From the NCBI GenBank assembly GCA_002189035.1, contig NEEC01000015.1, forward strand, positions 1,550,001-1,614,000: a stretch of DNA of 64,000 nt. The letters are read 5' to 3'. Of the stretch, positions 1-64,000 are shown piece after piece. This stretch comes from Utricularia gibba (Eukaryota; Streptophyta; Magnoliopsida; Lamiales; Lentibulariaceae). The translations under genes were made by a program, and so were the position numbers. Positions within the stretch are counted from its first letter, which is position 1; every line of letters begins with the position of its first letter. The notes beneath the pieces were generated by a model. The model worked only from the letters and a program-made list of their open reading frames with translations. It searched no databases and had not been told where the DNA came from.

Positions 1-42
1 AAAAACAGCTCAAGTTTCAAGGAAAACAGATATTTGACTCAC

Positions 43-1941
43 ATCTATCCCACGAATATGAAGAACAAAGTGCCGAAAAGCTGCACCAGCTAGAAAGTAA
101 GCTCCGAAGATGCATAAGATGCTAGAATAAAGAATTCAAGCATATTAACCATATGATATTCTATCAAAAAAAATTTCAAAACGATCAGCACGGAATCAAA
201 TTGCCTACATGACCATTATAGTACCAAACCATCCTATTCCATTTTCATTAGATGATACAATCTTCGCACAGCCTAATGGATGTTTCAAGTCTGTACTCTG
301 TGACGTGAAACCAGCAGTAATCAGTGAAAACATAAAAACATGAAACAAGATAAAAGGTTCAAAAATACAAAGAGAAAGGCCAGTAAAAGGACACCCCACG
401 AACATTAAAATACTTACATACTCACATGCTCCATGAAGTTGCAATGTCTGGGGGCCCTGCAAGAATTCAAGCATCAGCTAACTTGTTTAATAAGCAGTCA
501 AACAAGTTGAGAGAGAGATACAGAATTTCATACATGCCATACAATCTCATACCTGAACTTTATGAGAATCACAAACGATCGACACAGATAGAGAACAGTT
601 GCCCCTAGTTCCAACATTGATCATTTTAAGAATGACTCCTGTGTCAGGCGTCTTTTCATCTGATAAAAATATTATCCATGAAAAACTGGAAGCATAAATC
701 ATGCGCATTTGTCAAAAGTGAATTGAAAACTCACCACGAGGACTGATGGTTGTACTTGATGGCTTACCAAGGGTTGTACAAACTGGGTAGCCTGTATGAA
801 AATGCATCAACAACTTCAAGAACTTATATATGAAAAGCAAGCATTTATTCCATTCATTACATGGAGTGGGTAACCAAATAAAGAAAGCCTCCAGAATCAA
901 AGTTGAACCTTAAGACACAAGCAACCAATAGAAAGACGAGATACATATAAAAATATATTTACCTTCTATTCGATTAGAAACAAGTGCACCGCAGCCCATG
1001 CCACAGTGTAAGCCACCACAGTCCTTCAGATAATAAAACGCCTTAGCGGGTTATACTAAAAGTTCAACCATGGAGAACAATAAATTTATACATAGAGAAG
1101 ATAAACAAATTCAAACTCTAGAAAGTGACAACTAGATTGGAACATAAGATAGTTTTCATCAGTAAACGACAAGCAATGTCCAGCAAAGTAACATCAATAA
1201 CACCCTACGAATAAATATTACGGTATATCATTAAAGTGAGAGACAGCACTAGGAAGAACATAGAGGCCATTTACTAATGAAATAAAACTGAAGTGACTCT
1301 TAATCTGTGAAACATAAATTTTGACAGAAAAGAAGGTTAACAGTAACTTTTCACTCGTAATGCGAAGACATAAGGGGCAAGAACCAAAAAAGGTGATCAT
1401 ATTCCGACGGAAGAAGAACTCACCTCACAATTAGCACATACTGGAGCATCATGATTAAATACCATTGAGCCACAAAGCTGTTTCGCATCACTAGAGAAAA
1501 TTACAAGACAAAAATACCGACGATCGAAAACAATAGTGACCACTATAAAACAAAAACAATATAAAGAGGAACCGTAAAACCAACCTGAAACCAAAGCGTA
1601 GACCCATTTGCAGTCACTTTGTAAAACCTAAATTCCAGGTTATCAAAACAAATTGTGAAGAGCAATGCTTTAACATGTGCAAATGACCCAGAGAAGAGAA
1701 TGGTATTTGCAGAAAATGGGTGGCAATTCATATGATTGAGAAATTACCCATCTTCACTAAGGATCCCATGTGGAAACATGGGCCGTGCACCAGCCAAGGC
1801 ATAGTGATACAGCTTGTTCTTTTCTTTCACCTTCAATTCACATAGCGAAGGAACCACGTCCGCCCAGCCTCCCCGGAGAATCGTCAGCACGAGAAGTAAA
1901 ACAAGAAACCGTCCGCTGATAAATACTCCATCAACTCCCAT
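43..1941 (-). CDS. MRH-domain / Atg27-like type I membrane protein, 5' part (runs off left edge)
   Basis: Nine consecutive exons on the minus strand keep an open frame across GT-AG introns: 1748-1941 (ATG at 1941), 1585-1627, 1424-1477, 963-1023, 735-791, 553-659, 418-456, 209-297 and 43-121. The protein starts with a signal peptide (hydrophobic FLVLLLVLTIL, then GGWA). A cysteine-rich luminal domain follows, with short blocks such as LCGSMVFNHD, DCGGLHCGMGCG and GYPVCTTLG and a later KHPLGC. Then comes one membrane span read across the last two exons (WFGTIMVIILCIFGAYFLAG). This order of signal peptide, mannose-6-phosphate-receptor-homology fold and single span is that of Atg27/MRH sorting receptors, which cycle between Golgi, endosomes and autophagosome-forming membranes. 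The cytosolic tail and stop lie left of base 1. Family-level call; substrate unknown. Confidence 0.68.
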
Positions 1942-2388
1942 TTCTTCCCAACCAAATAATGAGGGGAAGAAGCTGAAGCAGATAATCCCTTCAAATCAGG
2001 GAAACAGCACTCGCACGGATCTTCGAAAAATGCGAGCATCTGCAATGGCGCATGAGCGCAGGTGATAATTACAGAGTGGGTTAGCCTAAAAAACCCTCCC
2101 TAAGATCCTATTACGATCGTTTTTTTGTCCCATTATCTAATAAATCAGATTTTGTCGTGGCACTTAATATCTCTAATTAAAATTAAAAATTAATATTAAA
2201 ATGATAAATTTTATTTACAAATCATAATTCTAAATCATTATGAATTTTTTTTCAATGGCAAAAAATCATTATTAAATTGGAACACACGTACAAATTATTG
2301 GCGCCACGCCCAAATCCCCATTTTACCATAAACCCTAATCGATCGACTTCTCCAATTTTGGTACCATCGGTCTGTAAGAATCCTGCAG
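1942..2388. other. Intergenic: promoter of the MRH gene, AT-rich spacer, telo-box
   Basis: This is the 5' flank of the minus-strand membrane-protein gene, followed by AT-rich spacer. A telo-box-like AAACCCTAA lies at 2330-2338, just before the coding-like stretch at 2389. Telo-boxes are common in plant promoters and leaders of growth and translation genes, but nothing here shows that this one is used. Confidence 0.4.
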
Positions 2389-2660
2389 TTGGGGATTTCT
2401 TCGAGTGAGATGGCGCCTGCCTTTTATCCGGAAAGGCTGCCCCTGATTCCAGACGCCTTGGGTTGCAGTGATGGGGGAATCATTATACGGCGGAACAACA
2501 GGCGGCGATCGCGAAGCCGACGTCTTTCTTTATACGTCAGATTCTTGCATCCAGGCGCTAGCGAGGAAATGCTGAACTATTGTGGTTGAGTTCAGTAGCG
2601 ACATTGCTCCGGCTTGTCGAGATCCCTCCGATGAGCGATCTGAGTACGTCAACTTTCACT
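2389..2660 (+). other. Coding-like orphan fragment of unknown origin
   Basis: This short GC-richer island is bounded on the right by very AT-rich DNA. One frame reads 66 residues with several arginines (RRNNRRRSRSRR). A second frame, from an ATG at 2471, reads about 33 residues of normal-looking composition (for example GGDREADVFLYTSDSC) before a stop and then continues open. I do not recognise either. The composition and the telo-box about 50 bases upstream suggest the 5' end of a gene whose remainder was lost, or a short gene fragment. No splice donor clearly joins it to anything downstream. Confidence 0.2.
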
Positions 2661-4301
2661 CGCCTGAATATATGAATAGTAGGTGTTTTATATGAATTTT
2701 AATTAATAACATATTTTACTAATTTGTAATTAAAAAATACTTATAATTTAATTAAGCTTAAAAATTGTATTTTTTTGAAAAAATTCATCTAAATATTTGA
2801 GTTTTGAAATACTTAATTCGAATGTCTTATATTAATTTTGTAAAATATTCATATATTATTAAATTATTCTTCTAAGCATATATTATTATTAATATATAGA
2901 TATTTAAATAATAAAAATAATCTATCAAATATCCACTAAATGAATTTTCATTCCATAAACATCTAATATAATATTTTATTTTCTTAATTTTTAGATAACT
3001 TGCAATTAATACAACAACTTTTCAATATCCATGCATTTAAAATTAGTTTTGTTAGGCAAACGTGTTATTCAATATAAGTGTAATTATAAAACACGTATAT
3101 AATTATCAATTCTATTTTGAAATTTTTTATCTATCTCATTTTTATTAAGTAAATTTTAGTTTATTTTTTGATTTATTATAAATATATATTAAGTATAATA
3201 TTATTTTCAATATATTTTATAATCTATATATCAAATATAATTTTAATTAAAATGATTCACCACATAATACCCATTTTGACAAATTTGTCTGATTCCCTAG
3301 AAAACTTTCTTTTGTGATATTTCTAGATAAACCAAAGTCACTTGTAAGAGAATAAAGTTTTTTTTATCGGTGTAAAAGAATAAAGTTATCCAAATGGTAT
3401 CCCCTTTTTGAAAAATTTACACCCACTATGTTTTGCCTTAGCAACTTTATTTAATTTAATAAAAAATATGGTTTAATTTTATTTAAAAATTAATAATTTA
3501 CGTCACTTTATTTTTATAAATATTTAATATAGCAATAGTTTCAATTTTCTTTTATTATTGTGGCTTCTTTCCTCTTTATCAAAATTTTACACCCACTTGT
3601 TTGCTTTTAAAAGTTCTGTTTGATTAAATAATTTCACAAACTATTAATTTATATCATTTATTTTATAATATTTAACATTGTTATTATTTTAGTACCATGT
3701 TTTCTTTCCTTAAATGTATCGAATTTCTAATTTTGGGTTCGAGCGATAATTTACTATTTCAGTGCATTTCATTTTTTTTTCTATTTTTATGGAATATTCT
3801 AAATAAATAATGCTAAATAAAAAGTTAGAAAATCGGGGGGGGCTGGATGCCCATACGACGATGATGATGATGATAATTCTGTGGCTGCAATGTTTTCTCA
3901 TCATGTAGTGGATATTTTGAAGCCGTTCGCCGACACTGGTCGTTATCCTCTTCTTGCCAGCGCAGCTTCGCCCAGAGCTGTTTGACGCATTTATTGCTTT
4001 CTTGGTCGTGTCTGAAGATGTGTTTTTTTTTTTTTCTTTTTCATTTATATGATGGAGGGGAAAAGATGCCAGTAGCCTGTTTCTTCTGGGAATTGTGCAC
4101 GATCACGTGGGATTCGCCCCACCCAATCTGTGACACTAACCACTCCTCCGTGTTTTCTTTTTCTTGATCAATCCCGTTTCCGTCTCGATCCTCTTCTTTC
4201 CTATCTGGGTTCCAGATTTCGTAATTTTATTGGCCAAGTTGCGGTTTTTCACTTTTGAATTCGACGATCTGATGGCAGTTACTGTGGGTGAGTGGTTGTG
4301 A
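2661..4301. other. AT-rich intergenic spacer and CRY2 promoter/leader
   Basis: From 2661 to about 3830 the DNA is extremely AT-rich with no coding signal. A short GAT microsatellite lies near 3857-3875. The last 300 bases are less AT-rich and probably hold the CRY2 promoter and 5' leader, including a G-box at 4104-4109. Confidence 0.5.
4104..4109. promoter_or_regulatory. G-box (CACGTG) upstream of CRY2
   Basis: A perfect palindromic CACGTG sits 193 bases before the CRY2 start codon. G-boxes bind bZIP and bHLH factors such as HY5 and PIFs and are frequent in light-responsive promoters. Use at this site is inferred from position only. Confidence 0.45.
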
Positions 4302-6826
4302 ATGGGTAAGGGCCGTCCGACCATCGTCTGGTTTAGGAGAGATCTGAGGATCGAAGATAATCCAGCTTTGGCGGCTGCATCAAGGGATGGGAGTGTGTTA
4401 CCCGTTTTCATTTGGTGCCCTGAAGAAGATGGCCAGTTTCAACCTGGCCGGGTTTCCCGTTGGTGGCTCAAACAATCTCTTCTTCACTTGCAGAAGTCGT
4501 TGAAGAATCTTGGAGCAGAATTGGTACTCATTCGTGCCAAAACCACTCTCTCCGCTTTGCTGGATTGCATAACTGCTGTAGGAGCAAATAGAGTTGTGTA
4601 TAATCATCTCTATGGTATCCTCCTTGCTTCGCCAAGTTTCCCTCTTTGAATCAAAAGCTATTCTATTTGAACTGACTGATCTCTATTTTTATGACACAGA
4701 TCCTATTTCTCTGGTTCGTGATCAAAATGTGAAAGACAGGTTGACTGAGATTGGAATTGAGGTGCAGAGCTATAATAGTGAGCTATTGTTTGAACCATGG
4801 GAAGTTAACAATGACAATGGACAAGCTTTTACAACCTTCAATTCATACTGGGAGAAGTGCCTCAATATGCAGACAGAGGCTATCGTCTTCCATTCCCCTC
4901 CCTGGTGTATAGTCAATGCTGCTGCAGGTATGCGATGCTTGGATACATTGGTCTCGTTTTATCTAGCTCCTCAATTGTTTGTAATTTTGGGATTCAATGG
5001 AGGTTTTTGTTTTTGTTTGAAAGATGCCAGACCCTACATCAATTTGCGAGTTACAAGTGTTTTTCAAACACAATAGATAACACGGTCACTACTTGGTAAG
5101 ATAAAAATGGAACTGTTTATCTGTCTGATTATTGAGTGCAAGAAATTTGTATGCAGGAAAAGGAAGCTTTGAGAATTCTACTGTTGAATCACTAGGTCTT
5201 GAAAATGAATCAGAGAAGGCTAGTAATGCTCTTCTGGGGCGAGCGTGGGCACCCAATTGGAGTAATGCAGATAAGGCATTCAATGACTTTGTTGAAAACG
5301 ATTTGGTGAATTACTCAGTAGACAGGCTCCGTGTTGGAGGGAACTCGACGACTTCACTCTTATCTCCATATCTTCATTTTGGTGAACTGAGCATCAGGAA
5401 AGTATTCCAGACAGTTAGAATGAAACAAGTTCTTTGGAAAAACGAGCAAAACTCTGTAGGCGAAGAGAGTGCAACTCTTTTCCTCAAGGCATTAGGCCTC
5501 AGAGAGTATTCTCGTTATGTGTGTTTTAATAATCCATTCGCTCATGAAAGGCTGTTACTTCGTGGACTCAAGTATTTTCCCTGGGATACTGATGAAGCGA
5601 AATTCAAGGCATGGAGGCAGGGAAGAACTGGGTATCCTCTAGTTGATGCAGGGATGAGGGAACTTTGGGCAACAGGCTGGATGCAAAACCGTATACGAGT
5701 GATTGTTTCAAGTTTCCTTGTAAAGTTCCTTCTTCTTCCATGGCAATGGGGAATGAAGTACTTCTGGGATACTCTTCTTGATGCAGACCTAGAAAGTGAT
5801 ATTCTTGGTTGGCACTACATCTCTGGGAGCTTGAGTGATGGTCATGAACTTGACCGCATGGATAGTCCGCAGGTAATGTTAAGGTGTAGTATTTGAAATA
5901 CTCCTTGCAGTATTCTATGCGTTCTTGGATTGCTGAATCTCTTGCTAGAGCGTTAAGGTGTACTATTTTATCAGTTTGATGTGTCTTTGCACCTTTCTAC
6001 TGTTATCCAATGCAGATTCAGGGATTCAACTTTGATCCAGAGGGCGAATACGTGAGACAATGGTTACCAGAGTTGGCTAGAATGCCAAATGAATGGATTC
6101 ATCATCCCTGGGATGCTCCTTCGTCTGTGCTCAGGTCTGCTGGGATTGAACTGGGGCTGAACTACCCAAATCCGATAATTGACATAGATTTTGCAAGGGT
6201 GAGGCTAACCGAGGCCATATCTGTGATGCAAACAAGTGAAGCTAATGAAAAGGGAGAGAACTCAAGTTCAACAGACGAAGTTGTGTTTGACAACTCTGAA
6301 TCAGTCATGAATTCAAACCCTCCCCCTCCTGCTGTAGAAGAGAGAAATCCAAACCCCACGACTTCATCATATGACCAGCAGGTTCCATCTATGAGATTGA
6401 TGGGCAGAAGCAGTGCCGTAAACAGGAAAAGGCCGAGCTTGAATCTGGATGCGCATGATCTGATCAGAGAGAAACGCATCATGACTGATGTTGATGATGA
6501 TTCAGTTTCCACCACTGCCGAGTCCAGTGCCACTAAGAAGCACATGTCCATCAGCAGTGGGAACTCCTTTTCTGTTCCACAGACCTCCTCTTCATTCTCC
6601 ATTGCTACTACTCCCTTCCCCTATCCATCCCAACTCGACTACAGATTACAAGAAGAAACAGGCTTGGAAGATACAGGTAGTCAAATTCTCTACCCCTTTT
6701 GCTTTTACAGTCAGTGATATTTGATCAACCAAAGCCAGATGTAACTTCTGTATTCCATGTCCAGGTGACACAAGTGCAAAAAAGCCTGAATGGGAGAAAG
6801 AAGAAAGGCCTGAACTGGATCCATGA
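4302..6826 (+). CDS. CRY2: Cryptochrome 2 blue-light receptor
   Basis: Five exons (4302-4614, 4700-4927, 5157-5872, 6016-6676, 6765-6826) give 659 residues; Arabidopsis CRY2 has 612. The photolyase-related N-terminal domain starts with IVWFRRDLRIEDNPALAAA and FIWCPEEDGQF. FAD-pocket motifs follow: TSLLSPYLHFGE near residue 250 and WRQGRTGYPLVDAGMRELWA near 335-354. The C-terminal extension carries the DAS elements DQQVPS, an acidic patch (VDDDS) and STTAESS, and a basic KRPS / REKR stretch that could serve nuclear import. It acts in the nucleus as a flavin photoreceptor controlling flowering and photomorphogenesis through SPA/COP1 and CIB partners. Wording of the N-terminal blocks and GNSTTSLLSPY favours CRY2 over CRY1. 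The linker around residue 170 (PPWCIV) departs from the usual PPWRL. A G-box lies upstream. Confidence 0.93.
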
Positions 6827-7296
6827 ATCCCAGTTTCCTTTGTTGTATCCTGCCTTAAATCAGGTCCGCTTGAGTAGTTCCAGAAGTGAGACCTTTCACC
6901 CCAACAGTTGTATTCTGCTGTAAATCTTGTGTGGAGGAGTAGGTGTTTTAGAGCTGAGGGGACTTGTTCCGTTTTTTGATTATTGCCTTCACGGACATAC
7001 GCTAATGAGCTTCGGCCCAATTTCAAATAATCTCCAGGCCCAACATTACACCAATACACAAAAGTCTTGCTTGTGTTGTTGACCTATATTTTAAAACCCG
7101 GTTTAGCTCGACCGGACAAAAACCGGGTCTATACAACCTAATAAAGCAAATTAAAATAATTTTTTTGAGTACAATGGATGACCATATCTGATTAATTTAT
7201 TATATCTGTAATGTTTTTACTTTTTATTACATTATAATAAATAATAAAAGCATTTCTACTAAATAAAATTACATCACGGTGCTAACCAGTAGTTAA
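6827..7296. other. Convergent 3' flanks of CRY2 and PHT1 copy 1
   Basis: This holds the 3' ends of two convergent genes. Two GGCCCA motifs occur near 7014 and 7037, followed by AT-rich DNA with AATAAA-like strings near 7235-7260 that suit the minus-strand transporter's opposite neighbour or the CRY2 terminator. There is no coding signal. Confidence 0.4.
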
Positions 7297-8882
7297 CTAG
7301 GCAGGTAGCGGTTCCTCCTGGTCCATGGTCTCTTGTGAGGCTTCCTCCAGGGACTTGCCCTTGGGTTCCGGCACCAGGAAAGTGAACAGGAAGCCGAGTG
7401 CGTTGATTCCGGCGAGGATCATGAGTGTTTTCCGGACTCCGATCCCCGGGGGTACCCCTTGTCGTCCAGCGCCTTGGTCGGGCTCTGCGCCGCATAGAGG
7501 AACCCGTAAGCGCCGACAATGGCCCCCGCTTTCCCGGCGGCGGCGGATATCCCGTGGCAAGTGGATCTCAATCGGGCGGGAAAGATCTCCGCCGGTACCA
7601 CGAAGGTGGTCGCGTTGGGCCCGAAATTCGCGAAGAAGAATGTGAAGCCGTACATCACCACGAATCCGATCCTGTTCTCTGGCATCTTCCAGTGGTCGTA
7701 CGGGATGGAAATCGCGAACATGAAAACCGTCATGAAGAAGAAGCCCATCAATTGGATGGTGAATCTCCCGATTACGTCGATTAGCGCCACTGTGAACCAG
7801 TACCCGGGGACGGTGCCGCAGAGGGCAATTAGGGTTTGGGCTTTCGCGACTCTGTAGACTTCCTCGATCGCGCTCATCGTCGCCGCCGGCGGGATCCACC
7901 CGATGGAGGACAAGACGTCTTTCTGGAAGAGATTTTGACTGTAGAAGGCGATGTCGAGCAAGAACCACGTGGAGCAAGTCCCCAGAAGATGCAAACCATG
8001 GCGTTTCACGAACTGCCTCGAAAACAATCCAAAATTGTTGGATTCCTGGTTTACGATTCTCTCCAGTTTATTCGGTTCCGCATCCAGTTTCACATTCAGT
8101 ACCCGCGCCATGTCCTCGGCGGCCTGTTTCGCGTTCTTGGCGACCAACGCCGTGTACCGTGCAGTTTCCGGCATCTTCATCCGCCAATAGTATGTCAACG
8201 CCGCGGGGAGCGCGCCGAACATCAAAATTATCCGCCATACGTAATCCGCCTCCGGCACCGTTGACGCCTGAGCGCCCTGATTGTACGGCGGAGCTTTGTA
8301 GCTGTTCTTGAAACTAGCCGATACGATCAAAGAGATTATCCCAGCGAACAAAATCCCAAACCCCTGCATCGCGAAAACCGCAGAGATAAACGCTCCCCGG
8401 GTCCTCTTATTGGCGTATTCCGACATAATCGTGGCGGAGAGAGGGTAATCGCCGCCGATCCCGAAACCCAACCAGAAGCGGAAGAAGCAGAGCGTCGCTA
8501 AGACACCTCTGGCGTGGTGACCAAAGGAGAGCCCCGAAGCTATAGAGCAGACGACCATAAGTAAGAGAGTTATCCCGTAAACTCTTTTCCGGCCAAGCTT
8601 GTCACCAAGCCAGCCAAAGAAGAGCTGCCCACAAAGAGTTCCGACGAGTGCAACCCCAGTGACGGAGGAGGAGACCCCCGGCGGCAGGGTACCAGGCTTG
8701 GGCTGCATCGGATCCGTGTAATATATACGGCCGAGGAGACGCGTGACGATAGAGATGCTGAATAGATCATATGCGTCAGTGAAGAATCCCATTCCAGCGA
8801 CCACGATCGCCGTGAAATGATAAAGCTGCGTTTTGGCGGTATCGAGCGCATCCAGCACTTGCAGCCTCTCGCGGCCGGCCAT
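7297..8882 (-). CDS. High-affinity phosphate transporter PHT1 family, copy 1 (frameshifted near C-terminus)
   Basis: An intronless H+/phosphate symporter of the major facilitator superfamily in the plasma membrane. The start at 8882 gives the family N-terminus ([20 protein letters not shown], then [10 protein letters not shown]). The PHT1 signature [13 protein letters not shown] is at residues 143-155, and the transmembrane-loop motif [11 protein letters not shown] is near 93-103. The frame is interrupted at about residue 475, in the C/G run at 7444-7452. Upstream reads DDKGYPRG; the neighbouring frame then supplies the normal end ([31 protein letters not shown]) to a stop at 7297. One base is missing; with it the length is about 528 residues, normal for PHT1. 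A P1BS phosphate-starvation site lies 540 bases upstream. The other copy is at 14435-16008. It is either a pseudogene or carries a sequencing error; I favour the error. Confidence 0.88.
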
Positions 8883-9894
8883 GGCGGTTGTCAGCCGTAG
8901 GTTCAGGTTCTGTTAGCAGACGCATAGACTATATCCAGGAAGCAAGAAGAAAGTCATCAGTAGCAGTTAATGCGCATTAAGTAGAGATTAAAGAAAACAG
9001 AAGTGGAAGTGATCAGCAGCAGGCCGCATGGTGGCATCGGAGACCCAGCTCCTGGTAAACCCATCTGGTCATCTTCTCCGATGGTCAACTCCCAGATTTT
9101 TAGGATGCATTCAACGCATTTGTTGAGTTCCGGTCAATAGTTGTATTAAATGCCTTCATACTTTTTCACAATTAAACAGTTAGTTATTTCATGGGATTCA
9201 TCTGGTGATCTTCTGAATTGTAATGTTCCTATGACTTTAATTCACCAATGAAGAGAGGAGAACAACACATAACTATCATGATTCAAAACAAAAAAAGCAG
9301 GCAACAAAATTCAAACCCATGGATATCTTATCCGACCCGATCCATGAGGGTCGGATTTTTTGTGGATTTGGAAAGAGTCAGCGTTTGAAAATTTCAAACC
9401 CATGTAAAACGGAGCAGGTATGGATATTCTTGTTCAATCTTACGACCATATTTATAATACTCCTAAATTTTTAAATAACGCACTATATAATTGATATTAG
9501 TATTTAACATCAAATAATTTAGTCAAATTTAAATTCATGTTATTCAGTTTGATTCAACTCATTTAAATTATAAAATAAAATAAAGAACATAAATAATTAT
9601 GATTTGAACTATAGATAAATTTTTAGGAGAACAACAGATTTTGTAGTCTTCTCTATTAAACTTCATATTTAAAAGCTTGGCTGAAATTTCATGGAGATCA
9701 TGATTTCTTAATCATTCATGGATAAATGTCGCCGCCGCCTCGGCAAGTCAAGCGTTGTGGGCGGATGAAGAGATGCCAGTCTTTCAGGAACGAAAGATGG
9801 TGTTTGACTCATGTAAGTGTGTGATATGCTGCTTGTAGTAGAACCAGGCAAACAAGAATCTGAATCAGCTGCTCTGCAATCTCCGTTGGAAGAA
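8883..9894. other. Divergent promoter region between PHT1 copy 1 and the LRR kinase
   Basis: AT-rich intergenic DNA between divergent genes, containing one P1BS match (9422-9429). An in-frame upstream extension of the kinase frame exists from about 9826, but the ATG at 9895 is directly followed by a signal peptide, so I took that start. Nothing else is supported. Confidence 0.4.
9422..9429. promoter_or_regulatory. P1BS site (GNATATNC), PHR1-type binding site
   Basis: GGATATTC matches GNATATNC, the site bound by PHR1-class MYB factors under phosphate starvation. It lies 540 bases upstream of PHT1 copy 1. A one-in-several-kb chance match is possible, but the pairing with a second site before copy 2 supports it. 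Confidence 0.45.
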
Positions 9895-12800
9895 ATGGAA
9901 GCGAGATTCTCGCTGTCAAACGCGTGCTTTTGTTTGCCTCTGATGTCTCTCGTTTTTCTTGCTTATTCGACCACGGATTTGAGCACTGATGCAACGGCTC
10001 TGTTGGCCTTCAGATCAGGGTTACTTGGGAACTCTTCTTCTTCACTCAATTGGTCTTCTGGGAATGGTACAACGAACTCTTCATCTTTTGTTTGTGGTTG
10101 GACGCGGGTTACTTGTGGTACCCGCCATCGGAGAGTTGTTGGTTTGGATCTCTCGGGTATGGGATTGACGGGGGCCTAACCCCGGAGATGGGAAATCTGA
10201 CATTTCTTGTCTTTCTGAACATGTCGATGAACCATTTGAATGGCAATTTGCCACAAGAATGGTCTCGATTACGGAGATTACAATTCCTGGACATGGGTTT
10301 CAATCATCTGAGTGGAGAATTTCCTTCATGGATCGGACTTTTGAGCAACCTCCGGACGCTTATTCTTCGAAACAACACCTTCTCTGGCGTCCTGCCTTCC
10401 TCCATAGGCAATGCATCGAAGCTTGAGAGACTGGTGTTGCAGTTTAACAAGATGGAGGGCCAGATACCATCATCTGTTTTCAACTTATCCAACTTGGCGC
10501 ACTTGAGCCTTGCGTTCAACAATTTTGCCGGCATCCTCCCTCCCCGCCTCTGTTCCGGGATCCCCAGAATCCAGCGCTTCATACTGACGGCAAATAATTT
10601 GGAAGGAGAGATACCTTCCAACATGTCGGCATGTTCACTGCTACAAACGATCAGCTTGTCTGCGAATATGCTGAGCGGTTCCATTCCTTCAGACATGAGC
10701 TCTCCTTTCTCACAATTACAGCAGATATCATTAGCCAGAAACAGACTTGTTGGTGAGATCCCCAGACCGTTGGCGGAATGGACGGCGCTTCGGATATTTG
10801 AAGCATATACAAACAATATAACAGGAACCATTCCACCAGGACTCTCAAATCTGACAAACTTGCAAACGCTGGATCTCTCAAACAACAACATCCGGGGTAT
10901 GCATAGGAGATTGCAATCAGAGAGTAAAAGTTCTCTGTCATTCACCCACTTCCATTATTGTCTCCAGGCACACTTCCACATGAACTGGGGGAACTCGGTG
11001 AACTGCAGGAGTTCGATGTAAGTAACAACTACTTAACGGGGGAAATTCCAAGAGGTATGTTAAATAGCTCGACCCTTCAGATTCTAGACATTGATAGAAA
11101 TGCAATTACTGGAGAAGTTCCTAGCAATCTCTGTTTGGGGTTCCTAATCTGGTGGGACTTTACTTGGGTCTGAATGATTTGTATGGGGAACTTCTGGCCT
11201 CCATTTCAAACTGCTCTAACCTTGAAATATTGGATGTTGTTGTCAATCACTTCAGTGGAGTTATTCCGAGTGCTATCGGAGAGATGAGATTCTTGACAAT
11301 AGTGAACTTGCAAGCTAATAACTTTACCAGTGACTCCTCAACGTTGAATGTTGTGACTGCACTGGGAAATAATACACAACTACGTGAGCTGAGGTTATCA
11401 TTGAACCCTTTTTTCACAACCCTTCCAGATACAGTGGGTAATTTGTCTTCTTCGCTTGAGTTGTTTGAATGCTTTGATTGCGGTCTCCATGGAATCATAC
11501 CCAGAGAAATTGGAAATCTCTCTGGGTTGCTCCTGTTGGATTTATCACACAATAACTTGATAGGATCTCTTCCCACCACCTTGGGGATGCTTCAAAATCT
11601 TCAAGGATTGATGCTGTATCAAAACAACATAAGTGGATCTTTACCAGTTGAGCTATGCAGCTTACGTAGTACGAGCGAAATTGATCTTCATGAAAACCTG
11701 GTTGCTGGTAGTATTCCTTCATGCATTGGAAACCTCGCATCCTTGAGAAAGTTAGATGCTTCAAGCAATCAGTTGGAATCCATAATTCCATCGAGTTTGT
11801 GGGCACTCAGTAACATTCTGGAGTTGAACTTATCTAACAATCTCTTGCGTGGTTCCCTCAGTTCCCTGATCGTAAACTTAAGGGCTGCATATCTTGTTGA
11901 TCTATCAATGAATCATTTTTTAGGTGTCATCCCAACTTCGATCGGAGATATGCAAAGTTTGACGAACTTTTCATTAGCACACAACGAATTTGAAGGCTTC
12001 ATTCCAGAGTCAATTGGTAGTATATTCAGTCTGGAACGAGTGAATTTATCCCACAACCATCTTTCTGGAACAATCCCCCGAGCTCTGCAGAATATTTCAA
12101 GTCTGGTATCATTTGATGTTTCATTCAACAGTTTACATGGTGCTATTCCCACAGAAGGTCCTTTCCAGAACTTCTCTTACGAGTTTTTTCAATCTAATGA
12201 AGGCCTTTGTGGTGAACATCGCTTTCGTGTTCCTCCATGCCATGTTCCAAAACATAGGCTGCATAAGAAAAAAGTGGTTCTCATGATTGTGCTTTCCATA
12301 TTATCTGTTTTGGGGGTTGTTTTTGCTTGTTTCTTGGTATATAAATTGTGCTCAAGATTCAAAAGAAGTGAGGTTTTACAAGATGACAACAACCAGCCAT
12401 TGGCTGGTACAGTTCCTGAGAGAATATCATACTATGACATTGTAAAAGCAACGCAGAATTTCAGCAGCAACCATCTGATAGGCAGTGGAGCATTTGGCAG
12501 GGTATATAAAGGCCATTTTCCCGACCAAAGCACCTTTGCAATTAAAGTGTTCAATCTAGAAATGCAACTGGCCTCAAGAAGCTTCTGTCAGCAAGTGGTG
12601 GAGCAACGAAGATCCGGGAAGTCTCAACCCGCGAAGATGAATGGCGCGCGACCTCTGTTCCTCCCATGAGAAGCAACCCTCAATTAGATTGGGAAAAAGG
12701 CCTTATCATACTTGGGCCTCAACATTCCAAACTACTGGCCCAAGAAGAAGCATCTGAAGCCCAGTCCATGAAAGAAGTCCTAGTAAATTCTGGCTGCTAC

Positions 12801-13807
12801 ACAGTAGATGAACAAGAGGACTAATCTACAGACTAAAGGCAACGGTCATATTTTAGGCCTGATATGATCCAACGGGCAACTCTCCTCATCTATATAAATC
12901 CCTGTTTGCTTTATGAAAAATAGAAATAAAGTTCTTTTCGATCCAAAAACAATAGTCAATATCCACAAACTTCAACATTATCTCAACGTTAAACCAAGTC
13001 TCCAACAAAATCAAGCAAGCAGCCAAAAATACTTTTAGCTTCAAAGTAGAATGTCAAGGAACTTATGCAAGGTTATCAGTGCTTGCTCTAACAAGGACTT
13101 CAAAGCACTTGTCCTGGAGTACATGCCAAACGGGAGCCTTGATAAATGGTTATACGGCGAGAATCAGTTCTTGACAATGAAGCAAAGATTCTCTCTGATG
13201 ATCGACGTTGCATCTGCGCTGGAGTATCTCCATCATGGTTCTGCTACCCCCATTGCACACTGTGATCTAAAACCAAGTAACATACTTTTGGATGAGAACA
13301 TGATCGCCCGTTTGAGCGACTTCGGAATTGCGAAGCTGCTACAGAAGGCGGATGGCAGCTTCGTACAGACTTCCACTTTTGGGACGTTGGGCTACATCGC
13401 ACCAGGTAAACATCTCCAATCTTCCTACATCAGTGAACTCTCTGTCTGACAGCAACTCTTACCATACAGAATATGGGTCCGGGGGCTTCGTTTCAACACG
13501 ATGCGATGTGTTCAGCTTCGGGATAGTGCTCATGGAGGTGTTTACTGCTAAAAAACCCAACGACCTCGAATTCACCGGAGATTCAACGTTGAGGGATTTG
13601 GTAAGACAATGCGTCTCCGATGGAAAGACAGACACGGCGGCGGATTCCAGATTGTTGAATCATGAAGATGAGAATCTGAATGTGAAACTAGACTGCTTAT
13701 CGTCGGTGTTGGAGCTGGCCCTCAAGTGCTCCATGGAGAACCCGTACGCGAGAATGAGGATGAACGATGTAATTGCTGCGTTGAAGAGGATTTCGCATGA
13801 GCTATGA
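9895..13807 (+). pseudogene. LRR receptor-like kinase, subfamily XII (EFR/At3g47570 type), broken
   Basis: The domain order is that of LRR-XII receptor kinases at the plasma membrane. It has a signal peptide (MEARFSLSNACFCLPLMSLV), an LRR N-terminal cap (DATALLAF), about twenty LRRs, a membrane span near 12285-12345, then a kinase with GSGAFGRVYKG, HCDLKPSNILLD (non-RD) and DFGIAK. A normal intron at 13406-13469 splits GYIAP|EYGS, and another at 10897-10967 splits an LRR. Damage: a one-base loss in G(5) at 10170-10174, another in G(4) at 11137-11140, a 457-bp insertion at 12586-13042 after ASRSF, and a loss of roughly a dozen residues near 13049 between VEC and RNLCKVISACS. The last two disrupt the kinase around helix C, so no functional receptor is expected even if the homopolymer losses are errors. 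It lies between the two PHT1 copies on the opposite strand. Confidence 0.85.
12586..13042 (+). mobile_element. 457-bp insertion in the kinase gene, LTR-like remnant
   Basis: The kinase reading frame ASRSF stops at 12585, and its continuation (KVEC) resumes at 13043. AGCTTC occurs on both sides (12580-12585 and 13037-13042), as a target-site duplication would. The insert starts TGTCAG and contains a TATA-like TATATAAAT near 12890 followed about 30 bases later by AATAAA, as in the U3/R part of a plant LTR. It does not end in CA and I see no primer-binding site, so a truncated solo LTR or TRIM-like remnant is the best guess. Confidence 0.4.
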
Positions 13808-14434
13808 CGTGGGGCTACGCAATAAAAGCTGTATTTTCATATTTCGTTTTAAAACAAAAGATGTATAGATATAATTTTTATAAAGTAATCTCATTCATAT
13901 TTACTCAAATAAATTAAAATTTTACATTAAAGAAAAGTCATGTTGGCTATAAATTTTCAAAAAGAATATATCAAAAAATGCCTCTTATAAAATTTTTTTC
14001 AAAATAAAAAATATTTATAGATTGTAAATTTATTAAAATAAAAATTTACATTTTCATTAATATCATCTTCCCCATCCTGGTTGTCTGATGGTTGCCGACG
14101 CTGCCCTCGCAATTCCCAGTTGCTGTCGTCGCCAATTCAGACAAGAGGCCAGTTGCCGGGGTTAGTTGTTTTTTTTGGGCATTTTTGCTTTGGTTGTTGA
14201 ATGCGGTTGTTGATTGATATTGTGGGAGCAAGTGCATATATAATAATCAAGTACATAATAAATATAAATTATAATAAAAAAATTAAGTTTAATTGATTAT
14301 TTATAATTTATAATTTATAATTTCTTATATACTTGATTATTTTATTTGTATTTTAAAATGTGAGATTATGTATTATACTATACTAATCAGATATGGATGC
14401 AAATAGAGAGTAGATATGTATAAGGGTTGAGTAA
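13808..14434. other. AT-rich spacer with an inverted repeat
   Basis: The 3' flanks of the kinase pseudogene and of PHT1 copy 2 converge here. It is AT-rich and contains the inverted-repeat element at 14242-14341. A 63-codon minus-strand frame at 14046-14237 has no recognisable content. Confidence 0.4.
14242..14341. repeat. AT-rich inverted repeat, possible small MITE
   Basis: A left arm at about 14242-14274 (starting AATAATCAAGTACATAATAA) is nearly the reverse complement of a right arm at about 14309-14341 (ending ATACTTGATTATT). The arms are about 32 bases with few mismatches, around a central stretch of about 35 bases. The size and AT content suit a miniature inverted-repeat element or a simple hairpin-forming palindrome. 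No clear target duplication was identified. Confidence 0.45.
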
Positions 14435-16008
14435 CTAGGAAGAGAGCGGGTCCTCCTGGTTCATGGTCTCTTGAGAAGCTTCTTCCAGGGACTTGCCCTT
14501 GGGTTCCGGCAACAAGAAAGTGAATAAGAACCCAAGTGCGCTGACAACGGCGAGAGCTTTGAGCGCTTTTCTAGCTCCCATCCGCGGCGAGTACCCATTA
14601 TCCTCCGGGCTCTTCGCCGCATAGAGGAACCCGTAAGCGCCGACAATGGCCCCGCTTTCCCGGCGGCGGCGGATATCCCGTGGCAAGTGGATCTCAATCG
14701 GGCGGGGAAGATCTCCGCGGGTACCACGAAGGTCGTCGTGTTCGGTCCGAAATTTGAGAAGAAGAATGTGAAGGCGTACAACACCACGAACCCGATCCTG
14801 TTCTCTGGCATCTTCCAGTGGTGGTACGGGATCGAAATCGCCAACAGGAAAACCGTCATGAAGAAGAAACCCGTCAATTGGATTGCGGATCTCCCGATTA
14901 CGTCGATTAGCGCCACCGTGAACCAGTACCCGGGGACGGTGCTGCAGAGGGCAATTAGGGTTTGAACTTTTGCGATGATGTAGACTTCTTCGATCGCGTT
15001 CATCATCTTTGGGTCTGGGATCCATCCGGTCGAGGACAAGATGTCTTTTTGGAAGAGATTGTTACTGTAAAAGATGATGTCGATCAGGAACCACGTGGAG
15101 CAAGTTCCCAGTAGATGTAAACAATGGCGTCTCAGGAACTCCCTCGAAAACAATCCAAAATTGTTGGATTCCTGGTTTACGATTCTCTCCAGCTTATTCG
15201 GTTCCGCATCCAGTTCCATATTCAATACCCTCGCCATATCCTCGGCGGCCTGTTTCGCGTTCTTGGCGACCAACGCCGTGTACCGTGCGGTTTCCGGCAT
15301 CTTCATCCGCCTGTGGTATGTATACAACGCCGGAACCGCGCCGAACATCAAAATTATCCGCCATACGTAATCCGCCTCCGGCACTGTTGACGCCTGCGCG
15401 TCCTGACTGTACGCCGGAGCTTTGTACCAGTTCTTGAAACTAACCGATACGATCAAAGAGATTATCCCGGCGAACAAAATCCCAAACCCCTGCATCGCGA
15501 AAACCGCAGAGATAAACGCTCCCCGGGTCCTCTTATTGGCGTATTCCGACATAATCGTGGCGGAGAGAGGGTAATCGCCGCCGATCCCGAAACCCAACCA
15601 GAAGCGGAAGAAGCAGAGCGTCGCCAAGACACCTCTGGCGCGGTGCCCAAAGGAGAGCCCCGAAGCTATGGAGCAGACGACCATAAGCAAGAGAGTTATC
15701 CCGTAAACTTTTTTCCGGCCAAGCTTGTCCCCAAGCCAGCCAAAGAAGAGCTGCCCACAAAGAGTTCCGGCAAGCGCCACAGCGTTGACGGAGTAGTATA
15801 CGCGAGGCGGAAGGGTTCCTGGCTCCCCCTGCATGGGATCCGTGTAATATATACGGCCGAGAAGACGCGTAACAATGGAGATGCTGAAGAGATCGTAGGC
15901 GTCGGTGAAGAAGCCCATTCCGGTGATTACGATCATCGTGACATGATAAAGTTGCTCCTTGGCGGTATCAAGCGCATCCAGCACTGGCAGTCTCTCGCGA
16001 CCGGCCAT
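14435..16008 (-). CDS. High-affinity phosphate transporter PHT1 family, copy 2 (frameshifted)
   Basis: The tandem paralogue of the transporter at 7297-8882 is intronless, with the same start context and signature [13 protein letters not shown]. It is a plasma-membrane proton/phosphate symporter of the major facilitator superfamily. The frame breaks in a run of four C (plus strand) at 14650-14653, where copy 1 has five. The expected [15 protein letters not shown] becomes [11 protein letters not shown], while the next frame supplies the correct end ([20 protein letters not shown]) to a stop at 14435. Restored length is about 524 residues. A palindromic P1BS element lies 201 bases upstream. A 155-nt tract (15470-15624) is identical to copy 1 (8344-8498), pointing to recent duplication or gene conversion. 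Like copy 1, it is either a homopolymer error or a recent pseudogene. Confidence 0.88.
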
Positions 16009-16208
16009 GGCGGTTGTTAGCTGCCGGAAGAAGCAAGTCTTAAGCTGCTGTAGCGTGCATTACGCGGAGATTAGAGATTAAAGAAACAAGAGTTGTTGAG
16101 GAAAGCTTCCTGCTCCCTGGGGAGGTGATGAGCATCTAACACCATGTATATATATATATACATGAATTAATACTCATTGCATGCCAAAAACATGATATTA
16201 TATATTTC

Positions 16209-16216
16209 GAATATTC
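16209..16216. promoter_or_regulatory. P1BS site (palindromic GAATATTC)
   Basis: GAATATTC is a perfect palindromic match to GNATATNC, 201 bases upstream of the start of PHT1 copy 2. That is a typical distance for PHR1 sites in phosphate-starvation-induced transporter promoters. Confidence 0.55.
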
Positions 16217-17177
16217 AATTGTCAACATTTTACGTTTTTTCGTTTTCTAATATATTATGACTAGATCCACCGCCTTACACTTCCAATCTTACATTCAAGG
16301 CATTTGTTTACTATTTTCAGAGGTCAAGGTCAATATTTGTATTACTGTTTCCTCCCTTCAACAATTAAATATGTATTCACTTTATCAAGAATATGCTTTT
16401 AATATCATGCCCAACAAAAGTAGATACTCCCAATTTCACATTAGTTAAGGATTAAAAAAGAGGAATAGATTAATTAAAATAATCACATAAACCTTTTTGT
16501 AAGCATATGAGACGGTTTTTTGTTAGAGAAACTCCATGATAAAAATAGAATGTAAAAATATAAAAATTTAATGTTTAAAATATATAATATCACATTAAAT
16601 AATTGTAGTTTTGGGGGCTAGATGTCATTTATGAAAAATATTGGTGAGAAATTATAATAAAAATAAGAAAACGTAATCAGATCATCACCATACGCACATT
16701 CAACGGTCCACTCCACAACACATCCTACAACGTTATTGCACTAGTTTTATCTTAATTTTATACTTTTATTTAATAATTTTAAATTATTAACCGATATTTG
16801 ACTATTAATAAAAAAAAGATCACCGACTAGGACTTGGTACTCAAAAATAATAATAATAAAGAATTGATAAATAATCCACTCTATTTTTATATTATAATGA
16901 AAAAGGAGACTGAAATCATATATGGACCCGAATTCAGTAAAATAGGTCTTACATTAAAATGATCCTTTGAGAGAAATATGCCTAATGACAGTCCGTTCTC
17001 TAAGTAGGTTCACCCATAACCGCCTATACGAGAAAAGAACCTGTGTTTTAGAACCTATGGTGGATGATTAAATATATTATTTTATGTTTTCAGTTTTCAA
17101 AATACATCTTTTAGATTAAATTTAGAAAAATATATTATTTATGTGTTTCTTTTGAATTTTAAATAATATGTAGAAAA

Positions 17178-17289
17178 TGTATTTTATAAATCGAAAATAC
17201 AAAATGATGTATTTTATCAATTCAATATACAATATGTATTTTGTAAATCGAAAATATAAAATGATATATTTCACGAATTTTATGTATAA
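17178..17289. repeat. 56-bp degenerate tandem duplication
   Basis: ATGTATTTTATAAATCGAAA at 17178 recurs as ATGTATTTTGTAAATCGAAA at 17234. Similarity continues through most of the 56-base unit. AT-rich, non-coding. Confidence 0.5.
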
Positions 17290-17863
17290 ATATTTGGTGT
17301 AATCTTGAAAACTTCTTTATCATTGCAATATTTATATATCCAAAACGTCATACAATATGGCTTGCATTCCGAAGGAGTGAATCAAGAATCCTATTTCCAC
17401 AGCTGCGATGTCAACATGGACAGACGCGAGTTGAGGTTTCTCTCATGGAGGAGTATGACCCGAGTCTTGTTGCCATTCTCATGTCGCCGGGGTGCAGCCT
17501 GAGGATGAGCCCACCAGATATTCAATACGGATGCCTCGACTCACCATCTCAAACTTTTCCTAAGAAACAAAATCCATTTGACTGCTCACAAGAAGAACAG
17601 GTTCTTGTACAAATTTGAAACCTAAATTCTAAATCATTATACAAAAGCCACTTTTTTTGTTTTGTCTGTTGAGATTAAGTATTGGTTGTTCTAATATTGT
17701 CTAATTCAATTTCATTTTTTCCTATCGTTTTGACAGTTTTGTTGCAAAATGAAAAATTGTAATATGGATTTTGGAAATCATGCTTCCATGTGTTGCATTT
17801 TGCTATGTCGTACTGCCGTGTTTTATGACGTGAAAAAAGCTGTTAGGTGAGCGTAACGTGGAG

Positions 17864-19377
17864 ATGGCGGTAGGTGGCTCCTTGTTATATACTCTCAACG
17901 GAGGGGGAGTTCGCTCAAGTTTCATCAACAGGATGATGATGATGACGATGACGATGAACACTGCCATCTTGTTGTTGTTGTTGTTGTTGGTTGCTTCTGC
18001 TTCGGCGCAGATGGCCAAGTGCCCATTCACGTATGTTTTTCACTTCGGGGATGGTGTCACGGACGTCGGCAACTCCATTCGCATTCCGCCGTGGGGTCCT
18101 AATCTTCCCGCAGCCAAGCTTCCCTACGGGATCACCTATCCCGGTTATCCTACCGGTCGTTGGAGCGACGGCCTTATCGACTTCGACTACGCCGGTAAGT
18201 TTTCTCCCGGCAATGCATTCAGGTGGAATGACTGAGACTCCATATTTCGAACTTGCAGCTGCTGACACCGGCTACCCAGTTGTCACACCCTACTTGTCGG
18301 GGAACGCTTCAAAGAACACCGCCATCATCTTCTCCGTTGCAAGGAGTCCCGTTCTTGACCACGATTTTTTCGAGAAGAGATGCATCAGCGTGCCCCCTCA
18401 TGCTGTCCCTGTTAGGGAACAAGCACGCTGGTTCAAACAGTATCTCAGAGAAGTTGCTCCGACCCCACGAGGTTTAGAATCACTCTTCGTTCTCACTTCT
18501 TAACCTACGACTAGTCACACAGTTCCTTCTCCCTGCCAGAGCGAAGTGAAAGGCTCAGTGATGGCATCGTCTTCTTCGGGGATATCGAAGCCAACGACAT
18601 CGCGTATGCATTGATCTCTGGTAAATCCCTAGAAGAAGCCCGAACCTACGTGCCCCACATCATCGAAGCCGAGCTCAGCTAGGGTTAGCAGTGCAGCTAT
18701 ACACTCCCATCACCATTAGAATCCAAACAAAGTGTGAAAAGTTTTGAGCTTTTGTGGTGCAGGAGCTGATCCTTATGGGCGCCAAGACGTTCGTGATTCC
18801 GGGAAGCTCATACATCGGATGCTACCCACATATTCTGACCGCCTTGCAGAGCAGCAACCCAGATGATTACGACAGATATGGGTGCTTGAAGAAGGTGAAC
18901 GAATTCATTGATTGGAAGAATGATCAACTCAATGCATCCATTGTGGCTCTTCACGCTGAGTTCCCAGACACATTGTTGCTGTATAGCCCATTTGCATCAG
19001 GCTTCCAAGGGTATCTGCAGCAGTACGTCGGTAAGTAGATCCTGCAGTTCAGTACTTGGAGTGAATTCGCAAATGAGTTTACCCGATTTCTTTTGTGTCG
19101 TGTTGGTTTAGCTCCAAACGGCCCTGTGAGACTCAGAGCGTGCTGTGGGAGTGGAGGGCAGTACAACTATGATGCGAAGAGGGTGTGTGGGCACCGGAGC
19201 GCCAGGGTTTGCCGGAACCCGAAGCAGCATCTGTTCTGGGACGGGCAGCACTTCACTCAGGAGGCGTATAATCTCATTGAGAAGACTATGATTACTCCTT
19301 CTTTCGACATTTTCAATTGCACCATTCTGAATCGCGCTGCCGCCGGAATCATACGCCCCGGTGTCGCCGTCGTCTGA
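17864..19377 (+). CDS. GDSL esterase/lipase-like protein, probably inactive
   Basis: Five exons are inferred (17864-18194, 18259-18471, 18540-18683, 18763-19030, 19112-19377). The N-terminus is a signal peptide built from ATG and TTG repeats (MMMMTMTMNTAILLLLLLLV), so the product would be secreted. Family landmarks include TGRWSDGLIDF, WFKQYLREV, ELILMGAKTFVIPG, ACCGSGG and the block V motif WDGQHFTQEAY with its catalytic Asp/His. Block I reads FGDGVTDVGN: the GDSL nucleophile serine is glycine (GGT). Block III reads EAND instead of GxND. Exon 3 is two bases short of the phase needed to join exon 4; read straight, it hits TAG at 18680-18682 just before the only sensible donor. With two more bases the total would be 407 residues. 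It is most likely a decaying or inactive paralogue. Any of the clustered ATGs near 17932-17956 could also serve as start. Confidence 0.75.
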
Positions 19378-19843
19378 AGCGGCGGCGGAGGGAAGAAGCT
19401 GTGCGGTGTGTGAGTTGTGCGTCTTGAATAATAATTGTCACTGGAGTACATCGTACTCCTCGTCGCATCGCTCAAGTGCAATAATTGAAGTTGGTTTCTG
19501 GTGTTTCTTTCTTTTTAAATATGTTTTATTTCTAAATTTAAATAATACCCATATTCTTCACATTTTCAAATAAAACTAGACATATTATTCACATGTCAAA
19601 ATTACATTTATCAAATAAACGCAATTTTTAATATATGGGTATTTAAAAGCATTAAAAATATTATGTTTTAAAATAAATGCCATTTTTCGTCCTTGAATTT
19701 ATTTATTTAAATAAATAAGTGTTTCCTCATCCACCCCGGTGGTGAACCAGCACGAATCACTTGTCCTGGGGGAGTGCGCAGCGCGCGGTTCCAAGATTTG
19801 AAGGTGTTCGTTGGAGGACACGCAACAGCAGCTAGAATCGCCG
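19378..19843. other. Intergenic: GDSL 3' flank and SBE3 promoter
   Basis: AT-rich DNA at 19500-19720 is followed by a GC-richer leader before the branching-enzyme start. No specific motif is supported. Confidence 0.4.
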
Positions 19844-22800
19844 ATGAGTAGCCTTTCCTTCTTTCAGCATCATTCTTTTCGATTGAATCCTCCAGCGACG
19901 ATTAGGACTCCCTGCTACAGCTCTGTGTTTCTCTTGCCCGCCACCGCTCACAATTACAAATGCTTCGCCCAACAGCAATCTGGCCGCGACCCAAATCCTC
20001 AGAACCAGCGCCAAAAGTCTCAGAAACTCGATGCTAATACTAAGGACGGTATAGACCCGGTTGGTTTTCTTCCGAAGTACGGTATCACGGATAAAGCCTT
20101 CGCCTTTTTTCTCCGGGAAAGGTATTTCGACGTGTTTAGATGATGACTCATTCGTATCTTTACTTCCGCTTCTGAGGCTGGAACTACGTTACAGATATAA
20201 GGCATTGAAGGATTTGAGGGAGGCACTTTTCAATCGTGGCCTACTTGCCCCGGAGTTGGCATGTGGGTTAGTACTTTGTAGTTTGCGACGCTCATCTCAA
20301 CTGCGATTGTTTACATTTTTGTCTGCATAATGAGGTTCTGCAGCATATTTAGTGGCAAACTCTGTTATATGTATCTTATGCTTTTTTTTTCAGATTCGAA
20401 ACGATGGGAATGCATCGTAATGTACAACATCGCGTTGATTATCTTGAATGGGCTCCAGGTATGGATTACTATCTGCCATCTTGGACCCATCATCCATAAA
20501 TACTTCAGAGTGAAGACATTTGTAAACGGATTCAAGGGGCTGAACTCTTTATGGAGTGAGAATGATTGCATATAGGGGAAAGGAATGGTGTTTTCAAACT
20601 TCAAGATGCTATTACATTGAGTCTTACGACCAGTTGCTAATCATGAATCTTGTGGATATCGTCTCTATTTGTGTATGATAGTTATGCTTGCTCCTTGCCT
20701 TTTCTTGTAGTCAAGATAGAACAAATCCCTATTATTACATTATTCTTGAATGTGGTAACTATCTCAGCATGAAAATCCACTTGCGCTCTTTTGATTTCCA
20801 GTCTGTTTCTGCAATGGCAGGTGCTCGCTATTGCTCACTTGTGGGAGATTTTAACGGATGGTCGCCAACTGCGAATTCTGCAAGAGAAGGGCATCTTGGT
20901 CACGATGACTATGGCTATTGGTTCATAATTATTGAAGACAAATTGAGGGATGGTGAAGAACCAGATGAAGTTTACTTTCAGCAGTACAATTATATTGATG
21001 ACTATGATAAGGGTGATAGTGGAATTACAGTTGAAGAAGCTTTTAGGAAAGCAAATGAGGAGTACTGGGAGCCTGGTGAAGATCGGTTTATAAAGTCTAG
21101 ATATGAGCTTGCATCTAAATTGTACGAGCAAATTTTCGGCCCTAATGGTCCTCAAACAGATGAGGAGCTTGAAGAAATACCAGAACCAGAGGTCAGATAC
21201 AAGGCCTGGAAAGAGCAACAACAGAATAATCCTCCAAGCACACCAAGTTATGATGTGATTGTTAATGATGGCGATGATGATGGTGGTGATGATTTCTATT
21301 TTAATGTTGCAACTGATCCTGCTTGGAGGGAGAAGATACGTACCAAAAAGCCACCTCTTGCGTACTGGTTGGAGACTAGAAAGGGAAGGAAGGCGTGGCT
21401 TAAGAAATACTCTCCTGGGATCCCCCATGGAAGCAAATACAGGGTCTACTTCAATACCCCGGATGGACCTTTGGAAAGAGTACCTGCCTGGGCTACATAT
21501 GTGATTCCTGGTCTGTGAGAGTAAACTTGTTTTTTCGTTTGTGTTTCTGTAGAATAATTTCAAGAAGAGCCTCTAATTTATTTAGGTTGATGCCTTTTGA
21601 GTGTAGTTTGATATAAATAGGGTTGTAAAGATGTGAGCTGTTTTTGCAGGATGCTTGTGTTCGTGTATTCTAATTTTGCAGCTGGTCTGGGCTTTGCGTT
21701 TTCTGGGCATAGCATCCTACTTTTCAGTTCAATTGATAAATTTAGTTTACCTTTTCCATTTCAATGATACTGCAGCATATATGAAATAGGTAGTGACTTC
21801 CTGTTTGATACTCCCCCATTATGTTTGGTGTCAATAGTCATTTTTTGCTATCGTTCAATATGCTCTTCATTTGAACTCGTTTTATATACCAGGAATGCCT
21901 GGTACTCAGTCTTTTGCAGTTCACTGGGAGCCCCCTCCTGAGAGTGCTTACAGGTGGAGACATAACAGCCCTTCAAAACCCAAGTCTTTGCGCATATATG
22001 AATGCCATGTTGGGATAAGTGGAAAGTCCCCTAGAATTGCTACCTTTAACGAGTTTACTGATTCGGTAACTCTTTTCACTCCTTTTAATTAATTTGTTTG
22101 CTCATTATAATGATATTTTCTATTTTTTCTGCTGTGCTGACTACAATCTAATATGTGCTGTTGCGATCTCATTGCCATATAGGTTCTACTTCATGTAAAG
22201 GAAGCTGGATACAATGCTATCCAGTTAATTGGAGTAGTGGAGCACAAGGATTACTTTACCATTGGTTATAGAGTACGTGTTATCATAGATAGAGTATCGT
22301 TGAATGCTTTCTGGTTATCATAATAACATGCACACAAACAAGACAATGATATATTTTGTAGTTAATTTGTGGTTATGTGCAAGGTGGTGTTTGCTTATGC
22401 TGCTAGTGGTTATCCTCGTCGTATTGGTGTTTTTTCAATTAAACTTTGAAAGTGAAATTTGGACAAGAATATTAGCTATCTTATCAAATATTGGCTTATA
22501 ATCCTGATTTGGCGTGCTACTGTGCCTTTTCCTTTGATACCAGAACATTCAATGCCCGGCTTTTGTATTGTGGTGTAGGTAACAAATTTCTTTGCTGTCA
22601 GCAGCCGCTTTGGTACCCCTGATGATTTCAAGCGATTAGTGGATGTTGCACATGGTTTGTTAAAACTTTTTATTCTGCTGCTTCTTAAAGCCACTCAAGC
22701 ACTTGAAAGTTGCATCAATAAAATGCCATCACTTTGGGGGCATCCGACAAAATAAGAGTATGGAGAGGATTAACAGTTCACTTCACAGGCGTGAAATATA

Positions 22801-25800
22801 ATTTTTTCTACAAAGAGTATAGCATGCTAATGATATTTAGTGCATCTTTTTTGTATTAAATGTAAGGAATTCGTGCATGCTCTCTCACATCGGTCAGAGC
22901 AACCTTTGTGCACTTGTTAGGGGGATTTTTTTTTCTTTAGGTATCTTCTATGTAAATTTCACTGAACACGTACATCTAGATGAACCACCTTTCTATGTTC
23001 TCACTGTTAACAGAAAGTATACGCAATAAGATATTCTTTGTTTTAAGGGCCGTTTATGCAAAGTATTTGCTAGACGGAATTCCTCCATTAATCAGTTTCA
23101 GTAGGATGCTGATTTTGTCTGGTGTGGCTAAAGAGAAGGTCAACAACAAGAGTTTGTGTGTGTGTTTCCAACAATCCGTTATGTTATTTTTCAAGTTAAA
23201 TCCTTGCCCTCATTCATTTTTAAGCTTGAGTTCGTTGTCGCAATATCATATTTCTGTATTGCGTGCACCTTGCCATACTTTTAATCTTGCATTTATTATG
23301 AATTTTGATATTATTCTTCTTCATGATAGTCTGTCGCTTACGTTTTTAACGGATCGTGATTTCTTGAGCTTATATGGGAGGTTCTAATACTCTTGACATT
23401 GATATGCATGATCCTGTTATTTAGAGAAGACTTGAGAGTACCTATTGCATTGCCATTGCATACTATGTTATTGAGTGACTGTTACTACTCCTGTTTATTT
23501 CTGGAGATTATAATTTCATCGATGAATGGTGCAGTGGCTTGATCCCCCCAGTTAATTGTAAGGTTAATGTTGCTTGATATTATCTTTATGTATGCAGGAC
23601 TGGGTTTACTCGTTTTCTTAGATATTGTTCACTCCTATGCTGCGGCTGATGAAATGGTCGGCTTGTCATTTTTTGATGGATCAAATGATTGCTATTTCCA
23701 TTCCGGTAAAATGTCTTGCATATTTCATCTCTGATTCATTTTGGAAATCATCCGCAATGAAAAATATTGATAAATTAACACATGCTGTCTGAGGATTTAA
23801 CGTTGGACATAATTACATTTTCCAGTTTGTTCACTAACTCATCATTTTGTTTGTTCTTCCAGAATTGTGTGCATAAGAAGAAAATGCCCACAGTTGTTTG
23901 AATTTTAAAATTTGATTAGCTTTGCCGTTAAAATCTTTTTATGAGCTTCCTTTTATAGGGAAAAGAGGCCAGCATAAACATTGGGGTACAAGAATGTTCA
24001 AATATGGAGATCATGATGTGTTGCATTTCCTTATTTCGAATTTGAACTGGTAATCATGTGAAACCATCTTTGCCATGATGTTCTAAAGATTCGTTTTGAG
24101 TTCTGTGTGTTTCTTGTGCATATCAATAAAAGCCATTTCTCATTGTATCTTGATTATTTTTCATTTCACCATCCTTTGTATGGTGACTCTTTCTAGGTGG
24201 ATGGTGGAATACAAGATTGATGGTTTCTACTTTCATTCTCTTTCATCAATGATGTACACTCACAATGGGTTTGCGACTTTCACTGGTGATATACAAGAGT
24301 AAGATGTCAAAAGTATCTTGCTATTTGGATGTGAATCATTTGTAATTATCTTTTTTTCCCTTTATATTGATTTACATTTTCAGGCTACCAGTGTAACTGA
24401 TATATGTGCGGTAACTATTTTCTTTTCTTTTTCCCAGGTTCTGTAATCAATATGTGGATAATGATGCTATGTTGTATCTCATATCAGCAAATGAAATTCT
24501 ACATGTTCTTAATCCCAACGTGGTGACCATTGCTGAAGATGTACGAAGTTCAAATGGCTGTTTGTGAATCATCTCTAGTTGTGCTTGATTTTTCTCCAGT
24601 AATAAAAAGTTGTGTTTAAATTTTCTAGTTCGTTACTTGTTATAGAATGTCTGAATCATGTTTTTGCCCAAACTATGCTGGATGTGGCATGTTTATATTC
24701 CTTTTGGATCTTGAACTCTTCATTTGATGGATTTGCTAGGTCACACTTTATCCTGGTCTCTGCGAGCCAGCTTCTCAAGGCGGTCTGGGATTTGATTATT
24801 TTGTTAATGTATCAGCATCAGAATTGTGGTTGTCATTCCTTGTGAATGTTCCTCATCGAGAATGGAGTATGAGTAAGGTTGTGACACTTCAATGCACGTA
24901 GGAAATGAATATGTAGTGAAAAAATCAATCTTTGAATTGTTTAGATTGTGAGCACACTCATTGGAAACAAGCTTATGGCAGACAAGATGCTGTTATATGC
25001 TGAAAATCACAATCAGGTATGTTGATTATGTTTGTGGTACTGGCTCTTTACCCGCATGGGAATTTTCTTTTCTCTGGACACTTGATTCAGTTTCCCGGAT
25101 CAGTAAGTTATTATGTGTAGGACCATATTTTTTTCATGATAAATCTCGTTTCCTTCTTTCTACACCAGTCAATTTCACGGGGGCAGTCATTTGCAGAGAT
25201 ACTCTTTGGTTCATCTAACTCTGAAGAGTCCCGTCATAGGGGTTGTGCACTCCATAAGGTAGTAAGGATATGTACTTCACATTCATGTTTCTACTCTCTG
25301 GCCCTTTTGCGTCACTTACTGCTTGCTAATGTATCTTTGTTTTACTATTCACTGTCTCCCAAACTCCAAGTATTGAAGTATAATTTTCCCTGTCCCCGCT
25401 GCCTGTAGATCTCAAGCTTAAGTTTTCACTTTACAGATGATCCGTTTAATCACATTTACAATTGGAGGATCTGCATATCTTAGCTTCATGGGAAATGAAT
25501 TTGGCCATCCAAAGGTGAATTTGGCCACCCTTTAGCGTCTCCATTATGATGATGAACTTTTCCTTATGACTTACCTTCTTGTTACAGAGGGTGGAGTTCC
25601 CAATGGCTAGCAACAATTTTTCCTATGAACTTGCTAACCGCAGATGGCAGCTTTTGGAAGATGAATTTCACTACAAGCTGTTTGCTTTTGAGAAGGTATG
25701 CTAAAACTATCAGCCATGCTATTTCAGTTTGTCAGCATTGAAGCTGGATATTCTTTGCGCCGGTTCCAAGCCTAGATAGATGGGGCTGGCTGCCAAATTG

Positions 25801-26766
25801 TATAGCCCTGTTTCATTCTCTGAAAACCGATCATATGCATGATGTTCCATTGATGACCTCTGCTTAGCTATATCTTTCTTCCTTTCCCCTGATCAGATTT
25901 TCAACTTTCCCTTCAACAATGGTTCTGAGAAATGAAGCATGTTTTTTACGTAGGACATGATGAAACTGGATTCGGATGATAAAATACTTCAAAGGGGACG
26001 TCTTCCAGATATTCACCATGTTGATGATGCTTCAATGGTGATATTACTGTTTTTTCTTTCCTCTCGTGTCACACAAATGGCTCTTTAATCGGTGTCTTGC
26101 GGGTGGAATAGGTGATATGTTACTTGCGAGGTCCCTTTGTCTTCATCTTCAACTTCCACCCTTCAAAGTCCTACGAAGGATACTGTGTTGGTGTTGAAGA
26201 AGCTGGGGAATACAAAGTAAGCTAAGCCAATTCTGCTGAATCTTCTGTAGTCACATTGCTCCATTTTTTTGAGTTGCTCTTGACTTCGATGCCTGCAGTT
26301 AATTTTAAACACCGATGAATCCTTTTACGGTGGACAAGGATTAATCGACGCGAGCCAGTACATCCAGAGATCTTCTATACGCAAGTGAGTTAGCTCTGAG
26401 CTTGTTCTGTCGCAGCAGCACTTTGAAAGCTGGTTTTGTTATCATCTCACTTACAAAACATTTGCAGCAAAACACAAACCAACCTTTCCAAAGCTGCAAA
26501 AGAGCAAGCTTTTTTATCCCATTTCAGTCTTCCCTTTGCAAGCATATATATCATGTTTTGCATAAATCATACACAGGAGCGACAGTAAAAGGTTTTCCCT
26601 GAAACTCCCACTTCCAAGCAGAACTGCACAGGTCAGTGAAAGCTAACACACATGCATTGCAAATGCTGTTGTCATGAAGCCACACAAATGACTGAGATCT
26701 TGTGTATGGTTTTTTACTGATCTGGTGATACAGGTGTACAAGCTGACTCGAATTCATAGGATATAG
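19844..26766 (+). CDS. SBE3: 1,4-alpha-glucan-branching-enzyme-like protein, BE1/SBE3 (EMB2729) type
   Basis: Twenty-one exons keep phase from the ATG at 19844 to TAG at 26764-26766 and give 898 residues; the Arabidopsis BE1 protein has about 899. Exons: 19844-20121, 20195-20266, 20394-20458, 20821-21510, 21893-22065, 22183-22272, 22579-22654, 23598-23705, 23959-24049, 24197-24298, 24438-24540, 24740-24877, 24945-25016, 25169-25258, 25437-25514, 25588-25695, 25954-26037, 26112-26216, 26299-26384, 26577-26631, 26734-26766. A serine-rich plastid transit peptide is followed by a CBM48-like module ([11 protein letters not shown]), the GH13 barrel ([24 protein letters not shown]) and an all-beta C-terminus. 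In the barrel, the nucleophile Asp position reads FYFHS and the third acid reads ENHNQ, while the acid/base Glu (TIAED) remains. The Arabidopsis gene is embryo-essential, yet its branching activity is in doubt, so a non-starch or regulatory role is possible. Confidence 0.92.
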
Positions 26767-27182
26767 CTGAACGGGCCCAATGCCTTTAGGAGGAACCAAT
26801 GGAAGGCCTTCTGTTGGAATACAGTAGGTTTGAAGAACTCGACCGTTAGGAATCAGTCTATGGTTTCAGATGGAGGCTGGCCGACAGGCAACAAGGCAAG
26901 ACATGTGTACCAAGTTAGTTATCTTTGTAGATCCATCACTTTTTGATCAAGTGTATGTGCTAGCAGCATGGGTGGGAGTGTCCGTGGCCGTACAGTTTTT
27001 CGGGAACCCCAATAAATTTGGATAAAGATATTTTCAATATTTGTTACCTGATAATATAAAATGTGAATTTTTCAAACATGTTAATAAAAAAATAATACTT
27101 GAAACAAATGCCTAACTTTAAAGAAAAGTATGTTGTATACCAATGGTGCGCCAACTTGTATTTTTCCCCAAAATGAAAAGGC
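26767..27182. other. Convergent 3' flanks of SBE3 and pTAC5
   Basis: The 3' untranslated regions of two convergent genes. No coding or repeat signal seen. Confidence 0.4.
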
Positions 27183-29261
27183 TCACTTTCTCCCGTTGCA
27201 GACGTCGCATGGAGTGTAACCAAGTCCATCGCAATACGGGCACTTTGCCCTTTCATCTATCCACTCCAGAAACTGCAGCTCAACAAATTATAAACATATC
27301 AAAATCAGCTTTTAACCCATCTATCAATTTTTTCTTTGTTAGATGTACCTGAGGTTCGATGTTTGGCTCCCCTGTGCCGTCACATTCTGCAGGAAAAATC
27401 CATTGAAACATGGAAAGACCCATCAACCACAAAATTGTGTTGGCTCCCATGAGGAGAATAATAGGTGATATAACAGAGAGGGAGTGTCCTTTAACGCACC
27501 CATGCACAATACGCGGCCTTCTCCACGACATGAGACGCATGTTGTTGCTACACTTGTAGTTGTTTTCTTGTCTACAGTTTTCTTGCTTCCTTTCGTAAGC
27601 CTGGAGGGTTCCTCCCATCTGTTTTCTCCAAGAAGGAAAACTCTCCCTCGAGAAACTTCATGTTCTCCTACACCTCCATCAGTTGTTGCAATAGTTTGCT
27701 CTACTTGAGAAAGGTCTTCAGTGGCGGCCACTGGTGCAGCATTTGCAATCTGGGGGAATCGGAGATTGAGGGGATTCATTCCGTTCTGATCAATTAAATA
27801 AGTGCACCATACCTTGGTAGAACTAGCTCCCACACCATCTCGATTTATCTTAACCGCAGAACTAGAAGCATTGAATAATCTGTCTAAAAGTTCATTAGTC
27901 ATAATGCCAGTTTCTGGTTCTCCTAGTGTGGCCTGAAAATGCAACACAGTGCACAGGTTAATTCTCACATTCTTCGTGGAAAATGAGACATGACTTCTTT
28001 CGGATAATCTTTCAGTATGGTTATTGAAATGGAACATACTTGCCAGGTTTTCACTGCACGCTCAGTTCCACTAGAAAAGCTGCAATACTCCATATCCTCT
28101 TCGCCAGAGTAAAATCCAAGTCTCAACAAAGCCTCCTATCAAACCCAATGAGGAAAGCAGGGGGGATTTGAACTCAAAAAATAGACATCAGACAGCAAGT
28201 TAATCAAAATGATGTCAATATTCATTTACATCACAACTGACGGGACCGTTGTACCAATGAAGGAAATAAGGTTCAACTCTATACCCTTATCAAATAATCC
28301 ACATCAGGTTCAGAACAATAGCATAAATATGTTTGACGGATTAAACAGAAAGCGTCACTATAGTGGAAGGCAATGCATACCTGCATAGCTCGAACATCAT
28401 CTCCTTCTGCTCCTTTCTGCAACGCATGTCTCCTTTTCGTGGTTTCGGTTTTGTTAGAAACGCTGATTAGTTCCTCAATGACAACTTCTTTGCTCTCTGA
28501 AGTGGATTCAACCACTAGCGGCAGAGCACTCGAACCAGACTCGGTGATTCTGCTCACATTTTTTCCCAAGTCTCCTTCCTGCACAGCCTGAAAAATGCAG
28601 ATTAGTAGAGTAGTTGATCAGCTAAGGAAGGTTTTCTAACGGCCATATCGCCATGTATAATTAAACCGTAGAATATCTTGCGAACCCTATTTCTCCCTCC
28701 TACCAAAAAATACAAGCACAAACATACAAAAACATAGCCAAACAAGAAAAGAAACAACTGATGATCGAAATTCAAACATTTGCCTACATCTCAATCCAAA
28801 AATATACAACTTTAGACCACTAACAACGAATTCATGATCCATACGATGATTCCAAAGCAGGAAATTAAAAGCTTCGCAGAGATGTGTCATTCACCGATAA
28901 ACGAAACCAACCTGCGTACCTGCAACAATTTGGCGACGTGGGCAACAATTTCAGGGACTGGAGCCCCATTGATGGAATTAAGTCTCTCAAGCTCTTCTAT
29001 TCTTTCCTTTAGGCTGCGTATTTCCTGCAGCAAGGCATGGCGCTCGTCTTTCCACCGCTGCTCCTCCCGCAGCCAACGGTGCTCCTCCCTAATCCACCTC
29101 TGCTCCTCCCTGAGCCAGCGTGCTTCCTCGCCAATCGGAGAATGGTCTGGAACAGAGAATCCGAAACATACTTTAGATTTCCGGCGCGCTGAAGTGAGTA
29201 AAGGCGACGATTTGTGAGAAAAGGCGAAGTTGGAGGGTGAAGCATGTAGGGAGGAGAGCAT
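27183..29261 (-). CDS. PTAC5: Plastid transcriptionally active chromosome protein 5 (pTAC5)
   Basis: Seven exons (28920-29261, 28381-28587, 28040-28135, 27813-27932, 27500-27749, 27349-27386, 27183-27272) encode 380 residues; the Arabidopsis protein is of similar size. After a plastid transit peptide there is a charged coiled coil with a repeated seven-residue pattern (RWLREEQRWIREEHRWLREE). Next comes a peptidoglycan-binding-like helical module (GDDVRAMQEALLRLGFYSGE). The C-terminus is a DnaJ-type zinc ribbon with four CxxC motifs (CVSC, CMEC, CPYC, CDVC). pTAC5 is a component of the plastid transcriptionally active chromosome and has been described as a zinc-finger protein with disulfide-isomerase activity that supports plastid-encoded polymerase, notably under stress. 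The intron 5 boundary uses a run of C before CAG. No damage seen. Confidence 0.93.
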
Positions 29262-30198
29262 TTCGCGGAGGAACTTGAAATCTGAATATTATTTTTTTTA
29301 TTATTAAGAATTTAAATGGTTATATATATTTATGGATATTAATTAAAAGTTTTAGCTCCATTTCGCTCCTCAACAATCTCATCCGCCATCCAACTAACCT
29401 TTTTCAAAGGTCTGTAAAATTGCATTTCAATATAATTTAAATTAAAATATATTTGATCTGAAGTGCATTGAAATTAAGCATAATTTATTAATATTTCAGT
29501 TAATTTGATATGAATTGCATTTGAAAATAATTTAGCCTAATTTCCATAATATTAATGGGGGTGAACTAAGTCTTTTAAAAATGGGATTAAGTCATCTTTT
29601 GATATAATTATGAATTTGGATTGAATATTTTTATATAAATTTAATTAAATTCAATAATTCTAATTATATTTGAAAATATTTTAATAAATAAAACAAATTA
29701 AATCTAATCTCTATAATTTTTTTTAAAAAAAACTTATGAAGGGGGCTTGAGTTAATTTTGAATTCTATGGATTGAATATGAATTAAACCTAATAAAACCA
29801 TTTCATTAATTCTAGAGAAGCAGTATGATATGAATCAATGTAGCTTTGCAAGCACAGCATGGTCATTAAAAGTGAATCATCACATGACAGGAAAGGAGTC
29901 CAGATCATGGCACATGGTGTACACTGCACAAGTATGAGACAACGTAGAACCCCATCATATCATTAATCATATCCCAAGAGTCGAAGCAAAAGCATAAGTG
30001 AGAAACACTTGTTAGTGACGAAGCATCATGAATCACTAACTATACAACATTATCATTTCAACTATGCTTTAGGAGCAGGACTACAAATTACAATCATGCA
30101 TCAGATACAGAAAAAGGAACAGCACATGATATCTCTGTTTGTGTGTGTATGTGTATGGGGGGGGGGGGGGGGCAAGCACTTGAGGGAAAATGCCCGTT
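29262..30198. other. pTAC5 promoter and BAGP1 3' flank; G(16) run
   Basis: AT-rich promoter DNA from 29262 to about 29800. The 3' untranslated region of the next minus-strand gene follows. It contains a (GT)-rich stretch and a run of 16 G at 30157-30172. Confidence 0.4.
30157..30172 (+). repeat. Homopolymer G(16)
   Basis: Sixteen consecutive G on the plus strand, C on the sense strand of the BAGP1-like 3' untranslated region. The length is probably imprecise in the assembly. Confidence 0.7.
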
Positions 30199-37218
<7,020 letters not shown>

Positions 37219-38232
37219 CTCTACTCCCAACTAGAGGAGAAAATGGAACAGGATCGGGAGCCCCGCGGCCAAATCCGCGATTAAAGTGTGCAGCTTTCGG
37301 CGCATAACATGGAGAACAGGACGTTATGAAATGAAATTGGGATGGGAATTGGGATCCTCTTTGCAAATTCACTTACCAGAGGGGGAAATAATAACGACAC
37401 AAAAACACCATTAATAATAATAATGAATACAAAAAAAGGATAATAATGTCCTGCGGTCAAAAAACAACCCATTTATAGTAATTACCTTTAAAAAATGAAA
37501 AAAAAAAGGAAATGGGTTTGAACTTGGGGTTTTGCCGTTGACGTAGACGGAGGTTCCTTGAAGCGGAGGATACCAACTGTTCTGTACATCTTCCACACTC
37601 TTCTCCTCCAACAATAAAAGAACTTATGTTAGATATTTTGCCATTGAACAAAATATCTTGTTTCATAATATATTGAAAAAATAGTGTTTCAATCAGAATT
37701 GAATCGTGATAAAATTAGTTTAAATTTAAATTGTTTTAAAATAAAAACATAAATTATGTTTGTAACATTATTTTTCTGTTTTTTTTTTTGAAAATTTTCA
37801 AAATAGTTTCATTCTGGAATTTTGGTTGTTAAATCCATTTGGAAATCTGAAATTTTTGGAAATTTCGCACATTGTTCGTGAGAGCAACTGCCAAGAGCCT
37901 AAAACCAGGACTCAGGTAGTTCATTGACACTAGAGAAGTGGCTGAAAGTGTAGTCTGGAAGTGCAGGCGGCGGCGAGAGGCCATGACGGCGGCGACGGTG
38001 GCCAAAGATGTGTGAACGCCCATCGGAGTAAAATAATCACTACTGACACAAGGGACGTGAAACCCCAAATTGAATTACCATCATCACTCCATATGATCTT
38101 ACCAACATCAAAAAAAGGGAGAGCTGTCTAAGCACATGGCATGACCCGCGGATCAATTTGGCCACCGCAACGGACCCGTGAATAAAATATTGACGAACAA
38201 AAGGAAACATCTTTTGACCCACCTGCGGCTCC
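37219..38232. other. BAGP1 promoter and RPN2 3' flank
   Basis: The promoter of the BAGP1-like gene and, from about 38040 up, the 3' untranslated region of RPN2. Minus-strand frames at 37411-37666 and 37829-38068 have no recognisable content. Confidence 0.4.
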
Positions 38233-41200
38233 TCATGGAGAATATTCGAATGGTTGAGGGGGTGCAGGTTCTTCATCAACAGGCATGGCTGAGGAAGCAG
38301 CCGGCTGCCGAGTGGCTGAGGCACCGGCGTTGGATGCTGTTGATGAAGGTGCATCGGTGAGGGATAACTCTTCCGGTTCGTTTGGATGCAGATCCTTCAG
38401 CAGCACGAAACCTGATGGTGCCATCTTGATTGGAACATATCTGCTTTCCTCTAGAAATCTGATGTATTTTTCCTGGGCAGGAACAACTCGAGCAGGATTT
38501 GTCAGTATTTCATATGATGCCTCAGGCTCCACCTTCTTTTCTGGAACGCTATCAACCTGACAACAAAGGGGAAAGAAAAAAGGATAGCGGCAGGTTCAGA
38601 GCAGTGTGTCATCAAGTTATGGGTTTGCAAGAAATCTTTAGGGGAAAAGTGAAGAGTGAAACCAACCTTCATGGAGTCTCCATCCTTGTCGCCTGCCTTG
38701 AGCTTTGCAGCGCTCATTTCTCCCTTCTCAGATGCTTTTTCAGCCTCCTTCTTGCTAGACCTTGCCTTGGCTCTTGCTGATGTAGATAGAATTGCGGTAG
38801 AAAGTTTGACTGCCGATGTGGTGGTGGCTACAGTAGTAGGCTTTGGATACTCGAACAATGATGGCTTAGCATTTGATAAGAATTCAAACTTCGGAACTTT
38901 CAGGTCACCATTCAACCCAATAAACGCGGTGGGGGAGAAGGCCAAGCTAATGAAGTATATGAGAGGGTACCAGTACCAAAACTGGCTGAATACAGCAAGG
39001 CCCACAACTGCAGTGATCTTATCGTGCTTCGTCTTGGAAAACAGCTTAAAGGTTACATTCCTTCCACCAGCATCAAGAATTCCAGAAGCTAAAATTGCAC
39101 CCATCTTGCTCATAGTGTCTTCATGTTTATCAAGAATGATTTTTTCCAACTGACGCCTGAAAAATTAAGAAGGTTAAATCTGGACGGAAGCACAGGTTGA
39201 AAAGCCGAGTGTCACCTACCTGAATGAGCCTACGCGTGAATCACTGGATTCACTGATCTGGACCATCACCATGGCCATTGCAATTAGAGCACCTTGACGA
39301 ACAAAATCTACAACATCTGATGTCAAAGGCTCTAGCAATGATATTGCCTCGCTCAAACCTGTTCCAGCACAAGAAATTCCAACGGCCAGTGCAGCACCAT
39401 ACCGAACATGTGGATTGTAGGACTCTGATAACAGTGAAACAATTCTAGGTGTCTGCACGGGAAGAAAAAAATCTAAAGTTAAAGAAAGCCAAGTTTCCAT
39501 TGATCAATTTCAGATATTGGAAAGAAATGAAACCTGTTCAGGATCAGAATACAACACGAATCCAAGGGCAAGCACTGCAGTTCGTCTCACGTCATCACTC
39601 ACATCTGAGACAGCAAAGTGCAATAACTGGCGTATAGCCTTGTTGTTTGATGTTCCTCTGTATGCAACAGCCAAAGCATACATTCCGCCGTAACGCAAAA
39701 TTGGGTCCTGGTCACGAGTCATTTGCTCAATGAGCGTGTCAGCTTCCTCCTCTCTACCATACACTGTCAGCGCAATACCTAAGGCCAAACCCCTAAATGC
39801 AGCAAGAAAAGTTAAAAAATGCAAAATTTTTGAGACATCCATGCCCTCAGCAAGTGTCATTTCTACCTGATTATCTTCTCATGCTGAGTTTCATGAGCAT
39901 AAGCAAGCATTTCACCAGCCTTCTCACTAGCTGTCCCAACCATTAGCAAGCCCATACTAATACCTGCTGCTTCCCCAGCAACAGCATTATCAGTGTAGAG
40001 TACATTTTTTATTTCATAAAAAATATCCTCATCTGCAGTACCCAAGGCAGCTAAACCAAGACCTAAGCAGGCACCATGCTGAATTACCTGCGTCATTTAA
40101 AAAACACATAGAGCCACATATTTCTACAAGGCACGAGCAGTTCATATAAATGGAATCTTGTAAGGAAAGCACCAACCTCAACATCAGTGCTCCTCAGGCT
40201 CTCTCGCAAGAAGTTCTTAATGCCTTCCCCGTGGTTTGCATGAATTAAACCAAGGGCATACAAAGCTCCACCTTCAGAGTATGGACTGCTGGCACCACCA
40301 GAAGCACCTTGCGGCAAATAAGGTGCCATAAGAGATCTGCCCTGCTGCAGATGACCTCTGTGGATGACACCAAGGCCTGCTGTTGCACTAAATTTAGCCC
40401 AGTTTGTAGCCCTACTAAGCCAATCCTATCAACCAAATTCAATTTTCAGCCAAAAATGATATACGAAGAATAGAAACTATTGCTTACGATGATAACGTGT
40501 TGTGACAAAAAGGCTCACCAGATTTTCCCTCAGAAATGTATCAACTGTTGTCCCAGCATGCATAATAGCATTAGCATATATTGTCGCACTATGGCAGACA
40601 CTATTTCTCATCTCAATTGACTGCTTTATTGTCTTAAGGATGAGAAGATCTGATCTGGAAGATAAAAGAAAAACATAAATCAATCATATAGGTCACCCAT
40701 ACACACACACAAAACAACATAGAGAGCAGCATGACAGGTGGAAAATAAAAATAATATAGCCTTACTTATTGTGGCTATACAAAAACTGCAGTGTCAGCTG
40801 TATTGAAGTCTCTCCTGATAATATTCCTCTTATTTTAGTTAATCTCTCTGAATATCGCGAATCAGGGCTGGTGCTTGTTGCTATACTGTCAGCTAAATTT
40901 CCATCAGGCATGTCAACATCCTCTGATGCCACGGAATCTCCAATTCTCCCAGAATCTAGATTTTCGGCCTCCAATGATGGTGGAGCCTCTGATGGCACTG
41001 GCTTAGGTTCAGCAAGATAATTTCTCACCTTCAAGAGGAAGGCCTGATGTTCATTCTCAACAAGGTCAAATGCAATCTGAAATGCCAGAAGTGCATCATC
41101 CACATTTTCTGATCGCAAAAGATTCTCCAATATATGAGCCACGCCTTCGGGATCATCTAAGAACATTAAACGCTGGCAGATACTCAAGAAATCTGGAGAA

Positions 41201-43064
41201 GGCAATTGCCGATATACTTTGACGAGAAGTCGGAGCACCTAAAGGCATTTAAAAGGGCATAATTAACTAAAAATTGTGATCAAGATTATCCAAAATTTAC
41301 TAGCATGAGTTTGCATTAGAATATGTTAAAATTACCTCACATCGATATTCCCTTCTGTTGACAAATGAATGAGATAACTCAATGCAATAATTAATCATAG
41401 AATGAACATTATCGCTCCTTATGACAGCTTCCTCAAGCTTATCCAAGCGTCGACATTCAATAGCCATTCCTATTGCTTGCTGGAATTTTCCATCAACAAT
41501 ACACCTGTAGATGAGACAATGGCACCTGAGCAAACAAGCAAAAAGGCTAAACAGTCAATGAAGAATTCATTTCGCACTTATCCAGCATTCTCTCCACAAT
41601 GGCTTCCAGCCTCGGGTCAACCACCACTGATTTATCAGTTGACTCTGCTGCCTTGGTCTTCAGGCTCGCATATTCATCGATTGCCTTGGCTTCAAGAAAC
41701 GAAAATAGATTATCTATCAGCCACTGGCATAAAAATATGAAGAAATCAAAATTACAACATGGGGTGGAAATCTCACCGAGAAGAGTATGAATGTAGTCTG
41801 TATCTTCAGAGACATCAAAAAGGGGACCAGCACCCAGGGCATATGACAATGAGTCATTCAGTTCACCCAAGTAATAGAATACCTTAGAAACAAGCAAGGC
41901 AGCTAGCTGTCGCTCATCAAATTGTTCATCCTCATACAAGCTCTCTCTGCCCTCAAAAAATGAGAAACCTTATTTCTCTTTCAGTGGAAAGTTGATAGTA
42001 AATTCAAGCAAAAAAATATCACATGGAAAGCGCTAATGGAACCATTTATTGACAAGAAAGGAAGCCTATATCAAATGGTAACAATCTGGTAAAAGATTAT
42101 TCAACCGAAAATTAGTGGTGACAAGTAATGCAGAATACAAAAAGAAATGAAGAATTCCAAATGAATGCTCAGAACGCGTATGCATAACGAAAAATTCACT
42201 GTCAAAGGAAAACAATGTTTCCAAAGACAATTCAGGAAAATATTAGTAGCAGCAAAGTTATCCTGTTGAAAGAAAGAGCACATGAAGTGTATAATACAAA
42301 TGAAAGCGTCAAAGTACAAGTTTACAGCAGGTATACATAAATAAGCAACTGAAAGGGCAGTGCAGAGATTAGAAGTATGGCAAGGGAAGCCATGAAAAAT
42401 TAACTATATCACTCCACACATTGTACTGAGCGACTTATGGACAGGATGTTACGAGCAAATTCAAACTACTTTAATCCTGAACTAACACTTAACCCATCCA
42501 GAATTTTGGATACTACGCCTGCATCTATAAGTAAGATTTCCAAGAAATTCATTTTCAGTTATCAATGGTTGAAACTTAAAGATCAACATATCCACGATCC
42601 ACCTAAGGATCCCAATGGCAGCGCACCAGAGAAAACTACAACGTCACGATGACAATTCAATTTTCACATCTTTGAAGGCACCTATACATCAGAGCTTTCA
42701 AAATTGCGAGCACTAGAGAAGTTTAAAACCTTTTGAATCACTTTCAGAGCATACAAAAGCAGACGATACTTATCTAAGAAACTAAATACCCATATAATTG
42801 CAAATTCAAAACTCAAATATAAGACAGAATCTTCAATCCAGAACTAAAACTACCACAAAACCTGAATCTACAAACCGAGCAGAAACGAAAAAATAAGGAG
42901 AGAGTGAGATTACATGATGGGAACAGAGGTGGAGATCTCCGGCCAGAAGTAGTCAACGAAAGCATTCAGGTTGGAGAGGGCGTATAACTTCAGAGCGGGA
43001 TGGCTCTCATTCAGCATCGCAAGCAGTCCCCCGCCGAACTCACCAACGTCGCCGCGGAAGCCAT
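38233..43064 (-). CDS. RPN2: 26S proteasome regulatory subunit RPN2 (PSMD1); one-base frameshift after the start
   Basis: Twelve exons (42914-43064, 41777-41946, 41578-41689, 41336-41504, 40766-41238, 40519-40654, 40177-40425, 39867-40087, 39534-39792, 39220-39452, 38667-39156, 38233-38556) encode about 995 residues; the Arabidopsis RPN2 proteins have about 1004. RPN2 is a solenoid scaffold of the 19S base that holds RPN10/RPN13 and contacts RPN1. PC (proteasome/cyclosome) repeats are plain ([58 protein letters not shown]). A lysine/glutamate-rich linker and the conserved C-terminal [14 protein letters not shown] segment follow. The natural start ATG at 43064 gives [12 protein letters not shown], but the frame to [14 protein letters not shown] is off by one base in the run of five C at 43028-43032. 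A sixth base restores it exactly. Since this subunit is essential and all else is intact, a sequence error is most likely. Confidence 0.93.
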
Positions 43065-44240
43065 TTGAAATACTCCGATCAATAGGGTTCCGGCGGTGGG
43101 ATATCGAGACTGGTAGCACGAATGTCGGGGAATTGATGTTTTCGCCGGAGGACGATTTCTTGGGGGAAGGGTTTAGTTCCAGAATAAAGGTGAATCGAAT
43201 ACAACAATCGTTTCATGTTATTTTCTTGGTGGGCCCACATCAACTTAAGGCACCAATTCGACTCTAATTTTGATAATTTCGATTACATAGAAACATAGGC
43301 GTTGAGAATTTGATAAATTCAATTTATACGCCTTTTTAATATTCTTATACATGAATTTCTCATTACATTATCACAAATTGACTTATTTAGAAGAGGAAAT
43401 ATTTTATAGACTCTCGGTATATTTTTGATGATGAAAAAAATACATTTTTTATATTAATGAGCACAAAATTGAAATCCAAATAAGATTTGGAGGGCAATAA
43501 ATCATTCATTCTTCAATCAAAATGCATTGCATTGGAGGAAAAAAGGCCTCGGTGATGCACTCGGGCAGAGCAACTTCTGTCAATTCAGAGTAACAAGTTT
43601 TTGCCCTTCTGAAGAAAGGGCAACACATGTAAGAACGTAGACTAGGGAGCAGAAAAGAAGAAGACGAGGTAAACTCAACTCAGTTTTCAACAAGTTTTTG
43701 TCATATCACACTGCTACAGGTTTATTTTCATCTTCTCTCCATATTTGGCTCCACAGTGTTTGGTTACTGGGGTAAAGATGATGATTCATAGGTAGATGGG
43801 ATAGGGAAGAAACGGCAGCAAGAGTGTATGATCTTGCAGCACTTTAGTGCGGGGAGACCTCAGCCCACATCACTTTTCTGGTAGAAAATTATCAACAAGA
43901 ACAGGAAAAAATGAATGAAGCACATGAGCAGGCAAAGATGTGATCGACAGTTTTCCTCATATACACACAAAGAGATGTCCAACGGAACACTTGCCTCACT
44001 TCATGAGGCTGATAGAAAATGAAAAAAAAAGAATCATCACCTTTCTCATATGATCATATACTGTTACAATGGCAAACACATGGAAAGGGAGAGGGAGGCC
44101 AACAGGCAAGCCCTTGGGCCGCCTCACAAAATCTCGTTATGTATAAAGGACACCTAGAGCAACTGTGTGCTCTCCCTCCCCTTCCCTCTCCCCTGTATAA
44201 GCAGTGATAAAACACCAGGGGGGAAAAAAATACAAGTCCC
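43065..44240. other. RPN2 promoter and UBP 3' flank
   Basis: The proximal promoter of RPN2 holds a palindromic TGGGCCCA (43230-43237). AT-rich spacer and the long 3' untranslated region of the ubiquitin protease gene follow. No other gene seen. Confidence 0.45.
43230..43237. promoter_or_regulatory. Site II-like palindrome TGGGCCCA upstream of RPN2
   Basis: TGGGCC on both strands, about 170 bases upstream of the RPN2 start. TGGGCY (site II) elements bind TCP factors and are common in plant housekeeping and growth genes. Function inferred from position. Confidence 0.45.
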
Positions 44241-47200
44241 TCAAATTGCCTCATAGAACAAAATATAAGCTTCACAACGCAGAACCTCTTCAAACGAAGT
44301 CTCACGGATATGTGCATCGCTTGCGTAATACCAAACACAGTCTCCATTACCTTTGGTAGCTCGCACATAAGCAATGTAGTGGCCAAATCTCATGGTTCCT
44401 GAATGTTCCACTACTCCAACAAGCCGATACTTGACCATATCCCATTCACACCTGTTAAAAAAGAGGACACGTCAAGAAAAAAACATGGATGCAGCACATG
44501 CTGGTGCACTATGGTGACTGAAGTTTGGTCTTCTAACGGTGATCAGAATGATGAATACTGAAAGTGTAAGGAAACAACAACGAATTATACAATAGTAATG
44601 TTGAAGAATAACTCTACTGATAAAAAAAATCTGTTGAAGAATAACTCATAAGGTAATGGAACATGAGAAGGAAATAGACTTGGGATAATGAGCTCTATAA
44701 CAAGAATTTACCAAGAGATGAAAAAGAAAACATGCCAACAAACCTGGGATCCATATACGGTCGGAGATTGATTATCTCTCTGAAGCTCACATGGCCATTC
44801 AATTTACTCAGGCGACCTTGAACATCTTGACAAAATCTCTTTAGATGGATGGTCAAGACAGAAGGAGCCTTGTTAATAAGAATAGTCTTAGTAGCATCCC
44901 TCTTCACCTTCAGATTTTCCACGTTTAGCACCTCTTCATTACATACACCTGATTCACACTTGGAAGGCTGAATCCTGCTGCTTGACAACGCATCCTCATC
45001 AGATCCACAATCCTCATGGATAGGGCTGCAAATCTGAGCAGCTCTATGCAAATTTGGCAACTTTGAATCAGGTTCCAAGCAATTTCCAATCAGAGGATTT
45101 CTTGTTTCACAAACATCTACATCAAGAGACAGTGTATTGACATCAGAGGAATCAACAACATCTTGGTGATGAATATCAGTTACGGTGATTTGTTTGCTGG
45201 CATCCTGATGAAATACTTGAAGACTGCATGGATTTTCGTAACAAGAATCATTGGGTAGATCGGAGGTACCCATTTGCATGTTCTTCCTTGATCGGTCTAT
45301 CTTTTCTTGCAAAACCTTTGAGCAATTATCACACTGCCAAGCATGCTCATCTTTTGAGAGTAGTTCTGGTTTCATAAAACATGCTATGCAACTCTCAACA
45401 GACACGGGGTCCTCGTCATTGTCAACTTCATTTGGTTCAGACTCGCTACTATCTCCAGTAGTTCCAGTTCTAGTGATATTACTTGCATCAGAAAGAGAAT
45501 GAGTGGGTGGCTTACTCTCCAAGGAAACTTCAGGCTCGTTAAATAAATCTGCAAACCCGCTAAAATCAAGGACATCTTGATTATCACTGATCACTTCAGA
45601 CAAGACCTCATTCTCCGTTCTGATCACCTCGACACTAGATGTAAGATCTTTAATCGATGCTGAATCCTGAATTTCTGGAGAGTTTTCAAAGGCCCTTACA
45701 GAAGCACTATGAACTTCCCCAGGTGACTCAGTTCTATGCCTCGCACTTGCATCAAACTGAGAATTCCGTTCAGTAAATGAATCCCCCGAGTTTGATTCAA
45801 TTATCAGGTCTTCTTTTTCCTCAAAAGAGCAAAAACCATTTTCTGTCACAAAATTTCCACCAGGAAGTAAGTTAGCTTGGCTTTGATGCATGCTTGTTAA
45901 TGAAGCAGAATCCCCTCTACTGCTCTCTGAGACATGGCATATAGGAGGAGGCAACACGCCGTCATTCAGAGTAGGAGGTACACTTCCATTCAAAGCAAAC
46001 TCATACGTTGACATTTTACCTCCATCTACTTCATTTGAAATTTCAGGGGTAACACCATATGTCTCAGGATGATCCGACACTGTCAAACTACCAATAATTA
46101 ACAAGGGATCACTAGGATCCTTCACCCCTGGCGCTTCATTTGGTGCAATATAGTCCAGCCATGAAAAGTCATCAAAACTTGGGTTACCAACAGTGTTGGC
46201 TGCTTGATTGTTATTGGAATCCTTAATGGCTGAAAGGTCACCAGTGGTTAAACCCATATCAAGGACTATATTCTCAGAAAAAATGGAACTCGATGATGCA
46301 GAATCACCAAAAGTTAACAATGGCTGCTCTCCTGGTTGTATTGATGGTTGAGTTTCAGGATCATACTCACCAACAGTTGGCTTATCAGAAGACTTTTCTC
46401 CCTGCAAGCCACAGACTAGTCTGTTAGCTTTGGAGAGGTTCCTTCCACTTCTCCTAGGGGGCAATTTCTGCTTCTTGCCTTGTGTTACCAGAGAAGCCCG
46501 CTTTGATGGGCCCTTCTTGATAGGAACTGGCAGCGAAAGATCCAAAAATGGCTCATAAATAGTCGAAGCATGCCCACATTTTAAACAGCTAACAGTACTA
46601 GAAAGCTTCCCGCCAAAGATGGCATCCACAAATGAAGAATCTATGAGAGAACCCTGGGAAGATTTGATGACTTTTTTAGAACCTAATTCTTCATTAGATA
46701 GACTTTCAAGCAAGCATCTGAGCAACTCATGGCTATCATGTTGCTGATAACCTTTAAACTGCGGAGCCTTAATACAAAGACTGCTAAGCAAAGATTTAGG
46801 GTCAATGGCTCCTCTTAAGCCTGGCCCATTACTGGTTTCAAGAAATAGCTTTCTCAGTGAAGAACTTATAGGACCAAAGGACTCATCTAATTTGAGGAAA
46901 TGGTCCCTTACCTTACTAAGAGCCAACAAATTCTGCACGACTGAATTAAAGAAACAGGTATTTCCCAAATTTACCAAACCTCTTACAATACATGCAGACT
47001 TCCCATCAGCGCTTGTGTTTGAAGAATCCCCTTTTATGTTATTGGTGTCTCTGCCAAACCGACTATCCTCCATGTCAACAGAAGATTTCTCGGAAGGGCC
47101 ATCTTTTAAAATCTTTACAGCCTCATTTAAGACATCTTTATTCACACCATCATCAAACTTAGCAGCATGGATCAACTTATCACACAGAAAACACCAAATT

Positions 47201-47655
47201 AGTTGATGATTTTCATAATGAACCACCAATGGATGATGGTTCTGCTTTGCATGCCGAAAAGAATGGCTCTGAGGCGTAGTGGGTAAGCCAATACCTCCAC
47301 ATGAAAAATGACCGCAGGACAAACATACCCAAATTGATTTCAACTCTGAGTTTGAATTGTTTCCCCCTTTCTTCCCAGTTTTTCCTTTTCCTTTTTTTGC
47401 CTTTCTATCGCCACTGGTTCCCTGACAATCCTCACATTTACTAGATGTGGAAGAACCAAGTTTTTCATTAAGTTTATCTAGAGTGACTCCTCTGCCGATG
47501 TGTGGACAAGGTTCCCTATCTTTTCGCTTTCCAGCTTCACCATTCGGGGAAGGAAGATTATGAGGGCCCGATTCAGATGATGTTTTTTTGTCTGATGATG
47601 GACTCTGTTTTTCCTTGTGAACACCTTTACCTCTCTTCTTCACATTTTTCGCCAT
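44241..47655 (-). CDS. Ubiquitin carboxyl-terminal hydrolase, UBP1/UBP2 (USP16/45-like) type
   Basis: Two coding exons (44744-47655 and 44241-44451) encode 1040 residues. The basic N-terminus (KKRGKGVHKEKQSP) is followed by a ZnF-UBP domain (EPCPHIGRG, KCEDCQ, WVCLSCGHFSCGG, HPLVVHY). The peptidase has its Cys box at GLVNLGNTCFFNSVVQNLL, a QQHDSHELLRCLLE motif and, in the short last exon, the His box HSGTMRFGHYIAYVR. A long acidic, serine-rich insert separates the catalytic halves, with an extra CxxC pair near SCIACF and CDNCSKVL. It removes ubiquitin from proteins or chains; Arabidopsis UBP1 and UBP2 form this plant pair. A 5' leader intron is likely, from a donor near 49083 to an acceptor just before the ATG. 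All core residues are present. I cannot tell UBP1 from UBP2. Confidence 0.92.
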
Positions 47656-50043
47656 TACACCCTACACAACGTTCAATGAAATTTTCAAATGTATGTCACC
47701 ATTAGTATCAACATGCATTCTGAGGAAAAGGATCAAACATATCTGATGGACTTCAAATGACAGGGAAGTGACGTAAACAAGCCAACGTCACAATGAAAGC
47801 TAGGAAATAAGTGATAAGCGCTGAAGGGCTAACTAAATTTGAAGACTGCAACTTAAGAAGAATTTAAATGGCACGTTTATAGATTACATCACCAAAATCT
47901 TAAATTGTAAAGCTGCTAGCACCTGTTTACTCTAATGATGCTTGACACGAAAGAACTTATCAACCCAAAAATCGAGCATAATTAGGCATTTTCCACTTCA
48001 AAGGAAACATAAGTCCGCAAGGCATCAACTAAAAATTACCTTAACTCTCACTTCATTAGTTCGTTTTTGTTCCCCTTCTTTGTTTTTCCGTGTGCTCCTG
48101 GAAAATCAAAGGCTTCAATGCTAATGGAAAGGTAGCATTTTTCCCAGTAAAATGTCAAGAAAAAAAAAGAAACCAGCACATCCAATGAGAGCATCATATC
48201 ACTTGAAGAAGAATTAGGTCTACAAATATAACTATTACCCAAATTCTCGTAGCTGCTCAAATTTTCTTCTGATGAAGACAGAATCGAACCCTTGAAATTT
48301 TCTGATCTGACAGGTACCTAGGCATTACTATGAAATGCCATGATAAGAATTGTTCTCCAATTAGTCATAACAGCTAACTAATCAGAATCATAGGTAAAAA
48401 TACATGCAAGAAAACTGATCACTCTTAAGGCCTCAGATGCACAGCAATGGAGCCAAAAGAACAAAAGGTTATAATATCCTTAATTCGAAACCATGAGGAT
48501 TTCATGCGCCATCGAAGAAATGGCAAATGAAGGCAATGAAATCAGACTAAATAAATAAGTTACACCACAAAAATATAATTCAATTTGTATCCACAATGAA
48601 ACTCATGATGTTTATGGCATACCAACTGCATTTGGTCAACCTGCAGCTTGCTTTCATTTGTGATCCAGTTCATATCAGTGTCAGGATTGCCTGGAAACAC
48701 ACGTTAAGACAGGAAAAATATAAAGAGTCGTGAACCACAAAGAAGAAGCTCATTCCATATTCCAATGATTATAGATTAGGGTCTTTTAATGGATGGATTT
48801 AATGACCCATTCTCTTAATGATCTGGAATGCAGTATGCATAGCCTACAATTCAACAGAGAAGTCACAGAATACGCAGTGCAGTTCATATTTTCAACAAGG
48901 ACACCAAAAAAGAAAAAAGAGAAAAGCAATCATATACAAAAAGCTTTGGAAAAATAATCAGCCGACGGAGAAAAAATGAAAAAACCCCGCATTAGAGACA
49001 GTTACAATTTTACTAAGCAAGCGTAATAGCACACCAAAACACCCAACCGCAAGGGTAAGCGGAAGCTTATTTCATATTTGACCTGCAAGACCTGCGTAGC
49101 ATTATTTGCAAACGCTTCGATCATTTGAGAAAAAACCACCAGACGCGATTCAATACCAGCCAGAAGCTTGCCAATGCAATTAAAATCTGGGTGGGGAGAA
49201 AACGAAAACCCAACTGCAATACGGCGGAAACAGGAAAAAATCGCCACGCCACCGGGCGGCGGAGAGGCTGAATACTTGACTGGATTTCGCGATCGGCCCA
49301 CTTGATTAAAAAATAAGGCTCAATTGTTTTAGAAAACCGTAATGGCGGCCCAATACAGAAAGTTTTGAGACCCACTGACTTCACTTCCCCTCATTCTCCT
49401 CGAAATCTGTTGTTCGGCGTAAGTATCTTTGCTTACAAACTTGGCTTTTTCTTTATCGTAGCTTACTGCAATGCATTTCTGGTGATTCGCCGCTTTCAGC
49501 AAAATCGGTTTCTTCTTTTGGTTTTTTCCTTGTACCGCATCGTATAGTCATGATTTTTGTATTGTTTTTTGCTTCTTTCTTCTGAGAGAAGCAGGTGAAG
49601 GAAGCTAAGAGAGAAAGTAGATGCTCTCGTTTTCAGTGTTTCACCAGGCAGTATTGACCTGTTTTCATCCTTGAGCGCGTATGCCAATTTCTTAGCGCCT
49701 TTTTGTGCTATCCACAGTTGCGATTTGGAAAACCCCTGATCACCCTTTGTTAAAATTGGAGTCGCTTTGTGCATGTGAATGTGGTAAGCTTTTCAGTCTT
49801 GGTTTATTTTCTAAACCTTGAGTTGGGAAATGGTGTTATGTTAAGCCAAATTCTGGAGTAAATCGGAGTTATACGAGGTTATGTAGCACTACAGAGCATG
49901 CATTTTGTCTCTGAGTTGATGAGTTGTGCGGTTGTCTTGGATCATGTGGACTATTGAAAGTTGCTCTTGTTTGAGAGGTTCTGCTAATCCAGAACACATA
50001 AACAATGTTAACATGCATACCCTGTTGCAGAGAAGGCAGAATT
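47656..50043. other. Divergent region: UBP 5' leader/intron, shared promoter, leader of the small membrane-protein gene
   Basis: The minus-strand protease gene and the plus-strand small gene diverge around 49300-49400. Two GGCCCA (site II, TGGGCC on the other strand) motifs near 49293 and 49347 mark the likely shared promoter. The 47660-49080 stretch reads like a leader intron with no coding signal. A plus-strand leader intron probably ends at the acceptor CTGTTGCAG near 50031. Confidence 0.45.
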
Positions 50044-50397
50044 ATGGCAAGCAAGCAACAAGAAGGTCATCAAGGTTCCAATGCTACTACTGAAGAAAGT
50101 TCAGTAGCTGTTGATTTGACCGGAAGAATATCAGAGCAGCTCAAGAAAATGAAGGAGCATGCTGAAACTTATCCATATGTTTGGGCATCATATGCTTTTG
50201 TGTATGGAACTTTAGGATTTTGGCTCACATACAGGTGGAGAAAACTACGGAAAACTGAAGACAATGTGAGGGTTCTTCAAGAAAGGCTTCGTAAGCTTGT
50301 TGAAATGGAGGAAACAAGTGCCACTACAATCTCCACAGACCAGCAGCCAGTGAACTCCAATGACTCGCCTTCATCTTCTGAGAAATCTGCAAAATAG
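50044..50397 (+). CDS. Small single-pass membrane protein with coiled coil, function unknown
   Basis: A single-exon 117-residue protein starts 13 bases after a likely leader-intron acceptor. Residues 1-40 are polar and charged. One membrane span occupies about residues 43-63 (YPYVWASYAFVYGTLGFWLT). It is followed at once by a basic patch (YRWRKLRKTE) and a short heptad helix (NVRVLQERLRKLVEME), then a serine-rich tail. The positive-inside rule puts the coiled coil in the cytosol, stroma or matrix. I recall similar uncharacterised plant proteins but no function. It is divergently placed from the ubiquitin protease gene and may share its promoter. Confidence 0.7.
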   Translation: MASKQQEGHQGSNATTEESSVAVDLTGRISEQLKKMKEHAETYPYVWASYAFVYGTLGFWLTYRWRKLRKTEDNVRVLQERLRKLVEMEETSATTISTDQQPVNSNDSPSSSEKSAK

Positions 50398-51194
50398 GTA
50401 ATTTTTCACTGTCAGCAACATCACTTGCTGCCTATTACATCACAAGAACATTCTCAACAAACTTCTTAGCTTAATAGAAGGCTTCACCAAACTTTTTGGA
50501 CCATTGCCTGGTGATAGTTTTTTTTTTCATTTTTCCTTTCAATACCAGTGTAATAAATACTATGTTAGAAATTTTTCAGTATTTCCCAACATTTGTGTTA
50601 ATTTATATTCTTCACTGGTCTTTGTATACACTTGTTCACTTTTTTCAGCATTTTTGGATGAGTCTGTATGCACTTCCCATATCTCCTGAGTAAGTTCTAG
50701 TCATAGATTGGCAACAACAACATATTTGATCGGTGCCTAGAGTACAAGAACAGCTCTTCTATCCTTGAACAGAGGATTTATAGGAGGGATAATGTTTTCT
50801 ACTGCACTCTTGCGGTTTCTGGGCTGTGGCAACGTATACTTCCTCATTGTACAATGCGGTTGCAGTTTATTTGTCCAAAAAGAAATATGATTTACAAAAC
50901 AGACCCCTACTAAATTAAATCCCAAAAAGCAAAAATGGAAATCGGAAATATAAAGGAAGGCCCCTGGGTCTTAGAACCTTAGTTATAAACTTGAAACCTT
51001 GAAAAACAAGGGAATAATTAAGTGATGTAGTTATGAAATGATTTATACACGATATTATCTATTTTGAATAAATATTTTTAATTTGGAAATTTCTATCAAT
51101 AACCCTTGGTTGTATTTGCAAAAAAAAATTAATACAAAGTTTACGTTGTCATTCTATTCAATCTCATATTATTCTATAAGTGATGTGATAATTG

Positions 51195-51345
51195 GGTAAG
51201 TCACTTCCGGGCTTCCTGGCGGTGCCTGAGAGAGTTTGGCGTGGGTTGGTAAGCGAACCTTGGAGCCTGACTGACTTTCGTAAACTACCCATCCTTGGGA
51301 TGTGACGTGTGAACCAAGGGTTGAGTCCTATTATAATTTCATGGA
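51195..51345 (+). mobile_element. tRNA-derived SINE-like remnant
   Basis: A GC-richer island in AT-rich DNA with an A-box-like TGGCGTGGGTTGG at 51237-51249 and AAGCGAACC just after it. A B-box-like GGGTTGAGTCC sits at 51318-51328, about 70 bases on. The layout is that of plant tRNA-derived SINEs; the B-box lacks the C of GGTTCGA. No poly-A or poly-T tail or target duplication was established. Confidence 0.38.
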
Positions 51346-51432
51346 CAATAAGTTTTCAATAATCATCATATTAACTTGATATTTGAGAAACAAAGTATAG
51401 GGGGTGGGGTCCCACCAGGATGTGAACGAGGA

Positions 51433-51463
51433 CCTTCTTCTTCTTCTTCTTCTTCTTCTTCTT
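51433..51463. repeat. (TTC)n microsatellite
   Basis: About ten uninterrupted CTT/TTC units, followed by an imperfect CT-rich tail to 51478. Confidence 0.85.
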
Positions 51464-52227
51464 TCTCCTCTTCTTCCGTGGAGTGTGGCGACACAGACGG
51501 ACGGCGTGGACAAATTCCACCTAATCAAATCAACCTTCTTCCATTGCTTTTCCGCCCAAAAGTCAAACTGCCGCACTTTTAAGATAATTTTGGATGGGAT
51601 GGGATGGGATGATTTACGAGTAAACATTCATATTTTGTACTACCAATTAAATATCTAATTATTTTTATTATTTTAAAAAATATTCTTTAATTATCAAATT
51701 TTCTATTTTTAAATAATCATTTTTTAAATAACAATCTCTATTAAATTAGGGCTTAGTCTCCATACACAAGTTTAATCTCTCAGTTATTTTATTAAATTTG
51801 ATTTATACATATCAAATTTAATAAAATAATTTTATGAAAAAAAGTATATGGATGTACGATTTAGAAAAATAGTGACCAATTGTTTTTTTTCGCCTTTTGT
51901 ACTCTATACTTCTATAAATAAAAAAAGTATATGAATTCATTTTTCTTTTTTTATTATCATTTAAAAAATAAAAAATGGACTGTGTGCTTTGTTTCTTTTA
52001 GTTGTTATTTTCACATTGATAATGAAACTTCAAGAGAAGTATCAAAGAATTAGGTTGTGGAGATTGTTATTTTCACATCATGGGTGCAAAAAAATTCAAC
52101 TTTGTTTCTTTTTATTATTATTTTTAAAATGCAAAATTCCTGTAATCTCCTGAATTAATTGTCAACCGCCGTTTCTAAAATCTGCTATTCTTTCTTCGCA
52201 CCGCAAGGTGATCGGTGGAGACGGCAA

Positions 52228-54743
52228 ATGACTTTCAGGAAGTTCTGCTTCATTTCACATTCAGAGCTTGATGCTCCTCGAGAGATCGAGCGTCTGAAAG
52301 TATCGTCGCCTGGGTATGTGTCTGGACGACGCTGTGGTGCCTCCGCTGTGGATTTCCTCCGGAGACGCCTCCGCCGCTTCATCCTACGGCGGCACGTATT
52401 TCTCCGGAGGCCGCGCAAAACTCACCCTCCCGGCGGCGTCTTCTTCGACGCTGAAGGAGTCGAGATCGAAAACAAGTTCTTGACCAGAGAGAACCCAAGA
52501 GATTTCAGCTACTCCGAGCTCTACATCGGTACTAATGGCTTCGACGGCAAGGAGGTACTGGGCAGCGGCGGATTCGGCCGAGTTTACAAGGCGATTCTTC
52601 CCAGCGACGGCACGGCGGTCGCCGTTAAGTGCGTGACGGAGAGAGGGGAGAGGTTTGAGAAGACGTTCATGGCTGAGCTGGTGGCGGTGGCCCATCTCCG
52701 TCACCGGAACCTCGTTCGCCTCAGGGGATGGTGTGTTCACGACGGCGAGCTTCTCCTCGTCTACGACTACATGCCTAAAGGCAGCCTGGACAAAGTTCTA
52801 TTCAAGAGCCATGAGAACTTCAAGTCTCCGCCTCTGGATTGGGAGATGCGGCGCAAGATCGTCGACGGTTTAGCAGCAGGACTGAACTATCTCCATGAGA
52901 ATCTTGAAGCTCAGATAATCCACAGGGATGTGAAGACCAGCAATGTGCTCCTTGATTCCCATTTCAACGCAAGATTAGGCGACTTCGGGCTCGCCCGTTG
53001 GCAGGAGCATGATCTTCTCATCAGTGACACCATTTCAAAAACTGCATCACTTTCCTTCAAGAACCAAGATTTTCATCTTGGAGCAACCACCAGGATTGGA
53101 GGGACAGTTGGGTATCTGCCACCTGAAAGCTTTCAGAGGAGAAGTGTCGCATCAGCCAAGTCCGATGTGTTCAGCTTTGGCGTTGTGGTTCTTGAAGTTG
53201 TGTCTGGAAGAAGGGCTGTTGATCTCTCTTTCCCTGATGAGCAGATCATACTCCTTGACTGGATCAGACGTCTCTCGGATGAAGGGGAACTTAGGAGAGC
53301 AGTTGATTCTCGTTTGGTTCCTGAAACCAAGAAAATCGATGAGATGGAGAGAATGATGAAAATTGGTCTGATTTGCACTCACCAAGATCCTCAGTCAAGG
53401 CCAACAATGAAGTGGGTGATGGAGACTCTTTCAAGCAGCAGAACTTTGCCTCCACTTCCATCTTTTGAAGACCACCCTCATTACATTTCCCTCTGTTCTT
53501 CAACTGATACATCCAGCAACAAAACCAAGTATTCGTTCGTCACCAGCACAGGGGAGACGTTGTATTTCACAGCGGAGTCGGAAATGACGAGCGGTGTAGC
53601 TATCAACAAAGAAGACAGGGTGGTACTCCCTGCCCCTGCTGCTGTCCCTGTAGTGGAGACGCCAAGGGTGATATCTTATGAAGAAATCATGGCGGCTACG
53701 AGCAACTTCTCTGAGTCGAACAGGATGGCTGAGGTTGATTTCGGGACAGCTTACCGCGGAGTTCTGGACGGGCGTCACCATGTCATCGTGAAGCGTTTGG
53801 GAATGAAAACATGTCCTGCATTGCGAATGAGGTTCGCCATTGAGTTCAGGAACATGGAGAGGCTTCGTCACCGGAACCTGGTCCAGCTCCGAGGTTGGTG
53901 CACGGAGCAAGGTGAGATGCTCGTGGTGTACGACTTCTCGTCGTCTCGCCTCCTCAGCCACGTCCTCTTCCATCAGCAGCGCACAACCTTACATTGGCAC
54001 CAAAGGTAAGCAACTCATCGGCATCGGCAATTCATCAAACACGCTGTGTACCTTGTTTTTAATTGACCATCAACAACAACAGGTACAAGATCGTGAAGTC
54101 GCTCGCTTCAGCCGTTTGCTATCTCCACGAGGAGTGGGACGAACAGGTGATCCACAGAAACATCACATCCTCAGCGATCATCCTAGACGACGACAGCAAT
54201 CCCAGACTGGGATCATTCGCACTGGCCGAGTTTCTAACAAGAAACGAACACGGAAACCCACACGTAGTCCTCGACAGAAGAAGATCCGTTCGTGGGATAT
54301 TCGGATACATCTCAACAGAGTACAACGACTCCGGCGAAGCAAGCACAATGGCAGACGTTTACAGTTACGGCGTGGTGGTGCTGGAGGTAGTGACGGGCCA
54401 CAAAGCAGTGGATTTCCGGCAGAAAAGCCCGCTATTAGTGGAGAGAGTGCGTGAATTGGAGGAACAAAAAAGTGGGTCGTACAAAGAAATGGCGGATCGG
54501 AGACTGGGCGGAGAGTACGATGAGAGGGAACTGGAGAGAGTAGTGAGACTGGGGATGGCGTGCACCGTTTCCGATCCGTCGATGAGGCCGACGATGAGGG
54601 AAATAGTGAGGATTCTCGAAGGTCACGATGAGTGGCTCTGGGACAAGTTCGAGGGGAACAAGGAAACCAGACAGGCGTGGCGCCAGAGGAATTCTGCTGC
54701 CTCCAGCCTCGTACGAAGGATTCAAGCCCTCGGTATCAACTGA
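52228..54743 (+). CDS. LECRKS2: Receptor-like protein kinase S.2 type: tandem kinase, second domain pseudokinase
   Basis: Two exons (52228-54005, 54083-54743) encode 812 residues; the Arabidopsis S.2 protein has about 851. There is no signal peptide, lectin domain or membrane span, so it is probably cytosolic despite its lectin-RLK name. Kinase 1 (about residues 105-400) is complete: LGSGGFGRVYKA, VAVKC, HRDVKTSNVLLD, GDFGLARW, GTVGYLPPES. Kinase 2 (about 490-790) keeps the ATP lysine (VIVKRLG) but has no glycine loop (AEVDFGTAYRG). HRD is HRN (VIHRNITSSAI) and DFG is GSF (LGSFALAEF), so it should not transfer phosphate. The same losses occur in the Arabidopsis protein as I recall it, so this is a family trait. 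The start at 52228 is the first ATG in frame. The N-terminus is arginine-rich. Confidence 0.9.
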
Positions 54744-55343
54744 CTCAGAATGTCTGCTCTTTCCACTGTTTTTTTTTTTTTTTTGTTTGTAATAAATTGT
54801 CATTATATTCTGAAATAATGGTTCTCTATTCATTTAAAAAATATATAAAATCAAAGAGAAAAAGACAGATAATTACAACAAAACAATTTTTTCTTCCCCC
54901 AATGGTGGGCCCCATAAAACAAGCAAGCCTAAACTCAACAGTATTTGTTTGATAATTGATATAGTACATCAAAATTTTATATTTTATAAAAATGAGGTAA
55001 AATTTAAAAAGAATTGATATTTAGGTTTAATATCCCTCAATAATAAGACATGAATCCCTCATTTTGTGAATTTAATAAAATTTATATTAAGATTCATGTT
55101 ACAATTTTATCTTATATTTATATTACAAAATAATAAAATATATAATTATGACATGATTTGCTGAGATGCTATAGAACATAGACTGGACAAATCCCTCGCC
55201 TAGACAAAGGCAAGGCAGATTTTTAGGGATGTGCCGGAATTGTCGGCACTTATACAGGCGCTGGTCTTGGTTATTGAGTTCTGTGAATGGACAGAGACAG
55301 ACCCCTTGGCGCCATAGTTCTTGCATCGAAGGATTGCTGAACA
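54744..55343. other. Convergent 3' flanks of the tandem kinase and THIM
   Basis: AT-rich 3' flanks, with a run of T near 54770-54784. No coding signal seen. Confidence 0.4.
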
Positions 55344-57187
55344 TCAAACACTGCTGATGCGTACGCGTTGCAGCAGCGTCTCCTGGTTGAGTCCATGCAG
55401 AGTGTCGATGAGGTGCATTCGCAGGGAAGCAGGGCCACGAGCCATTTCCATGGCTACCTCAGCTGCGACTCCAAACACAGACAATGCACTTGCAGTAGCC
55501 TCAAGCGGGTGCGTGGGATCAATGGCTACGAAGGCGGTGATCAGTGCGGTGACAGAGCATCCAGTTGCTGTGATCTTTTGCAGCATTGGGTCCCCGTTCT
55601 TGGCGCCTATGATGCGGTGACCGTCTGTAATTATGTCGACTGCTCCGGAGACGGCAACTATGCTCCCTGTCATTTGGGCGAGGCCTTTTGCTGCTTCCAC
55701 TGCATCCGTTGATTCCAGCATGCTATCTACACCCTGGAAAACATACAACCTGAAGCTGGTCATTGCGTGCCATGGCTCATTACAGAAGAACCGAAGAATC
55801 AACCTTTTGTTCTGAACATGCACAACAGATGTAAAGAAAGGAAGCACGGCAGTATGACAGCAGTCTCTGAACACTAGCGTGACTTTTACAACAGCAGCAA
55901 AACATGGAATATAATGACTGCTGATGTAGCCTAGACTGAAAGAAAACAGAAGGTTGCATGTGTATTTGCTTTTTTGTGGAAGAAAATTTTATAGGAAACC
56001 AGAAGAAAAGCCCACAGGTATTAGTGCTGAATCGATCCAATGAAGGTAGTCATCATGCTGAAGTATGAAAATATTAATCCAAACACCTATGCGAAGTGCA
56101 GAAATCAAATTTTGGAGCTTTTGTGAACAGAGGCAACTGTGCTACTGTCATTACTTCAATGAAACACTGTATCCAGCCAAGATCCATTTAGCATTTTTGT
56201 TTCTTCGTTTTGTGTTCCTGCCCAAAAGCTGGCAACTGGGAGAAGAAAGAATTCAATGGAATGAGTTTCATAAGCCATCACTCTGCTTATACGTTGTCTC
56301 TTTCTGCATTTTTTAAGTACCAGGAAGAGATGACCTTCCCGTCCAAATTTTATGCAAAGCAAAGACAATGGAATTTTAAGCTGGAGGGGTTTCTTAAGTG
56401 AAGCAATAAGCTTGTTCTTTGGTGGGTTATTAATAATCTGGTGTGGATCCAATGATGCTTGAATTGTGGGAGAATTTTCCAGTAAAATCACCTTAAAACA
56501 TGCAGGCAAAAGCATACACAGGCAATCAGGATGTCTCACTTCAAGAAAGCAACGCTATACCTGAACATTCATGTTTCCTATGATACTCTACCAGGCCAAC
56601 CACAGAATCATCGTTGAAATCAAAAGACATCAACCGTGATTCACAAATTTCAGTCGAAGAAAAATTATAAAGAAGCTCCTGACGATCAGGTTCATGATAA
56701 AACAATGATCAAAACATCAATATTATAGCCAATTCGAAAGCTACAATTTTACCTTAGAATTTTCGTCCGCGGAGCCCCTGAAGAGAGCCAAAATCTCAGA
56801 CCCGTTGCCCCTCACAACACTGGGTTTCAATTTCAGCAAATCTAAACAGGCCTTCAACCGAAAAGTAGTAGCACCCGCCGCCACCGGGTCCAAGACCCAC
56901 GGCTTGTTGAACCTACTGGCCAGTTCTGCAGCCATCTTCATCGACTGCAGCCACTCCGGTGTAAGCGTTCCAGTGTTGACGTAAACCGCGGCGGTTTTGG
57001 GCGTGAAATCAGGGATCTCCTCAACAGAATGAACCATCGCAGGCGAAGCACCGGCGGCGAGCAGAACGTTGGCAACGATGTCCATGGAGACGAAATTGGT
57101 GATGCATTGAATCAGCGGCATCGCCTTGCCAACAGACTCCAGGTGCGCCCATGCCTGCACGGCCCAGACATCCGTAACTCCGGCCAT
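55344..57187 (-). CDS. THIM: Hydroxyethylthiazole kinase (thiamine salvage)
   Basis: Two exons (56753-57187, 55344-55733) separated by one intron of 1019 bases give 274 residues; Arabidopsis THIM has 276. The enzyme phosphorylates 5-(2-hydroxyethyl)-4-methylthiazole with ATP, salvaging the thiazole half of thiamine. The ThiM fold shows in PLIQCITNFVSMDIVANVLL, AGASPAMVHS, NKPWVLDPVAAGAT and VRGNGSEILAL. In exon 2 it shows in DIITDGHR and the ATP/anion-hole ITATGCSVTALITAF, which carries the catalytic cysteine of this family. No transit peptide is visible, so it is probably cytosolic. It is divergent from KIN-12F with 644 bases between the starts. No thiamine riboswitch was recognised in the 3' flank. 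Confidence 0.93.
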
Positions 57188-57831
57188 TCAGAATCCACAG
57201 TCCTCTCGTTGAAGGTCGGTGGTCCCTATGCCCGAAACTTGACAATAAAAGCTAGTTTGACGGTTGTCCAGGCTACTTCATTTCTTCAACCAGCGCAAAA
57301 TTACATTGATCCTTATTACAAAACCCAATCTTTTTCACTTCTAACAAGGTGCTTCTGGTTCTGCTGAATGCCTTCTTCAAAGCTTGCTCCTGTCCAAAAC
57401 CAGTACATGGCCTGATGGGTGTTAAAGTCAATTTTGGGAAAATTTTAGATTTGATGTAAAAAATGATCAAATTTAAAAAAAAATTGAAAATATGTAAACA
57501 TTGATTTTATAATTGATCTATCAACAATTTACTTCATTTGGGAGGATGAACGATATCGTAATTTTGATTTTGATATTTATCTAAATAAAAATAATTAAAT
57601 ATATTGTTAATTAATTTATGCAAACCTAATTAAAAATGATGGGATCGAGAGGCTATTGTATAGCAAGAAAATAAAAAGATAAAAATAATGGTTTAAAAAT
57701 TTCAAATCGGGATCTGCCTCCCCATTTGCAACGGCTATTCTCCCTCTCGTCTCGTGGTCTGTATCCCGTGCCTCCTTTCTTGGGCTTCTGTCTTCTCAAG
57801 CAAATCCAAACGATATCGTTCATCCTCCCAA
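57188..57831. other. Divergent promoter between THIM and KIN-12F
   Basis: AT-rich in the middle (57410-57700). Near the kinesin start it holds one MSA-like element (57727-57737). No gene in it. Confidence 0.45.
57727..57737 (+). promoter_or_regulatory. MSA element (mitosis-specific activator) upstream of KIN-12F
   Basis: TGCAACGGCTA matches the MSA consensus YCYAACGGYYA at 10 of 11 positions, including the AACGG core bound by MYB3R factors. It lies 95 bases before the kinesin start, as expected for a G2/M-expressed phragmoplast or cytokinesis gene. Confidence 0.5.
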
Positions 57832-60800
57832 ATGAAGACTTCCGCATCCAGAAACTCGATCTTGAAGGAGACTCAAGATGTCATTCCGTCGTCCACCCCG
57901 CCTCTAAAGTCTAAAACTAACACTCCCAGGTCCAAAACCAGCAAGGAAAATGCGCCGCCGCAGTCAGCTCCAGATCCCAATTCTCCAAACATCAAGAGTC
58001 CGCTTCCACCTCGTCCGCCTCTCAAGCGCAAGCTGAGTGCTGAGTCTGCGACATCTGATAATTCTGCTCTCGCTCCAAATTCCTCAGATTCCGGGGTCAA
58101 GGTCACCTTCTGTTTCCATTTTAGTGGATGTAAAATTATAATGAACCAGATTGTTTACTGAAAATGCAGTTTTCCATGCGCACACTTGTGGTTCCTGAAA
58201 ATATGTTCTAGCTAAATTGTTGAATGCTGAAAAGCCACAGTTGTTGCTCGGTGACAATTCTTTGGAAAAAGTTGGAATGTATAAAGTATTTGATAGGTCG
58301 CGTTTTTTTTCTTTGATTCCTACCCATCTGTCTTGCTGATAGTGGAGCTTTGTGTATTTAAAAATTTCGGAGAATCCTTTGTGATCTGAAATGGACAGCA
58401 AACATATAGTATTTCTTCTCCTCAGTCATCTGATTCTGGTATCTTGTGATTGTTTTGAGTGACAATTTTTGCTGAGGAACTTATTTTCTTCTATTTATTT
58501 GATTTGTGGCTATCATGTGTATTCAGATCTTCGTGATGCTTCGAAATGAGGCAGAAGGAATTTTCATTATCAAAAGCTGATTCTTTTTTTTTCTTTTCAT
58601 TTGGCACTCTGTAGCAAGTCCCTACTTTTTGGGTTCTAGCCAACTTTTAATCTGATGATAACTTCATTAACTAGGTTGTGATACGTATCAGACCACCAAG
58701 CAGGGATGAAGAAGAAGGAGGGAATGCAATTCAAAATATTACCGAAGATTCCTTAACAATATCCGGGCAAACGTTCACGTTTGACTCGGTTGCTGATGTT
58801 CACTCAAAACAGGTAAGGTCTTTTATACTTGTTTCTCAGAATTGCTAGAGGTATTGTTTGCATATTGAAAGTCTTCTATGTTGCTGTAGATTGATATATT
58901 CCAGCATGTTGGGGCGCCTCTTGTCGAAAATTGCTTGTCAGGGTTTAACAGCTCGGTATTTGCTTACGGACAGGTATTCAATTTACTCTAAATTAACAGT
59001 TAAAAGTGTGGATTTTGTTCATACATTCATCTGCATTACTTGAGTAGACTGGAAGTGGGAAGACATACACCATTTGGGGTTCATGTAGTGCCCATTTGGA
59101 TGAGGATCAACAGGGCCTAGCTCCTCGTGTATTTCAGCGATTATTTGAGCGTATTGAGGAGGTTGGTTTTTAATCGGTGATGGGTCTTGCTGTTACTTTT
59201 CCATTTATGCGTTTTTTATTCTTCCTATGCAGGAACAAGTTAAGCATGCTGATGGACAGCTGATTTATATGTGCCATTGCTCTTTTCTTGAGGTGAAAAA
59301 CCTTTTTATTCTTGCATAAGTTTTTCATGAATTTCCTGTTAATTCACCAGTAAACACTTTGGTTATCTTAACCACAGATATACAACGAGCAAATAACTGA
59401 TTTACTGGATCCGACACATAAGAATCTTCAGGTGAAACTGCATTTTCTCCTCCTCCATAGTTTCAAAATATTTCTTATGCTAAACCTGATTTCTTTTTAT
59501 TATGTTTTTTTTCCTCTAGATAAGAGAAGATGTCCGCACTGGTGTTTATATTGAAAATTTAAGAGAGGAGTGTGTGTCTTCTATGAATCATGTTTCTCAA
59601 CTCCTTATGAAGGTAACATGCCATGTTTTCCCCAGTGCATTATGTGTACTTCCACATCCAAACGCTAAAGCATTATGTGTAGTGTGTTTGTATGGTAGCA
59701 TTCCAGCATATTCTGGTGACATGTTGGCAACATTTGATGAATTTGTTTTTCCAAATGTTACCCTTCTCTAGGCTCATCAAGCATTGTAATTCATAATGAC
59801 ATTGATGTGCTTATATCTTTGACAAGTAATACCACTTGGGAAACTTAGTTGTTATCTCAAAATTACTTTTCTAAATAATTGTGTAGGGTCTATCTAACCG
59901 GAGGACTAGCGCTACCTACTTAAATGCTGAAAGCTCTCGTTCCCACAGTGTGTTCACCTGTGTAGTTGAATCGCGCATCAAAGTAAGTACTATAATTTTC
60001 TTACTTAATAACTCCTTGATGCTTGATGATTTACATATTTTTTTACAGAGCCTTACTGATGGTGTAATGCAAATAAAGACAAGTAAAATCAATTTTGTTG
60101 ACCTGGCTGGATCTGAAAGACAAAAGCAAACCGGTGCAGTTGGAGAACGCTTGAAGGAAGCTGGGAATATTAACCGTTCTCTTTCACAATTAGGGTGAGA
60201 TAATTTACTATGATTATCCGTAGATGCTTTAGAGTTTGTATTTTTGTTCTTTTAGAATGTATATAATTTATTTATAGAGCAATCATGTGGCTATCTGATG
60301 GATATACATGTTGGATGTGCTAGTATAGGTGGAGAAGGCTTAGAAGTTTTTTTTTTTTTTTTTTTTTTGCATTTCTGTGTATGGTGACACGAACAGATTT
60401 TCCCTCTAGTTCAATAATTATGGATAAAGGATGTCATCAAAATGTTTTTGTGGAATATAAATCTTGTTGAACTACCTTTAAACACTCTTAGGCTGGTTTG
60501 TTTTATGAATACGTTTTATAGCGTTACAGCATGCACTCATGATGAGCTACTAGACAGATAGCTAGGTATTTTACTCCAACGTATTTCCAAAAACACAAAA
60601 CTGCTTGTGAACTTTTTTTTCCTGGAAAAATATCCTTTGGGTGGAGGAAAAAATTTGAATTTATGGAGGTTCTTCTAAGTAATAATTTTACAAATTCATG
60701 CACCTCCTCTTGGGAAACATGAACATTTTGGAATTCCTTAACTTGTTCTTGTAGTGACATTTTATGAATATCTGTGACTAATCCATTTTTATTTCATTTT

Positions 60801-63800
60801 CAAGGAACTTGATAAACATCCTTGCTGAAGTTTCACATGGAAAGCAAAGGCATATACCCTATAGAGATTCAAAGTTAACCTTTTTGTTACAGGAATCTCT
60901 AGGCGGTAATGCAAAGCTGGCAATGATTTGTGCGATTTCTCCTTCTCAAAGGTGAAGTCTCATTAGAAACATGCATGCAGTCGATTTTATTCATGAATGG
61001 AATCACATTAATGCTGAATCACATGTTTGAGATGCTCCTCAATTAATAAGCTATTGAATAAATCTGGTGAGACAGGTATTCTTTAAGTTGTTGAGTTAAG
61101 GAACCATGTTTTGAATAAATATGGTGAAACAATTTTTAAAGTTTTGACCGGGCTAAGAAATCATGTATCATGAGTGTTTAATGAACTCTCTATCAGAAAA
61201 TGCGTGCTACTTTGTTACCAAATGCTCAAATATGCTATTAAAGGGGTGTTGTATTTTTCTGTACTGGAGATTACCGAAATTATGCATCTTCATGCTCTGT
61301 GCGTGTTAATCCCTAAGCAAGTGTTGGATGTTAAAAAGCATACTTGTCTCCTGGACAATAGCATGTAGTGCTGACATAATTTTTTTTCTTATCTTGCTTC
61401 CATTTTTTCTACAGCTGTAAGAGCGAGACACTTAGCACTCTAAGATTCGCACAACGTGCAAAATCGATAAAGAATAGAGCTATAGTAAATGAGGAGTTGC
61501 AGGATGATGTAAATGTTCTTAGAGAGGTCATTCGGCAGTTGAAGGATGAACTCCAAAGAATCAAATCCAACACTAATCAACCTAATGAAAATGAAACTTA
61601 TGGAAATGGATGGAATGCAAGGAGAAGCCTAAATCTGCTGAGATTCAGCCTCAACAGACCCGCTGTATTGCCACATGTTGACGATGACAGTGATGAAGAA
61701 ATGGAGATCATGGATACTAATAAGGAAGTTCATTCAATCACTGAGGCAACACCTGCAGGTTCACCAGAACCAGGTTGTGAGGATTCTGATGTTAAAATGA
61801 ATGATGAAGCATCTGATGCAGCTGTTGGGATTATAAGTGAATCTGGTTGTGGAATGACAGATCAGCACATGGAATCTTCTGAAGAGAAGCCAGGTATTGT
61901 TCTAAGGATTTTTGAAAAATGCGTGCAGGAAATATGTAAAAAAGAAATTGTACTGAACAACGTTTCTATGTACCTATCAGGAGATACACTGCCAGAGCAT
62001 GATGCAAACTGCTGTGGAGATGCAACCGTTGTGGATTTCAGAGTGACTCCTGCACCCAGTATTTCACCGAGTTTGCGCACCGGAAAGGGTCTTTGGACTT
62101 CATTGCCAATAACTCCATCTGAGTGTGCACCAGGTCATGACATGCCCCTTCTGAGGCCTTCTAAATGCAAATGTTTTAAGTATCTTTCCGGTGCAAAATC
62201 TTGTGCTACATCAAATGATGATCTGGCGGCTAGAATTCATCACGGTCTTGAGATAATTCATAGCCAGTGCCTCAATCCTTCTACAAGGAAATCAGCATTT
62301 AGATTCACCTGCACTGATGCCGAAATCAAAGCAATTATCCCTGTAGTCAAAGTAGATGTTGGTGTTCAAGCTGCTCTTGGTGATCATGAGTCAAGTGACA
62401 TGGATGAATTCGGATCCCTGTGTGGAAATTGCAAGAGTATGAAGTCCCAGAAGGACCTCAATACTGAGAATGGTGATGTTTGTCGAAGTATGCAGTTAGC
62501 CCTCGAAGATGAGTCAAGTAAAACTCAAGTTCCTAAAGTACGTAAGCTGGTCTCGAGTATAGTCTTTGGAAGCCTCCTCTCTTATTCTTACACCCATAAT
62601 TTCATGATTCATCTTTCAGGAAGTAGAAAAGGTCTTGGCTGGAGCGATTAGGAGAGAGATGTCACTTGAAGAGCTCTGCTCCAAACAAAGTTCTGAGATC
62701 ATGCATCTCAACCGTTTGGTACGGAAAAAAAAGCTAAGCAAAATTCAGTTTTCATATTTTGTTAAAAGAATTAATGTGATCATTGGCTTTGAATTCAGAT
62801 CCAGCAATATAAGCACGAGAGAGAGTGTAATGAAATCATTCGTCAGCTCCGTGATGACAAAATTGCTCGGCTTGAGAGCCTTATTGATGGAATATTGCCT
62901 ACTGAAGATTTCATGGAGGAAGAAATGCGAAATCTTGCTCATGAACATAAGGTATCAGTCTTCCCATTTTCATAATAAATGGTTGAAATGGCTACTACTT
63001 CTGTGTACTATAATAAGGTATCATCCAACACTTGCAGATTCTGGTTGAAAAGTATGAAAACCATCCTGAATTAATGAGGACCAAGATTGAGTTAAAACGA
63101 GCTCAAGATGAAATTGAGAAGTATCAAAATTTTTTCGACTTCGGAGAAAGAGATGTTTTGCTGGAAGAAATACAAGACCTGAGAAATCAGCTCCAGATTT
63201 ATCTAGATTTGCCACTCAGGCAATCTAGAAGAGAAGCTCTTCCTCCATTTCTTCAGCCTGCTTCTTTATGTGAGCAACTTGATGCCCCAGGATCAACTTG
63301 CAGCATAGATAACATGCCTCATCAAGAAAGAATTCAATGGACTGAAATGGAGAGTAAATGGAATTCCCTTGTAGACGAGCTCAGAGCAGAAGTTGAGGCC
63401 AGCCGATCTATCGCTCAAAAGCAAATGGATGAGTTGGATATGGAGAAAAAATGTTCTGAGGAGCTCAAGGAAGCCATGACCATGGCAATGCAGGGTCATG
63501 CACGCATGCTTGAACAGTACGCCGACCTGGAAGAGAAGCACATCTTATTGCTTGCTAGGCATAGAAAGTTTCAAGACGGAGTCCATGATGTCAAGAAAGC
63601 AGCTGCAAAGGCTGGAGTAAGAGGTGCTGCATCAAAATTTATCAATGCACTTGCTGCAGAAATATCTTCCTTGAAAGTGGAAAGGGAAAAGGAGAGACGT
63701 TACTTGCGAGATGAAAACAAAGGGCTTCAGGAGCAGCTGCGGGACACCGCCGAAGCTGTTCAAGCTGCCGGCGAGTTATTGGTGCGGCTCAAGGAAACTG

Positions 63801-64000
63801 AGGAAGCTTTAGCGGCTGAACAGGTAAACTAACTCCTTACACATGACACAAACATCTATTTTAGGAGTCCAATTCTTTTACAGAGACATCATCTGAGAAC
63901 TAGAACCCTCTAGCGCTGACTAACTCTAATTATTTGTACATTTCTATTTAGATTCACTCATGTTCTAGTGTTCTCCATCGTGCAGAAACGGGTAAGGGTA
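57832..64000 (+). CDS. KIN12F: Kinesin-like protein KIN-12F, 5' part (runs off right edge)
   Basis: Fourteen exons keep phase: 57832-58101, 58675-58812, 58890-58973, 59048-59161, 59233-59292, 59378-59431, 59520-59612, 59887-59982, 60049-60194, 60805-60951, 61415-62537, 62620-62718, 62799-62951 and 63038-63823. A further one starts at 63986. The proline-rich N-terminus ([19 protein letters not shown]) is the one I recall for KIN-12F. The motor has the P-loop GQTGSGKT near residues 163-170, [24 protein letters not shown] and [20 protein letters not shown]. The neck is [19 protein letters not shown] long, poorly conserved acidic insert precedes conserved coiled coils ([17 protein letters not shown]-like; here [10 protein letters not shown]). 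Plus-end KIN-12 motors work on phragmoplast and preprophase-band microtubules. The C-terminus is outside the window. Confidence 0.93.
60347..60368 (+). repeat. Homopolymer T(22) in a KIN-12F intron
   Basis: A run of about 22 T inside the intron between exons ending at 60194 and starting at 60805. No function inferred. Confidence 0.8.

What the first reader, a model, noticed from the sequence alone, without database searches (positions are those of the whole stretch)
7444..43032. Five one-base losses, all in runs of G or C, across four genes
Frame breaks at 7444-7452 and 14650-14653 (two PHT1 genes), 10170-10174 and 11137-11140 (LRR kinase) and 43028-43032 (RPN2) are each fixed by adding one base to a G/C run of four or five. 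No such break was found in CRY2, SBE3, pTAC5, BAGP1, UBP, tandem kinase, THIM or KIN-12F. The shared signature points to residual homopolymer error in the assembly and would make gene callers truncate good genes.
Basis: partly seen in the sequence, partly recalled or inferred. Interest (0 to 1): 0.75.

Follow-up and report, generated by a model that had tools for sequence, protein, structure and literature searches.

The report
Assembly errors in G/C runs
Five single-base gaps that break genes in this plant DNA are almost certainly assembly mistakes of a well-known type that recur all over this genome assembly, so the transporter and proteasome genes are probably intact in the living plant, while the receptor-kinase gene is broken anyway by a transposon remnant.

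Summary
In detail: all five frame breaks sit at the stated coordinates, each is a one-base loss, and each can be placed in a G or C run of four or five. The window lies in a 100.09 Mb, 516-contig genome resembling the Utricularia gibba PacBio HGAP/Quiver assembly. In GRAS, PHT1, HSP70, KCS, UGT and LRR genes elsewhere in it, I found about 30 more frame breaks. Every one is a one-base loss; no consensus gain or two-base shift appeared. Twenty of 30 scorable breaks fit a G/C run of at least four, against 28 of 294 simulated random deletions (P = 5e-12); A/T runs are not enriched. Five of ten PHT1 genes are broken this way. RPN2 is single-copy and essential. A redundant contig differs from its twin by one substitution and a dozen indels, all losses. 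Two corrections: the LRR kinase is a genuine pseudogene (a solo LTR with target-site duplication, plus a missing kinase stretch), so its two breaks cannot be assigned with the same confidence; and the pattern is assembly-wide, not local. This is a known artefact class, of practical value only.

The parts
7444..7452 (-). Frame break (1-base loss) near the 3' end of PHT1-type phosphate transporter A; run CCCC-GGGGG on the + strand
   Evidence: -1 against four intact paralogues; the out-of-frame tail continues as the conserved C-terminus
7300..8882 (-). PHT1-type phosphate transporter gene A, otherwise an open single-exon gene
14650..14653 (-). Frame break (1-base loss) in PHT1 gene B; CCCC, while tandem copy A has CCCCC at the matching place
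   Evidence: -1 against five intact paralogues
14438..16008 (-). PHT1-type phosphate transporter gene B (tandem copy, about 88% identical to A)
10170..10174 (+). Frame break 1 (1-base loss, GGGGG) in the LRR receptor kinase gene
11137..11140 (+). Frame break 2 (1-base loss at or beside GGGG) in the LRR receptor kinase gene
12586..13037 (.). Solo LTR (452 bp) inserted in the kinase domain; 5-bp target-site duplication GCTTC at 12581-12585 and 13038-13042
   Evidence: 97-98% identity to about 24 other genomic copies with the same termini
9896..13808 (+). LRR receptor kinase pseudogene (two frame breaks, solo LTR, about 10 kinase-profile positions missing at the empty site)
43028..43032 (-). Frame break (1-base loss, CCCCC on the + strand) in exon 1 of RPN2, 12 codons after the ATG
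   Evidence: only copy in the genome

Best explanation
The breaks are consensus errors of the assembly. Where the plant's DNA has a run of identical G or C bases, the long-read consensus caller reports one base too few, and the reading frame of any gene crossing that run appears broken. Shown: the five breaks, their one-base-loss nature, the G/C-run enrichment, and the recurrence of the same signature across the assembly. Inferred: that the cause is PacBio-type consensus error rather than true loss, and that this assembly is the Utricularia gibba HGAP/Quiver assembly. The PHT1 and RPN2 genes are most likely intact in the plant. The LRR kinase gene is a real pseudogene for other reasons, and its two one-base losses are probably, but not certainly, errors too.
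For: Elsewhere in the genome about 30 further frame breaks in GRAS, PHT1, HSP70, KCS, UGT and one LRR gene are all one-base losses. Of 30 scorable breaks, 20 are compatible with extending a G/C run to four or more, against 28 of 294 simulated random deletions in intact genes (P = 5e-12; P = 5e-10 without the window's own); A/T runs are not enriched. GRAS paralogues L072, L073 and L076 break in the C run of the same conserved GGPP motif, and L071 in the adjoining G run. Five of ten PHT1 genes carry such a loss. RPN2 has a single copy and reads through without a gap against a plant RPN2. Contig C316 duplicates a stretch of C412 with 1 substitution and about a dozen indels, every one a loss in C316. 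G/C runs of seven or more nearly vanish (2 in 277 kb, about 8 by extrapolation) while A/T runs show no such cliff. A review describes the U. gibba assembly as PacBio-only HGAP with Quiver polishing, 581 contigs, N50 3.4 Mb (PMC5793159), and another paper describes homopolymer indels as the main long-read error (PMC12007338).
Against: No reads, transcripts or second assembly of this species could be examined. The duplicated HSP70 stretch on C241 and C304 carries the same loss on both contigs, as a true loss would, although a systematic error would do the same. The LRR gene is genuinely disrupted. Some breaks fall outside G/C runs, for example L083 and one in L074. RPN2 has a downstream in-frame ATG that could rescue a truly shorter run.
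Confidence: 0.93

Rival explanations
1. True mutations: the genes really lost one base each and are decaying pseudogenes after gene duplication.
For: The LRR kinase carries a solo LTR with target-site duplication and a further missing stretch, so decay is real in that gene. PHT1 is a multigene family in which loss of members could be tolerated.
Against: Decay would give gains, two-base shifts and stop substitutions as well as losses; only losses were seen, with otherwise open frames. RPN2 is single-copy and essential (essentiality from general knowledge). Half of PHT1 and several HSP70 genes would have to be dead.
Confidence: 0.05
2. The runs are truly shorter, but the genes work through downstream starts or through slippage during transcription or translation on the G/C run.
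For: RPN2 has an in-frame ATG just after the break. Slippage on homopolymers is known in principle (general knowledge).
Against: Breaks lie in mid-domain in many unrelated families and at runs as short as two or three, where slippage is not expected. No shared slippery motif or downstream structure was searched for. The redundant-contig comparison shows losses in A/T-rich flanking sequence too.
Confidence: 0.015

Closest known systems
[quoted passage not shown]
   Same: One-base losses in homopolymers, frame breaks in conserved genes, predominantly deletions, unpolished long-read consensus
   Different: Here the excess is in G/C runs and none is seen for A/T runs in coding sequence; in the nanopore case of PMC12007338, A/T runs were hit more often
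Pseudogene decay by frameshift
   Same: Interrupted frames, and for the LRR kinase also a transposon insertion
   Different: Only one-base losses, otherwise intact frames, hits in a single-copy essential gene

Membership tests
Residual homopolymer consensus error | Breaks are one-base indels in homopolymer runs beyond chance | tested here: met
   20/30 against 28/294, P = 5e-12
Residual homopolymer consensus error | Same signature across unrelated genes of the assembly | tested here: met
   GRAS, PHT1, HSP70, KCS, UGT, LRR, RPN2
Residual homopolymer consensus error | Bias in direction (losses) | tested here: met
   About 35 losses, no consensus gain; redundant contig loss-only
Residual homopolymer consensus error | Accurate reads show the longer run | not testable with these tools
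   No reads of this genome are held
Pseudogene (LRR kinase) | Lesion that no run-length error can explain | tested here: met
   452-bp solo LTR with 5-bp TSD and missing kinase-profile positions
Pseudogene (PHT1-A, PHT1-B, RPN2) | Any lesion other than the single-base loss | tested here: not met
   Frames otherwise open and conserved; RPN2 checked for exon 1 and the long exons only

The most novel reading that the evidence does not exclude
The shorter G/C runs are real in this lineage: a mutational bias towards one-base losses in G/C runs, with the affected genes kept working by some tolerance of frame breaks.
Probability: 0.01. Interest if true: 0.9.

Novelty: already known. Interest (0 to 1): 0.15.

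Why it matters
Claims of gene loss, truncation or pseudogenes made from this assembly need checking against short reads or transcripts first. In the families sampled, the rate is about one false break per few kilobases of GC-rich coding sequence (rough estimate), enough to truncate a noticeable share of gene models.

Tried and rejected
An intron reading of the LRR kinase insertion was rejected: no donor fits the phase, and the insert is a repeated LTR with a target-site duplication. A codon-usage scan of the window for further frame switches found only the PHT1 breaks and is not sensitive enough. An apparent frame change in a GDSL-type gene at 17.9-19.4 kb is an intron. A redundant contig covering the window itself was not seen: PHT1, RPN2 and LRR matched at or near 100% only in the window. 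I tested whether the published truncated DCL3 of U. gibba could be the same artefact: one of four RNase III loci has no Dicer dimer match, which agrees with the publication, and the authors confirmed it with transcripts and 5' RACE, so this idea was dropped. The Utricularia genome paper itself is not held. A plasmid search was uninformative.

Full report
What was checked. The five sites were read directly and translated in three frames. The tandem copies are 88% identical and A has five C where B has four. The two LRR sites were located against a paralogue on contig C1. RPN2 exon 1, read across the break, aligns without a gap to the plant RPN2 chain of PDB 8amz, and the genome search found only this one RPN2.

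The genome. The window lies at C412:1550001-1614000 of a 100.09 Mb genome in 516 contigs. Size and contig count resemble the long-read assembly of Utricularia gibba, described in a review as PacBio-only, HGAP with Quiver, 581 contigs, N50 3.4 Mb, 88-fold coverage (PMC5793159). The identification is an inference from size, contig number, a 6.8 Mb contig (a 6.8 Mb unitig is mentioned in PMC8333044), and one Dicer-like locus without a dimer domain.

Assembly-wide test. Family searches list matches frame by frame, so a break in a single-exon gene shows as two abutting matches in different frames. In GRAS, KCS, HSP70, UGT and PHT1, I took the abutting pairs and read the junctions. All are one-base losses. 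Three GRAS paralogues (L072, L073, L076) break in the C run of the same conserved GGPP motif, and a fourth (L071) in the G run beside it. The aligner run over 30 GRAS and 10 PHT1 loci gave consensus losses only; the +1 calls appear only against references that are themselves broken or in poorly conserved N-termini. Five of ten PHT1 genes are affected, counting the two in the window. The C1 paralogue of the LRR gene itself shows a one-base loss in a GG run.

Control for chance and for choice of site. Because a reader can always find some run near a break, I scored, for each break, all one-base insertions that restore the alignment nearly optimally, and took the longest G/C or A/T run so extended. 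The same procedure was applied to 300 random one-base deletions in intact GRAS and PHT1 genes. Of 30 scorable real breaks, 20 allow a G/C run of four or more, against 28 of 294 simulated ones (P = 5e-12); for five or more, 14 against 11 (P = 3e-10). Leaving out the window's own breaks, P = 5e-10. A/T runs are not enriched. The window sites at 10170 and 43028 fell below the scoring threshold (a reference broken close by, and a short exon) and rest on the alignments above. The junctions were picked by hand from the match tables, so the count is a sample, not a census.

Second consensus. Contig C316 repeats a stretch of C412 almost exactly. Over 4.1 kb they differ by one substitution and about a dozen indels, every one a loss in C316; two are in runs of four and five C, and others lie in A/T-rich flanks. 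Allelic variation would not be so one-sided. In 277 kb of sampled sequence, G/C runs fall off steeply after six (34 of length six, one of seven, one of eight), while A/T runs do not.

The LRR kinase. The insert at 12586-13037 is a solo LTR, 97-98% identical to about 24 other copies with the same termini, flanked by the duplicated GCTTC. Even at the empty site, the kinase profile jumps by about ten positions. This gene is therefore a real pseudogene, and its two one-base losses could be real decay; the assembly-wide pattern makes error more likely, at perhaps three in four (judgement).

Other genes of the window. Short exons were not tested one by one.

Conclusion. This is a known class of artefact (PMC12007338 and Watson and Warr 2019 cited there). 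Read-level proof is outstanding.

Noticed in passing
window 12586-13037: Solo LTR of a young LTR element (97-98% identity to about 24 copies, many in pairs about 5.1 kb apart) in the kinase domain of the LRR gene, with TSD GCTTC.
   Followed up: yes
L057 (C316) against L058 (C412:853.8 kb): Redundant small contig nearly identical to a main contig, differing by 1 substitution and about a dozen losses; C241 and C304 (HSP70) have identical match scores and an identical 141-base junction, and C242 and C304 (LRR) share one match with the same score, so these look like further redundant contigs.
   Followed up: partly
C213:2761967-2762970: Of four Dicer-like loci with RNase III matches, this one has no Dicer dimer match, in agreement with the published N-terminally truncated DCL3 of U. 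gibba (PMC8333044).
   Followed up: partly
window 7300-8882 and 14438-16008: The tandem PHT1 copies share long near-identical stretches between more diverged ones, which suggests gene conversion.
   Followed up: no
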